This document shows positions 1-64,000 of a stretch of DNA of 64,000 nt, in pieces. The notes below the pieces were generated by a model. It worked only from the letters and a program-made list of their open reading frames with translations. It made no database searches and was not told where the DNA came from. Every line of letters starts with the position of its first letter. Position 1 is the first letter of the stretch. A program made the position numbers and the translations under genes. Origin of the DNA: a virus; IMG/VR virus record IMGVR_UViG_3300031851_002880, positions 1-64,000 of that record; one strand, 5' to 3'.

Positions 1-2
1 CA

Positions 3-698
3 CTAAACCATAGCGTTACAGGTATTGATCAAAAAGACAATATTGATTTACTAACTTGTCAATTTTCAGATGATCAATACGATTTAGTTATTCACTTAGC
101 AGGCAAAAGCGGAGTACGTGAAAGTTTTAAAGACCCTGCAGGTTATTGGAATAACAACGTAGAAGCAAGTAGACGTTTATTTGAACGTTATGACGATACA
201 CGCATACTATATGCGAGCAGTTCGAGTGCTTACGAGCCCGATTTGAACCCTTACGCCGCAAGTAAGTATGTGTTAGAAGAACTTGCTGAACGTTATCCTG
301 ATACGTTAGGTATGCGTTTTCACACAGTGTATAGTCACAACTGTCCAAGAGAAACTATGTTCTTTAATAGATTAAGAAACGGTACACTTGAATACACAAC
401 ACCGCATTATAGAGATTTTATACATTTATTTGATCTAATCGATGCAATACTAATTCTTATCGAAAATCCTCATGTAAACGGGATAGTTGATATTGGTACT
501 GGACTGCCAGTAAAGGTCCAAACACTTGCACCAGAGTTGCCTGTTCGTCTAAATACCCCAGGTGAACGGCAATTTACTTGTGCAAATACAGAAAAAATGT
601 CAGCACTTGGCTTTAAACCTAAATACTCGGTAGAAAAGTTCTTGACAAATGATGATAAAGACAATATAATAAACATTACTAATGGAGAAAAAGTATGA
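3..698 (+). CDS. NAD-dependent sugar epimerase/dehydratase, 5'-truncated by window edge
   Basis: The open frame enters from the left edge (first complete codon at base 3), so the N-terminal GxxGxxG nucleotide-binding loop lies outside the window. What remains is the core of an extended short-chain dehydrogenase: the strand VIHLAGKSGVRES, the ILYASSSSAY strand with catalytic Ser, and the NPYAASK segment carrying the Tyr-x3-Lys dyad, then the MRFHTVY turn and a C-terminal substrate lobe. This is the pattern of UDP-glucose 4-epimerases and related NDP-sugar epimerases or dehydratases. It would supply an activated sugar in the cytoplasm. It overlaps the next start by 4 bases. Family assignment is firm; the exact sugar is unknown. 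Confidence 0.88.
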   Translation, partial: LNHSVTGIDQKDNIDLLTCQFSDDQYDLVIHLAGKSGVRESFKDPAGYWNNNVEASRRLFERYDDTRILYASSSSAYEPDLNPYAASKYVLEELAERYPDTLGMRFHTVYSHNCPRETMFFNRLRNGTLEYTTPHYRDFIHLFDLIDAILILIENPHVNGIVDIGTGLPVKVQTLAPELPVRLNTPGERQFTCANTEKMSALGFKPKYSVEKFLTNDDKDNIINITNGEKV

Positions 699-1438
699 AA
701 GACATCTTACAAGACATCGTTGCACACACACATTCGCTAGGTTTTCTTAATCTAGTTAAAGTGACCAATGATGAAAACAGTACAATTGAATCAATGGCAG
801 ACGACAGAAGTGTTGTTATGAACGGCAGTACTAATAGTGTGGTACCAGAGTTTGATAAGAGTACATTTGGTATGCCTAACTTAGATAAACTAAAAATGCA
901 TCTAAGCAATCCTGAATATAAGAAGGATGCAAAGATTGACGTTGTTAAAGCAGAGCGTAATGGCGAAACTATTCCAACACACATTCACTTTGAGAACGAA
1001 GCAGGCGACTTTCAAAATGATTATCGCTTTATGAATAAAGCAATTATCGAAGAAAAGCTAAAGACTGTAAAGTTTAAAGGTGCTAACTGGAATGTAGCAA
1101 TTAAGCCAAGTGTAATAAGCATCGGTCGTATGAAACTTATGGCAGCGGCACACTCAGAAGAACCAACATTTAATGTAAAAACTGTAGAAACAGGTGGTGC
1201 AACTGATCTTGTGTTTAGTTTTGGTGACCACAGTACACACGCAGGCGAGTTTGTGTTCGAAGCAAACGTTGAAGGTATACTAGCACACACATGGAGTTGG
1301 CCAGTAGCACAAGTACAAGCAGTACTTAACCTAGAAGGCGAAGTTGAAATGAGTATTAGTGATCAAGGTGCTATGAAAATTAGTGTAAACTCAGGTATGG
1401 CAACATACGATTACATCCTTCCAGCACAGAGCAAGTAA
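695..1438 (+). CDS. Sliding-clamp-like protein (T4 gp45/PCNA-like fold, tentative)
   Basis: A 247-residue protein with no catalytic motif. Its layout resembles a phage DNA polymerase clamp: an N-terminal helix (about 1-17), a FGMPNLDKLKMHLS segment near 59-72 like the F-x-hydrophobic-L helix of clamps, alternating strands, and a C-terminal half ending in a strand-rich EVEMSISDQGAMKIS and a final YDYILPA like the terminal strand of clamps. Length fits gp45 (228) and PCNA (about 260). GGAG lies upstream of the ATG. Adjacent to the DNA-modifying transglycosylase, so a DNA-metabolism role fits. The match is by pattern only; a structure prediction showing two or three clamp folds would settle it. 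Confidence 0.55.
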   Translation: MKDILQDIVAHTHSLGFLNLVKVTNDENSTIESMADDRSVVMNGSTNSVVPEFDKSTFGMPNLDKLKMHLSNPEYKKDAKIDVVKAERNGETIPTHIHFENEAGDFQNDYRFMNKAIIEEKLKTVKFKGANWNVAIKPSVISIGRMKLMAAAHSEEPTFNVKTVETGGATDLVFSFGDHSTHAGEFVFEANVEGILAHTWSWPVAQVQAVLNLEGEVEMSISDQGAMKISVNSGMATYDYILPAQSK

Positions 1439-3063
1439 TGAATACAGACTTAACTACAGCACAAAATGATTATGCACATTTCTTGCCTGCACTTAGTGGC
1501 TTCTATGCTACATATGTAGGCAAGCAACGTTTCGATGAATATGTAGAAAAGTCACGTATTCCTAATAACTGGAACAACGGTATTGAAAGTTTAAACTACT
1601 TAAATGCACAAGAAGGACAGTTCCAATACAAATGGAGTCTATACTCAGCAGGACATGCTGACTTAGATACAACTAAGGTTGTGCCTAAAGAAGACATGGT
1701 GCGTAACAGAGATAGAGAAAACACTTGGTTACTAGGTGATTCAGGTGGTTTCCAAATTGGTAAAGGTGTTTGGGAAGGCGATTGGAAAGATCCTAATTGC
1801 CCTAAAGCACAAAAGAAACGTGACGGTGTGTTACGTTGGATGGATGCTTATATGGACTACGGAATGATACTTGATATTCCGGCGTGGGTGGCACGTTCAC
1901 CTGAAGGTGCAAAAGCAACAGGTGTTAGTACATATCAAGAAGCAGTAGAAGCAACACGCATCAACAATGACTACTGGATGAAGCATAGAACAGGTGCTTG
2001 TAAATTACTAAATGTTTTGCAAGGTGAAACCTTTGATGATGCGGAAGACTGGTATGAGCAAATGAAAGACTATTGCGATCCAGTTAAATATCCTGACAGA
2101 CACTTTAATGGGTGGTCAATGGGTGGACAAAACATGTGTGATGTTGAACTCCTGCTTAAACGCATTGTTACTATACATTATGACGGACTACTCCAAAGCG
2201 GCTTACACGATGTAATGCACTTCTTAGGAACTAGTAAATTAGAGTGGGCTACATTGCTTACAGACGTACAGAGAGCTGTACGTAAGCACTATAACCCAAC
2301 GTTTATGGTTACATTTGATTGTGCATCACCTTTCCTTGCTACAGCAAACGGACAAGTTTATACATCTAATGAAACTCCAGATAACGGCAAATGGACTTAT
2401 CGAATGGTTCCAAGCGTTGACGAACTAAAGTATGCAACAGATACTAGAACGTTTAAAGATGCTACAACCCAAGACGGTATTTTTAAAGTGTTTGAAGATA
2501 GTCCACTAACTGACGGTTTGTTGGTAAACGATATTTGTACATATGCTAAAGGTGATCGTAATAAGATTGGTGTGCCTAAGGTAAGTGCAGGCGAGGTTGA
2601 GCTTGATAAGAATGATCAACCTGTATTAGACGACAATGATAATCCCGTTGTACGCAAGAAGGACTCTACAAGCTGGGATAGCTTTAGTTATGCTATACAG
2701 ATGGGTCATAACGTATGGACACACGTAAATGCTGTACAAGAAGCTAATAGGCAGTATGATGCCGGTGTTACTCCTAAGATGTTAAAAGGTGATAAGTTTC
2801 AAGTAAGAACAATACGTGATATGATTAATGAAGTATTCGAACAGCCTAGTAAAGAAGAGTCTCTAGAGTTAATTGAACTGTACAGACCATATTGGATGCA
2901 AGTGCCTGGTACAAGAGGTGCAATTGGTAAGAAAACTATATCTGCTAAACCTTTTTTCAACAAACTATTTGATGAACCTGGTGCCGTTGAAGATAATATT
3001 GAATTAGATGAAACCAAGTTGGAGGACCTAGAAGATGAGCAACTACACGGAGCAACACGATAA
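1438..3063 (+). CDS. dpdA: DpdA-like DNA guanine transglycosylase (TGT superfamily)
   Basis: 541 residues with the signatures of the tRNA/DNA-guanine transglycosylase barrel: GDSGGFQ at 100-106 (Asp101 matching the TGT general-acid Asp), MILDIPAW with Asp146, NVLQGET near 192-198, GWSMGGQ at 225-231, and VTFDCASPF with Asp294, the expected nucleophile. The CxCxxC...H zinc site of bacterial TGT is not visible in the C-terminal part, which argues for a DpdA-type enzyme that swaps guanine in DNA for a 7-deazaguanine (preQ0-derived) base. QueD-, FolE- and QueE-like genes follow within 7 kb, supporting this. Such bases are known to protect phage DNA from restriction enzymes. The start overlaps the previous stop (TAATG). 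The exact base inserted is not predictable. Confidence 0.82.
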   Translation: MNTDLTTAQNDYAHFLPALSGFYATYVGKQRFDEYVEKSRIPNNWNNGIESLNYLNAQEGQFQYKWSLYSAGHADLDTTKVVPKEDMVRNRDRENTWLLGDSGGFQIGKGVWEGDWKDPNCPKAQKKRDGVLRWMDAYMDYGMILDIPAWVARSPEGAKATGVSTYQEAVEATRINNDYWMKHRTGACKLLNVLQGETFDDAEDWYEQMKDYCDPVKYPDRHFNGWSMGGQNMCDVELLLKRIVTIHYDGLLQSGLHDVMHFLGTSKLEWATLLTDVQRAVRKHYNPTFMVTFDCASPFLATANGQVYTSNETPDNGKWTYRMVPSVDELKYATDTRTFKDATTQDGIFKVFEDSPLTDGLLVNDICTYAKGDRNKIGVPKVSAGEVELDKNDQPVLDDNDNPVVRKKDSTSWDSFSYAIQMGHNVWTHVNAVQEANRQYDAGVTPKMLKGDKFQVRTIRDMINEVFEQPSKEESLELIELYRPYWMQVPGTRGAIGKKTISAKPFFNKLFDEPGAVEDNIELDETKLEDLEDEQLHGATR

Positions 3064-3238
3064 AATTGCTGTACATTTACAAGAGTTATATGTAAAGCAC
3101 AGAACACTTGACGAAGAAATAAAAGTGTTGTATAATAAGTTTGAACCTGAACACATACTTAATAGAATGAAAACTCAAAAACTTTGGCTTAAAGACGAAA
3201 TACATAGATTAGAAACACAATTAAAGGCACTAGGATGA
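3035..3238 (+). CDS. Small helical protein, YdcH/DUF465-like
   Basis: 67 residues, almost entirely helical and charged. The C-terminal MKTQKLWLKDEIHRLE resembles the LKxxKLxLKDEI signature of the YdcH/DUF465 family, short antiparallel coiled coils of unknown role. A clear GGAGG (3021-3025) lies 9 bases upstream of the ATG, inside the end of the transglycosylase gene, so translation is probably coupled. It overlaps the next start by 4 bases. Function in phage is unknown. Confidence 0.7.
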   Translation: MSNYTEQHDKIAVHLQELYVKHRTLDEEIKVLYNKFEPEHILNRMKTQKLWLKDEIHRLETQLKALG

Positions 3239-3816
3239 CGTTAAAGTTAACCGGACTAAAGAACATAATTGAACCTGGAACTATTATTCCTATGGAAGAA
3301 CGTAATGGTAATATTGGTAGATGGGCAGAAGATAAGCTCGAGAGCTTGGGATGGACAGTAAACAGAGAAAAAGGTATTGACTTGCCAGAAGTTGGCGCTG
3401 AACTAAAAACACGTAAATGGGGTAGTACTAGCGGACACACAGTAGGCGCAATGTTACCACAAGATATCCTACATACTCAATGGCACAAAAGTAATGTCCA
3501 TGATAAAGTACAACATCAACTGAGAATATATCATAAAGTAAATGAGCTTACAGGTGATAATGTTGTTGTAAGCGCACAGTTGTATGACTTTACTAGCGAT
3601 GTCATACAAAAAAAGTTAGAGCAAGCATGGCAACATTGTCGAGGTGTTCTTCACCAAGGTGATTTGTTTGACTATATTCGTGGCGTAGATAAATGGGCTT
3701 ACTTAGAAATGCAACCCAATGGTTATTATCAGTTCCGTATTCAACCAGGTATTATGAAGAAGATGGAACATATAGCACATGCAACTAGATCAAAATTATT
3801 TGACTTTGGAGACTAA
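3235..3816 (+). CDS. Putative PD-(D/E)XK nuclease
   Basis: 193 residues. Glu/Trp-rich helix GNIGRWAEDKLESLGW (about 24-39) precedes GIDLPEVGAELKTRK (about 47-61), which has the Asp...Glu-x-Lys arrangement of PD-(D/E)XK nucleases and is very close in style to the MutH/Sau3AI motif (D-x-P-x-x-G-x-E-L-K-T). The rest shows alternating strands and helices without other landmarks. It could be a repair, recombination or host-DNA-degrading nuclease; its place directly behind the DpdA-like gene raises the possibility that it discriminates modified from unmodified DNA. That last point is inference only. Confidence 0.6.
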   Translation: MTLKLTGLKNIIEPGTIIPMEERNGNIGRWAEDKLESLGWTVNREKGIDLPEVGAELKTRKWGSTSGHTVGAMLPQDILHTQWHKSNVHDKVQHQLRIYHKVNELTGDNVVVSAQLYDFTSDVIQKKLEQAWQHCRGVLHQGDLFDYIRGVDKWAYLEMQPNGYYQFRIQPGIMKKMEHIAHATRSKLFDFGD

Positions 3817-3817
3817 C

Positions 3818-4339
3818 ATGAAACGTGATTACGAAAGTGGTGTAAGTGATACACCAATATTCTTTACAGGCGTAGAAGTTGAAAAGACTCCTGCGTTTGG
3901 AATGAAGACATTGTTTGTTACAGGTATACAAGACTACAACGAAGTAATGAAGTACTATGAACAAGAACAATGCGAACATATCTTCTTTGGTGCTAATCAT
4001 TCATATAATCCTAAGACCGCAGATGAGTTTGACGATTGGGATATAGCAATCAAGGCGTATGTAAAAGAAGGCATACTATGTAGTTTAGACATTCCAAGTA
4101 CTGTTAATTTAGAATGGTTTATGGAAGGTGGACTAATAGAGTATGAAAACTTCATTCCACAAATACGTGTTGTATTACCTTATATTAAACAGTGGAACTA
4201 TAACACAATGGTTAAGATCGATGACAAAGATTTTAAAGCAAGTAATCCAGGTGTTTGGTGCCATAGCCTACATGACTTAATGGATCGAAATAAATTTACT
4301 GATTGGGGCAAATATGGCCTTGACAAAGTTATTAAATGA
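3818..4339 (+). CDS. Conserved hypothetical phage protein
   Basis: 173 residues from the ATG at 3818, chosen because GGAG (3808-3811) precedes it; an in-frame upstream start at 3779 would overlap the nuclease gene more deeply. The protein is mixed alpha/beta with a TLFVTGIQDYNEVMKYY segment and HIFFGANHSYNP, then a Trp-rich acidic middle and WCHSLHDLMD near the end. I do not recognise a fold or active site. It is sandwiched between the PD-(D/E)XK nuclease and the QueD-like gene and carries a promoter for the latter in its last codons. Confidence 0.7.
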   Translation: MKRDYESGVSDTPIFFTGVEVEKTPAFGMKTLFVTGIQDYNEVMKYYEQEQCEHIFFGANHSYNPKTADEFDDWDIAIKAYVKEGILCSLDIPSTVNLEWFMEGGLIEYENFIPQIRVVLPYIKQWNYNTMVKIDDKDFKASNPGVWCHSLHDLMDRNKFTDWGKYGLDKVIK

Positions 4340-4348
4340 AAGTATACT
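4320..4348 (+). promoter_or_regulatory. Sigma70-type promoter before queD-like gene
   Basis: TTGACA at 4320-4325, 17-base spacer, TATACT at 4343-4348. Exactly 6 bases then separate the -10 box from the ATG at 4355, so transcription would be expected to start at or next to the start codon (leaderless message). It overlaps the end of the preceding gene. Confidence 0.7.
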
Positions 4349-4354
4349 AGTAAT

Positions 4355-4825
4355 ATGACACAACACGAATCGTATCATAATTATATGGGACGCAGAATGA
4401 GAGAAGAAGACGCAAAAATGGCAGTAGAAACATCTATGAATAAAGCAGAACGTAGTATTTGGGTAACCTTTAATAAAGAAGGTGTACATATGTACCCTGG
4501 CGCAGATACTGATCCTAAACTAGCAACAGGCGACTGGGATGATGTATCATTCTTAGGCATTCCGCATCGTCATATCTTTCACTTTCGTGTTCGCATTGAA
4601 GTATTCCACAACGATCGCGACATTGAATTCATTCAGTTTAAACGCTGGATGCAACGACTCTATGACGTCGAAGGCGTACTAGAGCTTAACCACAAGAGCT
4701 GTGAGATGATTGCAGATGACTTGTACAAAGAAATTTCTGTGAAGTACCCCAGCCGCTTTGTAGAAATCAGCGTAGCTGAAGACAATGAAAATGGCTGTTC
4801 AATTTACTATCCTAAATCACAATAA
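4355..4825 (+). CDS. queD: QueD-like 6-carboxytetrahydropterin synthase family protein
   Basis: 156 residues. The PTPS/QueD core is visible: PHRHIFHFRVRIEV with the metal-binding His71-x-His73, DIEFIQFKRW, LNHKSCEMIADDLY and VSVAEDNENG-type Glu142 region (sequence ISVAEDNENG). In the pathway, QueD converts dihydroneopterin triphosphate from FolE into 6-carboxytetrahydropterin, the substrate of QueE; both partner genes lie downstream. Oddities: the catalytic Cys normally four residues before the HxH is Leu67, so activity or chemistry may differ; the N-terminal 60 residues are extra. There is no Shine-Dalgarno before the ATG at 4355, which sits at the predicted transcription start. An ATG at 4385 is an alternative start. 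Confidence 0.75.
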   Translation: MTQHESYHNYMGRRMREEDAKMAVETSMNKAERSIWVTFNKEGVHMYPGADTDPKLATGDWDDVSFLGIPHRHIFHFRVRIEVFHNDRDIEFIQFKRWMQRLYDVEGVLELNHKSCEMIADDLYKEISVKYPSRFVEISVAEDNENGCSIYYPKSQ

Positions 4826-4838
4826 AGGAAACTATGAA

Positions 4839-5051
4839 ATGGCAATCGAATTTAATCGTAATGCATATACTAAGGTATTTAACGACTTGGATGCATATCG
4901 TGATTATTGTCGCTTTGAAGGTAAAGTCTATAACGAAAAGGCTTTGTACAAAAAGGATGATCCTAACTGGATCGCATACGAAAAATGGCGTAATTATATT
5001 AGGATGAAAGCCCGTAACGCAGGGCGTAATTTTAACAATCGGAGAAATTAA
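4839..5051 (+). CDS. Small conserved hypothetical protein
   Basis: 70 residues from ATG 4839, preceded by AAAGGAA; the longer in-frame reading from 4785 would overlap the QueD-like gene and is unlikely. Aromatic, basic protein (YTKVFNDLDAYRDYCRFEG, then WIAYEKWRNYIRMKAR and an Arg/Asn-rich tail). No recognised domain. It abuts the glycosyltransferase at 5052 with no gap, so it is probably in the same operon as the modification genes. Confidence 0.65.
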   Translation: MAIEFNRNAYTKVFNDLDAYRDYCRFEGKVYNEKALYKKDDPNWIAYEKWRNYIRMKARNAGRNFNNRRN

Positions 5052-6110
5052 ATGACTATCTATGTTGTAGATATCGAAGCAGTTGACACACGCTATACTA
5101 AGCAATGGAAAGAACATCTTCCTAAACAACTACGTCGATCTACAAATAATGATGTTATTGTTATCAGTGGTGGAGAAGTACCTCAGGCAACTACGCCTGG
5201 GGCTTTTCTAAATTTTGCAGGAACAAATAATTATAAATCACAACAGATGTTAGAAATTAGCAGAATGTTTGCTAATGGAGAAATTAAAGATAATGATTAT
5301 TTTTTGTATACTGATGCTTGGAACCCTACAGTTATTCAACTACGCTATATGGCAGAACTATTGGGTGTTGACATTTGTATTGGTGGCATGTGGCATGCTG
5401 GTAGTTATGATCCGCAAGACTTTTTAGGCAGACTCATAGGTGACAAGCCTTGGGTTAGACATGCTGAAATGTCAATGTATGAATGTTATGATGATAACTT
5501 CTTTGCAAGTGACTTCCACATTGATATGTTTACGGAAGTATTTGATGAGGACTATGCAGTTGATTGGGATAGAGTACATCGTGTAGGTTGGCCTATGGAG
5601 TACCTAAAGGATAGCTTAACTAGCTACAAAGGTATGGAAAAACGAGATCTTATTCTCTTTCCGCATCGTGTTGCTCCTGAAAAACAAGTTGAGATCTTTA
5701 GAGATCTTGCAATGCGTTTACCACAATACGAGTTTGTTGTTTGTCAAGAACAACAACTGAGCAAGAACGAATACCATAACTTGCTAGGTGAAGCTAAACT
5801 TGTGTTTAGTGCTAACTTACAAGAAACATTAGGTATTAGTTGGTACGAAGGTGCATTAGTTGATGCTATTCCTATGGTACCTGACAGACTAAGCTATAGT
5901 GAAATGGCATTACCGGAGTTTAAATATCCAAGTGCGTGGACTGAAGACTATGATGCTTACTTGCACAACAAAGATAAATTAGTTGCACAAATTATAAACT
6001 ATATGGAAAACTTTGATGACTTGCAGGTTTCCTTAGAGAAACAACGCACTAAATTAAACAAAGACTTCTTTAACGGTAAAGAGTTATACGGAGTAATTGC
6101 AGATGAATGA
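5052..6110 (+). CDS. GT-B glycosyltransferase (group 1/GT4-like)
   Basis: 352 residues. The C-terminal half shows the donor-binding lobe of a GT-B glycosyltransferase: LILFPHRVAPEKQVEIF (the beta-strand and E-K-Q segment), YEFVVCQEQQLSKNEY, then AKLVFSANLQETLGISWYEG with the Glu-rich E-x7-E motif, followed by AIPMVPDRLSYSEM. The N-terminal lobe is shorter and has ISGGEVPQATTPGAFLNFAG and DYFLYTDAW. It transfers a sugar from a nucleotide donor; the acceptor is unknown. Lying among deazaguanine genes, it could glycosylate the modified DNA base, or a virion protein. Follows the preceding stop directly. Confidence 0.75.
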   Translation: MTIYVVDIEAVDTRYTKQWKEHLPKQLRRSTNNDVIVISGGEVPQATTPGAFLNFAGTNNYKSQQMLEISRMFANGEIKDNDYFLYTDAWNPTVIQLRYMAELLGVDICIGGMWHAGSYDPQDFLGRLIGDKPWVRHAEMSMYECYDDNFFASDFHIDMFTEVFDEDYAVDWDRVHRVGWPMEYLKDSLTSYKGMEKRDLILFPHRVAPEKQVEIFRDLAMRLPQYEFVVCQEQQLSKNEYHNLLGEAKLVFSANLQETLGISWYEGALVDAIPMVPDRLSYSEMALPEFKYPSAWTEDYDAYLHNKDKLVAQIINYMENFDDLQVSLEKQRTKLNKDFFNGKELYGVIADE

Positions 6111-6456
6111 TGAAGATTTTGATTATTTAAGTGACGATCAAATTACAATAACACTTGACGGGAATTATACTTTTGACGATACAGTTACTATAGACACAAG
6201 TTCATGGGATGATAGTTTTACTACTAGTCCTAGTTCAATATATTCGCCCACTGGCAATGTTAGTATCGAAGGTGAGTTAACGGTAGGTGGTGTAGATGTT
6301 ATGCAGTCTATTAAAGATATGCAACGTGTACTAGGTGTTGTAAGTAGAGATATTGAAAAAGAAGAAAAGTATGCAGGACTAAAACTTGCCGCAGAAGCAT
6401 ACGAACGTGAACTAGCAAAAATTGAAACATTTGAAACTCTAAAGGATTCAAAGTAA
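6103..6456 (+). CDS. Hypothetical phage protein, possible virion component
   Basis: 117 residues from ATG 6103 (GGAG at 6090-6093). The first 50 residues are acidic and rich in Asp/Ser/Thr; the centre has GNVSIEGELTVGGVDVMQSI, a pattern often seen at trimerising stems of phage fibre or structural proteins, and the C-terminus is a charged helix (about 68-117) that could form a coiled coil. No enzyme motif. Overlaps the glycosyltransferase stop by 8 bases and its own stop touches the next ATG. Role unknown. Confidence 0.6.
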   Translation: MNDEDFDYLSDDQITITLDGNYTFDDTVTIDTSSWDDSFTTSPSSIYSPTGNVSIEGELTVGGVDVMQSIKDMQRVLGVVSRDIEKEEKYAGLKLAAEAYERELAKIETFETLKDSK

Positions 6457-6680
6457 TGTTACACACAGTTGAAGAACTAATTGAACGTTTAAGTTTAATG
6501 AAAGACAAAGCAATTGAACTACATCGTATCCGTAACCAATACAGTGAACTAAGCGGTAAACAATATGACAAAATACTTGCACAAGCAATATTAGATGATA
6601 TTCAATCAATGGCAAAACTTATTGCTGAAGATCGGCAAGGTAATGAAATTAAAACTAACATGGACGAATGGAAAAAATGA
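6456..6680 (+). CDS. Small helical hypothetical protein
   Basis: 74 residues, predicted all-helical from its heptad-like spacing (VEELIERLSLMKDKAIELHRI, then AQAILDDIQSMAKLIAED). No known domain recognised. TAATG-type junction with the previous gene and a 4-base ATGA overlap with the next, indicating translational coupling within this operon. Confidence 0.6.
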   Translation: MLHTVEELIERLSLMKDKAIELHRIRNQYSELSGKQYDKILAQAILDDIQSMAKLIAEDRQGNEIKTNMDEWKK

Positions 6681-7231
6681 TAAAAAAGCATTATTATAAT
6701 TGGCAAGATGTAGAACGTATGTGTGTCAGTATTGTAAATCAAATGTATACTGATAGTTGGAGACCTGATTATATTGTAGGCATTACCCGTGGCGGTAATG
6801 TACCTGCTACTATTATTAGTAACATGACTGGTATACGTTGTGAAGCACTTAAGGTAAGTTTACGTGACGATAACAGCGACAGCGAATCTAACTGTTGGAT
6901 GGCTGAAGATGCATTTGGTTATGTAAGTGCTGAAAATCGAATTAATGATGTTGCAGTTGATACAAACAACAGAAAAAATATTCTTATTGTAGATGATATT
7001 AATGATACTGGTGCTACATTTAACTGGATAATGAAAGACTGGAAGTCAGGTTGCTTACCTAGTAGTCACGACTGGAATGATATTTTTGGTTCAAATGTTC
7101 GTTTTGCTACACTAACAGATAACCTAGCAAGTGAATTTAATAGTAATGTTTCGTATACATGCCATGAAGTAAATAAAGCAGAAGAAGATGTATGGTTAGT
7201 ATATCCTTGGGAAGATGTAGGTACTTACTAA
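6677..7231 (+). CDS. Phosphoribosyltransferase family protein
   Basis: 184 residues from ATG 6677, preferred because it overlaps the previous stop as ATGA; ATG 6668 is possible. Type I PRTase fold: YIVGITRGGNVPATIIS (the PPi loop region) and NILIVDDINDTGATF, the PRPP-binding loop with the acidic pair and D-T-G-A-T. The hood region is not diagnostic. Such enzymes join a nucleobase (for example xanthine, guanine or an analogue) to PRPP. In this neighbourhood it could act on a purine or a deazapurine base; that is inference. C-terminus ends in aromatic/acidic VWLVYPWEDVG. Confidence 0.85.
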   Translation: MIKKHYYNWQDVERMCVSIVNQMYTDSWRPDYIVGITRGGNVPATIISNMTGIRCEALKVSLRDDNSDSESNCWMAEDAFGYVSAENRINDVAVDTNNRKNILIVDDINDTGATFNWIMKDWKSGCLPSSHDWNDIFGSNVRFATLTDNLASEFNSNVSYTCHEVNKAEEDVWLVYPWEDVGTY

Positions 7232-7569
7232 TGAAGTTACCATGGTCCGACATAGTAATTGAGACTAAAGATTTAACAGTGTATAAAGACGGATTTCCTG
7301 TAACAGAAGGACACATCCTTTTTGTACCTAAAGAAGAAAGTTGGCAATCGCTAACTAAATGTTTTGAGACCGCATATAAATGGGGTTTTGATTGGGTTGA
7401 ACGTGGTTATTGTGATGCGTTCAACATAGGACAAAATGTAGGAGAGGCAGCAGGTCAGTCTGTCATGTACCCGCATGTTCATTTAATACCTCGACGTAAT
7501 GGGGATATGGAAAATCCACGTGGCGGAGTTCGTCATGTAATACCAGAGAAAGGAAACTATAATGACTAA
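7231..7569 (+). CDS. HIT-family (histidine triad) nucleotide hydrolase-like protein
   Basis: 112 residues from ATG 7231 (TAATG junction). Shows the HIT pattern: EGHILFVPKEE, FNIGQNVGEAAGQSV, then MYPHVHLIPRR and GGVRHVIPEK. HIT enzymes hydrolyse nucleotidyl phosphates or phosphoramidates using His-x-His-x-His. Here the last two His are present (His82, His84) but the first is Tyr80, so either a variant active site or a non-hydrolytic role. A nucleotide-handling role alongside the PRTase is plausible. Family call is firm. Confidence 0.82.
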   Translation: MKLPWSDIVIETKDLTVYKDGFPVTEGHILFVPKEESWQSLTKCFETAYKWGFDWVERGYCDAFNIGQNVGEAAGQSVMYPHVHLIPRRNGDMENPRGGVRHVIPEKGNYND

Positions 7570-7774
7570 AGCAGGAGATTTAATTATACTGGCTGCACGT
7601 AAGCAAGCAGAAGGCGAACTTGCAGTACATCAAGCAAACATTGAAGTTTATCGTACAATGCCCGCAGGCATTGGCGAACACTCAGATGTTACTGAAGCAG
7701 TAATTGAAGAATTAAATAAGATGGCTGCGGCACAAGATCGTATTGATATGATCGAAAAATATTTTAGTGCTTGA
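7562..7774 (+). CDS. Small conserved hypothetical protein
   Basis: 70 residues, Ala- and Glu-rich, likely three helices (KAGDLIILAARKQAEGELAVHQ, DVTEAVIEELNKMAAAQDRID). AGAGAAAGGA precedes the ATG. Overlaps the HIT gene by 8 bases. The -35 box of the folE promoter lies in its last codons. No function recognised. Confidence 0.65.
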   Translation: MTKAGDLIILAARKQAEGELAVHQANIEVYRTMPAGIGEHSDVTEAVIEELNKMAAAQDRIDMIEKYFSA

Positions 7775-7799
7775 CAAAAACCTAAATACAATGTATAAT
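7771..7799 (+). promoter_or_regulatory. Consensus sigma70 promoter for folE
   Basis: TTGACA (7771-7776), 17-base spacer, TATAAT (7794-7799): a perfect consensus promoter. The resulting leader to the folE ATG at 7860 is about 54 bases and holds the Shine-Dalgarno GGAGAAG just before the start. I found no preQ1 or folate riboswitch pattern in this leader. Confidence 0.85.
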
Positions 7800-7859
7800 A
7801 TAACTATTGTGCATTGTATTACTAACCGGCAATCCACTGCCTAAACATCGGAGAAGTGA

Positions 7860-8543
7860 ATGAGTAAAAGTGAAGAAATTAAAGCCCGCCTAGTACAGGC
7901 AAAACAACGCTATTGGGCTGGCGACAACATTAGTGGCGTGTTGCAAGAAGGTGATAAGGAAAAACTTATCAACGAAGCTACTACAGCATTTGAAAGTGTA
8001 CTAGATGCACTTGTAATTGATAGATATCAAGATCCAAACTCTAAAGGTACAGCGCATCGACTTGCTAAAATGTACTATAATGAGATTATGGCAGGACGTT
8101 ATGATCCTATTCCAACAGCAACAGCATTTCCAAATGACAGCGATGATCGTTATGAAGGTATGCTAGTAGTGCGTTCGGAACTAAAGAGTATGTGTTCACA
8201 TCACCATCAACCAGTAGCTGGTATTGCGTACATTGGTATTATTGCCGCAGACAAATTAATTGGTCTAAGCAAGTACACACGTATTGCACAATGGTGTGCT
8301 AGACGTGGAACACTACAAGAAGAACTTGCAAATGATATTGCTAGAGAGATTCAATCAGCAACTGATGCAGAACACTTAGGTGTTTACATTCAAGCAACAC
8401 ACGGTTGTTGTGAGAATCGCGGCATTATGGCACACAGTAGTTTAACACAAACTACAGTACTACGTGGTGCATTTAAAGATGACGCAGGCACAAAGAAAGA
8501 GTTCTTTGATAACATTAAACTACAACAGGAGTTCAGTTGCTAA
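7860..8543 (+). CDS. folE: GTP cyclohydrolase I
   Basis: 227 residues, the usual length. Converts GTP to 7,8-dihydroneopterin triphosphate, the first step towards folate and towards 7-deazaguanines. Visible signatures: KGTAHRLAKMY (62-72), MCSHHHQPVAGIAYIGI (111-127) with zinc ligands Cys112 and His115, LIGLSKYTRI, and HGCCENRG (181-188) with Cys183 as third zinc ligand. It has its own consensus promoter and good Shine-Dalgarno. With the QueD- and QueE-like genes it gives the route to 7-carboxy-7-deazaguanine for the DpdA-like enzyme. Confidence 0.96.
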   Translation: MSKSEEIKARLVQAKQRYWAGDNISGVLQEGDKEKLINEATTAFESVLDALVIDRYQDPNSKGTAHRLAKMYYNEIMAGRYDPIPTATAFPNDSDDRYEGMLVVRSELKSMCSHHHQPVAGIAYIGIIAADKLIGLSKYTRIAQWCARRGTLQEELANDIAREIQSATDAEHLGVYIQATHGCCENRGIMAHSSLTQTTVLRGAFKDDAGTKKEFFDNIKLQQEFSC

Positions 8544-8677
8544 TGATTGAGAAATTAATTTACGGTGCTGCCGCAGTTATTTTTATTGTAGGCATAGGAT
8601 TTTATTTACAGCATATCTGGAGTGATTGTCTTGAAGAGAATTCATTCCTAACTTGTGCAAGGATGCTAAACAAATGA
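8543..8677 (+). CDS. Small single-pass membrane protein
   Basis: A 44-residue ORF fitting exactly between folE and queE: its ATG overlaps the folE stop (TAATG) and its TGA overlaps the queE ATG (ATGA). It starts MIEKLIYG and has one hydrophobic stretch (about residues 5-22, AAAVIFIVGIGFYL), then a polar tail with two Cys. The tight coupling argues that it is translated. No function recognised. Confidence 0.55.
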   Translation: MIEKLIYGAAAVIFIVGIGFYLQHIWSDCLEENSFLTCARMLNK

Positions 8678-9630
8678 TAGCACCAGTATTTGAAAAAGGA
8701 TATCCGTCATATGAAGCAGTTAACAGAAAGCCAGCTATGAAACTAAGATACTCAGAAGCATTTTATTCAGTACAAGGCGAAGGCAAGTTTGTAGGAGTAC
8801 CCAGTGTGTTTCTACGTACATTCGGTTGTAACTTTCGTTGCATGAATTTTGGCTTGAAGAACGAGCCAATGCGTGACGAAAAACAAAAGCAAGGCATTAT
8901 CCACAATGCTGAAGTGCAAGGTTTGCTTGATGCAGGCGTACACGAAACTACAAAAGAGTTTAACGACTTGCCTATTATACATACAGGTTGTGATACTTAT
9001 GCAAGTATCTATCCTGAGTTTAAAAAGTTTAATAGACAAGCAACTGTAGATGAAGTTGTAGAACATCTGCTTTCACTTACTCCTAACGGTAAGTGGGTAC
9101 AAGATAACGGTCAAGATGTACACTTGATCATGACAGGTGGTGAGCCGTTGTTAGCGTGGCAACGACTTTACGTAGAGCTGTTCGAACACCCACGTATGCA
9201 GGATTTAAAAAATGTTACATTTGAAACAAACACTACACAACATCTACACGACGATCTCTACGAGTATCTCAACAGGAGTGACAGAATTCAAGTCACTTGG
9301 AGTTGTTCCCCAAAACTTAGTGTTAGCGGAGAACCTTGGGAGACTGCTATTAAGCCTAGTGTTGCTCTTGAGTATACTAGGGTTTGTGATAGCGAATTGT
9401 ATCTCAAGTTTGTTGTCGCTACTGAAAGCGACTTTGCAGAGGTTAAGAGAGCTGTGGACGCTTACAGAAGTGCCGGGGTGGAATGTCCGGTATATCTTAT
9501 GCCAATGGGTGGACGCAGTGAAGAATACACCCTCAACGTTAAAGACGTTGCTGAAGCGTGTATGGCCGAAGGGTGGAGATTCACCCCAAGACTACACATT
9601 TCACTCTTCGGAAATGCGTGGGGCACTTGA
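8674..9630 (+). CDS. queE: 7-carboxy-7-deazaguanine synthase, QueE-type radical SAM enzyme
   Basis: 318 residues from ATG 8674 (ATGA coupling). QueE rearranges 6-carboxytetrahydropterin into 7-carboxy-7-deazaguanine. Evidence: FYSVQGEGKFVGVPSVFLRT (30-49) is the QueE N-terminal signature, then GCNFRC with Cys52 and Cys56, a TGGEP glycine-rich SAM loop, FETNTTQ, and WSCSPKLS. The third cluster Cys of the CxxxCxxC motif is replaced by Phe59; a Cys at 106 in HTGCDTY, in a roughly 40-residue insertion, may be the third iron ligand, an arrangement I associate with phage QueE variants. Longer than bacterial QueE (about 220) because of the insertion. Confidence 0.9.
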   Translation: MIAPVFEKGYPSYEAVNRKPAMKLRYSEAFYSVQGEGKFVGVPSVFLRTFGCNFRCMNFGLKNEPMRDEKQKQGIIHNAEVQGLLDAGVHETTKEFNDLPIIHTGCDTYASIYPEFKKFNRQATVDEVVEHLLSLTPNGKWVQDNGQDVHLIMTGGEPLLAWQRLYVELFEHPRMQDLKNVTFETNTTQHLHDDLYEYLNRSDRIQVTWSCSPKLSVSGEPWETAIKPSVALEYTRVCDSELYLKFVVATESDFAEVKRAVDAYRSAGVECPVYLMPMGGRSEEYTLNVKDVAEACMAEGWRFTPRLHISLFGNAWGT

Positions 9631-9724
9631 TGCAAAGTACAAGAACAAGCAACACGAACAGGCGATGAAGGCGCCTATTAACAAACCACTCGACGTACAG
9701 TTGAGAGAAAAAGGATTATTATGA
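9614..9724 (+). CDS. Possible small protein overlapping queE end
   Basis: A 36-residue ORF (MRGALDAKYKNKQHEQAMKA...KGLL) starting inside the last codons of queE and ending in a 4-base ATGA overlap with the next gene. Without it, the 90 bases between queE and 9721 would be empty. Basic and polar; no known motif. The overlap geometry supports it, length does not. Confidence 0.4.
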   Translation: MRGALDAKYKNKQHEQAMKAPINKPLDVQLREKGLL

Positions 9725-10137
9725 TGGGATGGTGGAATAAAAAAGTAAGAGATATCACAGGCATTACTGCTAAAGAAGAAGCTCTTGCAACAGAAGAAGC
9801 ACGTATCAAAGAAGAAGAAATGAAACTTCTTAAAAAGAAAGACCCTAAAGCATACTACACAAAGAAAAAAGAGGCTTGGGTTAATGTTCTTGATATGAAA
9901 ATTAACAAAGATAATATTCGAAACGGATTCTTTGAGCTCGATTGGAATGAATACTTTATTGAAGAACTAATGAAAAATGGATACGGTTTTGAAAATGATC
10001 CAGAAGAAGAAATTGTAGATCGTTGGTTTAAAGAGATTGTATATAACATGTTACAAGATGAAGGCATGGATACTGACCGTGGCGCAGGTTACATTAATGT
10101 TGTGCCTATTGACAAAGGAAAAAGCGAAGTAAGCTAA
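9721..10137 (+). CDS. Conserved hypothetical phage protein
   Basis: 138 residues. The N-terminal third (about 15-52) is a Lys/Glu-rich helix likely to form a coiled coil; the rest is acidic and aromatic (FFELDWNEYFIEELMKNGY, EEIVDRWFKEIVYNMLQDEG) and ends in a short strand segment. No catalytic motif recognised. Coupled to both neighbours (ATGA before, TAATG after). Function unknown. Confidence 0.65.
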   Translation: MMGWWNKKVRDITGITAKEEALATEEARIKEEEMKLLKKKDPKAYYTKKKEAWVNVLDMKINKDNIRNGFFELDWNEYFIEELMKNGYGFENDPEEEIVDRWFKEIVYNMLQDEGMDTDRGAGYINVVPIDKGKSEVS

Positions 10138-10268
10138 TGGACAAAGCTCAGCAACAAAAATTGTTTAAGCAATGGAAACAAAAGCTCAGTAATAGTAAAC
10201 TTAGCAGTAAAGATGTTATCAAAAGAGCAAAAGAATTTACACGTAAAGGAATGTCAGTTAATGATTGA
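10137..10268 (+). CDS. Small basic hypothetical protein
   Basis: A 43-residue ORF (MDKAQQQKLFKQWKQKL...VND) whose ATG overlaps the previous stop (TAATG). Lys/Gln-rich and helical, with a net positive charge, so nucleic-acid binding is conceivable. Its stop codon lies inside the -35 box of the next promoter. Confidence 0.5.
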   Translation: MDKAQQQKLFKQWKQKLSNSKLSSKDVIKRAKEFTRKGMSVND

Positions 10269-10293
10269 CAACAGCCAGATTCGGTGTTATAAT
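10265..10293 (+). promoter_or_regulatory. Consensus sigma70 promoter before RNase H operon
   Basis: TTGACA (10265-10270), 17-base spacer, TATAAT (10288-10293). Drives the small ORF at 10323 and the nuclease at 10411. Perfect match at both hexamers with ideal spacing. Confidence 0.85.
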
Positions 10294-10322
10294 AGTACTA
10301 TAAATTATACAAAGGCAAAACT

Positions 10323-10409
10323 ATGTTAGAAATTATAGGTATTACAATGTTAGTCTCGTTCGTACAGAGCGGTGACTTATTCTCATTATGTGTATTGGGG
10401 TGTTCATAA
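10323..10409 (+). CDS. Possible leader-type small ORF
   Basis: 28-residue hydrophobic ORF (MLEIIGITMLVSFVQSG...) preceded by AAAGG, ending one base before the nuclease ATG at 10411. It could be a tiny membrane peptide or a leader whose translation feeds ribosomes to the downstream gene, which has only a weak GGGGTG ribosome site of its own. Confidence 0.35.
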   Translation: MLEIIGITMLVSFVQSGDLFSLCVLGCS

Positions 10410-10410
10410 T

Positions 10411-11397
10411 ATGGCAACTTACATACTAGTAGACACTGCTAACACATTCTTTCGTGCAAGGCATGTAGTACGTGGTGACATTGACACTAAGGTCGGTATG
10501 GCTTTTCATATTACACTTGCAGGTGTTAAGAAAGCGTGGCGTGACTTTAAAGCAGATCATGTTGTGTTTTGTTTAGAAGGTCGTAGCTGGCGTAAAGACT
10601 TTTATGAGCCTTACAAGCGTAACAGGCAAGTTTCACGTGACGCACTTACTCCTGCACAACAAGAAGAAGATACTGTGTTTTGGGAGTGCTTCGATGAGTT
10701 TAAGGACTTTGTATCAACTAAGACTAACTGTACTGTTATGCGTCATCCGCAACTAGAAGCTGATGATCTTATTGCTGGTTGGGTACAATCACACCCTAAC
10801 GACAATCACGTTATTATTAGTACTGACGGTGACTTTGCACAACTTATTGCACCTAACTGTACACAGTACAATGGTATACAAGACGTTACAATTACACATG
10901 AAGGTTACTTTGATAAGAATGGCAATCCTGTAATTGACAAGAAGACTAAAGAAGCTAAGCCTGCACCTGTGCCTGAATTTATGTTGTTTGAAAAGTGTAT
11001 GCGTGGCGACACTAGTGACAACGTGTTTAGTGCTTATCCTGGTGTACGCAAGAAAGGCACTAAGAACAAAGTTGGCCTTATTGAAGCATTTGAAGACAAA
11101 GAGTCTAAAGGCTACAACTGGAATAACATGATGCTACAGCGTTGGGTAGATCACGAAGGTGCAGAGCATCGTGTACTAGATGACTATCAACGTAATGTTA
11201 CACTATGTGACTTAACTGCACAACCTGCAGACATTAGAGAGATAATTAATAATACGATTGCAGAGAATGCTAAGCCTAAAGAAGTATCACAAGTAGGCAT
11301 GAGACTTATGAAGTTTTGTGCTAAGTGGGATATGCAACGCATTGCGGACCAGGCAGCAACCTTTGCAGAACCCTTACAAGCGAGGTACCCACTATGA
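10411..11397 (+). CDS. rnh: RNase H / 5'-3' flap exonuclease (T4 Rnh-like)
   Basis: 328 residues from ATG 10411; an in-frame GTG at 10372 is less likely because it overlaps the small ORF. PIN/FEN-type nuclease: YILVDTANTFFRARH (first metal Asp), VVFCLEGRSWRKDFYEPYKRNR (arch lysine/arginine segment), LEADDLIAGW (acidic triad), VIISTDGDFAQLI and MRGDTSDNVFSAYPG (helix-hairpin-helix start). Removes RNA primers and 5' flaps during lagging-strand synthesis. Length and motif order fit T4 RNase H and marine T4-like homologues. A roughly 20-residue lysine-rich insertion follows the TDGDF motif. Confidence 0.93.
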   Translation: MATYILVDTANTFFRARHVVRGDIDTKVGMAFHITLAGVKKAWRDFKADHVVFCLEGRSWRKDFYEPYKRNRQVSRDALTPAQQEEDTVFWECFDEFKDFVSTKTNCTVMRHPQLEADDLIAGWVQSHPNDNHVIISTDGDFAQLIAPNCTQYNGIQDVTITHEGYFDKNGNPVIDKKTKEAKPAPVPEFMLFEKCMRGDTSDNVFSAYPGVRKKGTKNKVGLIEAFEDKESKGYNWNNMMLQRWVDHEGAEHRVLDDYQRNVTLCDLTAQPADIREIINNTIAENAKPKEVSQVGMRLMKFCAKWDMQRIADQAATFAEPLQARYPL

Positions 11398-11870
11398 GTT
11401 TAAAAGCAAAAGAAATCCTTAAGAATAGATTTTGGATTGTAGAAGAAAATGAAGTAAAGGTTGGAACACTAAGTATTTCTGAAGATAAGTTTATGTTAAG
11501 TAGTGCAGAAGGTGTTAAGTTTTTTGACAACGAAAGACAACTAAAAAAGAACCTTGGAAATATGTTGTTCGAGGCACAAACAGAAATTAAAATTCCAGAA
11601 TCAGCAGATAAGATTGTAAGTAACTTTCCTACAAGCTGTACACCTTATAATAGTATGTTTGATGTTAAGCGCAAACTACCATTGTTTACAAAGAGTGTAA
11701 AGAGCAAAAGTTTGTACTGTGCAGGATACTATACAATACATTTTGATAAAGGTTGGGTTAAAAGTTTTTGTCCAAAGTTAATTACAATTGAACGTTACGA
11801 CTTCCGTGGACCGTTTAAAACTGAGCTTGAAATGAAACAGGAACTTAGTCGTGTCAACAGAACCTCTTAA
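11394..11870 (+). CDS. Conserved hypothetical phage protein
   Basis: 158 residues from ATG 11394, which overlaps the nuclease stop (ATGA); the longer frame from 11325 is rejected. Starts with a helix (SLKAKEILKNRFWIVEE) followed by strands VKVGTLSISEDKFML and EGVKFFDNERQLKKNLG, suggesting a small alpha/beta domain; the C-terminal part has YCAGYYTIHFDKGWVKSFCPKL. I recall similar proteins in marine T4-like phages but no function. Confidence 0.7.
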   Translation: MSLKAKEILKNRFWIVEENEVKVGTLSISEDKFMLSSAEGVKFFDNERQLKKNLGNMLFEAQTEIKIPESADKIVSNFPTSCTPYNSMFDVKRKLPLFTKSVKSKSLYCAGYYTIHFDKGWVKSFCPKLITIERYDFRGPFKTELEMKQELSRVNRTS

Positions 11871-12096
11871 TACAATAGCAATACAGCAATTTTTGCAAGC
11901 TGTAAAGAATGCCGATAATGGTAGAGCAAAAGAACTGCGTCTTGAGATTCAAACTGCAAAAAATTTAGCATACACTCTTGGTATAGTAATGACAAGGCTT
12001 GAAGGCGATCTAGAAAAGTTTGTACAAGAATATGCTCACAAGGCAGAAGAAGAAGTTATTAATGTTACTATGGATGGTGGTGATTTAAGTACGTAG
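11851..12096 (+). CDS. Small conserved hypothetical protein
   Basis: 81 residues with a GTG start at 11851, overlapping the previous gene by 20 bases. Helical, with NTIAIQQFLQAVKNADNGRAKELRLEIQTAKNLAYTLG-type amphipathic helices (roughly 7-45) and an acidic C-terminus. No recognised domain. Ends the RNase H operon before the NATAAATA box at 12110. Confidence 0.65.
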   Translation: MSTEPLNTIAIQQFLQAVKNADNGRAKELRLEIQTAKNLAYTLGIVMTRLEGDLEKFVQEYAHKAEEEVINVTMDGGDLST

Positions 12097-12109
12097 ATAA
12101 CTTAAAAGA

Positions 12110-12117
12110 GATAAATA
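12110..12117 (+). promoter_or_regulatory. Putative T4-like late promoter box
   Basis: GATAAATA, 29 bases before the ATG at 12147. Matches the NATAAATA -10 box of T4-type late promoters, and the spacing to the start codon agrees with two further boxes at 17169 and 18380. Confidence 0.5.
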
Positions 12118-12146
12118 TATGCGTAGTTAATTAAAGGATTGCGCAT

Positions 12147-12434
12147 ATGAGCAGACCAAAGCCAAATGTATTATTAGAATTTACAAACAATAAAACTTAT
12201 AGAAGCGAGCAAGTACTGCAAGCTGAAGGAATCTGGGCAGTGTTCTTCAAAAAAGAACCATTTAATCTAAAGAGTTCAAACATGCTTACAAACTATCCCG
12301 GACCTAAATATAAGAAAGTGTCATTTTCAAATCCAGGACATGCACACAATCTTGCTAAGAAACTAAATGACATGTTTAGATGTAACGATTTTGAAGTTTA
12401 TAAATTATCTAATGGTACAAAAGTAAACGAATAA
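12147..12434 (+). CDS. Conserved hypothetical protein of marine T4-like phages
   Basis: 95 residues, AAGGA upstream. Pattern: RPKPNVLLEFTNNKTYRSEQVLQAEGIWAVFFKKEPFNL then KYKKVSFSNPGHAHNLAKKLND and DFEVYKLSNG. This looks like a small beta-alpha domain; I recognise the motif style from cyanophage and pelagiphage conserved proteins but no function is known to me. Probably late expressed, as it follows a NATAAATA box. Confidence 0.7.
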   Translation: MSRPKPNVLLEFTNNKTYRSEQVLQAEGIWAVFFKKEPFNLKSSNMLTNYPGPKYKKVSFSNPGHAHNLAKKLNDMFRCNDFEVYKLSNGTKVNE

Positions 12435-12437
12435 GCT

Positions 12438-12818
12438 GTGGGTTGGAAAGAAACATATACAAAAATCTTTCTAAAAGAATTAGGCAAAAGTTATAACGAC
12501 TTAGCAGTAAAAGAATTTATGCCGCTTTGGTGGCAAAACAATAGAAGCAAAAACACAGGCGGATTAAGACTTACTGAAGCAGGGTTTGATATCTTAACTG
12601 AAATAGATTTAGCAACTTACGACATACCTTATCCTCGAGATATGCCACTTACGACACAAGTTATTATCTTTTTAGATCAATTTATTGATTGTCCGTATTA
12701 TCTTACTAACCGTAGTATTACAGTAACCAACGAAAAGAAAGCAGTCGAACTAACTCTTTTTGCAGGAGATTTACGCAAGTACGGACTTACAAAAGCAATG
12801 ACACGTTCACAAAAATGA
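12438..12818 (+). CDS. Conserved hypothetical phage protein
   Basis: 126 residues with a GTG start (AATAAGCTGTG) three bases after the previous stop. Features: LKELGKSYNDLAVKEFMPLWW, GGLRLTEAGFDIL, then IIFLDQFIDCPYYLT and KAVELTLFAGDLRKYGL. Mixed helical domain; no active site recognised. It overlaps the 2OG oxygenase start by 4 bases. Confidence 0.68.
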   Translation: MGWKETYTKIFLKELGKSYNDLAVKEFMPLWWQNNRSKNTGGLRLTEAGFDILTEIDLATYDIPYPRDMPLTTQVIIFLDQFIDCPYYLTNRSITVTNEKKAVELTLFAGDLRKYGLTKAMTRSQK

Positions 12819-13465
12819 TTAATTATATTGAAGATTGTAAATTACTTATTACTCAGTTTGATGCTTTTAGCTTTCAAACGATTAAGAAAGATATCGAAAA
12901 TATCAAGACGAAAATTAAAGAACATGAACTAGTAGGTGATGTGTTAGTTAATTTTCAAAGAAGTGTAATAGGTGATATAGAATATCACAATTTACCACTA
13001 AGCGAAAATATAATTAAGAAAAAAGTTCTAGAGTTAATAGAACTCCATGAAAAAAAATATAATTACCTAGCACGTATGTATAACTTTACAACTGCTATTC
13101 CAGCAAGTATTCCTGATTTTGAATTTGAACGTATCTGGGTGAACTTTCAAAAACCAAACGGGTTTGTTCCTTTGCATCAACATAGCGGGCTTTATAGTTT
13201 TGTAATTTGGGTTGACATACCTTACACACTAAAGCAAGATAAAATACTAGAATCAGAAGATCACAGAGTAGGTACATTTGAATTTGTTTACACAGATTTT
13301 TTAGGGAAACTTACATCGCAGGTTCTACCTGTAGACAAAACTTGGCAAGGTAGCATTGCAGTATTCCCAGCAGAATTGCATCATCAAGTTTATCCTTATT
13401 ATGATAGCAACGAGTATCGTATATCTATTTCAGGAAATTTAAAATTATCTTTAAATAGTGGTTGA
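12815..13465 (+). CDS. 2OG-Fe(II) oxygenase superfamily protein
   Basis: 216 residues. After a helical N-terminal region, the double-stranded beta-helix core shows FVPLHQHSGLYSFVIWV with His121/His123 as candidate metal ligands, and GSIAVFPAELHHQVYP (distal His189 or His190) followed by EYRISISGNL with Arg202 for 2-oxoglutarate. This matches the phage 2OG-Fe(II) oxygenase (Oxy_5-type) family. Such enzymes hydroxylate proteins, nucleic acids or small molecules; the substrate is unknown. A promoter begins in its final codons. Confidence 0.82.
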   Translation: MINYIEDCKLLITQFDAFSFQTIKKDIENIKTKIKEHELVGDVLVNFQRSVIGDIEYHNLPLSENIIKKKVLELIELHEKKYNYLARMYNFTTAIPASIPDFEFERIWVNFQKPNGFVPLHQHSGLYSFVIWVDIPYTLKQDKILESEDHRVGTFEFVYTDFLGKLTSQVLPVDKTWQGSIAVFPAELHHQVYPYYDSNEYRISISGNLKLSLNSG

Positions 13466-13489
13466 CATTTGCTGTAATTAGTGTATACT
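13462..13489 (+). promoter_or_regulatory. Sigma70-type promoter before MoxR ATPase
   Basis: TTGACA (13462-13467), 16-base spacer, TATACT (13484-13489), giving a leader of about 43 bases before the ATG at 13539, with AGAGGA as ribosome site. Confidence 0.75.
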
Positions 13490-13538
13490 ATATATATAAG
13501 TTAGAAATTAGCACTGATAACATAAGAGGAATACAGCA

Positions 13539-14630
13539 ATGGAAGCAACAGCACTACGTACAGTTACACCGAACGGCGCAAAGAAAAGCATTTTGCGAGC
13601 GTTCCGTAAGAAACGTCCTATCTTTTTATGGGGACCTCCAGGTATTGGTAAGTCTGACATTGTAGGACAGATTACCAAAAAATCATTATCCAACTCACAT
13701 TTGATTGATATTCGTTTATCACTATGGGAACCTACAGACATTAAAGGTATTCCGTACTTTGATAGCAACTCAGGTACAATGGTTTGGGCACCACCTGCAG
13801 AACTTCCAACAGAAGAGTTTGCGGCACAATTTGATCATGTCGTACTGTTCTTAGACGAAATGAATTCGGCGGCGCCAGCAGTACAAGCGGCAGCATACCA
13901 ATTAATTCTTAATCGTCGTGTAGGGCAATACAAGCTACCAGACAACGTTCTTATTGTTGCGGCTGGTAACCGTGAAGCTGACAAAGGTGTTACATATCGT
14001 ATGCCTGCTCCGTTAGCAAATCGTTTTGTACACTTAGAACTTGCAGTTGACTTTGGTGACTGGTTTGAGTGGGCAGTAGACAACAGACAACACCAAGATG
14101 TTGTTGGTTACTTACAGTTTAGTAAGAAAGATTTATACGATTTCGATCCTCGTTCACCGAGTCGTTCTTTTGCAACACCACGTAGTTGGTCGTTTGTTTC
14201 AGAATTGCTTGATGATAACGAAGACGAGACAACCACTACCGACTTGGTAAGTGGATCGGTTGGTGAAGGATTGGCTGTCAAATTTATGGCGCACCGTAAA
14301 GTTGCGTCGAGCATGCCTAATCCAACTGATATCCTAGCAGGCAAAGTTAAGGAGTTACAGACCAAAGAAATCAGTGCAATGTATTCCCTTACTGTTTCTC
14401 TTTGCTATGAGTTAAAAGAAGCATCAGACAAAGGTGATAAAAAGTTTGATGACAAAGTTAACAACTTCCTGCGCTTTTCAATGGATAACTTTGATACTGA
14501 ATTAGTTGTTATGGGCATTAAGCTCGCACTAACACAGTATTCATTGCCCATTGATCCAGACGAAGTGGAGTGCTTTGATGAATTCCACGATCGTTACGGA
14601 AAGTATATTAAGGCTGCACAAGAGGCTTAA
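13539..14630 (+). CDS. MoxR-type AAA+ ATPase
   Basis: 363 residues. Walker A GPPGIGKS at 32-39, Walker B VVLFLDEMN at 101-109, sensor 1 region LIVAAGNRE, and MPAPLANRFVHLEL for the arginine-finger box. This is the MoxR subgroup, which normally works with a von Willebrand factor A partner to remodel or activate protein complexes. The partner is encoded at 15576, separated only by the polysaccharide lyase. Own promoter upstream and a strong terminator directly downstream, so it is a single-gene unit. Well supported as to family; the client protein is unknown. Confidence 0.93.
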   Translation: MEATALRTVTPNGAKKSILRAFRKKRPIFLWGPPGIGKSDIVGQITKKSLSNSHLIDIRLSLWEPTDIKGIPYFDSNSGTMVWAPPAELPTEEFAAQFDHVVLFLDEMNSAAPAVQAAAYQLILNRRVGQYKLPDNVLIVAAGNREADKGVTYRMPAPLANRFVHLELAVDFGDWFEWAVDNRQHQDVVGYLQFSKKDLYDFDPRSPSRSFATPRSWSFVSELLDDNEDETTTTDLVSGSVGEGLAVKFMAHRKVASSMPNPTDILAGKVKELQTKEISAMYSLTVSLCYELKEASDKGDKKFDDKVNNFLRFSMDNFDTELVVMGIKLALTQYSLPIDPDEVECFDEFHDRYGKYIKAAQEA

Positions 14631-14637
14631 GATACAA

Positions 14638-14673
14638 AACGGACGGGTTCTTTTGAGCTCGTCCGTTCCTTTT
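14638..14673 (+). terminator. Rho-independent terminator after MoxR gene
   Basis: Inverted repeat AACGGACGGGTTC / GAGCTCGTCCGTT with a TTTT loop: a 13-base-pair stem counting two G-U pairs, followed by CCTTTT. It lies 8 bases beyond the MoxR stop and before the lyase gene, and is the clearest terminator in the window. Confidence 0.85.
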
Positions 14674-14693
14674 GAACAATCAAGGATATCAAA

Positions 14694-15521
14694 ATGAAAA
14701 AGATTTCACTTATCGCATTAATTATTGCATCTAGTCTAATGTCAGCGTGTGTTGCTGGTAGTGGCGCAATGCCAATAACAAGATATAACAGCGAACCTAA
14801 GACAATTAGTCATACAAAAAATTATGCTTTTGTAATGTCTAAAGACGTTGTTCGAGCAGGAACAAAAAGTCAGCGTTTTGAACTCAGACAAGGCGACTGC
14901 GCCGGAGATACTAAATGGAACGATTGTAAACAGGATAGAAGCCGTACTGAAAGGTTTACACAAATTGATGAAATTATGCCTTATGCTAATCAAGTTGTGT
15001 GGGTTGGATATAGTATGTTCATACCAAAAGATTTTGTAGGCATTTCACCTGCAAACACAATGATAGGACAAGTTAAATTAACTGGAGTAAGTTCTCCAAT
15101 ATGGAATATGTATGCAACTAACGGACGACTTCGGTTTGTAGCTAATGCTACTCAACAGAGTTGTTATGTTGGTAATTTAAGTAAGTTAAAAGGTAAGTGG
15201 ACTGATATCCAAATAGGCACTGATCTTGGAATGAAACGGAGTGAAGGATCATTAGACGGTAAGTTTGCTGAAGTTTGGATTAATAACGAAAAGCAGACAA
15301 CTTGTAGTCATATTTTGCGCCCTGTTATGCATCAACATCATTTTAATAAGAGTAAGAATAAACAGTTACATTTTGCTTGGGGAATTTATAACTCATTTAT
15401 AAGCCGTTGGACTATGACTAACCCAAACATTCCAACTCAAGTATTGTATTACGATGAAATTAGGATTGGTAAATCTAAACAAGACGTTGATGTTAATTTA
15501 GCGCAAAAGGCAGTAGATTAA
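14694..15521 (+). CDS. Secreted lipoprotein polysaccharide lyase (heparin lyase I-like fold)
   Basis: 275 residues. Residues 1-19 are a lipoprotein signal: MKK, hydrophobic core, then the lipobox LMSAC with Cys19. The mature part matches the polysaccharide lyase (Pfam Polysacc_lyase/PL20-type) jelly-roll family: SQRFELRQGDC, SRTERFTQ, VVWVGYSMFIPKDF, GQVKLTG, a GKWTDIQIG strand, FAEVWINNE, FAWGIYNS and QVLYYDEIRIG at the end. It would be exported and anchored to a membrane, cleaving an acidic polysaccharide (perhaps alginate or glucuronan-like) by beta-elimination. A signal peptide is unusual for a virion depolymerase and suggests action from the infected cell. Good AAGGA site; lies just after a terminator. 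Confidence 0.8.
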   Translation: MKKISLIALIIASSLMSACVAGSGAMPITRYNSEPKTISHTKNYAFVMSKDVVRAGTKSQRFELRQGDCAGDTKWNDCKQDRSRTERFTQIDEIMPYANQVVWVGYSMFIPKDFVGISPANTMIGQVKLTGVSSPIWNMYATNGRLRFVANATQQSCYVGNLSKLKGKWTDIQIGTDLGMKRSEGSLDGKFAEVWINNEKQTTCSHILRPVMHQHHFNKSKNKQLHFAWGIYNSFISRWTMTNPNIPTQVLYYDEIRIGKSKQDVDVNLAQKAVD

Positions 15522-15523
15522 GG

Positions 15524-15551
15524 TTGACAAACTTGTTAAATATGCTATAAT
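15524..15551 (+). promoter_or_regulatory. Sigma70 promoter before VWA protein
   Basis: TTGACA (15524-15529), 16-base spacer, TATAAT (15546-15551), immediately after the lyase stop. Leader of about 20-25 bases to the start of the VWA gene, containing the ribosome site AGAAGGG. Confidence 0.8.
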
Positions 15552-15575
15552 GTATATATAAATTGATAGAAGGGT

Positions 15576-16901
15576 ATGACTATGTTCGATGCAGATGTAC
15601 TATATAATGTAGAAGGCAAAAAACACTGGACACCAGATCCAGACATTACTCCACAGCAACTAGAAGATATGCGTGTAGAAGTACTTGACCGCATTATTGT
15701 TGCACGTATTGGACTACTATTACGTCATCCTTTCTTTGGTAATATGGCAACACGTTTGCGTATTTTGGCAGCAGATGACTGGTGTCCTACAGCCGCAGTA
15801 GACGGTCGTAACTTATACTTCAATACACAGTTCTTTAATGCAATGTCAAACAAAGAAGTTGAGTTTGTTATTGCACACGAAATTCTACACTGTGTATTTG
15901 ATCACTTAGGTCGTAGAGGTGATCGTAACCCGCAAATTTATAATATTGCCGCAGACTATATTGTAAACAATACGCTAGTACGTGACCGTATTGGTGAAAT
16001 GGTTAAAATTGTAGACTGCTTTCAAGACTTTAAATACGAAGGTTGGACTTCAGAAGAAGTATATGATGACATATATGAACAAGCAAAACAGAACGGACAA
16101 GACTTTTTAGATCAACTTGGAGAAATGCTAGACGAACATCTTGAGTGGGATGAAGACGGCGAAGGAAGTTCTCCAGGCGAAGAAGGCGAAGACGGACAAG
16201 GTAACGCTGTATCAAAGAAACGTCCTAAGTACTCTAAAGAAGAAATAAAGCAGATTAAAGACGAGATTAAAGAAAACATGATCTCGGCAGCACAGAGTGC
16301 AGGCGCAGGTAATACACCTGCAGGTGTTGCACGTATGATCAAAGAGCTTACAGAGCCTAAGATGAACTGGCGTGAACTATTACAACAGCAGATCCAAAGC
16401 ACTATTAGAAACGACTTTACATTTAGTCGTCCATCACGTAAGGGCTGGCACACTGGTGCTATATTACCTGGTATGGATTATGATGAAACTATCGACTTGT
16501 GTATTTGTATTGATATGTCAGGTTCAATTGGCGATGTGCAAGGACGTGACTTTCTAAGTGAAATACAAGGTATTATGGATCAATACAAAGACTACAAAAT
16601 TAAACTGTGGTGCTTTGATACACGAGTGTATAACGAACAAGACTTTAGTGCTGATGGTGGCGAATCATTAAATGACTATGAAATTATGGGCGGTGGCGGC
16701 ACCGACTTTATGGTTAATTGGACATACATGAAAGAAAATGACATTCAACCTAAAAAGTTCATTATGTTTACAGATGGCTATGCTTGGGATAGCTGGGGCG
16801 AAGAAGACTACTGTGATACAATTTTTCTTATTCATAGCAATCGTGACAAAGGATTACAGGCGCCGTTTGGTATGACCGTGCATTACGACGAGGCTGTTTA
16901 G
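15576..16901 (+). CDS. VWA-domain protein with metallopeptidase-like N-terminus (MoxR partner)
   Basis: 441 residues (ATG 15582 is better spaced from AGGG and may be the true start). N-terminal region holds FVIAHEILHCVFDH with HEILH at 101-105 and His110, a zinc-metallopeptidase-like site (PF13203 type), followed by NIAADYIVNN. Residues about 185-225 are an acidic low-complexity linker. The C-terminal von Willebrand A domain has the MIDAS motif DMSGS at 313-317 and a GGGGTDF loop. Such proteins pair with MoxR ATPases; the ATPase lies 2 kb upstream. Has its own promoter. Cytoplasmic, client unknown. Confidence 0.88.
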   Translation: MTMFDADVLYNVEGKKHWTPDPDITPQQLEDMRVEVLDRIIVARIGLLLRHPFFGNMATRLRILAADDWCPTAAVDGRNLYFNTQFFNAMSNKEVEFVIAHEILHCVFDHLGRRGDRNPQIYNIAADYIVNNTLVRDRIGEMVKIVDCFQDFKYEGWTSEEVYDDIYEQAKQNGQDFLDQLGEMLDEHLEWDEDGEGSSPGEEGEDGQGNAVSKKRPKYSKEEIKQIKDEIKENMISAAQSAGAGNTPAGVARMIKELTEPKMNWRELLQQQIQSTIRNDFTFSRPSRKGWHTGAILPGMDYDETIDLCICIDMSGSIGDVQGRDFLSEIQGIMDQYKDYKIKLWCFDTRVYNEQDFSADGGESLNDYEIMGGGGTDFMVNWTYMKENDIQPKKFIMFTDGYAWDSWGEEDYCDTIFLIHSNRDKGLQAPFGMTVHYDEAV

Positions 16902-17173
16902 TGTTAAAAGAACCAAACTATTTAAATTTACTTGAGAAAAGACAAGTAACATTCTTGCCAGAACACTTCGAACAAGTTCATCTTCCGTTTAAATACAATA
17001 TAGTTAAGAGCGTTGAGAAATGGATACGCTTTAATTTAAAGGGAAGATTTTATATTGATCAAACGGTGCACTGTAAGGATAATACAATAGAGTCTGCTTT
17101 ACATTTAGGATTTGAAGACACTAAAGAAATGAGTTATTTCATGTTAGCGTGTCCACATTTGAAATACAAATAA
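16901..17173 (+). CDS. Small conserved hypothetical protein
   Basis: 90 residues, GTG start overlapping the VWA stop by one base (TAGTG). Pattern: VEKWIRFNLKGRFYID ... ALHLGFEDTKEMSYFMLACPHL. The FED-x-KE-x-x-x-F-x-L-A-C-P ending is familiar from marine T4-like phage proteins, without known function. Probably co-expressed with the VWA protein. Confidence 0.65.
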   Translation: MLKEPNYLNLLEKRQVTFLPEHFEQVHLPFKYNIVKSVEKWIRFNLKGRFYIDQTVHCKDNTIESALHLGFEDTKEMSYFMLACPHLKYK

Positions 17174-17176
17174 ATA
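17169..17176 (+). promoter_or_regulatory. Putative T4-like late promoter box
   Basis: AATAAATA, 33 bases before the ATG at 17210, overlapping the stop of the preceding gene. A good AGGAG (17198-17202) follows. Would drive the 17210-18357 gene set. Confidence 0.5.
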
Positions 17177-17209
17177 AAGTGCGCATATATATTATATAGG
17201 AGTTAATAA

Positions 17210-17446
17210 ATGAGCGAAGAAGTTAAAGAAGAAGCACAAATTGATCCGCAAGCAACAGCAATGCCTGAAGCATCTGCGCCTGATCTTACTGTGCAGGATT
17301 TAAATGCGTTAAAGGCTATCATCGATGTTGCTAGTCAACGTGGTGCATTTAAGCCAAACGAGATGGTTACAGTAGGCAATGCCTATAATAAGCTAGAAAC
17401 ATTCTTAGCGGCTGTAGCAAAACAACAACCACCAGAAGGAGCATAA
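17210..17446 (+). CDS. Small conserved hypothetical protein
   Basis: 78 residues with AGGAG 7 bases upstream. The first 25 residues are acidic and Ala/Pro-rich; then LNALKAIIDVASQRGAFKPNEMVTVGNAYNKLETFL forms a helical domain that I recognise as a conserved phage pattern (IIDVASQRGAFKP) of unknown role. First of three closely packed genes. Confidence 0.7.
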   Translation: MSEEVKEEAQIDPQATAMPEASAPDLTVQDLNALKAIIDVASQRGAFKPNEMVTVGNAYNKLETFLAAVAKQQPPEGA

Positions 17447-17447
17447 A

Positions 17448-18038
17448 ATGGCTAGAAAACATCTTGGTCGTATGATCAAAAGTAAAAAAAGAGTTATCGT
17501 TGCATATCGTGTTGTTCCAGAAGAAGCAGATAATTGTATTGTTGTAAATACAGAAACATTAGATGCAGGCGAACATGATACACTAATGAATCTAGTTGAA
17601 AGCGAAGGCGGACAGAACGAAAACGATTTAGCAAGTTTAATGATGCGTACTAGTTTACCTGACGGACGTAACATGTTAACTGGATTTCATACTACAGGCA
17701 AACTAATGAAGATGCCAACTAATGAAATTGAGATGTTACCAGATTCAAAAACTACTATTCCGTTAAACGAACTTAACGAAATAATTGCACAACAGCTCGG
17801 AGTAACTGTAGAAGACCTAGCAGTGAAAGGCGATATCAAAAAACCAGCAGTAACACAAACTGAAACAACACCTGTCGAGGCAGCGCCAACATTAGACGTA
17901 ATAACTGATGAAGATTTGGCTGCTAAATACCGTAGTGACGCAGATAGACTTTTTAAAGAAGCAAAAAGTCTAAGGGAGCAAGCAGAAGAGTTAGCACCTA
18001 CTAAGCGCAAGACGAGTAAGACAGCAGAAAGTGCCTAA
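17448..18038 (+). CDS. Conserved hypothetical phage protein
   Basis: 196 residues. N-terminal two thirds is a folded domain: KRVIVAYRVVPEEADNCIVVNTE, EHDTLMNLVES, LPDGRNMLTGFH and PTNEIEMLPD, ending in ELNEIIAQQLGVTVEDLA. The C-terminal third is Pro/Thr-rich followed by a charged helix and basic tail (PTKRKTSK), like a linker to a partner. Conserved style in marine T4-like phages; possibly virion- or assembly-associated because it follows a late-type box. No catalytic motif. Confidence 0.7.
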   Translation: MARKHLGRMIKSKKRVIVAYRVVPEEADNCIVVNTETLDAGEHDTLMNLVESEGGQNENDLASLMMRTSLPDGRNMLTGFHTTGKLMKMPTNEIEMLPDSKTTIPLNELNEIIAQQLGVTVEDLAVKGDIKKPAVTQTETTPVEAAPTLDVITDEDLAAKYRSDADRLFKEAKSLREQAEELAPTKRKTSKTAESA

Positions 18039-18357
18039 GAAGAAGAAAAATAACAAACTTCCTCCGGATGTAGTTGATCATTGGCCTGATGTATTTGATG
18101 AGATAGAGATTAAAGCTGTACCAATTGAATATATTCAGGCAGTAATGATACACTTCCATACCGGTAAAGTATGGGAGATAAACATTGATCAAAGTAAAGT
18201 AACGGATCAAGGTTCTGACGCTTTAGAGCAAAGCATTGAAGATCTAATTGAAGAATACGATGAAGAAATATCAAGTGTTGACTTTAGATTAGATACTGCA
18301 AAAGTTAAAAAAGATATACAAAGGCGTACTAAGTATTTTATGAAGCTACGAAAGTAA
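18031..18357 (+). CDS. Conserved hypothetical phage protein
   Basis: 108 residues, GTG start at 18031 overlapping the previous gene by 8 bases. Lysine-rich start, then VPIEYIQAVMIHFHTGKVWEI, an acidic helix with SIEDLIEEYDEEIS, VDFRLDTAKVKKDIQRRTKYFMK. A familiar conserved pattern of marine T4-like phages; function not known to me. Confidence 0.7.
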   Translation: MPKKKKNNKLPPDVVDHWPDVFDEIEIKAVPIEYIQAVMIHFHTGKVWEINIDQSKVTDQGSDALEQSIEDLIEEYDEEISSVDFRLDTAKVKKDIQRRTKYFMKLRK

Positions 18358-18379
18358 CTTCTTGCTTTAAGCAAAAAAG

Positions 18380-18387
18380 CATAAATA
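18380..18387 (+). promoter_or_regulatory. Putative T4-like late promoter box
   Basis: CATAAATA followed by CTTG, 30 bases before the tail-fibre-like gene at 18418. Best of the three NATAAATA boxes and in front of a likely structural gene. Confidence 0.55.
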
Positions 18388-18417
18388 CTTGTAACTAAGT
18401 ATCCGGGAGTTATAAGA

Positions 18418-19959
18418 ATGGGTTTACGTTTAAGACGAGGTACCAATGCAAATCGCCTACTGTTTATACCAGTAGAAGGCGAATTACTATATGTTACAGA
18501 CCACACCACAGCGAATGTCAGTGCGCTTTGGGTAGGTGACGGAATCACACTAGGCGGTGTTCCAGTAGATACAGACACTGACCTTAATACACAATTAGAT
18601 TTAGCAACGCAATCAATAGCTAATTTAGGCGATGTAAACGTAGGTGTAGACAGTACTGTTGCTGAAAATGGTGACTTCCTTGGATACGTTGAAGCAAGCG
18701 GTGACTGGAACCCTATGAAGCCTACAATTGGCGGCGCAGGTGATGTTAATGCAAGTGGTATATTAGATGGTGAAGTTTTAACTTGGAACTTTGTAGGACA
18801 AGACTTTAGAAATACTGCAATGGCACTTAACTTACTTGCTGATGTTGATATAACTTCAACTCCACCAACAGCAGGACAAGTTCTTAAGTGGGACTCGGGC
18901 GATAGTAAATTTAAACCAGCAGACGACACAGATACAACATTAGTACTTTCCGGATTAAGTATTGGTGATTTAGGAGATGTTAATCTCCAAGCAGACGGTA
19001 GTACTCAACCAGAACACGGTGATGTAATAGTTTTTGATAGTGTATCAAATACATTTGTTCTAGGACAAAACAATTCAAGTATAAACCAGTTAACTGATGT
19101 TAACTTAGATGGTATTAATCAATTTGATTATTTGGTATGGACTGGTACAAGATTTGATGCATTTGCAAATCCGCTACTTACTGAAGGTGCAATACAAAAA
19201 GACACAGAAGGTACACATACAGGTGCCGTTGAAGGTACAACTGTAAACGCTTCGGCTGGCTTTGCTGGTAATTTAAATGGTAATGCAGATGGCGATCATA
19301 CAGGAACATTTACAGGTCCTATTACAGCAACTGGTACACTAAACGGAACAGTCAACGGAACAGTTATAGGTGCTATTACAGCAACTGGTACATTAGACGG
19401 TGATCTAACAGGTAGTGTGTTTGGTGACGACAGTACATTACTTGTAGATGGCATAAACAATAACATTACCGGTTTAGTAGTTGGTAAAGTTGATACTGGC
19501 GAAACAATAGATATAACATTAGATCAAACATTAGACGGTAATGACGGTCTTGTTCTAAATATGCATCGAGGCACTGAGGCTGTTAAGCTGGAGCCAAATA
19601 ATTTTGATAGATCATTTATTAAATGGGCTGCATGGAATGGTTCTGCATTTGCTGATACCGCTTTAATCGGTGGGTACCATAAAACAGGCGGTGGCGGATA
19701 TTTAGCTATCACACCGACAGAAGCTGACGGATCACTATTTACTACTGCAATTGAGATGGACGGAGTAGATGGTACTATAGTAATAAACACTACTGATAAA
19801 GTTACTTCTAATGCTCCTATTGAGACTACTAAATATCTTAGAGTTGGTTCATATGCTACAGGAGCATTACCAGGAACAGCAGCAGGTACTATAGCTTTTG
19901 ATTCGACTACAAATACGTTTAAAGGCTATAACGGAACAGGTTGGCAGACCCTAGGTTAA
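18418..19959 (+). CDS. Tail-fibre-like virion protein
   Basis: 513 residues. The N-terminus LRLRRGTNANRLLFIPVEGELLYVTD resembles the Mtd-type N-terminal domain that anchors phage receptor-binding fibres. It is followed by repeated elements of the form L-x-D-V-N/D (at about 71, 143, 184 and 222) and a Gly/Thr-rich shaft with GTFTGPITATGTLNG and GAITATGTLDG, near-identical units about 25 residues apart. The C-terminus (TTNTFKGYNGTGWQTLG) is a common ending of phage structural proteins. GGGAG ribosome site and a late-type box upstream. Host-recognition role is inferred. Confidence 0.78.
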   Translation: MGLRLRRGTNANRLLFIPVEGELLYVTDHTTANVSALWVGDGITLGGVPVDTDTDLNTQLDLATQSIANLGDVNVGVDSTVAENGDFLGYVEASGDWNPMKPTIGGAGDVNASGILDGEVLTWNFVGQDFRNTAMALNLLADVDITSTPPTAGQVLKWDSGDSKFKPADDTDTTLVLSGLSIGDLGDVNLQADGSTQPEHGDVIVFDSVSNTFVLGQNNSSINQLTDVNLDGINQFDYLVWTGTRFDAFANPLLTEGAIQKDTEGTHTGAVEGTTVNASAGFAGNLNGNADGDHTGTFTGPITATGTLNGTVNGTVIGAITATGTLDGDLTGSVFGDDSTLLVDGINNNITGLVVGKVDTGETIDITLDQTLDGNDGLVLNMHRGTEAVKLEPNNFDRSFIKWAAWNGSAFADTALIGGYHKTGGGGYLAITPTEADGSLFTTAIEMDGVDGTIVINTTDKVTSNAPIETTKYLRVGSYATGALPGTAAGTIAFDSTTNTFKGYNGTGWQTLG

Positions 19960-20505
19960 TATTTCCCAAACATTTTGAGTAGTATAAAATATATTAGCAT
20001 TAGCTTCGATTAGTTTACATAGTCCAGCTGGTGCTAATATTTTAGCAACAAAATCATTCATACGAACACTTCCAGAATCTCCAGATACATTAGTTGTAAA
20101 GATAAGTTTTTTTGCACCACGTTTTCTTGCATGAGCTATTTGGTAAGGTAATATAAATCCCCAATTAAAGTCGTTTTTCATAACTCTAAAATCGCCTGGT
20201 GCTCTTGCTCTGTATTCTTTTAGTGTAGCAGTACGTACCATAAGACGCCAACAATCTTTTTCATATGCATCGTAACTATGACAGCCGCTAATACTTACTA
20301 TTTTATCGTCTGTATATGTATACCACCAAGCCTCGTTGCCCCAGCGTCCGATTTTCATTGCATCAATAGACTTGTTATTTTCCATACCTTGCGCCTTACA
20401 CTGGCCAGCAAAGGTAAATAATTTACTAGGAATACTATTAATGTTTAATTCTTTAATCTCAAAATCTGTAATACGTGATAGCATACACATACTTATACCC
20501 AACAA
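19951..20505 (-). CDS. Conserved hypothetical phage protein
   Basis: 184 residues on the minus strand; ATG at 20493 or 20487 may be the true start. Contains WWYTYTDDKIVSISGCHSYD, CWRLMVRTATLKEYRARAPGD, LPYQIAHARKRGAKKLIFTTNVSGDSGSVRMND and a final NVWEI. The order of strands and the Arg-rich middle are reminiscent of GNAT acyltransferases (R-T-A-T-L strand then R-x-x-G), but the classic acetyl-CoA loop is not clear. Its stop overlaps the fibre gene stop (convergent), and its start region overlaps the divergent hydrolase. Confidence 0.6.
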   Translation of the reverse strand: MLGISMCMLSRITDFEIKELNINSIPSKLFTFAGQCKAQGMENNKSIDAMKIGRWGNEAWWYTYTDDKIVSISGCHSYDAYEKDCWRLMVRTATLKEYRARAPGDFRVMKNDFNWGFILPYQIAHARKRGAKKLIFTTNVSGDSGSVRMNDFVAKILAPAGLCKLIEANANIFYTTQNVWEILT

Positions 20506-21157
20506 GGTAGTACGAGACGACTTATTGATCCTAATAAGTCACGGTAGTGGAGGCATAGGTGGAGCAGAATGGAATGCTGCCGAGTTCTTTTTAAAGAATG
20601 GTTATAAAGTAGGTCTATTAGATTATTTTTCAAAATGGAATATAAGTAATCTTTCTTGGTGTGACTCTAAGCGTCTTAAAGATAATCATAGTGTATCGTT
20701 TAATACAATGTTTACAGACATTTCCTTTCCAAACGAAAAGATTATACACATAGGGTTTAGCTTAGGTGGATATCTTGGTCTATTAAATAGTGAAAAATTT
20801 TATAAAAACTTCTGTTTTTACCCTGGGATATTAGGGTATCTTAATCAAAAAAACTTTGATAATACAACTGTTATTATTGCCGAGAATGATAACTGGTGTA
20901 CGTTTGATAACACGTTTGATAACACATGGATTGCTAAAGATTGCTATCATGGATTTATGATACCTAATAAAGATAGAGATATAACTATAGCAAAATATAA
21001 TTTTCCTGCAACAATGACACGCGAACAGTATCTAAAGTTAATACCTAATCATGACTATCTAAAAAGTGTATATGGATACACTAACGAAATAATTAGGTTG
21101 CAATCTAACAAAAAGTGTAGTATAATATATTTAAACAAGATACTGGAATCACTATGA
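20441..21157 (+). CDS. Alpha/beta hydrolase (dienelactone hydrolase-like)
   Basis: About 238 residues from ATG 20441; the open frame extends to 20336 and a TTG at 20525 is also possible, so the start is uncertain. LLILISHGSGGIGGAEWNAAEFFLKNGYKV is the oxyanion-hole strand and helix, and IIHIGFSLGGYLGLL contains the nucleophile elbow G-F-S-L-G-G. A late CYHGF His is a candidate for the triad, with an Asp in the preceding strand. Likely hydrolyses an ester, thioester or amide. It ends 4 bases into the ATP-grasp gene, so the two are co-translated. Confidence 0.72.
   Translation: MFNSLISKSVIRDSIHILIPNKVVRDDLLILISHGSGGIGGAEWNAAEFFLKNGYKVGLLDYFSKWNISNLSWCDSKRLKDNHSVSFNTMFTDISFPNEKIIHIGFSLGGYLGLLNSEKFYKNFCFYPGILGYLNQKNFDNTTVIIAENDNWCTFDNTFDNTWIAKDCYHGFMIPNKDRDITIAKYNFPATMTREQYLKLIPNHDYLKSVYGYTNEIIRLQSNKKCSIIYLNKILESL
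21098..21126 (+). promoter_or_regulatory. Possible promoter before ATP-grasp gene
   Basis: TTGCAA (21098-21103), 17-base spacer, TATAAT (21121-21126), inside the end of the hydrolase gene and about 27 bases before the ATG at 21154. -10 is perfect, -35 matches 4 of 6. Confidence 0.45.
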
Positions 21158-22464
21158 ATATTATTATCCTATCACATGAGCGAAGTCTTAATAAAGCAGA
21201 GGGATTATTAAATGCGTTAAGTAATCACAATGTACACATAGTAATGGACCAAGTAGCTAGTAAAGAAGACAAACCATATATTAAACTTGCAAATAACATT
21301 ATTGTATCTAAAGGGTTTAATATAATTGATATTATTAGTAATATAAAGCATTGTGATAAAATATGGTGTGTAAGTGAAAACTTACTACCATTACAAAGTC
21401 AATTAGAAAGTCATTACGGTATTGATAACTTAAATCCGTTTGCAGCCGAAGTGCTTAGTAACAAGCAACGACTAGATGATTATTGTAGGTTAATTGGACT
21501 TGGTGAATTTGTACCAGCTAGTGTTACACCAACATTCCATAGTCAGCTAGATATTTTTAAAAACAAACAATTGTTTACTAAACCGGACATTGGTACTGGT
21601 AGTAATCCTAGTTTTTTTGGCAATGAACTTAATGTAGAATATCGTCGATGGAACAACAAACATCATTTTTTACAAAATCTTAAAGATAAAAATAAACACA
21701 ACGACTTCTTTTCATCTAATAAAAAAGGTATACATACACAACGGTTTAATTATCAACCTTGTAAAATTATGGTACAAGAATATTTTTGGAGTGAAGAACC
21801 TAGTTTAATTCCTGTGGGAGTTGTACGTAATGGTATTGTAAACAACTTATGTTATCTTAAGACAACTAAAGTTAAGTACGGCGAACAGCTAGATGCAAAT
21901 AAGAATCCTGTGGAGTTACATAGTAATAGTCGAACAAGTGACATTGCAAAAGATCTTGCTGTGTGGATTGTTGCAAACAACGAAATTGATGCAGACCGGC
22001 ATAATAAAATGCAACACTTTTTGCAAACACTCATTACTAATTTACAAATTAAAGATTTAATCTTTGCAGGTCCAGACTTTCATGTAAATAATGACAAACT
22101 AATTGCAATTGACTTTAACCCTCGACCTGGGCAATTTATGAATATACTTGATAAAGTTAATGATTATAAAATATTTGAGAACATTATTGCTAACAAAGAA
22201 GTAACTATCGATAATCAATTATTGTGGGGGTGTAGTATGTTAAAGCCTGGAACAATTACTGAGTTGTCTGGTGTTAACAAAATTAACAAATACTTAAATG
22301 CAGAAAATACAGAACTTGCAACAGGCATGATTATTCCTAATTTTCAAAACTTGCAAAACAAAGCATTTAACGTTAATTTAAATATTGTTGGAAAGAATGA
22401 GCAAGAGTTGTTCAACAAGTATAAACAAGTCAATCAACTCTTGCAAAATTGTATTACTTACTAA
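21154..22464 (+). CDS. ATP-grasp ligase-like protein
   Basis: 436 residues. N-terminal Rossmann-like lobe (IIILSHERSLNKAEGLL), then the ATP-grasp pattern: SNKQRLDDYCRLIGLGEFVPAS, strand LFTKPDIGTGSNPSFFG as the first lysine and glycine loop, IMVQEYFWSEEPSLIP as the hinge strands, and DLIFAGPDFHVNNDKLIAIDFNPRPGQ with the Asp/Asn metal ligands. ATP-grasp enzymes form amide, thioester or peptide bonds through acyl-phosphates. The upstream hydrolase and the nearby radical SAM island suggest a role in making or tailoring a peptide-like or amino-sugar product (inference). Confidence 0.85.
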   Translation: MNIIILSHERSLNKAEGLLNALSNHNVHIVMDQVASKEDKPYIKLANNIIVSKGFNIIDIISNIKHCDKIWCVSENLLPLQSQLESHYGIDNLNPFAAEVLSNKQRLDDYCRLIGLGEFVPASVTPTFHSQLDIFKNKQLFTKPDIGTGSNPSFFGNELNVEYRRWNNKHHFLQNLKDKNKHNDFFSSNKKGIHTQRFNYQPCKIMVQEYFWSEEPSLIPVGVVRNGIVNNLCYLKTTKVKYGEQLDANKNPVELHSNSRTSDIAKDLAVWIVANNEIDADRHNKMQHFLQTLITNLQIKDLIFAGPDFHVNNDKLIAIDFNPRPGQFMNILDKVNDYKIFENIIANKEVTIDNQLLWGCSMLKPGTITELSGVNKINKYLNAENTELATGMIIPNFQNLQNKAFNVNLNIVGKNEQELFNKYKQVNQLLQNCITY

Positions 22465-23227
22465 AGTTAATTACTGCTTCTTCAAACATAAAAACGTTTG
22501 CACCAGTCCCACCAACATAGGTTACTGTACCACCAAACTTGTCGTTCCACTCAGCAGTGTTGCTTAATGTACCTACAAGTGTACGTAAACTATCTGTAGT
22601 TGCTGTATCAGCATCAACAGTTACAATTGCATCTACAAAGCGGAAACCTAGTTCGCCGTCTGCACTAAATGCAATACATGATGTTGCACTATCTTCTTCA
22701 ATAGCACCTTGACGTGTTGTAATAGTAAACACTGTATCAGCATCACCTGCAATGTAGCCTTTTGTTGTACTACCGCTGCCGCCGAATGGTACAACGATAA
22801 AGTTAATATCTTTTTGAATTCCTAGCACTGTCAAAAACTTTGCCACTGGTTCACTTCCCCATGTAGCAATCTTTACATCTTGTCCAGCCATTGCATCTAA
22901 GTTAGCAAACTGTCTCGAACACATCATTGTTTCATATGTCATTAACGCAACTAAGTTATCTGCGTCAATTGCTGGACTTTGCATATCTGCATCGCCGGGC
23001 CATTCACTTGACCATACTGTAAGTACTGGAGTACTTGCGCCGTCAATATATGAATATGCTGTAACTGGATTGTTAGCTTGGACAAAGTCATGCTCAACTT
23101 CTTGTCCAATTGTCGTTAACACTTGTCTAAATGCTCCTTCTTCGGAACCTGGGTTAACGATGGTAATTTCTGCGTGAGCAGATGTGGCAATAAAAATTGC
23201 CGCTAGTGTTGTGATTAGTTTATTCAT
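22454..23227 (-). CDS. TctC-like periplasmic substrate-binding protein
   Basis: 257 residues. Residues 1-19 (MNKLITTLAAIFIATSAHA) form a signal peptide with an AHA cleavage site. The mature part reads as a two-lobed binding protein: ITIVNPGSEEGAFRQVL, DVKIATWGSEPVAKFLTVLG, and VVPFGGSGSTTKGYIAGDADTVFT, the latter like the G-G-S-x-x-x-x-x-a-l-x-x-G-x-x-D segment of the Bug/TctC family. Shorter than usual (about 300). TAGGAG lies upstream of the ATG. Together with the TctA-like gene 9 bases away it would form a tricarboxylate-type uptake system. Its end overlaps the ATP-grasp stop by 11 bases. Confidence 0.72.
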   Translation of the reverse strand: MNKLITTLAAIFIATSAHAEITIVNPGSEEGAFRQVLTTIGQEVEHDFVQANNPVTAYSYIDGASTPVLTVWSSEWPGDADMQSPAIDADNLVALMTYETMMCSRQFANLDAMAGQDVKIATWGSEPVAKFLTVLGIQKDINFIVVPFGGSGSTTKGYIAGDADTVFTITTRQGAIEEDSATSCIAFSADGELGFRFVDAIVTVDADTATTDSLRTLVGTLSNTAEWNDKFGGTVTYVGGTGANVFMFEEAVINFSK

Positions 23228-23236
23228 TTTTTTCTC

Positions 23237-24529
23237 CTAAGATAAAATCACTAAAGTCCGTATAAGACTTTCATAAAATAAATCGCTAAGAAAGAATCCG
23301 TATATAACAGGACTCGTATCCCAGCGTCTAAGTGTATATCCTAGTACCGATAAACACAGTATGCATACTAACATCCAAACATGAATTGGAAATATTGCAA
23401 TACTTACTGCACTAATGGTAGTTAGTATAAAGGCATTAACATAGTTTTTATAAGACTTATAAAAATATGCAATGTTACCTAACAAATTAAAACCATACCA
23501 ACTTAGGAATAAACAAAACACTGTAACAAAAGGTACAATGTAAATTATGTTTTTAAGTTTGTCTACTGTGTTATCCACACTAAACTGAAACCCGTTTTCC
23601 AACATCAAATAGTAAATTAATACTTCACTACCTGTAATCGGTATAGCCAAGATAAGCAAAGGAAGCAATGAACTTAATGCGCCACTATTGTTCGCTGCCT
23701 CTGCGGCCGCTATGCTTTTCAGTATAGGCATACGAAAGAATCGTTTAACTATATTGGCACTAGCATAACTGCCAAGGATATTTGTTACACCAGGAATAAG
23801 ACCGCACCAAAAACCTATAAAACTTCCTATAAGCGTTGGAATTGCTGTTCCTTTTCCTACTGCATACTTACTTATACGTTTAGGGGTGTCTACATTTAAA
23901 TTATGAACCTTTGCAAGTTCAGGTACAATGTATAGACCAATCATTATACTTGCAAACGGAATACCTAATGCAAGATAACTATTACCAAACGTAAGAAAAC
24001 TATCGAATGTTATCGAATCTATTCCTACTTTAGCAAGAACACCACCTAGTAAGAATAGTAGTAGAGTTGCTATTTTGTTTTGCTTTGTTAAAAACGTAAT
24101 CATTAATATAGCAACTGCAATTATAATTGTTTGTATAATACTGTTATAGAACTTAAATAGATCTAAGACACGTGGTAATGCTAATATAAACACGGTTACA
24201 GCAAACATAACACCTACTGTACTGCTGATTGCGTTACTACTAACTGCTACACTGCCAAAGCCTTTTCTAAATAGTCTATGCCCGTGTTTTGCTGTGCTTA
24301 TAGCAGTAGCATCTCCCGGAATACCGTATAAGATTGCTGTAACGCTGTTTGTGTAGTTCGATGTAATAAGGACGCTTACGTAGTACATCATTATGTTAAC
24401 CGGTGCTGTTGACGCTAATAGAGGGTATAGCAACGCTGTTGCAATGAAAGGTCCTGCGCCTGGAATAATACCAAACACTGTTCCACTAACAATACCTATT
24501 ACTGCCCACAATATTAGTTCTTCAATCAT
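23237..24529 (-). CDS. TctA-like tripartite tricarboxylate transporter permease
   Basis: 430 residues, strongly hydrophobic, about 10-11 membrane segments. Carries the family signatures GIIPGAGPFIATALLYPL near the N-terminus, AILYGIPGDATAIS, WCGLIPGVTNILGSYASA, and AAEAANNSGALSSLLPLLILAIPITGSE, each in the positions expected of TctA (DUF112). Usual length is about 500, so it is compact. TctA imports citrate or other carboxylates using a periplasmic TctC protein, encoded directly downstream. No TctB-sized gene is present. A host-derived nutrient-uptake gene in a phage. Confidence 0.9.
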   Translation of the reverse strand: MIEELILWAVIGIVSGTVFGIIPGAGPFIATALLYPLLASTAPVNIMMYYVSVLITSNYTNSVTAILYGIPGDATAISTAKHGHRLFRKGFGSVAVSSNAISSTVGVMFAVTVFILALPRVLDLFKFYNSIIQTIIIAVAILMITFLTKQNKIATLLLFLLGGVLAKVGIDSITFDSFLTFGNSYLALGIPFASIMIGLYIVPELAKVHNLNVDTPKRISKYAVGKGTAIPTLIGSFIGFWCGLIPGVTNILGSYASANIVKRFFRMPILKSIAAAEAANNSGALSSLLPLLILAIPITGSEVLIYYLMLENGFQFSVDNTVDKLKNIIYIVPFVTVFCLFLSWYGFNLLGNIAYFYKSYKNYVNAFILTTISAVSIAIFPIHVWMLVCILCLSVLGYTLRRWDTSPVIYGFFLSDLFYESLIRTLVILS

Positions 24530-25466
24530 ATTTTTCTACACTTCTATTAAGTTGAGTGTTAGGAGTAATCATATCTTTATCGTTATTTTTTATTTTTTTG
24601 CAATACTGTTTGCACACACTTGGACAAGTATTATAGTCTGTCAAGTAATTATTAAATGAATTAAAATAGTTTTCAAAGTTAATTATACTATTATCTTTAA
24701 TATTAATCGGTGACCAAAATCCTTCTTCTTTATTATTATCTGCCCACCAACAGCAAGGATAGTAATTGCCAAAAGCATCTATGTAATGCATATCTCCAGT
24801 CTTGCAGAAAGGACTAAGTGCTTCTTCATACTCTACTTTGGTGTTTGTAAACCATTCAGGATTGTCATACGATTTTATAATAGTTAACTTAGGATCTAAG
24901 AACCTTGTACGTTGTATCCTAAATTTATCAATACCAATTTTTTTTGCTAGATTTTTTGCTTCTTCTACTTGATGATAATTGTGTTCGAACACAATATACT
25001 TCCATTCTATTTTACACTTGCGTTTCTTTTTTGCAATCAGCTTAAACAGTTCTTGGATCTTATTCCAATTACTATTAACCCGGTATAAATGGTTAGTGTC
25101 TTGTAGGCCATCAATACTTAATGTAATCTGAGAATTACTAGGCCATGTATCTAATACACGCTCCCAAAATGGCAAACTTTGCATACCGTTAGTAGTTACA
25201 TTTATATTCTGGGCGGCAAAAAAATGTTCACTAATATCATGAAACTGTGGATGATAAACTGGATCGCCTAAGTTACCCTGAAAGAAAATATACTTAATTT
25301 CAGGAATTGTTTTTTTAGGAAAGAAGTCCTTTAAATGATCAATGTCGATGTCTAGCTTAGGATCTTTTACCATTGTATTGTAATGAATTGTCCGTAGACA
25401 CGCCGGGCATGCCAATGGACAGCGCCGAGTTAATTCTAAATGCCATCCTACGTTATAATTAACCAT
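24522..25466 (-). CDS. Radical SAM enzyme (DTNHLYR subfamily) with C-terminal SPASM-like cysteines
   Basis: 314 residues. Cluster motif CPLACPAC (Cys16, 20, 23); YIFFQGNLGDPVYHPQF replaces the usual GGEP loop; NVTTNGM; SIDGLQDTNHLYR, a signature shared with several paralogues in this island; FEHNYHQVEEAKNLAKKIG. The C-terminal third has YYPCCWW and a CPSVCKQYC cluster that can hold an auxiliary iron-sulfur centre. SAM-dependent radical chemistry on an unknown substrate. Overlaps the permease start and the 2OG gene stop by 8 bases each, so it belongs to the same transcript. Confidence 0.88.
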   Translation of the reverse strand: MVNYNVGWHLELTRRCPLACPACLRTIHYNTMVKDPKLDIDIDHLKDFFPKKTIPEIKYIFFQGNLGDPVYHPQFHDISEHFFAAQNINVTTNGMQSLPFWERVLDTWPSNSQITLSIDGLQDTNHLYRVNSNWNKIQELFKLIAKKKRKCKIEWKYIVFEHNYHQVEEAKNLAKKIGIDKFRIQRTRFLDPKLTIIKSYDNPEWFTNTKVEYEEALSPFCKTGDMHYIDAFGNYYPCCWWADNNKEEGFWSPINIKDNSIINFENYFNSFNNYLTDYNTCPSVCKQYCKKIKNNDKDMITPNTQLNRSVEKYD

Positions 25467-26121
25467 TAATAAGTTTTCTGTACTTGTCTGTTTGCTTTCC
25501 AGTAATCTTTAATATATTACGGGGCCATGGACCTGTGTTTGCTGTACTATGTGGAATGTTTGCCCAGTCAAACCAAATGATGTCCCCTGCTCTCCAAGGC
25601 GGTACGTAAGTATTGCCAAACTGTATAATGTGTCCTGGTGCCCAATCTTCTAGCATTACAAACACTCTGCCCCATTCATCGTCTGTGGCTCTACTACTAG
25701 TTTGGTCTGTGCGTTCTTTACGCAATCCAGTAAGACTGTCAATGTGTAAGTGTAGCATCATCCCTGTATGTTGCGTTTGTACATTAGTTTGTGCATTAGC
25801 AAGACCGATTTCTTCTGCAATGCTATGTAGTATAGGAGTTTCTTGTGTAGTTATCCACTGTCTGTATACAACATAGTCTAAAGGAATGCCCCAGTCTTTA
25901 CATAATAGTTCTTCATAATCGTAATTAAAACTATCGCCTTCAGGTGCTACCGGTGATGGCCAATAAAAGTCATATTGATTTGCATTTGCAATAGGTATTT
26001 CATCTTTCCAAGAAGGATACATGTTGGCTATTGTCTTAAAGCTCTTACCATGATCACTTTCACGAAATGGATTAAAGTCGTAGTTACTTTGCTCTACTGT
26101 TACTTCCCATCTGTTTTTCAT
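25459..26121 (-). CDS. 2OG-Fe(II) oxygenase-like protein
   Basis: 220 residues. The jelly-roll core shows MLHLHIDSL with His126-x-Asp128, WGRVFVMLEDWAPGHIIQFG, and AGDIIWFDWANIPHSTANTG with His191, followed by Arg201 in PRNILKITG. This gives the complete H-x-D...H...R set for iron and 2-oxoglutarate. Hydroxylase or related oxidation of an unknown acceptor. Flanked by a sulfotransferase-like gene (4-base overlap) and a radical SAM gene, suggesting sequential tailoring. Confidence 0.8.
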   Translation of the reverse strand: MKNRWEVTVEQSNYDFNPFRESDHGKSFKTIANMYPSWKDEIPIANANQYDFYWPSPVAPEGDSFNYDYEELLCKDWGIPLDYVVYRQWITTQETPILHSIAEEIGLANAQTNVQTQHTGMMLHLHIDSLTGLRKERTDQTSSRATDDEWGRVFVMLEDWAPGHIIQFGNTYVPPWRAGDIIWFDWANIPHSTANTGPWPRNILKITGKQTDKYRKLING

Positions 26122-26738
26122 AATGCGTCTCTCAATTCTTTACACCAAGTGTTGACTTCTTGTATATTTGTTATATTGTAATCCGACTTTTGTTTTATAG
26201 GCAGACGTCCGTTGACTTTATAATTTTTTATATCATCGTAATACAAAATTTGTTCTATATTTGTAAAATAATTGTTTTTCATATCATTATATTTTACTAT
26301 TTCGTCTGCTATTTCATTAAAACACGATTTAGGATAATTAAATTCTACAGTTTCTAGTTCTTGAGGTTTCCATACTGCCCATTTGTTTGTTTGTTTAGCA
26401 ACACCCCAGCTAATTACTTGTTCAAATATATTATTTCTTTCAATAAGTGTTACTGGTTTATCTTTGACATATTTCCAAAATAAATCATCTACTTGAGCAC
26501 TCATTGTAACCTTAACTATACTATTTTGATTTAACCATTTTAATCTTCGTTGTGTTTCTTTTTTTATAATATCCGGCGTTAAATTAGCAATACCAAGTTC
26601 TACACGCCAATCATAACCTGGTGTAAATGTTTCGCCTTGTTTTTGCACTATAGGCAACGGATCATAAGCATATTCATTTAGAAACCAATTATAATAAAAT
26701 GTTGTACCACTACGACTTGGACCGATTAGAATTTTCAT
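26118..26738 (-). CDS. Sulfotransferase-like P-loop protein
   Basis: 206 residues. The extreme N-terminus KILIGPSRSGTTFYYNWFL contains PSRSGTT (7-13), the PAPS 5'-phosphosulfate loop of sulfotransferases rather than a classical Walker A. VTLIERNNIFEQVISW in the middle resembles the 3'-phosphate-binding segment (R-x-x-x-x-x-x-S). The remainder is divergent. It would move sulfate from PAPS to a sugar or other acceptor, consistent with glycan decoration. Overlaps the methyltransferase end by 29 bases. Confidence 0.72.
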   Translation of the reverse strand: MKILIGPSRSGTTFYYNWFLNEYAYDPLPIVQKQGETFTPGYDWRVELGIANLTPDIIKKETQRRLKWLNQNSIVKVTMSAQVDDLFWKYVKDKPVTLIERNNIFEQVISWGVAKQTNKWAVWKPQELETVEFNYPKSCFNEIADEIVKYNDMKNNYFTNIEQILYYDDIKNYKVNGRLPIKQKSDYNITNIQEVNTWCKELRDAL

Positions 26739-27645
26739 GACTCATCTCCATAAATAATCTCCACATAGGAGGTCTATATAAGTTGCAATGATCGTAATCT
26801 ATTTTGTCAACTGACAACCCGACATGTTTTGCAAGTGTACTTGTTCCGTGTTCTGTAATGTTAAAGTACCATGTGTACTTCCATTCTCTATCACAAAAAA
26901 AGTATGCTGAATTCTTTTGGGCATCATCTAAATCACCATGTAACCAAGTATGTGCGTGTATTGCATCAGGTTGGAATAGTTTGTAATAGTTATGATTATG
27001 GCTCCACAGTAACAATCCGTCTGGTGCTAAACATTCTTTTAATTTTTTCATGTTACGATATTGTTCATCATAAGTATACCAATTCATACTGCCAAAACAA
27101 ATAACAACGTCCCAAGTTTGTCCTTTAGGATCAAAGTCTGATTGCTTACACATAATGTCTGCTTCGGTCCTATATGGATCAACGCCAGTAACATTGTTTA
27201 AATGTTTTTTGTATTCGTTTACACCACAGCCCATATCAAGTATAGTTAAGTCTGGGCGTTCTTTTTGCATTGCTTGTAGTCTGTCTACAAGTGCTTGTCC
27301 TCGTATGTTCCACTTATTTGCAATAGGCTTGTGTTCAACATCTAATACTTCGCCAACTACACCTGTGGTGCTTGTACCGTTTTCACCTACGAAGTAGTTG
27401 TGTTGATATTGCTTGTCAATTTCTTTTACAAAGTCGCCCATAGTTTTTCCATACCATTGATCAATTTGACCAAGATGAATTGGATGATGTGTATCTCTAA
27501 CTTGCATTGAAAATTCTTGTTCACAAGCATCTATAAATTCTTGTGTAAAAGGTAGTTGACTAATAACAGATTCCGGAGCAATGTTCCAACCGAACATTTC
27601 TTCAACCTTATTCCATATTAGTTTATTAAGTGGATTATTATACAT
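26710..27645 (-). CDS. Class I SAM-dependent methyltransferase
   Basis: 311 residues. An N-terminal helical part of about 130 residues precedes the Rossmann core: LTILDMGCGVNEYKKHL (motif I), VTGVDPY, DADIMCK-type acidic turn (EADIMCKQ), WDVVICFGSMNWYTYD (motif IV region) and CLAPDGLLLWSHN (post-motif). Resembles small-molecule or sugar methyltransferases of class I. The C-terminal 80 residues contain an aromatic-rich strand pair. It starts 8 bases inside the preceding gene. Acceptor unknown. Confidence 0.85.
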   Translation of the reverse strand: MYNNPLNKLIWNKVEEMFGWNIAPESVISQLPFTQEFIDACEQEFSMQVRDTHHPIHLGQIDQWYGKTMGDFVKEIDKQYQHNYFVGENGTSTTGVVGEVLDVEHKPIANKWNIRGQALVDRLQAMQKERPDLTILDMGCGVNEYKKHLNNVTGVDPYRTEADIMCKQSDFDPKGQTWDVVICFGSMNWYTYDEQYRNMKKLKECLAPDGLLLWSHNHNYYKLFQPDAIHAHTWLHGDLDDAQKNSAYFFCDREWKYTWYFNITEHGTSTLAKHVGLSVDKIDYDHCNLYRPPMWRLFMEMSHENSNRSKS

Positions 27646-28399
27646 TTTCGTAATAGTACCTTTCTATATGATCGATGCCTGCTTTTTTCCTAAATTCTTC
27701 TGTAAATATACCTTCGATCTTTAATCCAAAATTCCAATAAGGTAAACTTTCATGACTTCCGTGCCAATTCTGATGATTAAAGAAACCACTCATAGATTGT
27801 GCCTTATGTAGATTTTTTTCATCGTCCATAACGTACATTGTTTGTTCTGGATCCCAATTAATCCAGGCAAATTCTTGCCTATGAGGATAGCATTCGTCCA
27901 CAAGGTCGCAATCTCTGTGATAATTATTAGGTGCATTAGGACGTCTAATCAGTACAGCAAGTCGACCAATTTTTTCAAACACAGGTCCTTTTAAGGATTC
28001 TACCCACGCTTTATAATCATCCCACTCTTTAGGCAAATCTTTACGCCATGTTATGTTATCCCAAACTTCGGCAGGTGTTTCTATACTATCATATACTATA
28101 GGAGAATTATTTTTTGAATCTGGCAAATAACCTTCATCATCTGTTAACATTAAAACATAATAACTACAACGTGCCTTGCTCAATACTTCTATACTCCATG
28201 GATTATCGTGATGATATCCATTATTCTTTGCCCAATTTAAATCTTTGACACTGTTACCGTATTGATCTATTTGTCTTCCGTATACACCCCATCTAACTAA
28301 ATCATAACTTTCTGCTAAGGCAGGAAGTGGATCTGGCATAGTATCTAAGGGCAGTAAATGATCAAAAGATACTACCCATTCATTATTAATTGTTAACAT
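27638..28399 (-). CDS. Putative 2OG-Fe(II) oxygenase-like protein
   Basis: 253 residues from ATG 28399, chosen for its strong GGAGG (28406-28410) 6 bases upstream; the frame is open to 28513. YHRDCDL gives His161-x-Asp163, HRQEFAWINWDPE follows, and FFNHQNWHGSHESLPYWNFGLKIEG supplies distal His213/His216 with Lys227 where Arg is usual. The arrangement fits the iron-binding jelly roll but is less canonical than the neighbouring oxygenases. The N-terminal half (FDHLLPLDTMPDPLPALAES, ARCSYYVLML) is not assigned. Confidence 0.6.
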   Translation of the reverse strand: MLTINNEWVVSFDHLLPLDTMPDPLPALAESYDLVRWGVYGRQIDQYGNSVKDLNWAKNNGYHHDNPWSIEVLSKARCSYYVLMLTDDEGYLPDSKNNSPIVYDSIETPAEVWDNITWRKDLPKEWDDYKAWVESLKGPVFEKIGRLAVLIRRPNAPNNYHRDCDLVDECYPHRQEFAWINWDPEQTMYVMDDEKNLHKAQSMSGFFNHQNWHGSHESLPYWNFGLKIEGIFTEEFRKKAGIDHIERYYYENV

Positions 28400-30197
28400 G
28401 TATTTCCTCCATTTTCCATCTATCATCAAATCTTCCAGCAATGTAGATAGTATTATAATAATCTTCTTTATCTGTTTCTCTAGAATCGGAAAATGTCCAA
28501 TTACCAGGTGCATAATTTTCTACCTGATATTCTATTTTTTGACTTGTTCCTTTCCACATTGAGTAATAATCAATATCGATAAGTTCATGATATTGAGGGA
28601 AGCGTTCTTTCAAAACATCATGTATATTGTTCTTCAAATAATTAATATGTGATATTGCATATTCAGGAAAGAAATAAAGCGGATCACTCATTATATTCCA
28701 TCCATAATGGGTTTGGTTTTTGATTGCACTAAAATAATGATCTTTGCATTCTTGTTTGTGTTCATTAAACCAAGTTTTTGTTTGTAGGAATTTGTAACTT
28801 TCGTTTATCAAGGTAGATCTTTTTTCAATTCCTAGTGTGTGCAATGTGTTACAAGTATTTTGTAAAATGCCATAAAAATATATCGGCTTATAAAAACTTT
28901 TTACTAAAAACAAACTTTCAAAAACATCATCTTCAGACATACTGCTTGTTGAAGTACAAATATTATCTGTAAATTTATCACCGTGATAGTGTTTTGTAAA
29001 TCCTCGTATATTAGCCCAGTTTATTTCAAATTTTTCATTATATTCATTGCTACTAAATTCTGCATTGTTTAACTTACTGAGTTGATTTATTTGAAACTTG
29101 TTAAAGGTATGCGGCAAGTCAATTAGTTCTTCCATACCGCCTTTAAAATTAGCGTATGTATCTCCTGGCATTGGAAAAACTAATTCTGTATACACAGCAA
29201 TGTCTGATTCATTCATATCCTTGATAATATCACTCATTTCCTGTAATGTAAATGCATTAGTACGTTTTACATTATCAAGAGTTTGCTGATTTAAACTTTG
29301 TAAACTTAAACCAAATATACTATCTAGACCACCGTGTATAAGTTTCTTTGCACAACGTAGGACTCTATCACCCCTTGCCTTACTCCAGGTAGGCAAAAAC
29401 TTACCTTTCCAATTATGTTTCTTTTTTAGATCAATTAAAGCATCAACAATTTCTTCATCTCTATCGAAGATGCCAAAGTTTGCATCAGCTACATCAATTA
29501 CTGTCACTCCATTTTTTACAATCCATTCTAATTCATCAAGAACACGGTGCATACCAAATTTCTTTACTTTTGCATATGCTGTGCTGCCTATATCACAAAA
29601 TGTGCAACTGTAAGGACATCCTCTGTTACTCTCAAATACACATCTAACAGTACGTGTTTCATCACGTTTGTTTTCTACTAAGTTGCCGAAAAACCCATTT
29701 AGATATGGACTAGGTACTTCTTCTAAATTAATAGTGTTACGCTTGCGATTGTAAAAATCTTTTGTTATAATACCCTCAACTTCTAAAAAATCCTTGGTTT
29801 GTAAATTTGTTTTAAGCACATCAACTAATACTTCTTCTCCATAATACGGAATTAGTATATCGACATGATTGTGCTGTTGCATCCATTCTACAGAATACTT
29901 AGGTTCAGGACCTCCTACAATAACAAGACATTGAGGATATTTGTTTTTTATTTCTTTTAAGGCAATATTTGTACGTTCCCAATTCCAAATATAACAGCTA
30001 CATAATATAACATCAGGATCAACTATTTCATCTATAACAGTTTCTGCATCTTCGTTTTCCCAAAATGTTTTTACCATTTTATAAGAATTGTTTATAGATT
30101 CAAATTGTTGGGCATAACTCCACAGTGTACCAATTGCTTGTGGCAAGGTAGCACTAGGATACCAATTAGATAATTGAATTGCGTATACATTATTCAT
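28386..30197 (-). CDS. B12-binding-type radical SAM enzyme
   Basis: 603 residues from ATG 30197, which overlaps the previous stop by 8 bases. N-terminal cobalamin-domain-like fold (about 1-130: DPDVILCSCYIWNWERT, CLVIVGGPEP, VDILIPYYGEE), then CPYSCTFC (Cys194, 198, 201), KFGMHRVLDELEWI, DVADANFGIFDRD and SLQSLNQQTLDNVKRTN. This is the B12-radical SAM layout used for methylations and rearrangements at inert carbons. The D-x-H-x-x-G ligand motif is absent, so cobalamin, if bound, is likely base-off without protein His. The C-terminal 200 residues are unassigned. Closely similar in plan to the gene at 32512. Confidence 0.9.
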   Translation of the reverse strand: MNNVYAIQLSNWYPSATLPQAIGTLWSYAQQFESINNSYKMVKTFWENEDAETVIDEIVDPDVILCSCYIWNWERTNIALKEIKNKYPQCLVIVGGPEPKYSVEWMQQHNHVDILIPYYGEEVLVDVLKTNLQTKDFLEVEGIITKDFYNRKRNTINLEEVPSPYLNGFFGNLVENKRDETRTVRCVFESNRGCPYSCTFCDIGSTAYAKVKKFGMHRVLDELEWIVKNGVTVIDVADANFGIFDRDEEIVDALIDLKKKHNWKGKFLPTWSKARGDRVLRCAKKLIHGGLDSIFGLSLQSLNQQTLDNVKRTNAFTLQEMSDIIKDMNESDIAVYTELVFPMPGDTYANFKGGMEELIDLPHTFNKFQINQLSKLNNAEFSSNEYNEKFEINWANIRGFTKHYHGDKFTDNICTSTSSMSEDDVFESLFLVKSFYKPIYFYGILQNTCNTLHTLGIEKRSTLINESYKFLQTKTWFNEHKQECKDHYFSAIKNQTHYGWNIMSDPLYFFPEYAISHINYLKNNIHDVLKERFPQYHELIDIDYYSMWKGTSQKIEYQVENYAPGNWTFSDSRETDKEDYYNTIYIAGRFDDRWKMEEIHVNN

Positions 30198-30726
30198 ACT
30201 TAAAGTTCTCTGTGTTTGTCCAAATAGTATTGTTGTCAATTTTTTTAAATAAGTTATCTGTCCAGTCAAATAAATCCATCATTAATACCCAACGAGGTGC
30301 AGTATCTTCACGTTTGCGTGGCACTGCATGTAACATACGTGTGTTGAATATAGTTGGCTTGTCCATTGTAAATTGTTCTACAGGATGATTAAATTGGTCA
30401 TAATAATATTGCGGACTATTACTAAAGTCTCCTAGTAACGGAATTCCAAAATTTCCCCATTTACGATGATCAATATGATTAACTAATCCACCAGGCTTTA
30501 CACTACTCAAAAAGAAACTAGGACGTTTAAATTCTGCATTTAATCCTTGATATATTTCATCTAATATAGGAAATTGTTCTATACTAATAGAAAGTTCTTG
30601 TACATTCCATTCTAACCCATTCTGGTCATAACCGTCTTTCCATTCAGTTGCTTTTGCATAATCAATAATATCATTAAAGACAGATGGATCATATTGTAAA
30701 TTTAATTTTCGGTGATACCAATTCAT
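30190..30726 (-). CDS. 2OG-Fe(II) oxygenase-like protein
   Basis: 178 residues. FLSSVKPGGLVNHIDHRKWGNFG contains His84-x-Asp86; TIFNTRMLHAVPRKRE supplies His133 and PRWVLMMDLFDW gives Arg145. Complete metal and 2-oxoglutarate ligand set in the right order, in the style of aspartyl/asparaginyl hydroxylases and phage 2OG oxygenases. First of three consecutive oxygenase-like genes. Abuts its upstream neighbour by one base. Confidence 0.78.
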   Translation of the reverse strand: MNWYHRKLNLQYDPSVFNDIIDYAKATEWKDGYDQNGLEWNVQELSISIEQFPILDEIYQGLNAEFKRPSFFLSSVKPGGLVNHIDHRKWGNFGIPLLGDFSNSPQYYYDQFNHPVEQFTMDKPTIFNTRMLHAVPRKREDTAPRWVLMMDLFDWTDNLFKKIDNNTIWTNTENFKYE

Positions 30727-31364
30727 TATTTCAACCTATACTGATTAATGATTGTTTCGAATAACTCTTCGTCAAACTTTAAACACATTACAATCATTAT
30801 ACAATCATCTTTCATACTAAACACACTATGGCGTTTACTAGCATTAAACCAATGTAGACTTCCATTCTTTACTTCCATTAACTTATCTTCATACAAAAAC
30901 TTCATTGTATACTTAGATGAGTTATTAACAAAACCAATTAGTCTAGTATCATCATAATTATAATCTAATTTATTAATATCGTAATGTTCAGGAAAATATC
31001 CGCCAGCATTTAATTTTAAGAAATGACAACGCCCGAGCCAAGGCTTCCAAGGCTCAATTACTTTTTGTAGTGTAGGCATTGTTTCATACACGCTTGTATA
31101 TGTTTTAATATCTTGGTTTGTAATTTCTACATTATTATCTTTGTTATATTCATACAAACTATCTAAGTCTGGAATACCACTAAGTCCACCATCTAAACTA
31201 GTAATACTAAGCCCCCAACGATTATTAGGCTTTCTTACGTTGTATGGTTTCCAGTCATTATTATATGGCTTTAATTCTTCCATTATTTTGTTTGAATTAA
31301 ACGACTCCATTTCGAGCCAATCGCCCATTGTGTGCAATCGGTTGTATGCTATATCGTACTTCAT
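30726..31364 (-). CDS. 2OG-Fe(II) oxygenase-like protein (no clear Arg)
   Basis: 212 residues. RCHFLKLNAGGYFPEHYDINK has His127-x-Asp129, then RLIGFVNNSS, a KFLYEDKLMEVKNGSLHWFNASKRH stretch with His179 as distal ligand, and CIMIVMCLKF. The residue expected to bind 2-oxoglutarate (Arg/Lys about 10 after the distal His) is not evident, so cosubstrate use is less certain. Similar in plan to aspartyl beta-hydroxylase-like phage proteins. Overlaps the next oxygenase gene by 4 bases. Confidence 0.72.
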   Translation of the reverse strand: MKYDIAYNRLHTMGDWLEMESFNSNKIMEELKPYNNDWKPYNVRKPNNRWGLSITSLDGGLSGIPDLDSLYEYNKDNNVEITNQDIKTYTSVYETMPTLQKVIEPWKPWLGRCHFLKLNAGGYFPEHYDINKLDYNYDDTRLIGFVNNSSKYTMKFLYEDKLMEVKNGSLHWFNASKRHSVFSMKDDCIMIVMCLKFDEELFETIINQYRLK

Positions 31365-32002
31365 ATAAACTTTACCAATTTATTCTTGTCATTAACTTCC
31401 CAGTTAATAAGTGTTCCATCAGCAATACCTTGTAGGATATCTTCATACGAATGATGTCGCCAACAGCAACTTAATATTGCCCTATCAGGATCGCTTGTGT
31501 TTTGTACTCCATGTACTTTACTGCCTTTAAATAACCAAGGAGCAAATTCATTTGTAGAATTGCTGTGTGCATATTCCATATTAAATATATGTGTTTCTCT
31601 ATCGAAGTCATCATAAAAAGTTTGAGGACTTGTATCACCAAACTCGCCTCTAACTGCAAAGTTTAAAATTGCAAGTCTATTACGATCCTGATGCGGAGGC
31701 ACTCCGCCAATTGGTGTTGCTGTATACAACATTGTGTCTGGCATGATAGGCACGTTAAATAATTCTGCCAGTTCTTGATGAAACTGTGTCCATACATAGT
31801 TCTTACATTCTAGCCGTGGGTTGTTTTCATATGCTTCATGTACTGTCCAACGAACATGTCCACAATCAAATATGTACCAGTCATCTTGCTCAATACTATT
31901 AAGATGTTTTTCGACAAATGTACGATCGTACCATAGAGTTGGTAGTTCTACAGCATATTCACTTGTCTTGTCCTGTAGCGTCAACTGTGTCTCTCGCTTC
32001 AT
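31361..32002 (-). CDS. 2OG-Fe(II) oxygenase-like protein
   Basis: 213 residues from ATG 32002, which is 5 bases from AGGTGG (32008-32013); upstream ATGs at 32005 and 32017 are in frame. IGGVPPHQDRNRLAILNFAVRG gives His104-x-Asp106; KVHGVQNTSDPDRAILSCCW gives His164 and Arg174. A clean 2OG oxygenase signature. It overlaps the end of the Prx5-like gene by 44 bases. Third in the run of oxygenases. Confidence 0.8.
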   Translation of the reverse strand: MKRETQLTLQDKTSEYAVELPTLWYDRTFVEKHLNSIEQDDWYIFDCGHVRWTVHEAYENNPRLECKNYVWTQFHQELAELFNVPIMPDTMLYTATPIGGVPPHQDRNRLAILNFAVRGEFGDTSPQTFYDDFDRETHIFNMEYAHSNSTNEFAPWLFKGSKVHGVQNTSDPDRAILSCCWRHHSYEDILQGIADGTLINWEVNDKNKLVKFI

Positions 32003-32528
32003 CATTCCACCTTTCATATGTTTGTTTAATACTTTCTAAATATTGCATCATACTATCTGCATCGCTTACTTGAAAACATGTCATTGGGTTATGTGTAAAA
32101 TCTTCATACTTTACAATTTTACAAATTAAGTTATCAATAATCATTGCGTATCTATGACTACGATACTTTCCTAATCCTTCTTTAGTCATATCTTCAAGCA
32201 TACCGATTGCTTCAGCCCATTCACCGGCTGGGTCTGGTAATGCTTGTATATTACTAATGCCTTCTCGTTTTAACCAAGCACGTTGTACATATGTATCATC
32301 GACACTTGTTACCCATACTTCGTCAATGCCTAAGTCTTGTATTTGTTTGTAGCAAAATTCATATGTACGTAATTGACTTGCCGCATACTCTACTAGGAAC
32401 GGGCCTGGCACTGCAAATAATAATATCTTTTTGTTTGCAAATAATTCATGCGTGTCTAACCATTTAGTATGAGGTCCTACTTTATGTAGAGTTTTTACAT
32501 TTGGAATTTGATCAGCGATGCGTATCAT
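31959..32528 (-). CDS. Peroxiredoxin-5-like protein lacking the peroxidatic cysteine
   Basis: 189 residues with the redoxin fold of the Prx5 group: KKILLFAVPGPF (34-44), the DLGIDEVWVTSVDD strand, AWLKREGI, PDPAGEWAEAIGML and GLGKYRSHRYAMIIDN near the C-terminus. In active enzymes the loop reads VPGAFTPTC; here Thr and the peroxidatic Cys are Val46 and Tyr48, and no Cys is near. So it is probably not a peroxidase but a structural or binding derivative. Position between oxygenase and radical SAM genes suggests an accessory role in the pathway. Confidence 0.75.
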   Translation of the reverse strand: MIRIADQIPNVKTLHKVGPHTKWLDTHELFANKKILLFAVPGPFLVEYAASQLRTYEFCYKQIQDLGIDEVWVTSVDDTYVQRAWLKREGISNIQALPDPAGEWAEAIGMLEDMTKEGLGKYRSHRYAMIIDNLICKIVKYEDFTHNPMTCFQVSDADSMMQYLESIKQTYERWNDEARDTVDATGQDK

Positions 32529-34365
32529 GTTCTACTACCTTGTGTTTTAAAAAGCATCGTTTGCTTTTTCTACCATACCAAAATATATGTTTAGCATGGT
32601 CTTCTAAATCTTTATACTGTTTTGTTTCTACTTCAACAGTAATATTAGCTTTGTCTAATACACTAGTTGCAAAAAACTTAGGCCAATTATAATTAAATTT
32701 TAATGAAGTTACTGTCTTATTATGAGTATCGAGCATTAACTTATTATAGCACAATACTTCAGAAATGTCAACCCCCCATTGATTATATACAATATTTATA
32801 ATTTCATCATGTACCAATTGTATATGGTTGTATAGCATTGCTGCTGTAGCACCATTGTCTTGAAAATGAAAGTCACCGGCTACTGGACGTCCCCAAGTTT
32901 CTTGCTCAAATAGACTTCGCCGCACACTTCCTGTATGCTTTAAGTATTCATTATGTAATACTCCTACACCATCTTTACTGTGTTCAAACAAAACTTTGTA
33001 GTATTCAATTAAAGGAACACCAATTGTTCTATTTAAAAATTCAGCAGCTAGTTGACTCGCTCCGTGGTAATGATGAGGTATTACAATACCCTTTGCAAAA
33101 AAGTATGCATCAATCCATTCTTCGCTAGTCATTGTATTACTACTGTAACAAATATAATCTATTTCGCCATCTGAGTCCTTAGGGTAAACGTTGCCGCCTG
33201 CTGGAGCCTGTGTTGGAGTATATTGAAGTCCGTACTTTTCTTTATAGTCCTTGTTAGCAAATGGCGTGTTAGGTACAATGCTTAACGGATGAACAGTAAG
33301 AGCATGGTCACTGCCTAACTCAAGTATTTTTCCTATGCCGCTTATCCAACTATTAAAAGTTTCTTCAGGCAAACCTAATATAAGTTCACAGTAGTTTTCA
33401 ATATTATTTTTATTATATGTTTGAACTGTTTTTTCTAAATCAATATTTGCAATATTAGTACGCTTAATAGCATCGAGTGTTTTAGGATTCATACTTTGTA
33501 AAGCAATAGTCATACCTCGATTAATTTTTGCTTCGTGATTTAAGATGCGTCCTAATTCTAAAATACGATCCGGCTGTTGCTTTGCTGTTGCGTAATCTAT
33601 GTTCCTAGGATATCCTGTAGCATTTTTATTCTTTGCTAGATGCTGTATAAATTGTATGTCACGTTCGAATATTCCAAGATTGCTATCTGCAAAATATAAA
33701 AATTCTATTTTATTATTGCTTACCCAGTCTAGTTCACTTAGTACACGGTCATGATTAAATTTTGCAATCTTGTTATAATACAATGCTTCTTGGTCACAGA
33801 ACGTACAACGATAAGGGCATCCGCGGTTAGTTTCAATAATAGCACTATATTGTTTATTAGGCTTCATAAGGCTATTCATTAGCCCGCTTAAATACGGACT
33901 AGGAATATCTTCTATAAGTTTATCTGGCTTAGGTGCTGTGTAACTATCTACAGTCATTATACCAGGCGCTGTTAAATTACCTTTAAGTAATTCTGCAAAT
34001 ATGCGTTCGCCTGCGTATGTAACAATTACATCACAGATATCTCTGTTTTGTTTAAGCCAAGACTGTCTGTAAGGAACTTGTGGACCTCCCATAACAATCA
34101 TACAATTAGGATATTTTTGTTTTATTGCCCTAGCAAGTTCTTGACTAACAGTCCAGTTCCATACATATGTGCTTAGTGCTACTACGTCTGGATCTATAAT
34201 TTGTTCTACGTAGTTTTCAACAGTGTCACGTTCAAATAATATACTTCCTAATTCCCAGCCATCTACATTTGCATTGCAGTATTCCCAAACATACGCAACA
34301 CTGAGAGGTAGAAATGTTGCTTCCGCAATAACATTATTGATCTGTGTTAGGTATATCTTTTTCAT
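32512..34365 (-). CDS. B12-binding-type radical SAM enzyme
   Basis: 617 residues from ATG 34365. N-terminal Rossmann-like cobalamin domain (DPDVVALSTYVWNWTVSQE, CMIVMGGPQVPYRQSW, CDVIVTYAGE), then CPYRCTFC (Cys183, 187, 190), KFNHDRVLSELDWV, YFADSNLGIFERD and ALQSMNPKTLDAIKRTN. Same architecture and many of the same motifs as the 28386 gene (both have D-P-D-V and W-N-W, DxNxGIF-x-R-D, and L-D-x-x-K-R-T-N), so they are paralogues about 2 kb apart. No DxHxxG motif. Ends 17 bases inside the Prx5-like gene. Confidence 0.9.
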   Translation of the reverse strand: MKKIYLTQINNVIAEATFLPLSVAYVWEYCNANVDGWELGSILFERDTVENYVEQIIDPDVVALSTYVWNWTVSQELARAIKQKYPNCMIVMGGPQVPYRQSWLKQNRDICDVIVTYAGERIFAELLKGNLTAPGIMTVDSYTAPKPDKLIEDIPSPYLSGLMNSLMKPNKQYSAIIETNRGCPYRCTFCDQEALYYNKIAKFNHDRVLSELDWVSNNKIEFLYFADSNLGIFERDIQFIQHLAKNKNATGYPRNIDYATAKQQPDRILELGRILNHEAKINRGMTIALQSMNPKTLDAIKRTNIANIDLEKTVQTYNKNNIENYCELILGLPEETFNSWISGIGKILELGSDHALTVHPLSIVPNTPFANKDYKEKYGLQYTPTQAPAGGNVYPKDSDGEIDYICYSSNTMTSEEWIDAYFFAKGIVIPHHYHGASQLAAEFLNRTIGVPLIEYYKVLFEHSKDGVGVLHNEYLKHTGSVRRSLFEQETWGRPVAGDFHFQDNGATAAMLYNHIQLVHDEIINIVYNQWGVDISEVLCYNKLMLDTHNKTVTSLKFNYNWPKFFATSVLDKANITVEVETKQYKDLEDHAKHIFWYGRKSKRCFLKHKVVEHDTHR

Positions 34366-35473
34366 ATTTTCTCTTAGGAATCTTTGAGTCGGCACTACTT
34401 ACGCAACTTTTAGTAATACAAGTTTTAGGTGTCTTAAACAGTTCAAAACCTGTTTCGATGTTGCCAAGCGGTGCATCATGACAAGAATAACTCCTTTTTA
34501 TCGAACCGTCAGGCTCGCGTATTATAAGTCCGCTGTAACCGGCATTGCAAGCCCATCCTTCAAAATTGTTGAAATTAAAGGCATTAAAGCGTTCTGCTTG
34601 GTCCATATACCACTTTTTACCTTTAGAGTCTTTTAACTCTACTTGCATATGCCAAGGAATACTTGTATCTAATTTTCCCTCTACTCCTTGAGGTATTTGG
34701 AAGTTTGGCTTCGGACGCTCTGTCCATATCCTTTTGTTTTCTGTGTATGCCCGCTGTGGCATTCCGTTCCACAACCGCTCCAAGTCTTCTGGTTTGTAAC
34801 CTTCAACAATTTTAGAAGCAGTAGGGTCTGATTGTGGTTTAAGAGTAACGTTGATACCTTGTTCGTGAAAGAACAATGCATTCTCCCAATCACGTTCAAA
34901 CCATTCTGGTACCATAACTTGATTAATTGTAACTTGTACATCATGCTCCTGACAGAAGATTAACTTATCTGCAAAGTCCTGCATCTTCTCTTTACTGTTT
35001 ACGTGTTCTGTGTGCAGACTTGCTGTAATACTTGCTCTATGAAATGGCTTTACTGCTTCAACATACTTTTCAAACCAAGCCATATTGCGACTACAGTTTG
35101 ACGTCATGTGTACACTGGTATAGTTAGTGTTGTCTACGTCATCAGCCAGATGCTGTAGAATGTCCAAGTACCCAGGATGAAAAGTAGGCTCACCGCCACT
35201 AAGACTAAAATGATAACTATTAAATCCGTTTTCACGTGCCTGTCGCTTTATTTCGTCGATTGTTTTGAGACATAGTTCTGTAGGTCTATGATCTTTGCGG
35301 TCGCTTCTTGCGTAGGGCCAACAGTAACTACATTTGTAGTTACAGAATCTTCCAAGCAGCCAGCTGACAGTAAACAAGTCTCTATATAAGAGTGTCCTTT
35401 GTCCGACGCTAACAATGTCGTCAAACGGGATCTTTGTAAAGTCATAATTGCTCCATTTTAAATCTTCACTCAT
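34334..35473 (-). CDS. Radical SAM enzyme
   Basis: 379 residues. CNYKCSYC (Cys44, 48, 51), FSLSGGEPTFHP for the SAM-binding GGEP loop, VHMTSNCSRN and ITASLHTEHV strands. The C-terminal region has WACNAGYSGLIIRE, SYSCHDAPLGN and CITKSCVSS, a set of Cys that could bind an auxiliary cluster. Same general type as the gene at 38189. Its ATG coincides with the predicted transcription start of the promoter at 35480. Substrate unknown. Confidence 0.88.
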   Translation of the reverse strand: MSEDLKWSNYDFTKIPFDDIVSVGQRTLLYRDLFTVSWLLGRFCNYKCSYCWPYARSDRKDHRPTELCLKTIDEIKRQARENGFNSYHFSLSGGEPTFHPGYLDILQHLADDVDNTNYTSVHMTSNCSRNMAWFEKYVEAVKPFHRASITASLHTEHVNSKEKMQDFADKLIFCQEHDVQVTINQVMVPEWFERDWENALFFHEQGINVTLKPQSDPTASKIVEGYKPEDLERLWNGMPQRAYTENKRIWTERPKPNFQIPQGVEGKLDTSIPWHMQVELKDSKGKKWYMDQAERFNAFNFNNFEGWACNAGYSGLIIREPDGSIKRSYSCHDAPLGNIETGFELFKTPKTCITKSCVSSADSKIPKRKYEKDIPNTDQ

Positions 35474-35479
35474 GACTAC

Positions 35480-35507
35480 ATTATAACACCTTTTAAAAAA
35501 TAATCAA
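35480..35507 (-). promoter_or_regulatory. Possible promoter before radical SAM gene
   Basis: On the minus strand TTGATT (35507-35502), 16-base spacer, TATAAT (35485-35480). Six bases then separate the -10 from the ATG at 35473, so a leaderless start is expected. It lies in the 37-base gap after the QueC-like gene, one of the few gaps in the island. Confidence 0.5.
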
Positions 35508-35510
35508 CCT

Positions 35511-36185
35511 TTAAATATATCGGCCAAAACCCCAAAATCTTTCTTTACAAAACCAACAGTTGTCGCAATGGGAACTAAAGTCCGTAGTAAAGTCTTCACA
35601 ACTTCTAGTCAACGGAAATAATGTTTCCATAACTCCAAGTGTTTCGTATAGTTCTGCTACGCCTTTTTTGTCTATGTTTGTTAAGTGTTTCCAAGAATAA
35701 TTATTAAGCACAGGAAAATTCTTTCCATTTCTATTATCGCACGGTCCGTTAATTAGGTTACCCTTTTCGTTTCTAAAAGTATCTATTATATCTAAGGGTG
35801 GATTAGCAGTAATACCAGAATAATTTTTTTGTATGTTTTCTTTGTCAGAGGCTTCCTTGAACAATTTCGTTTGTGCATTTATATAATCATCGTTAGTATT
35901 CATTACGTCTACATTGTTTATATAATGTTTTCCAAAAATATGTTCTCCAAAAGTATCTTTATAAAAATTTATTATACGGGGAGCAAACACTCCTTGATAA
36001 GGTTTCTTAGGATGATTAGTAGTTAATGGAATAATCTTGATATCAGGTCTTTCTTCAGCTACATATTTAGATAGCATGTACCCAACAATAGCACTGTCAG
36101 CGCCGCCGGATATTTTTAAAGATACTACCTTTACGTCATTAGGTTCTTCAATATTAATATCTTGTTGACTATTTTTAAATATCAT
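35511..36185 (-). CDS. PP-loop ATPase, QueC/ExsB-like
   Basis: 224 residues. VVSLKISGGADSAIVGYML has the SGGxDS PP-loop of ATP pyrophosphatases. The C-terminus, PLTRSCEDF...HCDNCWFCKERFWGFG, has Cys followed by C-x2-C-x2-C, the zinc site typical of QueC, and GVAELYETLGV resembles the helix before it. QueC turns 7-carboxy-7-deazaguanine into preQ0, the missing step between QueE and the DpdA-like enzyme of this phage. The middle is divergent from bacterial QueC (no YGQ), and the location inside the radical SAM island leaves open a role in another amidation or adenylation. Confidence 0.65.
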   Translation of the reverse strand: MIFKNSQQDINIEEPNDVKVVSLKISGGADSAIVGYMLSKYVAEERPDIKIIPLTTNHPKKPYQGVFAPRIINFYKDTFGEHIFGKHYINNVDVMNTNDDYINAQTKLFKEASDKENIQKNYSGITANPPLDIIDTFRNEKGNLINGPCDNRNGKNFPVLNNYSWKHLTNIDKKGVAELYETLGVMETLFPLTRSCEDFTTDFSSHCDNCWFCKERFWGFGRYI

Positions 36186-37123
36186 AACTGTTCCTTTATA
36201 AATTTATCACGTTTGTTTTCTTTACATACTTGCTCGCAACGTGGTATTCTATTATCCGATGTCCAACTTTCTTTAATGTCTGTCCAAACTTTTCCGTTAA
36301 TTGCTTGCTCAACACTTACATTTGTTAAATTAATATCTGACATATAATTCTGTTGTTCTAATATATCTTCAAATTTATCTTTGTGTTTTCTGCTAACTGG
36401 ATATTCTAACATTTTTGCATTAAGATGACAACAGGGTATTACATTACCCATGTGATTTACAAAAATACGTTTTTGATTAGCATACTTGCAACTAATGCAA
36501 TTAGACTCTTGTGTTTCAACTTTTTTATGTTTTACTCCGCCTGTGTCTTTTCTATGACTAATAATAGTTTTAAATTCTTTAAAGCCTTCTTGCTTTGCTT
36601 TTTCCCTTGCTTCTTCTAGTTGATGTTCATTATGCTCAAAACTAATAAACTGCCAGTTTGCTTTTCCGCCAGCAGCAATAAATGCTCTATAATTTTGTTC
36701 TACTTTTTTAAAACTAGAACCTTCTCTGTATACTTCTGACAGTTCGTCACTGCCGTCAATTCCCCAAACAACTTTGTGATTACTAGGAAGTATACCTGCT
36801 AGTTCAGTCCACCATTTTGTAGTCCGTAAACTTCCATTAGTAGCAATGTTAATATGGCAGTTCCAATCAGCAAAGTGTTTTATAATTTCATGAAATTGTG
36901 GATGACTACACGGCTCATCAACACTACCACAAAAATTAATAATTTTGATATTAGGAAACATTTCTTTTTGAAATCTCTCTTTAATAGTGTCGAGATCTAA
37001 ATAAGTTTTGTTTAATATGTCATCGGCATAATCAGACAATACACGAAAACAGCCTTTGCATTTTATATTACAAAAACTTGTAAGTTCTATATCAATCCAT
37101 TCTAATGTATCAGTTGTCCACAT
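36182..37123 (-). CDS. Radical SAM enzyme with SPASM-like C-terminus
   Basis: 313 residues. CNIKCKGC (Cys18, 22, 25), INFCGSVDEPCSHPQFHEII, INIATNGSLR, WGIDGSDELSEVYREG (a divergent form of the DTNHLYR signature), AFIAAGGKANWQFISFEHNEHQLEEAREKAKQEGF, shared with the paralogues at 24522 and 40744-43861. C-terminal Cys: CISC, IPCCHL, CEQVC. Starts at the previous stop (one-base overlap). A radical SAM enzyme of unknown substrate; auxiliary cluster probable. Confidence 0.88.
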   Translation of the reverse strand: MWTTDTLEWIDIELTSFCNIKCKGCFRVLSDYADDILNKTYLDLDTIKERFQKEMFPNIKIINFCGSVDEPCSHPQFHEIIKHFADWNCHINIATNGSLRTTKWWTELAGILPSNHKVVWGIDGSDELSEVYREGSSFKKVEQNYRAFIAAGGKANWQFISFEHNEHQLEEAREKAKQEGFKEFKTIISHRKDTGGVKHKKVETQESNCISCKYANQKRIFVNHMGNVIPCCHLNAKMLEYPVSRKHKDKFEDILEQQNYMSDINLTNVSVEQAINGKVWTDIKESWTSDNRIPRCEQVCKENKRDKFIKEQL

Positions 37124-38199
37124 TATTCAAAACACCACGGTATAATTTTTTTGCTGTCAGTGCCTCTTGCACTATCTAACTCTAGTAAATATTGTTGCAT
37201 CTTAAGATTTAGTTGTTCATTAAATTTATAATCAGAATAAAACTTTCTTAGTTCAGGCACTTTAGTTTGTTCTAGGACACGTTCAACTATATGCGGCTTT
37301 AGTGCATTTACTTGTAATTGATTAGGCCTAGTTAATTTATGAATATCGTATTTTCCGTTCCACTTTTTTTGAATATTGTTAACTAATGTATCAATATTAG
37401 GTAAGTTCATTGCTTGTACAGTAATATTAAAAAATAATTTCTCGCAATTTAAGTCAACAAGTTCTTGCGTATTTTTTAAGAATTCGTCGTGTTTAGTTGG
37501 AAAACGTATAAGATCGTTAACATCACTCCAACCATCGCAACTGATACTAAATTCTAGGTGATTAAATTTAGATAATATTTCTAAAAACTTTGGAGTATTA
37601 CTTACTCCGTTAGTTTGAATACATAAAATAGTATTATTACGATTCCACTCATGCTTAGATAAATTCTTAATAAATTTCTGTACATCTTTCATATAAAAAG
37701 GTTCGCCGCCAGCAATGTAAATAGATATAGCTTTGTCTATACAATTTTCATATATCCAATCCCAATCAATTTCGTCTCTTGCTTTTCGATTGTCTTCATT
37801 TAAAACTTTGCCATTGTATTTTTTAAAGATGTCAATATCTTCATACCATTTACTACTGTTCCAAGGAGTACACATTGCACACTTTAAATTGCAAAGACTG
37901 CCGGGTCGTATGTCCCAGTGAGTAATTCCTGTGTTGCCTCTTTCAAGGCTAATTATACGTTTGCTAGATTTTCCTGATGATTCTTTTAAAATGCAATCTA
38001 TACACTCAGGACGTTTCCAGTCTCCTTTAAATCCTTCTTTAATTTTATTAATTGCTGGATTATCTATTAAATCTTCAATGTTAGGAACTGTTCCGCTTTT
38101 GTGCTTGTCTTTATACAAGCAACACGGAGATACTATATAACCGCTTGAATGTCTTTCAACGTATAAACTAGTTGTACCTTCTAAACAATTATATGTCAC
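37123..38199 (-). CDS. Radical SAM enzyme with N-terminal twitch/SPASM-like domain
   Basis: 358 residues. An N-terminal Cys set (Cys26, Cys27, Cys66, Cys69 in PCCLYK and CIDCILKES) precedes the radical SAM core CNLKCAMC (Cys103, 107, 110), IYIAGGEPFYMK, CIQTNGV and FSISCDGWSDVNDLIRFP. The auxiliary-cluster ligands are therefore before, not after, the core, as in twitch-domain radical SAM proteins. Similar plan to 39348, 53704 and 55510. Overlaps the upstream gene by 11 bases. Substrate unknown, but such enzymes commonly act on peptides. Confidence 0.88.
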   Translation of the reverse strand: MTYNCLEGTTSLYVERHSSGYIVSPCCLYKDKHKSGTVPNIEDLIDNPAINKIKEGFKGDWKRPECIDCILKESSGKSSKRIISLERGNTGITHWDIRPGSLCNLKCAMCTPWNSSKWYEDIDIFKKYNGKVLNEDNRKARDEIDWDWIYENCIDKAISIYIAGGEPFYMKDVQKFIKNLSKHEWNRNNTILCIQTNGVSNTPKFLEILSKFNHLEFSISCDGWSDVNDLIRFPTKHDEFLKNTQELVDLNCEKLFFNITVQAMNLPNIDTLVNNIQKKWNGKYDIHKLTRPNQLQVNALKPHIVERVLEQTKVPELRKFYSDYKFNEQLNLKMQQYLLELDSARGTDSKKIIPWCFE

Positions 38200-39361
38200 T
38201 TAGAACTCCTACATCAATATGTTCTGTAACTACTTCTTTATAGCGTTCGCTGTACATACTTTTTGGTGCGCACAATCCACACCCGCATGTTTGTTTAGGA
38301 CATATTATAGTAGTCATTTTTTTATTTTCTAATTTATTTCTTAAATCTTTAAGTATAATATTACCTTGGCTTAGTTTGCCAATAGCACCTCTTGTACCGT
38401 CAAATTTTGCTTGGCATGTTTGATGGTGAAATACTTGATCAGTTTGTTGTTCAATATGTAAGAAGAACCAGTTTACACTACAACTCCATCCTTTGAAATC
38501 TCTTTTGTTAACAAACTGACTAGTAATAGATTCAGTCTTATTGCTTAAACACATATTACGCATACCGCAACAAGGACGTCCAATAGTCATTCCTAATTTA
38601 TCAGATTCGCTTTTCTTTTCGCCTGCTGCACTTAATACTTTTGATACTTCTTTTTCTTTGTTTAACTTTTTAGTATTATTGTTCCAATAGTTTTTCATGT
38701 AGTCTAATTGTTCAGGTGAATACTTATGTGCAAAAGATGGCTTGCTATCTGCTTCTTCGCCTATAACTCTAGGAACATATTTTACATCGTTCTCTTGTAG
38801 GAATTCACACAAGTCTTTACACTCGTCAAAATGTTGTGCATGAAACATAACATTAACATTAATCCTAAAGTTACCGTTATCTTCAGCTTTTTTAAACTGT
38901 AGTATTCTGTCTCTAACTTGATCTTTTAATTTTTGATTACTTTCGGCATGATAACTTACTGTAACATGTGATAAATTATCAATAACAGCTTGTGCCATTT
39001 TTTGACTCATTGCACCATTAGTAGTAAGTGTCAATGCATTTTGCCATCTGTCTTTGTACTTTTCATCATATGCTTCTTTTAGATATTTTACAAAAGGAAT
39101 GAAGTTAGGATTTACAGTAGGCTCACCGCCTGTGAAACTAATACTAGCACGATCTTCTTTTCTATATTGCATATACAAGTCAATGTAACTGTAAACAAAA
39201 TTTACACTACTTTTTAGTTCATCGAGACTAGCATGAGGACTAAAATTATCATGCCTAGTTACAGGACAATATGTGCAGTCGTAATTACACCGTCTGCCTA
39301 AATCCCAAGTAATTTGAAATACTTTACCCGATAGTAAATTTATTGTATCAAAGTCCATCAA
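38189..39361 (-). CDS. Radical SAM enzyme
   Basis: 390 residues. CNYDCTYC (Cys25, 29, 32), SISFTGGEPTVNP, LTLTTNGAMSQ and HVTVSYHAES. The C-terminal half is Cys-rich: RPCCGMRNMC, WSCSVNW, HHQTCQA and CPKQTCGCGLC, enough for one or two extra clusters. Resembles the 34334 gene in motif style (SGGEP/TGGEP, Y-x-C-P). A second Met at 39358 is possible. The upstream gene ends 14 bases inside it. Confidence 0.88.
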   Translation of the reverse strand: MMDFDTINLLSGKVFQITWDLGRRCNYDCTYCPVTRHDNFSPHASLDELKSSVNFVYSYIDLYMQYRKEDRASISFTGGEPTVNPNFIPFVKYLKEAYDEKYKDRWQNALTLTTNGAMSQKMAQAVIDNLSHVTVSYHAESNQKLKDQVRDRILQFKKAEDNGNFRINVNVMFHAQHFDECKDLCEFLQENDVKYVPRVIGEEADSKPSFAHKYSPEQLDYMKNYWNNNTKKLNKEKEVSKVLSAAGEKKSESDKLGMTIGRPCCGMRNMCLSNKTESITSQFVNKRDFKGWSCSVNWFFLHIEQQTDQVFHHQTCQAKFDGTRGAIGKLSQGNIILKDLRNKLENKKMTTIICPKQTCGCGLCAPKSMYSERYKEVVTEHIDVGVLSDI

Positions 39362-40754
39362 ATATATCTTTCATCTCAGGAAATGTTTCTTCAAATGTTA
39401 TACCACGCTGTGTGTCACATCTACTAAGGAATTCTTTCATCTCTGGAAGTCGTTGGCTCCAATCTTCACTTTCCATAAAGTTAAGGATGCCATTTAATCT
39501 TTTGATACCATATTCAGCTTGCATAAAGTCTTCTTTAGTAATCTTACCTTTATGCCAACTTGGAACTCCAAGTTCCCAGTTTTCTTCCCACCATGGATAC
39601 CATGCTTCGTATTTTGCTCTACATTTTTCTTTAAAGTCTGCAGGCAAGCTCTTTACATTTAAATGTGCTGGCCAGTATACAAAGTGCTGACTAATGCCGC
39701 CTGCACCAAATGGCCACATGTTAATTTTCTTAAACTTCTGCTCCAACTTCCATTGTATAAAGTCTGGCAAGTAGTATACGTTTAGTGCTTGCACTGCACA
39801 CGCAATAGTTACTTCAACATTATCACTTGTTTCATTATCTAATCTATGAAACGTGTTTACTTGGTTTTTCCAATTGCTAGGATAACGAATGTAGTCATTC
39901 ATTTCTTTAATGCTGTCTATACTATAATGGAAACGTACTAATTTAAATTCTTTCCATAGGTCAAATAAATCATCGCGCCATTCAACTCCGTTTGAATTAT
40001 AACGTAGTTCTAAGTCTTTAGCGTAGCCCATTTTGATTGCGTGTTCAAGTATTTCATAGTGTTCTTCAATAATAAGACTTTCGCCGCCTGCAAAATAAAT
40101 TTGCTGCATACTAGGCATTTGTTCATAGAACTGTTTCCAAAATGTAGGATTCTGTTTATGCCAATTATAACTACTACCGTTAGTGCTGCCTTTGTTATCC
40201 CACTGCATAATTTCTTTGAGACTTTTGTTTTCAACAGCAGGAAAGATTGCTTTCCAGTCTTTGATCCAACCTGAGCTGTCATGTGGACTACACATAACAC
40301 ATGCTAACTGACACTTAGTACCAAAGCGCAAATCAATGTATGCTAAGTTAGGAGGAACACTACCATCTTCGTTTGTTTCTTGCAATACCTTATCCACATC
40401 AACACGCTGACTCCAGTAGTGTGTTTCCCACATACGCTTGCTGCGATGTCCAGCTGCTTCTTCTTTATAACATTTTAAACAACTAGGAGGTTTCTCACCA
40501 GCTAACATTTGTTTACGTACATTCTTCATATAGTCGCTATTCCATGCTGTTTGAAAATCACTTACGTTTAAGTTGTTAGGACGTCCTTCGTCATCTTTAA
40601 GAATGCCTACTTGGCCGCCGTGTTCTTTATCATTAGTTGGACCAACTGAACTAGCGTTTGCTGTACAGCATACTCGCATACTGCCGTCTGGTCTTGTGCT
40701 TAGATGTACCCACGGTAGTAGGCAAAATGTTTCTGATGGTAATTTATTTGTCAT
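39348..40754 (-). CDS. Radical SAM enzyme with N-terminal twitch/SPASM-like domain
   Basis: 468 residues, the longest of the twitch group here. N-terminal module: FCLLPWVHLSTRPDGSMRVCC (Cys11, 29, 30) and CLKCYKEEAAGHRSKR (Cys92, 95). Core: CQLACVMC (Cys148, 152, 155), IYFAGGESLIIEEHYEIL, LRYNSNGVEW, FHYSIDSIKEMNDYIRYP. The GGEP loop is GGES. The FCLLPW-H-L start is shared with 53704 and 55510. C-terminal about 120 residues helical with a terminal TFPEMKDIFDGL element repeated in its paralogues (FPEL/FPEM). Substrate unknown. Confidence 0.9.
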   Translation of the reverse strand: MTNKLPSETFCLLPWVHLSTRPDGSMRVCCTANASSVGPTNDKEHGGQVGILKDDEGRPNNLNVSDFQTAWNSDYMKNVRKQMLAGEKPPSCLKCYKEEAAGHRSKRMWETHYWSQRVDVDKVLQETNEDGSVPPNLAYIDLRFGTKCQLACVMCSPHDSSGWIKDWKAIFPAVENKSLKEIMQWDNKGSTNGSSYNWHKQNPTFWKQFYEQMPSMQQIYFAGGESLIIEEHYEILEHAIKMGYAKDLELRYNSNGVEWRDDLFDLWKEFKLVRFHYSIDSIKEMNDYIRYPSNWKNQVNTFHRLDNETSDNVEVTIACAVQALNVYYLPDFIQWKLEQKFKKINMWPFGAGGISQHFVYWPAHLNVKSLPADFKEKCRAKYEAWYPWWEENWELGVPSWHKGKITKEDFMQAEYGIKRLNGILNFMESEDWSQRLPEMKEFLSRCDTQRGITFEETFPEMKDIFDGL

Positions 40755-41742
40755 TTAGTTTCTCAAATCGGTGTGTTGCAACTTTATTTTGTTTACAATT
40801 TTCTGTGCATTTCGAAAATTTTTCGTTCATGATAGCAGTATATAAGTTACTATACCAGTCACTGTTGTAGATATCTTGTATACTATTTGATCCGTTTAAC
40901 CTGTGTTGGTTAGGACTATAAAATTTACTATAATCTTTTAGATTTTTAAATCCGAACTTAGTTCCCCACCAGCAGCAAGGAAGAACATAACCGTGGTATG
41001 TAATATATACACCATGGCCGTCTATACTTCTAGTAAGACATTTTGGTGCCATTATTGATGAAATTATCTTTGGTGTTACTTTCTTATCAATATTGTGTTT
41101 TGTTTTGCCAACATTAGGTCTAGGACTTCCTATAAACTTTACTTTAGAAAATCCTTCACTAGTTGCATAATCTTCAACTAGATGTGCTTGATGTTCATTG
41201 TGTGCAAAATATATAAATTGCCAAACTGCGTCTCCGCCGTGTGCTATGTATGTTCTATAATTTTCTTGTACTCTATCCCAAACAACATTTATCCTATAAA
41301 GATGATTAGTATCTTCAAAGCCATCAAGGCCCCATGTTACATTGAGACGGTTGTTTGATTCTGCAGATATTTGTCCTAGCTCTTTCCAAAATTCTTTATT
41401 GCGTGTTCCGCCGTTGGTAGAAATAGATATCCTAGGTTTCGTAGGAAATAGATCATCACTAGATAGAATCCACTTTACAATTTCAATTAGATCAGGATTA
41501 GTTGTTGCTTCGTCGTAGTTACCGCACATATGTATATGTGTTAAACTTGACCAAGTGTCTTTATCAAACCAACTTTTAAATTGTTCTAAACTTATGTACG
41601 TATCATTTAATGTAATAGGATACATCTCATCTTTCCACTTATCGACCTTTGACCTTGCACAAGCCGGACAAGCAGCATTACAATAGTTAGACATTTCAAT
41701 TTGAACTTTAACTTGATCTTTAACTAAAACTTTCCAACTCAT
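40744..41742 (-). CDS. Radical SAM enzyme (DTNHLYR subfamily)
   Basis: 332 residues. CNAACPAC (Cys21, 25, 28), IHMCGNYDEATTNPDL in place of GGEP, ISISTNGGTRN, WGLDGFEDTNHLYRINVVW, YRTYIAHGGDAVWQFIYFAHNEHQ. C-terminal VLPCCWWG plus CTENCKQNK. First of three consecutive paralogues (40744, 41739, 42797). Overlaps both neighbours by 4-11 bases. Confidence 0.9.
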   Translation of the reverse strand: MSWKVLVKDQVKVQIEMSNYCNAACPACARSKVDKWKDEMYPITLNDTYISLEQFKSWFDKDTWSSLTHIHMCGNYDEATTNPDLIEIVKWILSSDDLFPTKPRISISTNGGTRNKEFWKELGQISAESNNRLNVTWGLDGFEDTNHLYRINVVWDRVQENYRTYIAHGGDAVWQFIYFAHNEHQAHLVEDYATSEGFSKVKFIGSPRPNVGKTKHNIDKKVTPKIISSIMAPKCLTRSIDGHGVYITYHGYVLPCCWWGTKFGFKNLKDYSKFYSPNQHRLNGSNSIQDIYNSDWYSNLYTAIMNEKFSKCTENCKQNKVATHRFEKLNDK

Positions 41743-42788
41743 TTTTGTTCTACTATTTCGTTTTGATATGCTTTATTGTATGCGCATGTTCTTATACAAC
41801 GCTCTATATGTTTATTGTGTTTAGGGTTCCAGCTTTCCTCAAGTACATTCATATAGTAAGGTTGTTGCATAACTTCTTCTATAGATTGTGTTTTTAAACT
41901 ATTCCAGCTGTCAGGATAATCACTAAGTTTTTCTGATATATTGTCTATATCTTTAAATGCGCTATCCCATAAAAAACAACACGGCCACATTTGTTGTTGT
42001 GCATTAATAAATATTTCACCTTCGTGTACATACTTACATGAAATTGTATTAATGATACTATTGTCAACTTCATTATTAGCAATTAGTTTATCTAACTTGT
42101 AAACTTCATCTTTACGTTTATGTTCGTTCTTACCTGTAGTAGTAATTACTTTTGTTTCTTTATTATTTTTCTTACCAATACGAGATATCCATTGATGATA
42201 ACTGTTACGCATTCCTGTGCGAGTAGCAAATTTAAATCCTAAACGTTTAGCATGTTGTTTTGCTATATCAAGTTCATATTCGTTATGATCAAAAACAATA
42301 AAGACCCATTGTGCTCTGTGAGTATATTCTCCAACTGTTTCACAAAATGCATTTATATTTCTTTCAAGAACACTCCATTTAGTGTTTACTCTATAAATAT
42401 GATTTGTTTCTTTATGACCGTCAATACACCATTGCACGAAAAACTTTTGACGATACTGGTTTGCTAGTTTACCTATTCTACGCCACATGTCTGCTGTACC
42501 TACAGCACCGTTTGTACTAATGCTTGCTTTTCCGCCATGTTGTAATATGTATTCTACCATATCAGCAAACTGAGGATGTATTGCTGGATCGCCTAATACA
42601 CCACAAAATTTAAATTCTTTATCTGCTATATGATTAGTAGTAGGAAATATTCTCTGCAGATCTTGCAGTGAAAAACTGTTTATTCTCAGCAAATCATTCC
42701 AAATTGTTCTAGCACAACCTGGACAGGCTGCATTGCAATCGCTGGTAATTTCTAGTTCAATTTTTTTAACATCATTAATTGTAAGCAT
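41739..42788 (-). CDS. Radical SAM enzyme (DTNHLYR subfamily)
   Basis: 349 residues. CNAACPGC (Cys18, 22, 25), FKFCGVLGDPAIHPQFADMV, ASISTNGAVG, WCIDGHKETNHIYRVNTKW, AQWVFIVFDHNEYEL. C-terminal MWPCCFLW, CKYVHEGEIF and a final CIRTC. Has an insertion around 205-235 rich in Lys compared with its neighbours. Middle gene of the paralogous trio. Confidence 0.9.
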   Translation of the reverse strand: MLTINDVKKIELEITSDCNAACPGCARTIWNDLLRINSFSLQDLQRIFPTTNHIADKEFKFCGVLGDPAIHPQFADMVEYILQHGGKASISTNGAVGTADMWRRIGKLANQYRQKFFVQWCIDGHKETNHIYRVNTKWSVLERNINAFCETVGEYTHRAQWVFIVFDHNEYELDIAKQHAKRLGFKFATRTGMRNSYHQWISRIGKKNNKETKVITTTGKNEHKRKDEVYKLDKLIANNEVDNSIINTISCKYVHEGEIFINAQQQMWPCCFLWDSAFKDIDNISEKLSDYPDSWNSLKTQSIEEVMQQPYYMNVLEESWNPKHNKHIERCIRTCAYNKAYQNEIVEQK

Positions 42789-42796
42789 AACTGTAC

Positions 42797-43861
42797 TTAT
42801 TTGAACTGTTCAGCAAAAGGATCAAACTCGGCACCGCATTTCATTGCACATACTTTTAACTTGCCATCACCACAACTGGGCTTTGACCAACTTTCTTGTA
42901 TTCGATCAAATGTTCCTGTAGCAAATACTGCCTCTAGGCCGTTTCGAGCATTAAGTGCTTCTTTATCAATAAAGTCCCATATCTGTTCTACTTTAGGATC
43001 CTTGTGCCACCATTTGTACATACGTCCAGCAGTCCAACAGCATGGCATTGCTAGACCCTCTGCTGTTATGAATAAGCTATTATCTTTCTTTACTTTACAA
43101 ATGATAGGGGCTGCATCATAGTAAGCGTCCATAGTACCGTACTTGTTTATAATTACATCTTGTTTGCTAAGAGCTTTATTTTGATATTTTGCATCTGGTT
43201 TTTTAAGTTCTGCTGACTTGTTACCTTTACGATCTACTGCTTGATGAGATTCTTTCTTTTTTGAATCTTGTGTAATAAAGCGTCCAGTCTTTTTCTTCAT
43301 AAACTTTTCGCAGCCCCATTCGTTAGCAAGTGCTTCCGCTTCTTCAACTTGGTGTTGATTGTGTTCAAAAATTAAAAAGTCCCAACGTGCTCTGCCACCT
43401 GCTGCAATAAACGCTCGCATGTTGCGTTCTACATTATCCCATACAACTCCTTGGCGATATAAATGATTAGTGTCACGCAAACCGTCCACACTAAATATGA
43501 CGGAGCCCATCCTTCCAAAAACTTCAGCCAGCTGTCTCCACCACTTTTCATTTTTTGCCCCTGCGTTTGTATTCATACTTAGCCACATATTAGGATTGTG
43601 TAATCTAAAATATTGAAATATTTCTAATGTGTCTTTAGCAACGATAGGATCTCCCAAGTTGCCACACATATACATTGTATCTAATTGTGCAATAAATTCT
43701 TTTGTAAAAATATTTTTGCAATCGTCTAATGATAGTTCATCTAAATTAATGTGCGGATTTAATCCTTCGCCGTTCATATTACGGTCACACATTGGACAAT
43801 TGGCTTGGCAGTTTTGTGTAACCTCAAGGTGTATTGTTTTTATATCTTCGTATCTATACAT
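42797..43861 (-). CDS. Radical SAM enzyme (DTNHLYR subfamily)
   Basis: 354 residues. CQANCPMC (Cys18, 22, 25), YMCGNLGDPIVAKD, LSMNTNAGAKN, FSVDGLRDTNHLYRQGVVW, AFIAAGGRARWDFLIFEHNQHQVEEAEALA. C-terminal AMPCCWTAG and KVCAMKCG. Includes a basic insertion (about 195-230). Starts 8 bases inside the small ORF 43854-44078. Third gene of the trio; most typical member of the subfamily. Confidence 0.9.
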   Translation of the reverse strand: MYRYEDIKTIHLEVTQNCQANCPMCDRNMNGEGLNPHINLDELSLDDCKNIFTKEFIAQLDTMYMCGNLGDPIVAKDTLEIFQYFRLHNPNMWLSMNTNAGAKNEKWWRQLAEVFGRMGSVIFSVDGLRDTNHLYRQGVVWDNVERNMRAFIAAGGRARWDFLIFEHNQHQVEEAEALANEWGCEKFMKKKTGRFITQDSKKKESHQAVDRKGNKSAELKKPDAKYQNKALSKQDVIINKYGTMDAYYDAAPIICKVKKDNSLFITAEGLAMPCCWTAGRMYKWWHKDPKVEQIWDFIDKEALNARNGLEAVFATGTFDRIQESWSKPSCGDGKLKVCAMKCGAEFDPFAEQFK

Positions 43862-44078
43862 CCATTATCAACTTTACATCTTTACCAGGACCAACTTTAC
43901 TAGGCAGGTTGCCGTACTGTTCAACATACCATTCGATTACAGCCTTGTACCAGTTTTGACTGTTATGATGTGCTACTTTATTGAACTGCCAAATATTATT
44001 ATTGGTTGCTTGCATTGTACTCAATGCCCTAGCACTCTCTGTTTGCAGTTCTCTTACACTTAGTTCATTTATATCCAA
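43854..44078 (-). CDS. Small hypothetical protein within the radical SAM island
   Basis: 74 residues, the only short gene within the radical SAM stretch. Starts MDINELSVRELQTES, has NNNIWQFNKVAHHNSQNWYKAVIEWYVEQYG and ends VGPGKDVKLIMDV. Amphipathic and aromatic-rich; no known domain. It is coupled to the methyltransferase upstream (14-base overlap) and the radical SAM gene downstream (8 bases). Could be a recognition element or a substrate peptide for the neighbouring enzymes, but nothing in the sequence proves this. Confidence 0.6.
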   Translation of the reverse strand: MDINELSVRELQTESARALSTMQATNNNIWQFNKVAHHNSQNWYKAVIEWYVEQYGNLPSKVGPGKDVKLIMDV

Positions 44079-44979
44079 TTAACATAAACCTCTTGTACTT
44101 GGGCAGTTCTAGTTCACCTGCATATAACGGACCTGTCATACGTGCCATGTTGCCAAACTCTTTGATGTCTTTAACACAATTAACATGTTCTTCTACTTCA
44201 TAATAATTATTACTTTGTAGAACTACTAATTTATCGTTTGGTATTAGATCATACCATTCTGAAAAGTTTTCTATGTGTTCGCAACTTGTGTTTATAATAG
44301 TATTAGGACTATCTGTAATTGGATAGCTCATTCTATTGTTTGCGTTACTCCAATACTGCCATGTATGCTCATTATAATCAATATCCATTATATCTTGTGT
44401 AATACTTTTAAATCGCCATTGATCTACAAACCAAGGCTTGTTAAATACTTCAGCAATATCTACACAGCTAGGATCAATGTCGAAAGATCTAACTTTATCT
44501 ACTTTAATGTTACTCTCAAATAACATTGTAGCTAGTGTAGCGTACCAACCTGCACACAAGAATACTGTGCCTAAATCAACCTTAAGTTTTCTAAGTTCTT
44601 TTACTAACCACAGTTTACTTTGTAATTGCCCTCTAGAAAAACAATCGTCCCAAATATTTGTTTCATTAACAAAAAAACTTTTGAATGCTGCTATAAATTG
44701 AGTGTCAGCGTAACAATCTAGGGTGGGCCAAAGTTTCCATGTATTGTCTTCTAGTACAAGTTTCCTTAAATCATCGTTGTTACACAATCTAAAGATACTA
44801 TGCAAATTTTGTTCTAGCACTGCTTTACGTAATTCTTCAATATCTCCAGATACATGATTAGGCATTAGTCTAAATATACTGCTGATATCTTGGTCAATAT
44901 ATGCTCTACGTAGATCTGCTAATTTGCTATTAGTAGGATACAGTAGTTCAAACCTATCTAATAACTCATGTGTCTTCAT
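44065..44979 (-). CDS. SAM-dependent methyltransferase-like protein
   Basis: 304 residues from ATG 44979, preceded by AGGAG (44987-44991). N-terminal 100 residues are helical with two repeats of the form ...ELRKAVLEQNLHSIFRL / DLRRAYIDQDISSIFRL. The class I Rossmann core follows: GTVFLCAGWYATLATMLFE (motif I without the usual DxGxG), VRSFDIDPSCVDIAE (acidic residue for SAM ribose), SITQDIMDIDY, NTIINTSCEHIENFSEW. A methyltransferase or SAM-binding protein. Overlaps both neighbours by 14 bases. Confidence 0.7.
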   Translation of the reverse strand: MKTHELLDRFELLYPTNSKLADLRRAYIDQDISSIFRLMPNHVSGDIEELRKAVLEQNLHSIFRLCNNDDLRKLVLEDNTWKLWPTLDCYADTQFIAAFKSFFVNETNIWDDCFSRGQLQSKLWLVKELRKLKVDLGTVFLCAGWYATLATMLFESNIKVDKVRSFDIDPSCVDIAEVFNKPWFVDQWRFKSITQDIMDIDYNEHTWQYWSNANNRMSYPITDSPNTIINTSCEHIENFSEWYDLIPNDKLVVLQSNNYYEVEEHVNCVKDIKEFGNMARMTGPLYAGELELPKYKRFMLIGYK

Positions 44980-46603
44980 TAAACTTCTCCTGAAGCCAAT
45001 CAAAGTCATTTATTTTTTTAAGTGCTTCACTATTGCCTTGGCTTGCTGTTCCGTAAGCAGACCCTTGTCTAGCGCCTTTGATAGCCCATTCTCCGTAAGG
45101 ACGCTCTTTCCCCACTGTCGTCCAGGTAAGTAAACGGTCATCTGTTTCTTCATTCTTTTGCCTATCAATTACTTTACTAGAAAGTTTACAACATTCTCTA
45201 AATGCACCTTTCCAGGTGCTATATGGATCTGTGTTAAAATTAGTTATACAACTAATATCCGGCATTGCTTTAAACTTTTCTGATATACTAGTTGTCATAT
45301 CAGGCTTACTAGTATCCATGTTAAGCGTAAGCTCTCTTGGCAATAGCTTTACGCCGCCGTATCCGTATACTAGATCGTTTATAGGATTTATACTACGCCA
45401 TACATGTACAAAGCCTTCTTGTCCTTTATAACGGAAATCAAAACTATCTACTATTGTAGCATCGCCGTCTACAACAAAAAATAAGTCAGTAGTACACAAT
45501 TTAGCTGCTTCAATGTGTGCTTGATGTATGCCTTTGACTCCGTGTATACGTTGCGCTCTTGGAAAACGTTCTTTCAAGTTTTCCCAGTTTTCATCAGCAT
45601 TAGGTTCATTATAACTTATAAACACAATATCATAATCTTTAACTTTAGGATAACTTGCTACTGTTGCATGTTCTTTGCGCTGAGACACAAATCTATAGTC
45701 AAACTCTTTTTGTGTAATAGGATTATGTTTACTGCATAACACAATGCCATCAAAGTGATCTCCATTTAAGAACACATGATTTATTGTTCTGTCGTATTCG
45801 TTATCATGTGAAAAATACATATCAAATTTGAATGCCTTTTCAACTTGTACTCTTTCAGGTACCATCCAAAACATTTCTGTCTTGCTCATCTTTAGTGCTT
45901 TGAGATAGTCTACATATGTAACAACTTCAAACTTTTCGTATTCGCAAGGTCCACTTGCTGTTATTTCCCACTCTTTTCTGTTTACAATAAACTTGTAATC
46001 TACTTGCTTTTTGTTAAGCTGCTTATGTATTGAACATAGGAAGACACCATTATATAATTCTTTACCTTCAACACTATGCACAAACGCATGATTTTCTCGC
46101 CTATCATAACTGTTATGATGACTAAAGTAAAATCCAAGATCAAAGCTAGGATTAATTGTCAAGTTTCTGCTTACTACCCAAAATAGTTCTGTAGTAGTTT
46201 GTTCAAATGCACGTTCGTATTCTTCAAATGTGTCTACATAGAAAAAATCGTACTGCTTGGGTACACTTATTTGTATGTCAACTTCTTTTTTGTTTACAAA
46301 AAATCTATGCTGTAGTTCCTTTTCTCTTATTTCTAAACGCTTTGGAAATAAGTTAATACCATCGTAATGTTCGCCGTTTTTAAAAAGATGAACGTATTCA
46401 TTACTCCATGCATCAGGTACATAGTCAAAATCAAAATCGTCAAGTACTATTACGTCACTAGGTATGTACCAAAAGAATTTGGTAAAGGCTCTTTTTTGTG
46501 CTTGTTTAAAGCCGTCGCACTTTTTTACAGTAGGAAATTTAGATTTAAGTGTTTCATACTGTTCTGCATTTTTGTCATTTAGTTGATAGAATATATCATA
46601 CAT
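44966..46603 (-). CDS. GT-A glycosyltransferase with three degenerate tandem repeats
   Basis: 545 residues. The C-terminal 220 residues are a GT-A domain: YDIVFISYNEPNADENW (324-340), RIHGVKGIHQAH, and LFFVVDGDATI with the metal-binding DGD (379-381), then WKGAFRECCKL and ERPYGEWAIKGARQG, all shared with the gene at 59501. Residues 41-59, 138-156 and 242-260 align without gaps to the DGD segment (T-x-x-F-F/W ... F-D/K-F), but with PSD, SRN and PER in place of DGD. So the N-terminal half is three decayed copies that likely serve binding rather than catalysis. Donor and acceptor unknown. Confidence 0.82.
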   Translation of the reverse strand: MYDIFYQLNDKNAEQYETLKSKFPTVKKCDGFKQAQKRAFTKFFWYIPSDVIVLDDFDFDYVPDAWSNEYVHLFKNGEHYDGINLFPKRLEIREKELQHRFFVNKKEVDIQISVPKQYDFFYVDTFEEYERAFEQTTTELFWVVSRNLTINPSFDLGFYFSHHNSYDRRENHAFVHSVEGKELYNGVFLCSIHKQLNKKQVDYKFIVNRKEWEITASGPCEYEKFEVVTYVDYLKALKMSKTEMFWMVPERVQVEKAFKFDMYFSHDNEYDRTINHVFLNGDHFDGIVLCSKHNPITQKEFDYRFVSQRKEHATVASYPKVKDYDIVFISYNEPNADENWENLKERFPRAQRIHGVKGIHQAHIEAAKLCTTDLFFVVDGDATIVDSFDFRYKGQEGFVHVWRSINPINDLVYGYGGVKLLPRELTLNMDTSKPDMTTSISEKFKAMPDISCITNFNTDPYSTWKGAFRECCKLSSKVIDRQKNEETDDRLLTWTTVGKERPYGEWAIKGARQGSAYGTASQGNSEALKKINDFDWLQEKFNEDT

Positions 46604-46608
46604 ATCTT

Positions 46609-46637
46609 ATTATAACACAGATCATTTCATATGTCTA
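46609..46637 (-). promoter_or_regulatory. Promoter before the GT-A repeat gene
   Basis: Minus strand TAGACA (46637-46632), 17-base spacer, TATAAT (46614-46609). Five bases separate it from the ATG at 46603, giving a leaderless or nearly leaderless message; no Shine-Dalgarno is visible. -35 matches 5 of 6 positions. Confidence 0.6.
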
Positions 46638-47755
46638 GTATTTCCGTAAGAAACATGTTGATTTGATCCTTCGTAACTGCGCCACGGATCAAATACAATA
46701 TAGTTACCTTCTGGTAACTTATCATTTTCATGTACTCTAACAACAACACTAGGAGTTTCATTTACTACCCAACCGCCTAGTTTTCTTACATAGTGTTGTA
46801 CAAGTAAACTATAACTACCGTCTACATATTCAACATCAGGTTTGTAACTATCGCTACTAAACTGTATTTTGTTTCCGTACTTTAATATTTCAATAGCCAT
46901 ATTTTTTGCTTGTATTTCTCTAGCATTCATTACACTATCAAATATGTCGTAGCCTAGATTTAGTTTATCTGCCATGTAGCGCAAAGCTATATTATCTCTT
47001 GGATGACATGCGCCGCCATCGCCCATTCCTGCTTTCATATAGCTTGGCCCCATAATACGCTGTGTACTATCACGTAATGCTCCTGTCACAACATCAACAT
47101 TAATGTTGCCTTGCTTTTGTGCAACATCTTGTACCATATTTACTAGTCCAATTTTTGTGCTAATAAAGGTATTGTAGAATACTTTGATACATTCACATTC
47201 GTCCCAAGTACCAATAACGTAGCGAGGATCATTTTCCATTATAGATTTATAAAAATCAACAAGTTGTTTTGCATCACCTGTTTCGGTACCATCTTCTGTA
47301 CCTATCATTACCATTTCAGGATTAACCATATCCCAAGCAACTGTTCCCATAGCAATCAAATAAGGATTGTATACAAAGCGTGTGTTAGTTACTAGCGGTA
47401 TAAACTCTCTACGCACTGTGCCAGGTAACACTGTGCTTATTAATACAAGTAATTGATCTTTTGTCATATGCTTGTTTGCTTCAGCAATTACTTCTTTAAC
47501 AATGTCGTATTGAAAATCTTTTGGCTCTAGATGTGCCGTTGGTGCTCTGCCATCGTAGTCTGGATCATGAGGTGTTGGTACAGCAACAAATACAATATCA
47601 GCACCATTAATTGCACCTTGGATTGTAGGGAACTGTGCTACATTATTATTGCCTCGTTTAGCAATATCATATCCAGTTACATTGTGTCCTTTTTCTGCAA
47701 TAACTTCTGCACAAGGCAGTCCAAGTTTCCCTAACCCGATAAATGCTATATTCAT
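46622..47755 (-). CDS. UDP-glucose/GDP-mannose 6-dehydrogenase family protein
   Basis: 377 residues. GLGKLGLPCAEVIA (7-20) is the NAD-binding loop; DIVFVAVPTPHDPDYDG and VLISTVLPGTVRREF are the usual second and third signatures; ECIKVFYNTFISTKIGLVN and GDGGACHPRDNIAL carry the conserved Lys and the catalytic Cys (normally GGxCxPKD). Oxidises a nucleotide sugar at C6 to a uronic acid, cytoplasmic, using NAD. With the epimerase at the left edge it would supply activated sugars to the glycosyltransferases. Slightly short (about 390-440 usual). Confidence 0.9.
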   Translation of the reverse strand: MNIAFIGLGKLGLPCAEVIAEKGHNVTGYDIAKRGNNNVAQFPTIQGAINGADIVFVAVPTPHDPDYDGRAPTAHLEPKDFQYDIVKEVIAEANKHMTKDQLLVLISTVLPGTVRREFIPLVTNTRFVYNPYLIAMGTVAWDMVNPEMVMIGTEDGTETGDAKQLVDFYKSIMENDPRYVIGTWDECECIKVFYNTFISTKIGLVNMVQDVAQKQGNINVDVVTGALRDSTQRIMGPSYMKAGMGDGGACHPRDNIALRYMADKLNLGYDIFDSVMNAREIQAKNMAIEILKYGNKIQFSSDSYKPDVEYVDGSYSLLVQHYVRKLGGWVVNETPSVVVRVHENDKLPEGNYIVFDPWRSYEGSNQHVSYGNTRHMK

Positions 47756-48744
47756 TAAAATTTTACCTTATCTATAAATTGTCTATTCTTTACTGCTGCT
47801 CTCTGCAACATCTTTACATTATGTTCTAAGCGTGGCTTTAAACTAATTAATAGTTCTTTCAAATCTTTACGTTGCTTTAAGTTTTGTACTACATTACAAA
47901 TCCATTTAATTCTATCAGTATGCCATTGGTGTTTATATCCAGTGCCAAACAAATCGTCAAATGTATCAATGCCCCAACTATGGAGTATCTTATAAACGTT
48001 ATCATCACCTAGCACAACAAACGGACGCATACCTATAATAGGCTTAAACACCTTTTCACTAACAAATACATTAGTATGTATCGTAGTTTCGCTGACAATG
48101 TTGAGAAAGTGAGAATTCCAATTGCTGCGTAATCCTAAACTAGTAATATCATTTGTAATGCCGCCGGCATCACCTGCTACGCTTTCGTCACCTTCTTTAT
48201 TGACTACATCACTTTTAAGTGTTATCGGAACTTCTAGTCCATGATAGTCCCATGGATTCTCAAACTTTCCTAAACTTAGATATCCACAGTCCTGTAAACC
48301 TCTTGTTATTAAATGCTTTACTAAAAATATTCTATGCTCATGCGGCTTTCTATTTAGACACATATAAACTTTAGTAATATCATTATTTTCCATATCCATT
48401 ACATCAGCAGTTTCATACTTGTACCAGTTGTCATGTATAAAGTCTAGCCAAAAACTCCAATAATGATCTCCATCATAGTTTCCAAAGCGTACAACATTAG
48501 GATGCTTATCTATTGCTTCGTTTGCTTTTGTTCTGCATTTTCTGTTTTCCCAATCCGGACCACTATAACAAACTATTTTTTTAGGATTAGATGCAAGTAA
48601 TTCTTTAAGGTCATTGTCTTTTTCTATCCAAGTAGAATTTATAAATGAAACGCCTGGTCCACATTTTGATAATAGCTGTTGCTTAATTTTTTTGTCGTGC
48701 TGACCTATAATTGTGGTTGAGTCAAAACCTTTATCATAATGCAT
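47755..48744 (-). CDS. Putative glycosyltransferase (VTET...SEK motif family)
   Basis: 329 residues. N-terminal half holds strands such as KIVCYSGPDW and KVYMCLNRKPHEHRIFLV. The C-terminal block FLNIVSETTIHTNVFVSEKVFKPIIGMRPFVVLG, then WGIDTFDDLFGTGY, resembles the S/T-E-K nucleotide-sugar-binding strand of GT10-like (fucosyltransferase-type) GT-B enzymes. Two paralogues with the same block lie at 48734 and 50853. Sugar and acceptor unknown. One-base overlap with the dehydrogenase gene. Confidence 0.65.
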   Translation of the reverse strand: MHYDKGFDSTTIIGQHDKKIKQQLLSKCGPGVSFINSTWIEKDNDLKELLASNPKKIVCYSGPDWENRKCRTKANEAIDKHPNVVRFGNYDGDHYWSFWLDFIHDNWYKYETADVMDMENNDITKVYMCLNRKPHEHRIFLVKHLITRGLQDCGYLSLGKFENPWDYHGLEVPITLKSDVVNKEGDESVAGDAGGITNDITSLGLRSNWNSHFLNIVSETTIHTNVFVSEKVFKPIIGMRPFVVLGDDNVYKILHSWGIDTFDDLFGTGYKHQWHTDRIKWICNVVQNLKQRKDLKELLISLKPRLEHNVKMLQRAAVKNRQFIDKVKF

Positions 48745-50053
48745 GAGTATTCTCCAGCCAAGTCATTACATTTACCCACTTTTGCTTTCCTTTATGTTCA
48801 AAGAAAACATTTCGATTGTGTACACATTTGTCTTTTATGTATTGACTTCCTAATATGTGATCTTTATTGCCGTCGACAATATTTTGTACATTTCTCAAAA
48901 GCAAATCACTCCTTTGTCTTATGTCAGTAATTTTGTCATACTCCTCATCAAATAATTCAGGAAATGTTTCATATCCATAGTGACGTAGAAAGTGTAGTGT
49001 GTTTACTTGGCTTGCAACTAAGAAAGGATGAAAATTAACAATTGGCTGATAAATTTTTTCTGTTATGAAAAGTACGTCTTCTACATTTACAGGTTCGTAT
49101 GTTGTTTCTGTAACAAAAGAAAAATCACTATCTAAATAATGATGATTAATTAATGCACGTTGATTGTATCCTTGTTCTATTTCAGTTCCGTCATAATCAA
49201 TAATGTAAGGAGCATCTTGTAGGAACATGTTTAATGGCTGTTCAAGGCTTTTGTGATGTTCTTCATTTAAACAATATTTGTCAATACTTTCATACATTGC
49301 ATCAGTATGAAATCTATCTACATGAGGTTCAAAATATCTATTCAACCAACTGTAATAACTATGTCTTAGTAAATCACGTTTATAAAATTCCGCTGCAAAG
49401 AATACACGTTGATGTCTTGGATTGGCATTCTTAAATATAAACCGTTTGCTTTTTGGAGCATCGTAGTTTAGAAACGTGTCTACATCTAATGGCTTATCGT
49501 CCATTTGTGTAATTTCCATATTATACGTTGCTTCAAAACTGTCCATACCATATACGTTAATTTCACTGTAGCCTTTTCTCTTTCGCCAAGCTGCAAAATT
49601 TTTCTGTATGTTTATATCACCAAACACAAGAAAAACTTTATGTGCAGGTATTGCTAAGTCTTTAACACAGAAATCAATAATTTCCATAAACCTTGGCATA
49701 GTTAAACTAAAGCCTTCATTTGGAAACCATAATAGTAACTTTAGTTTACTATCTAAATCACGTATTAGATTCAATGGCTCTTCATCAATATGTTCAAATA
49801 CATTACGATATACAAATGCATGGTCAATCCAATCAATTTCAATATGATAGAAAGCTGGCTGTCCTACATAGTCCTTAGGAGTAGTACGCTGAACAGGTAT
49901 ATCTAGATAGTCACATACTTCTGTAATAAACTTTGGCTTTACACTCTTAAATTGATTGTACTTATATGCTTCTCTAGTACGCAACTCTTTAGGAACACCA
50001 TTTGGTATCCATTTCTCGCCAACAACTCCGGATTGGTAATACAGCGTTATCAT
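48734..50053 (-). CDS. Putative glycosyltransferase (TEK motif family)
   Basis: 439 residues, the largest of the trio. FSFVTETTYEPVNVEDVLFITEKIYQPIVNFHPFLVAS and HYGYETFPELFDEEYDKI form the conserved C-terminal block. The first 200 residues have LKLLLWFPNEGFSLTMPRF and VFLVFGDIN and may form the acceptor lobe. Same family as 47755 and 50853. Overlaps its neighbours by 11 and 4 bases. Confidence 0.62.
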   Translation of the reverse strand: MITLYYQSGVVGEKWIPNGVPKELRTREAYKYNQFKSVKPKFITEVCDYLDIPVQRTTPKDYVGQPAFYHIEIDWIDHAFVYRNVFEHIDEEPLNLIRDLDSKLKLLLWFPNEGFSLTMPRFMEIIDFCVKDLAIPAHKVFLVFGDINIQKNFAAWRKRKGYSEINVYGMDSFEATYNMEITQMDDKPLDVDTFLNYDAPKSKRFIFKNANPRHQRVFFAAEFYKRDLLRHSYYSWLNRYFEPHVDRFHTDAMYESIDKYCLNEEHHKSLEQPLNMFLQDAPYIIDYDGTEIEQGYNQRALINHHYLDSDFSFVTETTYEPVNVEDVLFITEKIYQPIVNFHPFLVASQVNTLHFLRHYGYETFPELFDEEYDKITDIRQRSDLLLRNVQNIVDGNKDHILGSQYIKDKCVHNRNVFFEHKGKQKWVNVMTWLENTHAL

Positions 50054-50862
50054 GTGTATGCTCCTTTAAAGTGTGGTAGCCAAAAGTTTTGTACAAAATC
50101 TTCGTGTGCTTCGTAACTAGGATGATTATCGTATCCATCGTCCCATGTGTTTAGATTATTGAGTGTATACTCTCGAAGCCCGCCGTCTTCATTGTCTGTA
50201 AACAAAAACTTATTCCAATGTATTTCATCTTGTAAAGTTACAAACTGATCAGCACACCATGTTTTGTATTCTTTTACAAATGCTCTGAATGTAGTAAATC
50301 TATATTCCCAACCTTTAAGTTCGCACATCTGTTGAACAAGCAAAATATTCGAAAGTGTTTGATGCCACATAGCATTTTGATTCCACATAAACTTTGAGTA
50401 AGATCTAAATGCATCTACATACTGTATGTCAATATCAAAGTTATTGCTCCACCTTGTTTTTTCACTAACGTTACCGCCATTCAATAACCAATAATTTCCT
50501 GTTATTTTTTGAATGTCACCGTTTGCACTTGTTAGTGCATATACTCCGGGATTCATATCGTTATTAGATTCAGTATTGTTTTGGAATAACATATCTACAT
50601 AAGGTGTTTCTGTTTCATGTAGTGGAAATTCGCTTCTAGTAGGAGAACTCCACATGATGCTTATGTCAGGCGTGAATCCTTCTCGTTCTGCTTTCAATGC
50701 ACAGTCAATTACAGCACTTGCAATAAATTTATTGCCGGCTCCGCTTTTACTTACATTCCGAGAATTGTTATAGTTAAGTAAATCACGTTGGATAACTCTT
50801 GCCCAGCTATTATGCATGTCTGTAAAGCTACATCCTCCGAATATATGAAATTTTACAGCCAT
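50050..50862 (-). CDS. SGNH/GDSL-like hydrolase
   Basis: 270 residues. IFGGCSFTD near the N-terminus carries the block I Ser (Ser12 in G-C-S-F), SKSGAGNKFI supplies the Gly and Asn of blocks II/III, and DNHPSYEAHEDF near the C-terminus gives the Asp-x-x-His-like catalytic pair. These enzymes remove or transfer acyl groups such as acetyl on sugars. Middle region Trp-rich. Lies between two putative glycosyltransferases, fitting sugar O-acyl editing. Confidence 0.72.
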   Translation of the reverse strand: MAVKFHIFGGCSFTDMHNSWARVIQRDLLNYNNSRNVSKSGAGNKFIASAVIDCALKAEREGFTPDISIMWSSPTRSEFPLHETETPYVDMLFQNNTESNNDMNPGVYALTSANGDIQKITGNYWLLNGGNVSEKTRWSNNFDIDIQYVDAFRSYSKFMWNQNAMWHQTLSNILLVQQMCELKGWEYRFTTFRAFVKEYKTWCADQFVTLQDEIHWNKFLFTDNEDGGLREYTLNNLNTWDDGYDNHPSYEAHEDFVQNFWLPHFKGAYT

Positions 50863-51833
50863 GTTTGTATTTCCTCATTTGATATCTTCATTTGTAAAAA
50901 TCGTTGCTGATTATACTTTAGTCTTTGTTGTATATCATTTTTATCTATTGAATCTATGCTATTAAGATATTTACTTAGACTGTGTATTGCACTGTTGAAT
51001 CTTGATACATCTTCGTGAATTGTATCGTATGTGTTGTCTAGTATATCGTCAAATGTATCATATCCTTGTTGCCTTAAGAATTCTAATAAATTAGGCTGTC
51101 CTATATACAATGCTAGATGGCAGTTTGCAATAGGCTTCCAAGTTTTTTCTGTTATAAATAATCCTCGACTAGCTTCAGGATACGTTTCAGTTACTAAACT
51201 AATACTTGTTTCTTCATATATCCATTTATTATGTAATCTATCATTTTTGTGTATCTCGCCATTTGATCTATCAACAACTAGATGACGATGGCTGTTACGC
51301 ATGTGGTCAATTTCTGGTGTATCTTTTTTGTATATTTCTTTAAATGTATCGTAGTGATAATTGTTATCAAGCTGGTTATACCTATTTAGGAAACTTACTA
51401 ATCCAGTATCATACAACCCTGTGTCGTATAACATTTGTAGGGTATAGTAACGATGCCAGTCAGGCCTTCCATTCAAGCACAAAAACTTTTTAGCAAATGT
51501 ATTTTGATTATTTGTTTGTACTCCTAATTCCTTTATATGTGTAAGATAGTCGTATGCCCAGTAATTAAAGAATATGCCTTTAGACATATTTGCGTTACAG
51601 TGAATTACTTTGCCAAAGTTGTTGAAGTAATCAATATCTATATATGCAGGATCTCCTTCAGTATGAAATATTACTAGCGGAGTATCTTTGTCATATTCTA
51701 TATTACCTTTGCCTTCTATATGCTCACATATCTGCAGATTGCCATTAAAGTCTGAATATTTTTCAATGACAGAACCTAGTCTATTAGTATCAAGACACTC
51801 AAATGTACCTTTTGCTAAAGTAATTTTTGCCAT
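50853..51833 (-). CDS. Putative glycosyltransferase (TEK motif family)
   Basis: 326 residues. ISLVTETYPEASRGLFITEKTWKPIANCHLALYIG and QQGYDTFDDILDNTYDTI are the diagnostic block shared with 47755 and 48734. Upstream FLCLNGRPDWHRYYTLQML parallels MCLNRKPHEHR in 47755. The shared blocks make the three genes clear paralogues despite divergence elsewhere. Starts 19 bases inside the radical SAM gene's end. Confidence 0.65.
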   Translation of the reverse strand: MAKITLAKGTFECLDTNRLGSVIEKYSDFNGNLQICEHIEGKGNIEYDKDTPLVIFHTEGDPAYIDIDYFNNFGKVIHCNANMSKGIFFNYWAYDYLTHIKELGVQTNNQNTFAKKFLCLNGRPDWHRYYTLQMLYDTGLYDTGLVSFLNRYNQLDNNYHYDTFKEIYKKDTPEIDHMRNSHRHLVVDRSNGEIHKNDRLHNKWIYEETSISLVTETYPEASRGLFITEKTWKPIANCHLALYIGQPNLLEFLRQQGYDTFDDILDNTYDTIHEDVSRFNSAIHSLSKYLNSIDSIDKNDIQQRLKYNQQRFLQMKISNEEIQTWL

Positions 51834-52672
51834 AAACTTACACTTTCAAATCCGTTTTGCGTGCCGCTAGTATTACATCCTTTACACGCTGCTAAACTAC
51901 TTCGGTTACCTTTGTCTAATTTTTTTCTAACTTCAACAAATTGTTCACTATTCCATAATTCACTAAATGCTGTATTGTTAATATTTCCAAATGGTTGTTG
52001 TTTCCTACTCCAATCGTTACAGCATAACCGGACTTGTCCGTCCCAGTCTATAAATGCTTTGTAAAATGGTAACCAACAAGGCCTAAATACAGTTTCTTCT
52101 TTTGATACTAGTCCTCCTCGGTTATTGTAATTGTATTGTTCAATCAAATCCGGACTACCAGTATCGTGATGATTTCGTATACGATAACTTATGTTACAAT
52201 CTTGCAATAGATCTTGCACTTTGTTGTACTGTTCATTGCCATCATAACAATCAACAATAAGCATACTAAGTCCTGCATCAGATAATTGTGTGTGAGTTAA
52301 TTGGCCTGACAAGAGTCTATCGCCGTTAGTAATAATTTCTGTGTAGTATACAGAAAATATCTTTATAAGTTCAAGTATCTGTGGATTGAGAGTAGGTTCG
52401 CCAAATCCTGTTATATGTATGTCGCCAGTATAATTTGCTGCTTGCAATCCTTTGACAAGATTGTTTGCTGTGTCTAATGTCATTTGTAAATTTTGATTAG
52501 GATATACCGCAGGATTACTACGTGGACAAAAACTGCACGTTCTATTACATAACTCAGTAGGATTAACTTCAACAACTCCTAAGCCTAGTAGTAAAGGATT
52601 ACCAATGTTAGCTTTTAGATATCTGTTGTTCCTATAACTAATATGGTCTTGGACATTAAAATTTTGAGACAT
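51815..52672 (-). CDS. Radical SAM/SPASM enzyme
   Basis: 285 residues from ATG 52672 (the frame opens upstream at 52708 inside the neighbouring gene). CNRTCSFC (Cys42, 46, 49), IHITGFGEPTLNPQ as the GGEP-type loop, EIITNGDRL. C-terminal SPASM: RPCWLPFYKAFIDWDGQVRLCCNDW and CKGCNTSGTQNG, the classic post-core ligand set. Unlike the twitch group, the extra cluster is on the C-terminal side. Canonical SPASM enzymes often modify peptides or sugars. Substrate unknown. Confidence 0.9.
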   Translation of the reverse strand: MSQNFNVQDHISYRNNRYLKANIGNPLLLGLGVVEVNPTELCNRTCSFCPRSNPAVYPNQNLQMTLDTANNLVKGLQAANYTGDIHITGFGEPTLNPQILELIKIFSVYYTEIITNGDRLLSGQLTHTQLSDAGLSMLIVDCYDGNEQYNKVQDLLQDCNISYRIRNHHDTGSPDLIEQYNYNNRGGLVSKEETVFRPCWLPFYKAFIDWDGQVRLCCNDWSRKQQPFGNINNTAFSELWNSEQFVEVRKKLDKGNRSSLAACKGCNTSGTQNGFESVSLWQKLL

Positions 52673-53702
52673 AACTATCAGGAATAATAAGTTTATTACT
52701 CCAATCAATTCCTTTTCGATTTGCAGGATGCTCGTTGTTTATAATCACAATACTTTTGTCTTTTGTATGTGTTACACACTTTTGCGGGTCAACAAATAAT
52801 AATAGTTCAAATATATCACCTAAGAATTCTTTTTCTATATGTATACTAATACCACTATACGCACACTTGCTTGGCAATTCTTCCATTGGTAAGTTGCATT
52901 GTAGTAAATCAAATTTATTAAATAGCCCTTTAGTACGATCAAAGAATTTAAAGTTTAACATGTCCGTATGCACTTTGCAGTCAGTTGGATTGTTTACTAC
53001 CATAGGCAAACTTCTAAACACTAAATCACTCCATTGATCTAATTTAATTTGTGTAAAGCCTTCAAAGTTTGTTGGCATAAGTTTTTCGGGCCAAGCGTCA
53101 GAACCTAAAAATTCGTATGTAAAGTCTTTGGTTGTTTTACCAGTATCTACACTGTTAACAAATAAACGTTCCTCAACTTCTGTTCTAAACAATATTGTAT
53201 CGCTACTCAGTAAACTTTTGCGCAATGTTTCTTCATCAGTTATTACAACACCTTTATCACGTAGTTCTTTAAATGCATTTTGTTCTTTATGTACAGTAAG
53301 CATTAAAGGCATTGTCTTACAATTAAGAAACTTTGCTGCTACACACCTATTGGTTCCGGGATGAACCATATATGTTCCATCGTCCATATGATTTACTGCC
53401 TTGACACTATTCTTCCATCCGGTCTGACAATAGCTTTGTACTAACCAAAGTATTTTTTCAAAATGATGTACAACTATGTTTTCACCGCCCATTGGTGTAA
53501 TTAATGCTTTAACTGAAAAATCTTCAACTACACTTTTTGCAATACTCTTATCACCATGCGGATTTTCTAACAGCCAATCATGTAATCTATCTTCGTCAAA
53601 CTTTAGCCACCAACGTAATGTCTCCATTGGTGCTTCAAATAATATTACAACGTGGTCATCAAACCAATCTTTATCAAAGAAATCTTTACCTTGAGTAGAC
53701 AT
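52656..53702 (-). CDS. Hypothetical protein with a weak ParB/Srx-like motif
   Basis: 348 residues. I do not recognise the whole protein. TYMVHPGTNRCVAAKFLNCKTMPLMLTV (around residues 108-135) resembles the G-x-x-R-x-x-A strand-helix of ParB/sulfiredoxin-type nucleotide-binding domains. WFDDHVVILFEAPMETLRWWLKFD at the N-terminus and a long C-terminal mixed region are unassigned. Lies between two radical SAM genes, 17 bases overlapping one and 1 base from the other. Could be a nucleotide- or sugar-nucleotide-handling partner; unproven. Confidence 0.5.
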   Translation of the reverse strand: MSTQGKDFFDKDWFDDHVVILFEAPMETLRWWLKFDEDRLHDWLLENPHGDKSIAKSVVEDFSVKALITPMGGENIVVHHFEKILWLVQSYCQTGWKNSVKAVNHMDDGTYMVHPGTNRCVAAKFLNCKTMPLMLTVHKEQNAFKELRDKGVVITDEETLRKSLLSSDTILFRTEVEERLFVNSVDTGKTTKDFTYEFLGSDAWPEKLMPTNFEGFTQIKLDQWSDLVFRSLPMVVNNPTDCKVHTDMLNFKFFDRTKGLFNKFDLLQCNLPMEELPSKCAYSGISIHIEKEFLGDIFELLLFVDPQKCVTHTKDKSIVIINNEHPANRKGIDWSNKLIIPDSYVSKF

Positions 53703-53703
53703 A

Positions 53704-54819
53704 TTACTCTCCTAATAATAGTGTGTTTAGTTCAGGAAATACTTGTGCAAAATTTTCTTCCCTGTGTTTATCTAATATATGCGTATATTTAAAGAAACTA
53801 TCAATTGCTCCGTTGCAATTAGACATTTGATCTGCAAATGGTTTGAATTTATCATTGCTAAGTTTATCTTTAATTACTTGATGTGCATGTTGAGGTATTG
53901 CTTGCACATTATAGTGCTTAGGCCCATGTAGTGCGTTTAAGAACAACCGGTCTTCAGGAAGACCAAGTGTGTTAAACCATTGTTGAAATTCTGGCAAATA
54001 TAATATATTAAAAATATTTACAGTGTGGCAAATACTTGTGTGCAAGAACGGTTGTTCATTTGCAAAACGCAGATTACTTTCAGCTTCTTTCCAAACTGCT
54101 GGATGACGTTGGTATTCAAACTGTTTGCCTGTGCCGTCAATACTAAACATAAGTTCAACCCATTTAAATTCTTTCCAAAGATCTAACATTTTTTGTGTGG
54201 GCTTTATTGTAGTATTAGTATTATAGTGTAAACTAATTTTATGTGCATGACCTCTTTCTACACACTTTTCTAATAATTCAAAATGTTTCTTAATTAATAA
54301 AGGTTCACCGCCTGTGAAATCTAGCCATTCAATATACTCAATTACTCTTTCAAGGTCACGCCAAATAGGACTATTATCTTCTATCCAGTAACTTTTAAGG
54401 TTAGGATTAAGAACTTCTCCGTATAATAATTTTTCATCTTCGGCCCATTTGAAACTGCTAAAGCTACTACATATTCTGCACTTTAAATTACACACTGTTC
54501 CTAGCTTTAGATCATAATAGATAGGCGGACCTAGTTTTCCAATCCTATGAAACATATGTTCAAAGCGTTCATTATCTGCTTGACGTTTACTACGTATACC
54601 CTGCGATTCGTTTTTCCAACATTGGTTACAACCAGCAGGTTTCTTTCCTGCTAAGAAATCTTTGCGCAATGTTTTCATTTCTTCACTAGACCAGATTTTG
54701 CTTAGACCGTCTGTGCCAAAGTGTCCTACAGGCGGGCCTTCATATAAGCAACAAGGCTTTGCATTGCCTACTGCATCAGCTTCAATATGTATCCAAGGAT
54801 TTATACAAATATCACTCAA
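53704..54819 (-). CDS. Radical SAM enzyme with N-terminal twitch/SPASM-like domain
   Basis: 371 residues. N-terminal module CINPWIHIEADAVGNAKPCC (Cys5, 23, 24) and CNQCWKNESQGIRSKR (Cys64, 67); core CNLKCRIC (Cys110, 114, 117), LDFTGGEPLLIKKHFELL, LHYNTNTTI, LMFSIDGTGKQFEYQRHP. Closely parallel to 39348 and 55510, including ESxGxRSKR and a terminal FPEL. Good candidate for peptide or glycopeptide modification by analogy with SPASM enzymes. Overlaps the SGNH gene by 8 bases. Confidence 0.9.
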   Translation of the reverse strand: MSDICINPWIHIEADAVGNAKPCCLYEGPPVGHFGTDGLSKIWSSEEMKTLRKDFLAGKKPAGCNQCWKNESQGIRSKRQADNERFEHMFHRIGKLGPPIYYDLKLGTVCNLKCRICSSFSSFKWAEDEKLLYGEVLNPNLKSYWIEDNSPIWRDLERVIEYIEWLDFTGGEPLLIKKHFELLEKCVERGHAHKISLHYNTNTTIKPTQKMLDLWKEFKWVELMFSIDGTGKQFEYQRHPAVWKEAESNLRFANEQPFLHTSICHTVNIFNILYLPEFQQWFNTLGLPEDRLFLNALHGPKHYNVQAIPQHAHQVIKDKLSNDKFKPFADQMSNCNGAIDSFFKYTHILDKHREENFAQVFPELNTLLLGE

Positions 54820-55513
54820 TTGCGCTCCTAACCATAGGGTATATATATTCGTCTGCTACAAGTTTGTGTCCTTGAGGTGATATATGATAACCATTGTCAA
54901 TGTAATGATTATTATCTAAAAAGTTGTGTACACTATCTTGATGTACCGGTACTGGTAGTACTTTTTCTACATCTATAGGCGTTGGTACCCACGGAAAGAA
55001 TATAATCTTGTCACCAAAGTTTTCTATATAAGATTTAAGCATATCTAGTTGACACATTAATTGTTCGGTAGCCAATGTACTAAATGTATGATTTTCGTAT
55101 AAGAATTTTGTAGTAGTGTCAATATCACTTTTCTTACTTAAACTATTAGAGTATTCACCTACAGTAATCTTGTGTGTCTTTTCTTCTGTTATTCCCCAAA
55201 GGCGTGTATGCTTGCCTTCTCGTGTCCATACTGGTTGTTCTAGATTGTCATGAAATCGGTTGTCTAGAAAATTTTTCTTACCACTAATAGATATTTGCAT
55301 TCTATCAAATGTAGTTAACTGAAACAAAACAACTTTTGGTTTATACTTTTGGTAAAGTCTATATGCTGAGTATACTGCATACGCATTGTCTATGCCGGCA
55401 TGTCCGCCATTTATAACTGTTGTTCCGCACTTGTCTTGTAGATAAGCCGAAAAAGTTTCATTTGATTCTACACCAGTACCAAACGTCCAGCTGCATCCAA
55501 TAGTAAGTATCAT
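54812..55513 (-). CDS. SGNH/GDSL-like hydrolase
   Basis: 233 residues. LTIGCSWTFGTG (block I, Ser8), INGGHAGIDNAYAV (Gly/Asn blocks II-III), and YHISPQGHKLVADEYI (His-containing block V) near the C-terminus. This is the standard single-domain SGNH hydrolase size. Likely esterase or acyltransferase acting on a sugar or lipid-linked intermediate; no signal peptide, so cytoplasmic. Placed between two twitch radical SAM genes. Confidence 0.82.
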   Translation of the reverse strand: MILTIGCSWTFGTGVESNETFSAYLQDKCGTTVINGGHAGIDNAYAVYSAYRLYQKYKPKVVLFQLTTFDRMQISISGKKNFLDNRFHDNLEQPVWTREGKHTRLWGITEEKTHKITVGEYSNSLSKKSDIDTTTKFLYENHTFSTLATEQLMCQLDMLKSYIENFGDKIIFFPWVPTPIDVEKVLPVPVHQDSVHNFLDNNHYIDNGYHISPQGHKLVADEYIYPMVRSAIE

Positions 55514-56700
55514 TTTACCAAGTCCTGTAATTCAGGAAATGTTTCTGCAAAATTTTCATTCCTAATTATGTCTACCATTTCTATGTTTTTCTTAAACTCT
55601 AGTATTAGATGAGATGTATCTGCATCATTCATAAATTTTGCAACTGATAAGAATCCACGCTCAACTCTTTCTTCGCCCCATCTCTTACACTTTTCTGCCA
55701 TATCTGTATATTTTTTAGTTAATTCTTTTTTCATGCTTGCAGGTAGTATTTGTAAACTTAGATGCTCAGGATGATGGACAATGTTAATATGAAAGTCTCT
55801 TGGGTGTCCTATAAAGTTATCTTCTAATGCCCATTCGTAGAAATCTGTCATATGAAATGCATTTTGTACACTAACTGTAAAGTTAATAAAAAAGTTTATA
55901 TCAGGTGCTTTTTGTATTATTGCTTTTCTATTAGCAACAATCTTATTCCAGTCAGTGCCTTTACGTATATATTCTGCTCTTGCGCCGTAGCCATCTATAC
56001 TTGCTCCTACATGTACGTTATCAAATCTAGGCCAAATGTCAAGAACATCAAGTTTTTTGTATCTTAACTGGCTAAGATTAGTATTATAACGAATGATAGT
56101 ATCGTACTTTTGCATTTCATCTAGTTTATTTAAGATACGGTAATGTTCTTCCATTAGTAATGGCTCGCCGCCAGCAAAATAAATATCTTCTACTTTATCA
56201 AATAACGGTTCTATTTGATTCCACATGTTAATATTTTTACCTGGGTCAGGTAAGTCATTAGGTAATTGACCCCACATCTTTTTTTGATCTTCGTACCAAC
56301 CTGTACTTAACTGTGGACCGCAACTTCTGCAACGCATATTACATATATTAGAAAATCTAAAGTCCCAGTAGTGTATACTTAAATCGTCTAAACTTCCGTC
56401 AGCATTTGTTGTTTGTAATAGATCCATATGATGTGAAAAAGTCTCATTCATATGTGTACGCAAACTTGTTCCGCCGTTTGATTCATTAATAAAGCAACGT
56501 TTACAACTTGCCGGTTGTTCATTGTTAAGAAACTGTGTACGTAGCTTTTTCATATCCTTGCCATTCCAAATTTCAGCAAGAGTATTTTCATTTAGATTAC
56601 CGACTGAATCTTCCATTGCTGTTAAGCAACAAGGATATACATCGTTGTTAGGCCATGTATGTAAATGTATCCACGGTGATATGCATTTGTTGTCAGTCAT
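55510..56700 (-). CDS. Radical SAM enzyme with N-terminal twitch/SPASM-like domain
   Basis: 396 residues. N-terminal CISPWIHLHTWPNNDVYPCC (Cys6, 24, 25) and CKRCFINESNGGTSLR (Cys66, 69); core CNMRCRSC (Cys120, 124, 127), IYFAGGEPLLMEEHYRIL, IIRYNTNLSQL, VGASIDGYGARAEYIRKG. Ends ETFPELQDLVK, the same ending as its paralogues. Overlaps both neighbours (4 and 8 bases). Radical SAM enzyme of unknown substrate. Confidence 0.9.
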   Translation of the reverse strand: MTDNKCISPWIHLHTWPNNDVYPCCLTAMEDSVGNLNENTLAEIWNGKDMKKLRTQFLNNEQPASCKRCFINESNGGTSLRTHMNETFSHHMDLLQTTNADGSLDDLSIHYWDFRFSNICNMRCRSCGPQLSTGWYEDQKKMWGQLPNDLPDPGKNINMWNQIEPLFDKVEDIYFAGGEPLLMEEHYRILNKLDEMQKYDTIIRYNTNLSQLRYKKLDVLDIWPRFDNVHVGASIDGYGARAEYIRKGTDWNKIVANRKAIIQKAPDINFFINFTVSVQNAFHMTDFYEWALEDNFIGHPRDFHINIVHHPEHLSLQILPASMKKELTKKYTDMAEKCKRWGEERVERGFLSVAKFMNDADTSHLILEFKKNIEMVDIIRNENFAETFPELQDLVK

Positions 56701-58138
56701 ATGTTGCTAGAGGCTCATCAATATTTTTTGGATCTGGCTTTAGTATCCAACCTTCTTTTTCTGCAAGTTCCATAATACTTGCATCAGTGTCTGGAATACT
56801 TTCAACCCAGTCTGTTAGTATTTTAGGAAATACACTTAGGCTTTTGTTCCTACGTACATCATATTGCTGATAGAAAGTTTTAAAGTCACGCCACAACGTA
56901 GCAGGGTTACTTGTACGCCTATGCGGAGCATCTACTGTAACTAGGTAATCTATCAAACGTTCAATACTTGCCTTTTCAAACTCGTGCCATAATTCTTTGT
57001 CTTTGTTTGCTGCATACCAAGTAGATAAATTTTTGTGGAGTTCATCTTTAATATGGTTAGGTAAAGCAAGTGGTGACTGAAAGCTAGGAAATCTCAAAAG
57101 GTTAACACTTACACTTGGCCATTTACTTCCTGTTGTTTCTTTCAATTCATATATTTGATCTAAGAAATCTGTAATACTAAACAAGCATAAACTATTAATA
57201 GTCATCATTACATGTAGATTTGCATTTGCTTCTGACAATATACGCTTTACATTGTTTAACCATTGTTCATAAACTAGCCCGTCACGTATATATTCTGCTT
57301 GAGCACCTACAGCTTCACAACTTGTATAAATTTCAAAGTTCTTAATACCATGCGACTTTTGTATAAGTTTATCTATTATATCATTCTTAGCAATTAGATT
57401 ACTATTAATTGCAAAACGCATCTTGCTATTTTGTGCTTCAAACCAATCAAACAATTTCCAAGTGTTATGGCTCATTAAAGGCTCGCCGCCTGTAATGCGT
57501 AGTTCTTCTAAACTACTGCTAAGTCCGTTTTCCCACCATTTCCAAAATGCTTGAATGTAAGGATTATCGTCATCATCTTTGTAAGGTTGTGTCCAACTGC
57601 CGTCTTGTCTAAATGCACCAGCACCATCACTTACTAAGTTTGTGTACTCGCCATTCTTTTTAATATCTTTAGCCCATGTGGTTGAGAAACTTGCATTACA
57701 ATAACTACATGCTAAGTTACACGTTCTGTCAAACGCAATTTCAAAAGTTTTGAGGTGAACATTTTCTGTGTAGTTCATATCGTATGCACGTTGTAATTCG
57801 TCGTCATCATAGATAATAGTTTTAAAGACTCTGTCACTAACAGCATCTTTTTTCATATCTTCCATTTTCCAACAATACTCACACTCACGTGGTCGTTGTC
57901 CAACTTGCATTTGCTTACGCATTTCTTTTTTGTGCTTTGTGTTGTGTATAGCAGTAAAGTCTGCTTCAACTTCTTCAAGCGGTATTTTGTGTGCCGGCGG
58001 GTGATGACAACTTGTAGTAGTGCCGCTACCTAACCATGTAGTTGCATTATACCATTTAGCACCACAGAAGCTAGGACTTTTAGCGTTAATAACTCTGTCT
58101 CTATACTCTGTTAAACTTTCGTCGGGTTTCTTAGGCAT
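56693..58138 (-). CDS. Radical SAM enzyme, CHHP-type N-terminal cluster domain
   Basis: 481 residues. N-terminal SFCGAKWYNATTWLG (Cys25), SCHHPPAHKIPLEEV (Cys44), CEYCWKMEDMKKDAVSDR (Cys86, 89) form an auxiliary-cluster set with His-rich variation; core CNLACSYC (Cys140, 144, 147), LRITGGEPLMSHNTWKLFD, FAINSNLIAKND, IYTSCEAVGAQAEYIRDGL. Pairwise very similar to 58131 throughout. C-terminal about 120 residues are helical with a VFPKILTDW ending. Overlaps the next gene by 8 bases. Confidence 0.9.
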   Translation of the reverse strand: MPKKPDESLTEYRDRVINAKSPSFCGAKWYNATTWLGSGTTTSCHHPPAHKIPLEEVEADFTAIHNTKHKKEMRKQMQVGQRPRECEYCWKMEDMKKDAVSDRVFKTIIYDDDELQRAYDMNYTENVHLKTFEIAFDRTCNLACSYCNASFSTTWAKDIKKNGEYTNLVSDGAGAFRQDGSWTQPYKDDDDNPYIQAFWKWWENGLSSSLEELRITGGEPLMSHNTWKLFDWFEAQNSKMRFAINSNLIAKNDIIDKLIQKSHGIKNFEIYTSCEAVGAQAEYIRDGLVYEQWLNNVKRILSEANANLHVMMTINSLCLFSITDFLDQIYELKETTGSKWPSVSVNLLRFPSFQSPLALPNHIKDELHKNLSTWYAANKDKELWHEFEKASIERLIDYLVTVDAPHRRTSNPATLWRDFKTFYQQYDVRRNKSLSVFPKILTDWVESIPDTDASIMELAEKEGWILKPDPKNIDEPLATYD

Positions 58139-59504
58139 TCCAGTCCTCTAATATTTCTCTATATTCAGGAAACACTTTCCTAAAGTTTTTTCTTCTACGT
58201 TTATCGTATGCTTGTATGTATCTTACAAAATCCTGTCTATGTTCAATAGCTGGCTCAGAATTACGTAAATAATCACAGAACCTTTTTATTTGATCCCACT
58301 CTTCTAAATAAAGTCTAGCAAACTTATCTGGGCTATGATACTTTAACCAACTTTCACAGGTAGACTCAATTGCACTTGCATATAGTTCTCTATCCTCAGT
58401 ATCTAAGAGTGTGCATTGTAAATGCGGTGGCCACCGCATAATGTTTATGCTTAGAGGTATCCTATTATATTCAAACGCTTTGTTATACTTTTTTCTAAAG
58501 TCCATTACTACGTTAATAAATTTCTCAAATGTTGGCAATGCTAATATGTTTATAGTTGTCATCATTGCTACTGAACTGTCAGTTTGGTCTAATACTTGTT
58601 CTACGTTTGTTATCCATTGTGCATAGTCTAACCCATCACGCGAGTATTCTGCTTGCTCACCAATACTTTCTAAACTTGTGTACACATCTATTTTTTTGAC
58701 TTTACCTTTTAGTTTGTTAATTGACTCTATCAACTTTGTTATTAGTTTATCAGGAACACACAAGTTTGTGTTTATTGCTATTTCTAAATTAGGCTGTGGA
58801 TTTTCTACTAGCATGTCTAGAAGTTTCCATGTTTCTTTACTCATTGTAGGTTCGCCGCCAGTAATACGCAACACCTTTAAATGAGGTAACGCATCAGGAA
58901 ACCATTTCCAAAAGGCCTTAACGTAAGGATTTACTTCACTGTTAAGGTAAGGAAACTTTTGTGTCTTTTTGAGATAACTTAGATCATGTGATCCGTGCTT
59001 TGTAGGATAAGATCCGTTTTGCTGTATATCTTCCATCCACTTACTGCTAATTTCAGGTGAACAGTATGAACATGCAAAGTTACATGCATTAGAAAAACTT
59101 ACTTCTAAGTAACTTGGATATGTATTTTCATTAGGATTTGATTTTGCAATTTCATCAAATCTATCCCATGCCCAATAGTCGGCTGTCTTATAGTGTCTGT
59201 CACTAAAGTAATTTTTATCTAAGTCTTCTATGTTCCAACAGTAATCACACTCTTTTGGACGTTCTCCGTTCAGCATCATTTCACGCTGTTTCTTTTTGTG
59301 TTTACTATTGTGTAGTGCATGTGGATTACCCATTATTTCACTAATAGGTATTTTATGAGGAGCAGGATGGTGACAACTATGATTATATCCGTTTTGCAAG
59401 TATAATGTAGTTTGTAACCACTTAGCTGTACAGAAACTACAACTTACAGAATTTATCTGTTTCCGTTTCTGCTCAAGTAATTCGATGCGCTTTTCATTAC
59501 TCAT
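58131..59504 (-). CDS. Radical SAM enzyme, CHHP-type N-terminal cluster domain
   Basis: 457 residues. SFCTAKWLQTTLYLQ (Cys25), SCHHPAPHKIPISEI (Cys44), CDYCWNIEDLDKNYFSDR (Cys86, 89), core CNFACSYC (Cys141, 145, 148), LRITGGEPTMSKETWKLLD, IAINTNLCVPDK, VYTSLESIGEQAEYSRDGL. Each N-terminal Cys sits at the same residue number as in 56693, so the two are a recent tandem duplication. Overlaps the glycosyltransferase by 4 bases. Substrate unknown. Confidence 0.9.
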   Translation of the reverse strand: MSNEKRIELLEQKRKQINSVSCSFCTAKWLQTTLYLQNGYNHSCHHPAPHKIPISEIMGNPHALHNSKHKKKQREMMLNGERPKECDYCWNIEDLDKNYFSDRHYKTADYWAWDRFDEIAKSNPNENTYPSYLEVSFSNACNFACSYCSPEISSKWMEDIQQNGSYPTKHGSHDLSYLKKTQKFPYLNSEVNPYVKAFWKWFPDALPHLKVLRITGGEPTMSKETWKLLDMLVENPQPNLEIAINTNLCVPDKLITKLIESINKLKGKVKKIDVYTSLESIGEQAEYSRDGLDYAQWITNVEQVLDQTDSSVAMMTTINILALPTFEKFINVVMDFRKKYNKAFEYNRIPLSINIMRWPPHLQCTLLDTEDRELYASAIESTCESWLKYHSPDKFARLYLEEWDQIKRFCDYLRNSEPAIEHRQDFVRYIQAYDKRRRKNFRKVFPEYREILEDWNA

Positions 59505-60427
59505 TCAGGATCAATCACAAACTGTTGCTTTGGGTTTCTACTTGGGTTTTGGTATACCGTCTTAAAGAACTTGCTCTGTTGAGCGTCTAAGGGCTCAACA
59601 GCAATAGGAATATTTAATTCTTTTATTAATTTAGTTCCGAGTTCTGTAGAATAATACTCAATGTCTTCTTGTACTAATTTACCTTTTTCTTCCCACATAG
59701 CGTTTAGATATTCAAAGTCACGCACTTGTACATAATCCCAGTCAGTACACATTGTTTGGTACAGCCCTTCTCTAGCACCGTATATAGCCCAAGCACCGTT
59801 TCGTACATCAGAACCTAGCATTAACCAAATCCATAATCTATGCAAATTCTTCCAATGACCTTTTAGAAATTGTTCTTGTGTAGGCTTTACACCTTGATCT
59901 AGTGCCATCTTAACACCTTCTCTAAATCCTGCACGCCATGCTTGTTGTGGTGTTTCGTTATTATATACATAACTGTAACAACTATTTTGTTGTATATACT
60001 TTAAGTCCCAACAAAAGTCTACTTGTGCATGTGGATTATCTGGATCTGCATTTTCGTGTGTTTTCATATCTAATACATACTGCTTTGGCCAACACTTTAG
60101 TCCGCCATTACCATACATAAGTCCATTAATAACATTTTTGCCGCACCAACTAATTACACTATGTTCCAAATCGGCGTGAGCGTCAAAGTCAATTTCTTGT
60201 ACAAGGAACTCTGGGTTAATTTGATTGTCACCATCAACTGTAATAAATCTGTCAGTTTCACTTAATTTTGCACATGCTTTGTGTGCAGCGTCACTACCTT
60301 TTACTCCATGTACACGTTTAGCCCAAGGAATCTTACTACACAAGTCCGCATAGTTCTTTTCAGCGTTAGGCTCGTCATAAGACAAATAGATTATATCATA
60401 ATCAATAACTTTAAATTTATTACTCAT
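59501..60427 (-). CDS. GT-A glycosyltransferase
   Basis: 308 residues. YDIIYLSYDEPNAEKNY (10-26), RVHGVKGSDAAH, FITVDGDNQI with DGD at 65-67 for metal and nucleotide-sugar binding, GNGGLKCWPK, WRAGFREGVKMAL and GAWAIYGAREG. The same motifs form the catalytic C-terminal domain of the 44966 protein, so this is its single-domain paralogue. Cytoplasmic sugar transferase of unknown donor. Coupled to the radical SAM pair downstream. Confidence 0.82.
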   Translation of the reverse strand: MSNKFKVIDYDIIYLSYDEPNAEKNYADLCSKIPWAKRVHGVKGSDAAHKACAKLSETDRFITVDGDNQINPEFLVQEIDFDAHADLEHSVISWCGKNVINGLMYGNGGLKCWPKQYVLDMKTHENADPDNPHAQVDFCWDLKYIQQNSCYSYVYNNETPQQAWRAGFREGVKMALDQGVKPTQEQFLKGHWKNLHRLWIWLMLGSDVRNGAWAIYGAREGLYQTMCTDWDYVQVRDFEYLNAMWEEKGKLVQEDIEYYSTELGTKLIKELNIPIAVEPLDAQQSKFFKTVYQNPSRNPKQQFVIDPE

Positions 60428-61037
60428 TAATTACCTCATGCTTATATGTTTCAAAATACTTTGCAGTATAAACGCTTACAACATTATTTTTAAATTCAAA
60501 CTTTGATTCAAATGGAAAATTAAATTCATCTGTTTTAATTAAATCATTTACTGAAAGACGTAATGACCTTAATAGAATATTAGGATCGTACTTTTCTGTA
60601 ATACTAAAGAATATATTACTATTAATATTTACTGCTTCTGAATTCAAAAATTCACGCAAAGACTTACTTACTTTAATTGTCCAACTTTGTTTAATATTAT
60701 CTTGGAAAATAATTAAATCACAATCACCGTCAACAAACATAGGTACTTCATAAAGTGTATTGTATACGTGATCATTTTCAGTTTCTAAGTCGCCTCTTTC
60801 TCTAAGTGTGTATTCTTTAAGGCCAATGTCAAAAACAACTTTGTATTCATTCATTGTCTTTGTGCCAGACATGATCTCTGTTATACTATTTGCATCTACT
60901 TCAATATAAGAATTATCATCGTTACCTTTTTTGCCTACTCTAATAAGTTCTCCAGTATCTGTGTCAAATTCTACAAAAGTTTTTGTTGGTACTTGTAGCC
61001 CTTGAATCATATCTAAGAATGTATTTGTTTCAGACAT
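60420..61037 (-). CDS. Hypothetical protein
   Basis: 205 residues with no motif I recognise. N-terminus MSETNTFLDMIQGLQVPTKT, then strands TFVEFDTDTGELIRVGKK, EYKVVFDIGLKEYTLRE and SWTIKVSKSLREFL; beta-rich with acidic surface, no Cys pattern and no membrane segment. Such a profile would suit a small virion or sugar-binding protein, but this is guesswork. Overlaps neighbours by 8 bases on both sides and so is in the same transcript as the GT8-like genes. Confidence 0.55.
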   Translation of the reverse strand: MSETNTFLDMIQGLQVPTKTFVEFDTDTGELIRVGKKGNDDNSYIEVDANSITEIMSGTKTMNEYKVVFDIGLKEYTLRERGDLETENDHVYNTLYEVPMFVDGDCDLIIFQDNIKQSWTIKVSKSLREFLNSEAVNINSNIFFSITEKYDPNILLRSLRLSVNDLIKTDEFNFPFESKFEFKNNVVSVYTAKYFETYKHEVINE

Positions 61038-61875
61038 CTAATAACTCCTCGTATCTCTTTATAACAGCGCCTTCTATAAAGTCTTTTTCTGTGTAATGTA
61101 AAATACCTGTTTGTATGTGATTACCTAACTTTAAATTACAATCTTTATCCATATAAACACTGATTCTGTTTTGCCATTTGTTTATTGCTTCGTGCCAATC
61201 TTGTATTCTTGGCTTCATATGTGTAAAACTTGGAAACTTTACTCTTGTATTCGTAATTTCAGAGTCACAATCTAAAATCTTAGATACAATAGCTGCACTT
61301 ACATCAATACTACAACGCTTAGGATAATGTTCTTTAACATATTGCCCGTAGAATAATTCCCAATTATTAACTACAAGTTCTAACCAAGTATAAAACTTAT
61401 GAGAAAACTCACATTTCTTAAAGTAATGCAATCCTGAGTACAAGTTAGGCAATTCATTTGCAGTAAATGCTTTGCGATAATAATCACTAGTAACTAAATC
61501 ACCTCTATACGTGTAAACATTACTTACAAAGTACATTTCATAGTTTTCTAAAAACTTTACCCATGAGTCAATATCTTGCAACACTAACATATCTGTATCT
61601 AACACCAACGTTCTTGTATAAGGAGATACATGATATATTTTCCAGCGATTTGATATTTTCCAATTTTCTTTTTCTGCACTGTCAGTCCATGGTATTTCAA
61701 TAATGTTATCAAAAAATCTTTGATACTGTGCAGGTACTTCGTCATTAGTGATAAGACTAACAGGAATACCAGGATTAGTTTTTGCAATACTCATTGCTGT
61801 AACACATGCTTGCTGAACATAGTCGTCAACATCATTATTTTGCGCAAGCATTACAATACCAAAATTATCTTCCAT
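61030..61875 (-). CDS. GT-A (GT8-like) glycosyltransferase
   Basis: 281 residues from ATG 61875, which has AGGAG (61882-61887 region) at good distance; six codons upstream are in frame. GIVMLAQNNDVDDYVQQACVTAMSI resembles the nucleotide-binding start of glycogenin-type GT8 enzymes, and SPYTRTLVLDTDMLVLQDID has the metal-binding D-T-D (93-95). YSGLHYFKK and a C-terminal His-rich strand (GILHYTEKDF) fit the rest of the fold. Donor and acceptor unknown. Confidence 0.75.
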   Translation of the reverse strand: MEDNFGIVMLAQNNDVDDYVQQACVTAMSIAKTNPGIPVSLITNDEVPAQYQRFFDNIIEIPWTDSAEKENWKISNRWKIYHVSPYTRTLVLDTDMLVLQDIDSWVKFLENYEMYFVSNVYTYRGDLVTSDYYRKAFTANELPNLYSGLHYFKKCEFSHKFYTWLELVVNNWELFYGQYVKEHYPKRCSIDVSAAIVSKILDCDSEITNTRVKFPSFTHMKPRIQDWHEAINKWQNRISVYMDKDCNLKLGNHIQTGILHYTEKDFIEGAVIKRYEELLDV

Positions 61876-62722
61876 TGGATGTCTCCTTGTCAATTTGTCT
61901 TACAAGACTAAATTTATTCATTACGTGAATACTTTGTCCTCTAGTTCGAAGTGCTGTGTATTCTCCTATATGTTTTTCTTTTTCAACTAAGAAAAGCATG
62001 TTGTCATTATCTAAATCCCACAATATATCTTTATCTAAAGTGTACAATAGTTTTCCAGGCAAAGGTGTTACAAAGCCACCTTGCTGAAATCCATTCATCA
62101 TGTGTATTGCTATACTAAATGCAAAGTCATTTCTAAACATTTTGCTAGGTATTTGATAAACTCTTCTGTAGTGATCATATTCATCTTGTATATGTGCAAC
62201 TAAATCAAAAAATCTTTCGTTAATACTTGTTTTTTTGAAGTATACAACAGTAGCCCAATAAAAATCTACACTACTATCACTTACATACTTAAATTCTCTT
62301 GGATTTCTAATGTTAGATATGTCTATGCTATCTCGATATATTGAAAAGTCATTTACACTACCAAATACATTTTTAAGTAAAGAGTTAGACACTACATAAT
62401 CAGTGTCCATAAGTATTGTTTCATTATACGGAGAGAATCTGTATGCATTAAATCTATCTAAATTTTTGAAATGCGCACGTTGGCTACTCATTGCGCCATC
62501 GTTGAATGTTCTGCCGTTGTCTTTAATCCAAGGTTCAATTGGAATAACCTGATCAAATACTGCTGTATCAAATTCACGTTCTAAATAATGGATAGAATCT
62601 GTTACTAGAGTCGTTGGCACGCCTAAGTATTGCTTTACACGTTTAGCTAAGAAATATGCTTGTTTGATATAATCAATTTGATCATTATTTCTAGCAAATA
62701 ATAGTACGCCTTTGCTACTCAT
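61865..62722 (-). CDS. GT-A (GT8-like) glycosyltransferase
   Basis: 285 residues. GVLLFARNNDQIDYIKQAYFLAKRV start, YNETILMDTDYVVSNSLL with D-T-D (106-108), WATVVYFKK and FAFSIAIHMMNG. Same plan as 61030 (LLFARNND versus VMLAQNND), so a tandem duplicate. Second GT8-like gene at the start of the transcript that begins at the 63089 promoter. Overlaps neighbours by 8-11 bases. Confidence 0.75.
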   Translation of the reverse strand: MSSKGVLLFARNNDQIDYIKQAYFLAKRVKQYLGVPTTLVTDSIHYLEREFDTAVFDQVIPIEPWIKDNGRTFNDGAMSSQRAHFKNLDRFNAYRFSPYNETILMDTDYVVSNSLLKNVFGSVNDFSIYRDSIDISNIRNPREFKYVSDSSVDFYWATVVYFKKTSINERFFDLVAHIQDEYDHYRRVYQIPSKMFRNDFAFSIAIHMMNGFQQGGFVTPLPGKLLYTLDKDILWDLDNDNMLFLVEKEKHIGEYTALRTRGQSIHVMNKFSLVRQIDKETSNGR

Positions 62723-63065
62723 AGTCTACTAAATTTTCCACTGACCTATTTGACTTTATTTTTTCATATTCTGCAAAATAATTATTTGAAGCAGTAAAGT
62801 AAACATCTAAAATGTCGTCATAGAATGATTCTAAACTTAGAATGTTTGTAGGTATATCGTTGTCATCTGTAAGCACTGCTTCTTCAAGACCCTTTTCAAC
62901 TAATAGACCTACAAATGTAATCAGTTCTTTAGTAACAGAAAATTGACATCCGTTTGTATAGTACAATAAATCTTCAAAATATTTTTCTTTAAGTAATCTT
63001 TTTTGGTTATTCATAGTAACCATGAAGTTACTAAAGTCCAATGCTTTTTCTAGACGTTCATCCAT
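62715..63065 (-). CDS. Conserved hypothetical protein of marine T4-like phages
   Basis: 116 residues, first gene after the 63089 promoter, with a CGGAG ribosome site. DERLEKALDFSNFMVTMNNQKRLLKEKY, LLYYTNGCQFSVTKELITFVGLL, LTDDNDIPTNILSLESFYDDIL and a Tyr/Asn-rich helix. I recognise this conserved pattern from marine T4-like phages, where it is of unknown function. No enzyme motif. Confidence 0.7.
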   Translation of the reverse strand: MDERLEKALDFSNFMVTMNNQKRLLKEKYFEDLLYYTNGCQFSVTKELITFVGLLVEKGLEEAVLTDDNDIPTNILSLESFYDDILDVYFTASNNYFAEYEKIKSNRSVENLVDYE

Positions 63066-63088
63066 AAGGCTCTCCGAGTTATTATAAT

Positions 63089-63117
63089 AGTATATAATAC
63101 TTTTTGGATTTTGTCAA
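63089..63117 (-). promoter_or_regulatory. Sigma70 promoter for the right-hand gene block
   Basis: Minus strand TTGACA (63117-63112), 17-base spacer, TATACT (63094-63089). Lies in the 63-base gap between the virion-like gene and the block 63065-59501, and is the only clear promoter for that block. Confidence 0.8.
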
Positions 63118-63128
63118 GAAGAACCTGA

Positions 63129-64000
63129 CTAGATAGTTTGTAAAATTGTACCTGTTACAGGTGAAATATCAACAGTAGTATAATCTACTTCATCTATTGT
63201 AAATGTACCAGATGGACGGAATAGTTGAACACTAGAATTTAATGTTCCAGTAACATCTTCGTCAATATCAAAGAATGGTGCTTGTGATGGAGGGCTATCA
63301 AGATCTTGGAAACGTACTCTAAATCTTATTTCAGTGTTGCTTATTTCTCTTACATAGATATCCCAGTCATTATCTACATAATCACTACCTGAATAATTAG
63401 CAAGTAAAGTGTACCCTGCACTAAGACCTATATAATTGCCTTTATTAGCTTGTATTGTTGCAGAACCTGATGTTGTTGTTGCTGATCTGCCAAAAGTAAC
63501 TATCCCAGCTGTGGATAATAACGAGCGCCAGTCATTTGTCTTTAGTCCTGAACCACCAGTTATACTAGAAAATATTCTAATCTCGCCGCCAGCATTAAAA
63601 AATCCTTGACGTTCGTTTGCGTTTTGCCAGTTTACACTAAACTCGTGTGTAAGTGTGCCGTTCCAATTTGTAAATCTTTGTCTTGATATTGTAGAACCTG
63701 TACCGTCACGTAGATCATCTAAATCGTACTGACCAGCTCCTTGAGCAAATAAGTTTGCTTCAATCTGTGTCATTAAAGATTCTAATTGTCCAAGTATAGT
63801 ATCGTCAACTATGTCAACTTGTGCTGTCGGTGTAAAGTCTGCAAGAGGATTAGTACCTGTTTGATGTACTCTAGCTGCCATAATATCAAGGTAAAGATTA
63901 AACCACTGTGTTGCTGTTATTCTATCACCACGTACTTCACGCAATCTATGAGTACCTACTGTTCCGCTTACAGCAACAGCAATTTTAGAGCTGTTATTAA
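63129..64000 (-). CDS. Virion-like structural protein, 5' part beyond window edge
   Basis: At least 290 residues; the frame is open to base 64000 (reading ...AVAVSGTVGTHRLREVRGD... upstream of a TTG at 63944), so the start is outside. Ser/Thr/Gly/Asn-rich with beta-strand repeats: LRDGTGSTISRQRFTNWNG, FFNAGGEIRIFSSITGG, SGSATIQANKGNYIGLSAGY, and C-terminal GTFTIDEVDYTTVDISPVTG. Low Cys and high Asn/Gly content are typical of phage tail or fibre-associated proteins. The exact part is unknown. It is separated from the glycosyltransferase block by a promoter. Confidence 0.65.
   Translation of the reverse strand, partial: NNSSKIAVAVSGTVGTHRLREVRGDRITATQWFNLYLDIMAARVHQTGTNPLADFTPTAQVDIVDDTILGQLESLMTQIEANLFAQGAGQYDLDDLRDGTGSTISRQRFTNWNGTLTHEFSVNWQNANERQGFFNAGGEIRIFSSITGGSGLKTNDWRSLLSTAGIVTFGRSATTTSGSATIQANKGNYIGLSAGYTLLANYSGSDYVDNDWDIYVREISNTEIRFRVRFQDLDSPPSQAPFFDIDEDVTGTLNSSVQLFRPSGTFTIDEVDYTTVDISPVTGTILQTI

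What the first reader, a model, noticed from the sequence alone, without database searches (positions are those of the whole stretch)
24522..59504. Sixteen radical SAM enzymes in a 35-kb minus-strand phage island
Sixteen genes carry CxxxCxxC radical SAM motifs (starting at bases 24522, 28386, 32512, 34334, 36182, 37123, 38189, 39348, 40744, 41739, 42797, 51815, 53704, 55510, 56693, 58131), plus QueE on the other arm. They fall into at least four subfamilies and are interleaved with oxygenases, glycosyltransferases, SGNH hydrolases, a sulfotransferase-like protein and methyltransferases, mostly with overlapping genes. I know of no described phage pathway with this number. The combination suggests synthesis of a heavily tailored glycan, glycopeptide or peptide displayed on virion or host, but no precursor is evident.
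Basis: partly seen in the sequence, partly recalled or inferred. Interest (0 to 1): 0.95.

Follow-up and report, generated by a model that had tools for sequence, protein, structure and literature searches.

The report
Phage island of sixteen radical-SAM enzymes
A large uncultured T4-like virus carries sixteen radical-chemistry enzymes in 35 kb, most likely to make or decorate an unusual surface sugar, and the core of this pathway also sits in the chromosomes of Bdellovibrionota, the phylum of predatory bacteria.

Summary
All sixteen minus-strand genes are radical SAM (rSAM) enzymes by profile, the CxxxCxxC motif is kept in nearly every homologue, and the island recurs in two other viral contigs, mostly at 92-100% identity, so it is not a misassembly. 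The genome is T4-like: the closest relative encodes gp23. It is not unique. Other viral contigs hold up to 23 rSAM genes, and a T4-like genome with 12 was published in 2017 (PMC5332604).

Two modules emerge. (1) A conserved core follows the tail-fibre genes: GT8 glycosyltransferases, a GT-A-like enzyme, a methyltransferase and six rSAM enzymes. (2) A separate cassette holds two TokK-like B12-rSAM enzymes, four 2OG-oxygenase-like proteins, a redoxin and a methyltransferase.

New here: the core also lies in Bdellovibrionota chromosomes. One core rSAM is found at 59-69% identity in 16 of 241 genomes sampled, against 0 of 1,100 Alpha-, Gammaproteobacteria and Bacteroidota. There the GT-A-like gene co-occurs with it (13 of 15 genomes, expected 1).

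Best reading: biosynthesis of a radical-tailored surface glycan. The substrate is undetermined, and no peptide precursor was found.

The parts
62715..63065 (-). x116, conserved small protein between tail fibre and GT8b
   Evidence: In 16 of 20 GT8a loci
61865..62722 (-). GT8b, glycogenin-like glycosyltransferase (pair with GT8a)
   Evidence: Joint profile A11 hits glycogenin-1 in PDB at 2.5e-8; conserved order after tail fibre
61030..61893 (-). GT8a, glycogenin-like glycosyltransferase
   Evidence: found with GTx in 20/20 loci
59501..60427 (-). GTx, GT-A-fold enzyme with invariant DxD
   Evidence: A10 invariant D65/D67; model pLDDT 82; Foldseek top hits nearly all GT-A glycosyltransferases or sugar nucleotidyltransferases, E about 1e-3, low TM; in 15/241 Bdellovibrionota
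58131..59504 (-). rSAM twP, N-twitch (NF033640)
   Evidence: 330.9 bits, cut-off 170
56693..58138 (-). rSAM twO, N-twitch (NF033640)
   Evidence: 303.7 bits; 52-53% to Bacteriovoracaceae copies
55510..56700 (-). rSAM twN, N-twitch (NF033640)
   Evidence: 410.7 bits
54812..55513 (-). SGNH-like hydrolase (by eye)
   Evidence: No Pfam match; label from sequence only
53704..54819 (-). rSAM twM, N-twitch (NF033640)
   Evidence: 353.9 bits
51815..52708 (-). rSAM rL, radical SAM + C-terminal SPASM
   Evidence: PF13186 4.5e-15, PF04055 2.4e-7
50853..51833 (-). GTc, putative glycosyltransferase-like protein
   Evidence: No Pfam support; 29% homologue inside the Bdellovibrionia island G057
50050..50862 (-). 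SGNH-like hydrolase (by eye)
   Evidence: No Pfam match
47755..50053 (-). GTa and GTb, putative glycosyltransferases (by eye)
   Evidence: No Pfam match
46622..47755 (-). UDP-glucose/GDP-mannose dehydrogenase family enzyme
   Evidence: PF03721 9.9e-20, PF00984 4.9e-16
44966..46603 (-). GTrep, multi-domain relative of GTx
   Evidence: Homologues 40-49% beside twH/rD in Bdellovibrionota
44065..45009 (-). MT2, methyltransferase-like core protein (by eye)
   Evidence: In 22 of 35 rK loci; 33-41% beside GTx/twH/rK in Bdellovibrionota
43854..44078 (-). s74, 74-aa conserved helical protein (only small-ORF candidate for a precursor; judged not one)
   Evidence: 14-row alignment conserved along the whole length; predicted 3-helix fold, pLDDT 89; no PDB match
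42797..43861 (-). rSAM rK, SPASM-type, core
   Evidence: PF04055 3.9e-8; 44-47% in Bdellovibrionota
41739..42788 (-). rSAM rJ, SPASM-type, core
   Evidence: TIGR04317-like 8.8e-16
40744..41742 (-). rSAM rI, SPASM-type
   Evidence: PF04055 1.9e-7
39348..40754 (-). rSAM twH, N-twitch (NF033640), core
   Evidence: 424.9 bits; 47-61% in Bdellovibrionota
38189..39361 (-). rSAM rG, MoaA/viperin-like, core
   Evidence: PF04055 8.2e-11; 40-45% in Bdellovibrionota
37123..38199 (-). rSAM twF, N-twitch (NF033640)
   Evidence: 191.5 bits, cut-off 170
36182..37123 (-). rSAM rE, radical SAM + SPASM, core
   Evidence: PF04055 1e-6, PF13186 3.7e-5
35511..36185 (-). QueC-like PP-loop protein
   Evidence: No Pfam match itself; six proteins beside rSAM genes in other viral contigs match PF06508 QueC
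34334..35473 (-). rSAM rD, MoaA/viperin-like, core marker
   Evidence: PF04055 1.2e-13; 59-69% in 16/241 Bdellovibrionota
32512..34395 (-). B12-binding rSAM, TokK-like (B12a)
   Evidence: PF02310 3.3e-11 + PF04055 1.6e-8; pair profile vs TokK 3.9e-86
31959..32528 (-). Redoxin/peroxiredoxin-like
   Evidence: PF08534 1.3e-15; with B12a in 20/20 loci
31361..32017 (-). 2OG-oxygenase-like (2OG4)
   Evidence: Invariant H109-x-D111...H169...R179
30726..31364 (-). Asp/Asn beta-hydroxylase-like (2OG3)
   Evidence: Invariant H127-x-D129...H179; PDB beta-hydroxylase 3.4e-4; 35% to Mosig Asp_Arg_Hydrox protein
30190..30726 (-). 2OG-oxygenase-like (2OG2)
   Evidence: Invariant H84-x-D86...H133...R145
28386..30269 (-). 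B12-binding rSAM, TokK-like (B12b); true start probably about 25 codons downstream of the ORF start
   Evidence: PF02310 5.8e-9 + PF04055 9e-10
27638..28513 (-). Possible further 2OG-oxygenase-like protein (by eye)
   Evidence: No Pfam match; only two distant homologues
26710..27645 (-). MT1, class I methyltransferase
   Evidence: PF13489 2.7e-8; in 15 of 20 B12a loci
26118..26738 (-). Sulfotransferase-like (by eye)
   Evidence: No Pfam match; absent from the relatives sampled
25459..26121 (-). 2OG-oxygenase-like (2OG1)
   Evidence: Invariant H126-x-D128...H191...R201
24522..25466 (-). rSAM rA, SPASM-type
   Evidence: PF04055 1.1e-4; phrog_21308 9e-26
22454..24529 (-). TctA permease and TctC-like binding protein travelling with the B12 cassette
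   Evidence: TctA PF01970 5.8e-59; cassette followed by TctA-TctC in L036, L037, L041; TctC by eye
21154..22464 (+). ATP-grasp-like ligase (by eye), also near the cassette in relatives
   Evidence: No Pfam match; 54-59% homologues in L021, L036, L041, L268

Best explanation
The island is the surface-tailoring part of a host-recognition region in a large T4-like virus. Its core module (GT8a, GT8b, GTx/GTrep, MT2 and rSAM enzymes twH, rD, rK, rE, rG, rJ) most likely builds and chemically remodels a saccharide. GT8 and GT-A enzymes would transfer sugars, a sugar-nucleotide dehydrogenase would supply an acidic sugar, and the twitch/SPASM rSAM enzymes would abstract hydrogens from sugar carbons to epimerise, dehydrate, decarboxylate or cross-link. 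A second, separable cassette (two B12-dependent TokK-like C-methylases, four 2OG-oxygenase-like hydroxylases, redoxin, MT1, TctA/TctC) would add methyl and hydroxyl groups. The product is displayed on the infected cell's envelope or on the virion. The same core occurs in Bdellovibrionota chromosomes, so the phage pathway and a cellular pathway share one origin. Shown: enzyme families, conservation, synteny, co-occurrence, bacterial counterpart. Inferred: the saccharide substrate, the reactions, the site of display, and any role in receptor masking or decoration.
For: rSAM identity and selection. Viral context: collar-domain tail fibre and giant virion protein next door, gp23 in the closest relative. 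The order fibre-x116-GT8b-GT8a-GTx-...-MT2-s74-rK-rJ-rE-twH-rG-rD recurs, with gaps and insertions, in many contigs; GT8a is with GTx in 20/20 and rK with twH in 30/35 loci. GT8 by profile, GTx of GT-A fold. rD in 16/241 Bdellovibrionota, none in 1,100 other genomes, on contigs up to 1.62 Mb, with no gp23 in 18 such genomes. GTx co-occurs with rD in 13 of 15 genomes, expected 1.0, in several on different contigs or more than 100 kb apart, so the link is not just proximity. Precedent in an isolate: Pelagibacter phage Mosig has a smaller tailoring island between tail fibres and VrlC.
Against: No enzyme here has a characterised close homologue acting on sugars; the nearest solved rSAM to the SPASM group is BlsE at only 7e-9, and to the twitch enzymes the peptide enzyme SkfB at 6e-10. 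In other bacteria twitch rSAM genes sit in mixed contexts, not polysaccharide loci, and one Bacteriovoracaceae genome has eight together without glycosyltransferases between them. Several neighbours (SGNH, GTa-c, sulfotransferase-like, MT2) are by eye only. GTx fold matches have low TM-scores (about 0.3). The co-occurrence statistic ignores shared ancestry among Bdellovibrionota.
Confidence: 0.5

Rival explanations
1. Small-molecule pathway, at least for the B12 cassette: two TokK-like C-methylases, 2OG oxygenases, redoxin, MT1 and an ATP-grasp-like ligase make a diffusible metabolite, with TctA/TctC (and in relatives a TonB plug protein) as its uptake route.
For: B12 pair profile vs TokK 3.9e-86 and CysS 1.7e-61, both small-molecule methylases; the cassette is self-contained (B12a with redoxin 20/20, 2OG4 19/20, MT1 15/20) and travels with TctA/TctC and in some contigs a 542-aa TonB plug protein.
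Against: Scores are far below the nearest family cut-off (KedN5 model 195 of 700 bits), so the substrate cannot be inferred; no assembly-line, beta-lactam or siderophore synthetase gene was recognised in the window.
Confidence: 0.2
2. Peptide (RiPP-like) pathway: the rSAM, B12-rSAM, 2OG and methyltransferase enzymes modify a ribosomal peptide or a virion protein such as a tail fibre.
For: SPASM/twitch and B12 rSAM enzymes with 2OG hydroxylases and methyltransferases resemble proteusin-type sets (general knowledge); best PDB hit of the twitch profile is the peptide enzyme SkfB; the island abuts tail fibres, and one Bdellovibrionota genome keeps fibre, x116, GT8, GTx and rSAM together.
Against: No precursor: the 74-aa candidate is conserved along its length and predicted to be folded. 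No NCBIfam RiPP maturase model reaches its cut-off. The fibre gene is in only 1 of 241 Bdellovibrionota while rD is in 16, so the core exists without it.
Confidence: 0.17
3. A dumping ground: a plastic region collecting unrelated rSAM genes with no single pathway.
For: The left part (22454-34334) is variable between near-identical relatives, and accessory twitch genes are often only 25-40% alike between contigs.
Against: Core rSAM genes keep their order and roughly 50-88% identity across contigs, under purifying selection, and recur as a set in bacteria.
Confidence: 0.07
4. Nucleic-acid hypermodification: rSAM and QueC-like enzymes elaborate a 7-deazaguanine in phage DNA.
For: GTP cyclohydrolase I and QueE on the other arm; PP-loop relatives match QueC; a TGT-like 541-aa protein by eye.
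Against: The core rSAM set occurs in Bdellovibrionota with GT-A-like genes and follows tail-fibre rather than replication genes; sixteen enzymes exceed any known base pathway (general knowledge).
Confidence: 0.06

Closest known systems
Host-recognition cluster of pelagimyophages and cyanomyophages (PMC7029224); Pelagibacter phage Mosig EXVC030M island
   Same: T4-like viruses; tailoring genes beside tail fibres and glycosyltransferases; rSAM cassettes come and go; Mosig has MoaA-like rSAM, Asp/Arg hydroxylases, peroxiredoxin, aminotransferase, carbamoyltransferase
   Different: Mosig has 2 PF04055 matches, not 16; GTx has no match in any of 50,697 phage records and B12a and rK one weak match each; the giant virion protein here is not measurably VrlC-like
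T4-like environmental genome TARA_ERS488813_N000010 (PMC5332604)
   Same: Marine T4-like genome with 12 radical SAM genes, published 2017
   Different: Described there as Fe-S related genes; no module, gene order or bacterial counterpart in the passage read; its sequence was not compared here
NF033640 twitch domain-containing radical SAM protein (NCBIfam)
   Same: Six of the sixteen exceed its cut-off
   Different: The family name assigns no reaction; here six different members lie in one island
TokK/CysS cobalamin-dependent rSAM C-methylases
   Same: B12-binding plus radical SAM architecture; profile E 3.9e-86 and 1.7e-61
   Different: Well below the KedN5-family cut-off; paired with 2OG-like hydroxylases and a redoxin in a virus
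Chromosomal rSAM islands of Bdellovibrionota (found here, e.g. G146:C34:164962-189367)
   Same: GTrep, GTx, MT2, twH, rD, rK, rE, rJ, rG, PP-loop and 2OG3 homologues together
   Different: Fibre family seen in one genome only and no gp23; no GT8 pair seen except in that genome
Vibrio phage KVP40 (Schizotequatrovirus)
   Same: rSAM genes beside a QueC-like gene
   Different: 5 PF04055 matches, 19-26% identity to these

Membership tests
Radical SAM superfamily | PF04055 domain with CxxxCxxC | tested here: met
   16 of 16; motif kept in homologues
NF033640 N-twitch rSAM | Score at or above the curated cut-off of 170 bits | tested here: met
   39348 425, 55510 411, 53704 354, 58131 331, 56693 304, 37123 191.5
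KedN5 methylcobalamin rSAM C-methyltransferase (NF033712) | Score at or above 700 bits | tested here: not met
   194.8 and 193.5 bits
Cobalamin-binding rSAM enzymes | B12-binding domain followed by radical SAM domain | tested here: met
   28386 and 32512: PF02310 and PF04055 above cut-offs
Tungsten-cofactor maturase TIGR04317, viperin NF038283, MoaA TIGR02666 | Curated cut-offs (380, 180, 284 bits) | tested here: not met
   Best 62, 42 and 52 bits
RiPP cluster | Precursor peptide gene near the maturases | tested here: inconclusive
   Only s74 examined; conserved throughout and predicted folded; ORFs under 60 aa not searched
RiPP cluster | RiPP recognition element domain | not tested
   No dedicated model run; none surfaced in Pfam scans
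GT8 glycosyltransferase | Homology to glycogenin-type GT8 with DxD | tested here: met
   Profile A11 vs glycogenin-1 2.5e-8; invariant D99/D101
2OG-Fe(II) oxygenases | H-x-D...H iron-binding triad | tested here: met
   Invariant in four alignments; fold not predicted; Pfam silent
T4-like (gp23) viruses | Gp23 capsid protein | tested here: met
   Absent from this fragment, present in G001, which shares the island
Pelagimyophage/cyanomyophage host-recognition cluster | Lies downstream of VrlC | tested here: not met
   Giant protein vs Mosig VrlC: best blastp E 0.017, phmmer none; the position is analogous only

The most novel reading that the evidence does not exclude
A previously undescribed radical-SAM-centred glycan chemistry, defined by GTx/GTrep + twH + rD + rK, is shared by large T4-like viruses and Bdellovibrionota, moved between them at least once, and lets the virus build or rewrite the surface sugar of a predatory-type bacterium (possibly its host), with an optional B12-dependent methylation/hydroxylation cassette.
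Probability: 0.35. Interest if true: 0.92.

Novelty: new variant of a known kind. Interest (0 to 1): 0.76.

Why it matters
Sixteen rSAM genes in 35 kb nearly equal the count in a whole 3.6-Mb bacterial genome scored the same way (18), and no pathway I know of accounts for them. If the glycan reading is right, this is a large untapped set of oxygen-sensitive radical enzymes acting on carbohydrates, carried by uncultured viruses whose relatives keep it under selection. The Bdellovibrionota counterpart, a compact four-to-six-gene version in chromosomes, makes the question testable in bacteria, and points to a possible host for a virus group that has none.

Tried and rejected
Misassembly: rejected. 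Chance motifs: rejected. Uniqueness: rejected. Precursor in the 74-aa ORF: judged unlikely. Fibre protein as the obligate substrate: attractive because of G224, but the fibre family is in 1 of 241 Bdellovibrionota against 16 for rD, so not supported. Giant protein as VrlC: not supported by sequence. General bacterial context of twitch rSAM as a functional clue: mixed families, no signal. Prophage explanation for the Bdellovibrionota copies: no gp23 in 18 genomes and long chromosomal contigs, but in G224 the segment ends at a contig end, so a partial phage insert there is not excluded. PDB searches with the 31361 profile and with rD alone gave nothing. DNA search of window 1-25000 in phage records gave nothing.

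Full report
OBSERVATION. The window is the first 64,000 bases of an 87,458-base linear IMG/VR virus record. All sixteen minus-strand ORFs carry CxxxCxxC. PF04055 matches 15 directly, and a search of the whole record finds exactly 16 places, all in the stated span. NCBIfam sorts them: six exceed the cut-off of the N-terminal-twitch family NF033640; two combine B12-binding and radical SAM domains; two look most like MoaA/viperin; six are SPASM-type. No model with a named reaction reaches its cut-off, so no reaction can be assigned by family.

NOT AN ARTEFACT. Two other viral contigs, G001 (137,746 b) and G002 (78,931 b), hold the same gene order from 34334 to the end of the record at 92-100% amino-acid identity, while the left part (22454-34334) varies. 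The motif survives in at least 98% of non-redundant homologues of every one of the sixteen. dN/dS against G001 is at most 0.18 for twelve of the fifteen rSAM genes measured and 0.36-0.46 for three.

VIRAL CONTEXT. Upstream on the same strand lie a collar-domain tail fibre, further fibre-like proteins and a 5,111-aa protein whose first part matches a virion structural PHROG at 2e-160. G001 encodes gp23, whose nearest relatives are in large T4-related phages such as PA5oct and GAP32. Other contigs of this group reach 236-257 kb, so this record is probably a fragment of a large genome.

NOT UNIQUE. Among 50 viral records chosen by rSAM homology (so a biased sample), counts run from 1 to 23; eleven have 16 or more. 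For scale: Mosig 2, P-SSM2 0, KVP40 5; five bacterial genomes 18-45. A T4-like genome with 12 radical SAM genes was published in 2017 (PMC5332604), and rSAM cassettes in pelagimyophage host-recognition clusters in 2020 (PMC7029224). In GenBank phages, though, GTx has no match, B12a and rK one weak match each, and 55510 only KVP40-like Vibrio phages at 20-24%.

TWO MODULES. Gene maps of other contigs show a recurring order: tail fibre, x116, GT8b, GT8a, x205, GTx, then MT2, s74, rK, rJ, rE, twH, rG, rD, with insertions and losses. In 138 non-redundant loci, GT8a is with GTx in 20/20, rK with twH in 30/35, s74 with rK in 13/13. The loci were fetched with rSAM queries, so rSAM-rSAM counts are inflated; counts for non-rSAM genes are less so. 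A second cassette, B12a-redoxin-2OG4-2OG3-2OG2-B12b-MT1-2OG1, is separable: redoxin 20/20, 2OG4 19/20, MT1 15/20 of B12a loci. The four oxygenase-like proteins keep an invariant H-x-D...H. The B12 pair resembles TokK (3.9e-86) and CysS (1.7e-61). TctA (PF01970, 5.8e-59) and a TctC-like gene follow it in several contigs, sometimes with a TonB plug protein.

GLYCOSYLTRANSFERASES. The GT8 pair is supported by a glycogenin match (2.5e-8). GTx has no sequence match, but its model (pLDDT 82) matches nearly only GT-A enzymes and sugar nucleotidyltransferases, weakly (E about 1e-3, TM about 0.3), and has an invariant D-x-D.

BACTERIAL COUNTERPART. Bdellovibrionota MAGs carry the core in their chromosomes. 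rD orthologues (59-69%) occur in 16 of 241 sampled genomes of that phylum, and in none of 385 Alphaproteobacteria, 369 Gammaproteobacteria and 346 Bacteroidota at E<=1e-60. Contigs reach 1.62 Mb, several with housekeeping neighbours. G059 has GTx-GTrep-twH-rK-rD; G060 has GTrep-twH-rD-rK; G146 has a 25-kb island with twelve rSAM genes plus GTrep, GTx, MT2, PP-loop and 2OG3 homologues. The GTx family occurs in 15 genomes, 13 of them with rD (expected 1.0; p 5e-17 ignoring kinship), in several on other contigs or over 100 kb away. None of 18 such genomes has gp23. One, G224, has twH-GTrep-rD-fibre-x116-GT8b-GT8a-x-GTx-rSAM in the phage order at the end of a cellular contig; the fibre family is in no other Bdellovibrionota sampled. 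In a tree of rD the phages of this group form one well-supported clade placed among the bacterial rows, and a second phage group lies apart (midpoint root, so the direction of transfer is not settled).

INTERPRETATION. Shown: sixteen real, selected rSAM genes; two modules; a core tied to GT-A/GT8 genes; a bacterial counterpart. Inferred: the substrate is a saccharide, the product is displayed on a surface, and Bdellovibrionota are hosts of at least part of this virus group (my estimate about 0.4). Because the bacterial core usually lacks the fibre, an envelope glycan is a little more likely than a fibre-specific one. Peptide and small-molecule products remain open, the latter mainly for the B12 cassette. 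A literature search for Bdellovibrio with radical SAM and glycosyltransferase found nothing relevant; only open-licence papers were searched.

Noticed in passing
window 7860-8543, 8653-9630, 1438-3063 (+): GTP cyclohydrolase I (5.6e-38), a QueE-like protein (phrog_2076) whose rSAM motif reads CxxxCxxF with a displaced third Cys, and a TGT-like protein by eye: a probable 7-deazaguanine DNA-modification set.
   Followed up: partly
window 22454-24529 (-): Phage-borne TctA permease and TctC-like binding protein; in L041 the neighbour is a 542-aa protein with a TonB-receptor plug domain.
   Followed up: partly
window 35511-36185; relatives in L016, L100, L105: QueC-like PP-loop proteins recur, several per cluster, beside rSAM genes, also in KVP40 and Bdellovibrionota islands; probably not ordinary preQ0 synthesis.
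   Followed up: partly
L374-L375 (G054:C41:68150-80146): Eight twitch rSAM genes together in a Bacteriovoracaceae MAG among housekeeping genes, up to 53% identical to the phage ones, with a small secreted-looking protein between them.
   Followed up: partly
L372 (G055:C5:40580-60725): Elusimicrobia MAG with a dense run of rSAM genes (about a dozen in 20 kb), only distantly related to the phage ones.
   Followed up: no
L400 (G224:C21:127060-139512): Phage-ordered segment including a tail-fibre-like gene next to a pheT-like gene in a Bdellovibrionota MAG; partial phage insert or domesticated module, cut by the contig end.
   Followed up: partly
G000 71646-86981, beyond the window: A single 5,111-aa virion structural ORF on the same strand upstream of the island.
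   Followed up: partly
window 14694-15521 (+): Lipoprotein that looks by eye like a polysaccharide lyase.
   Followed up: no
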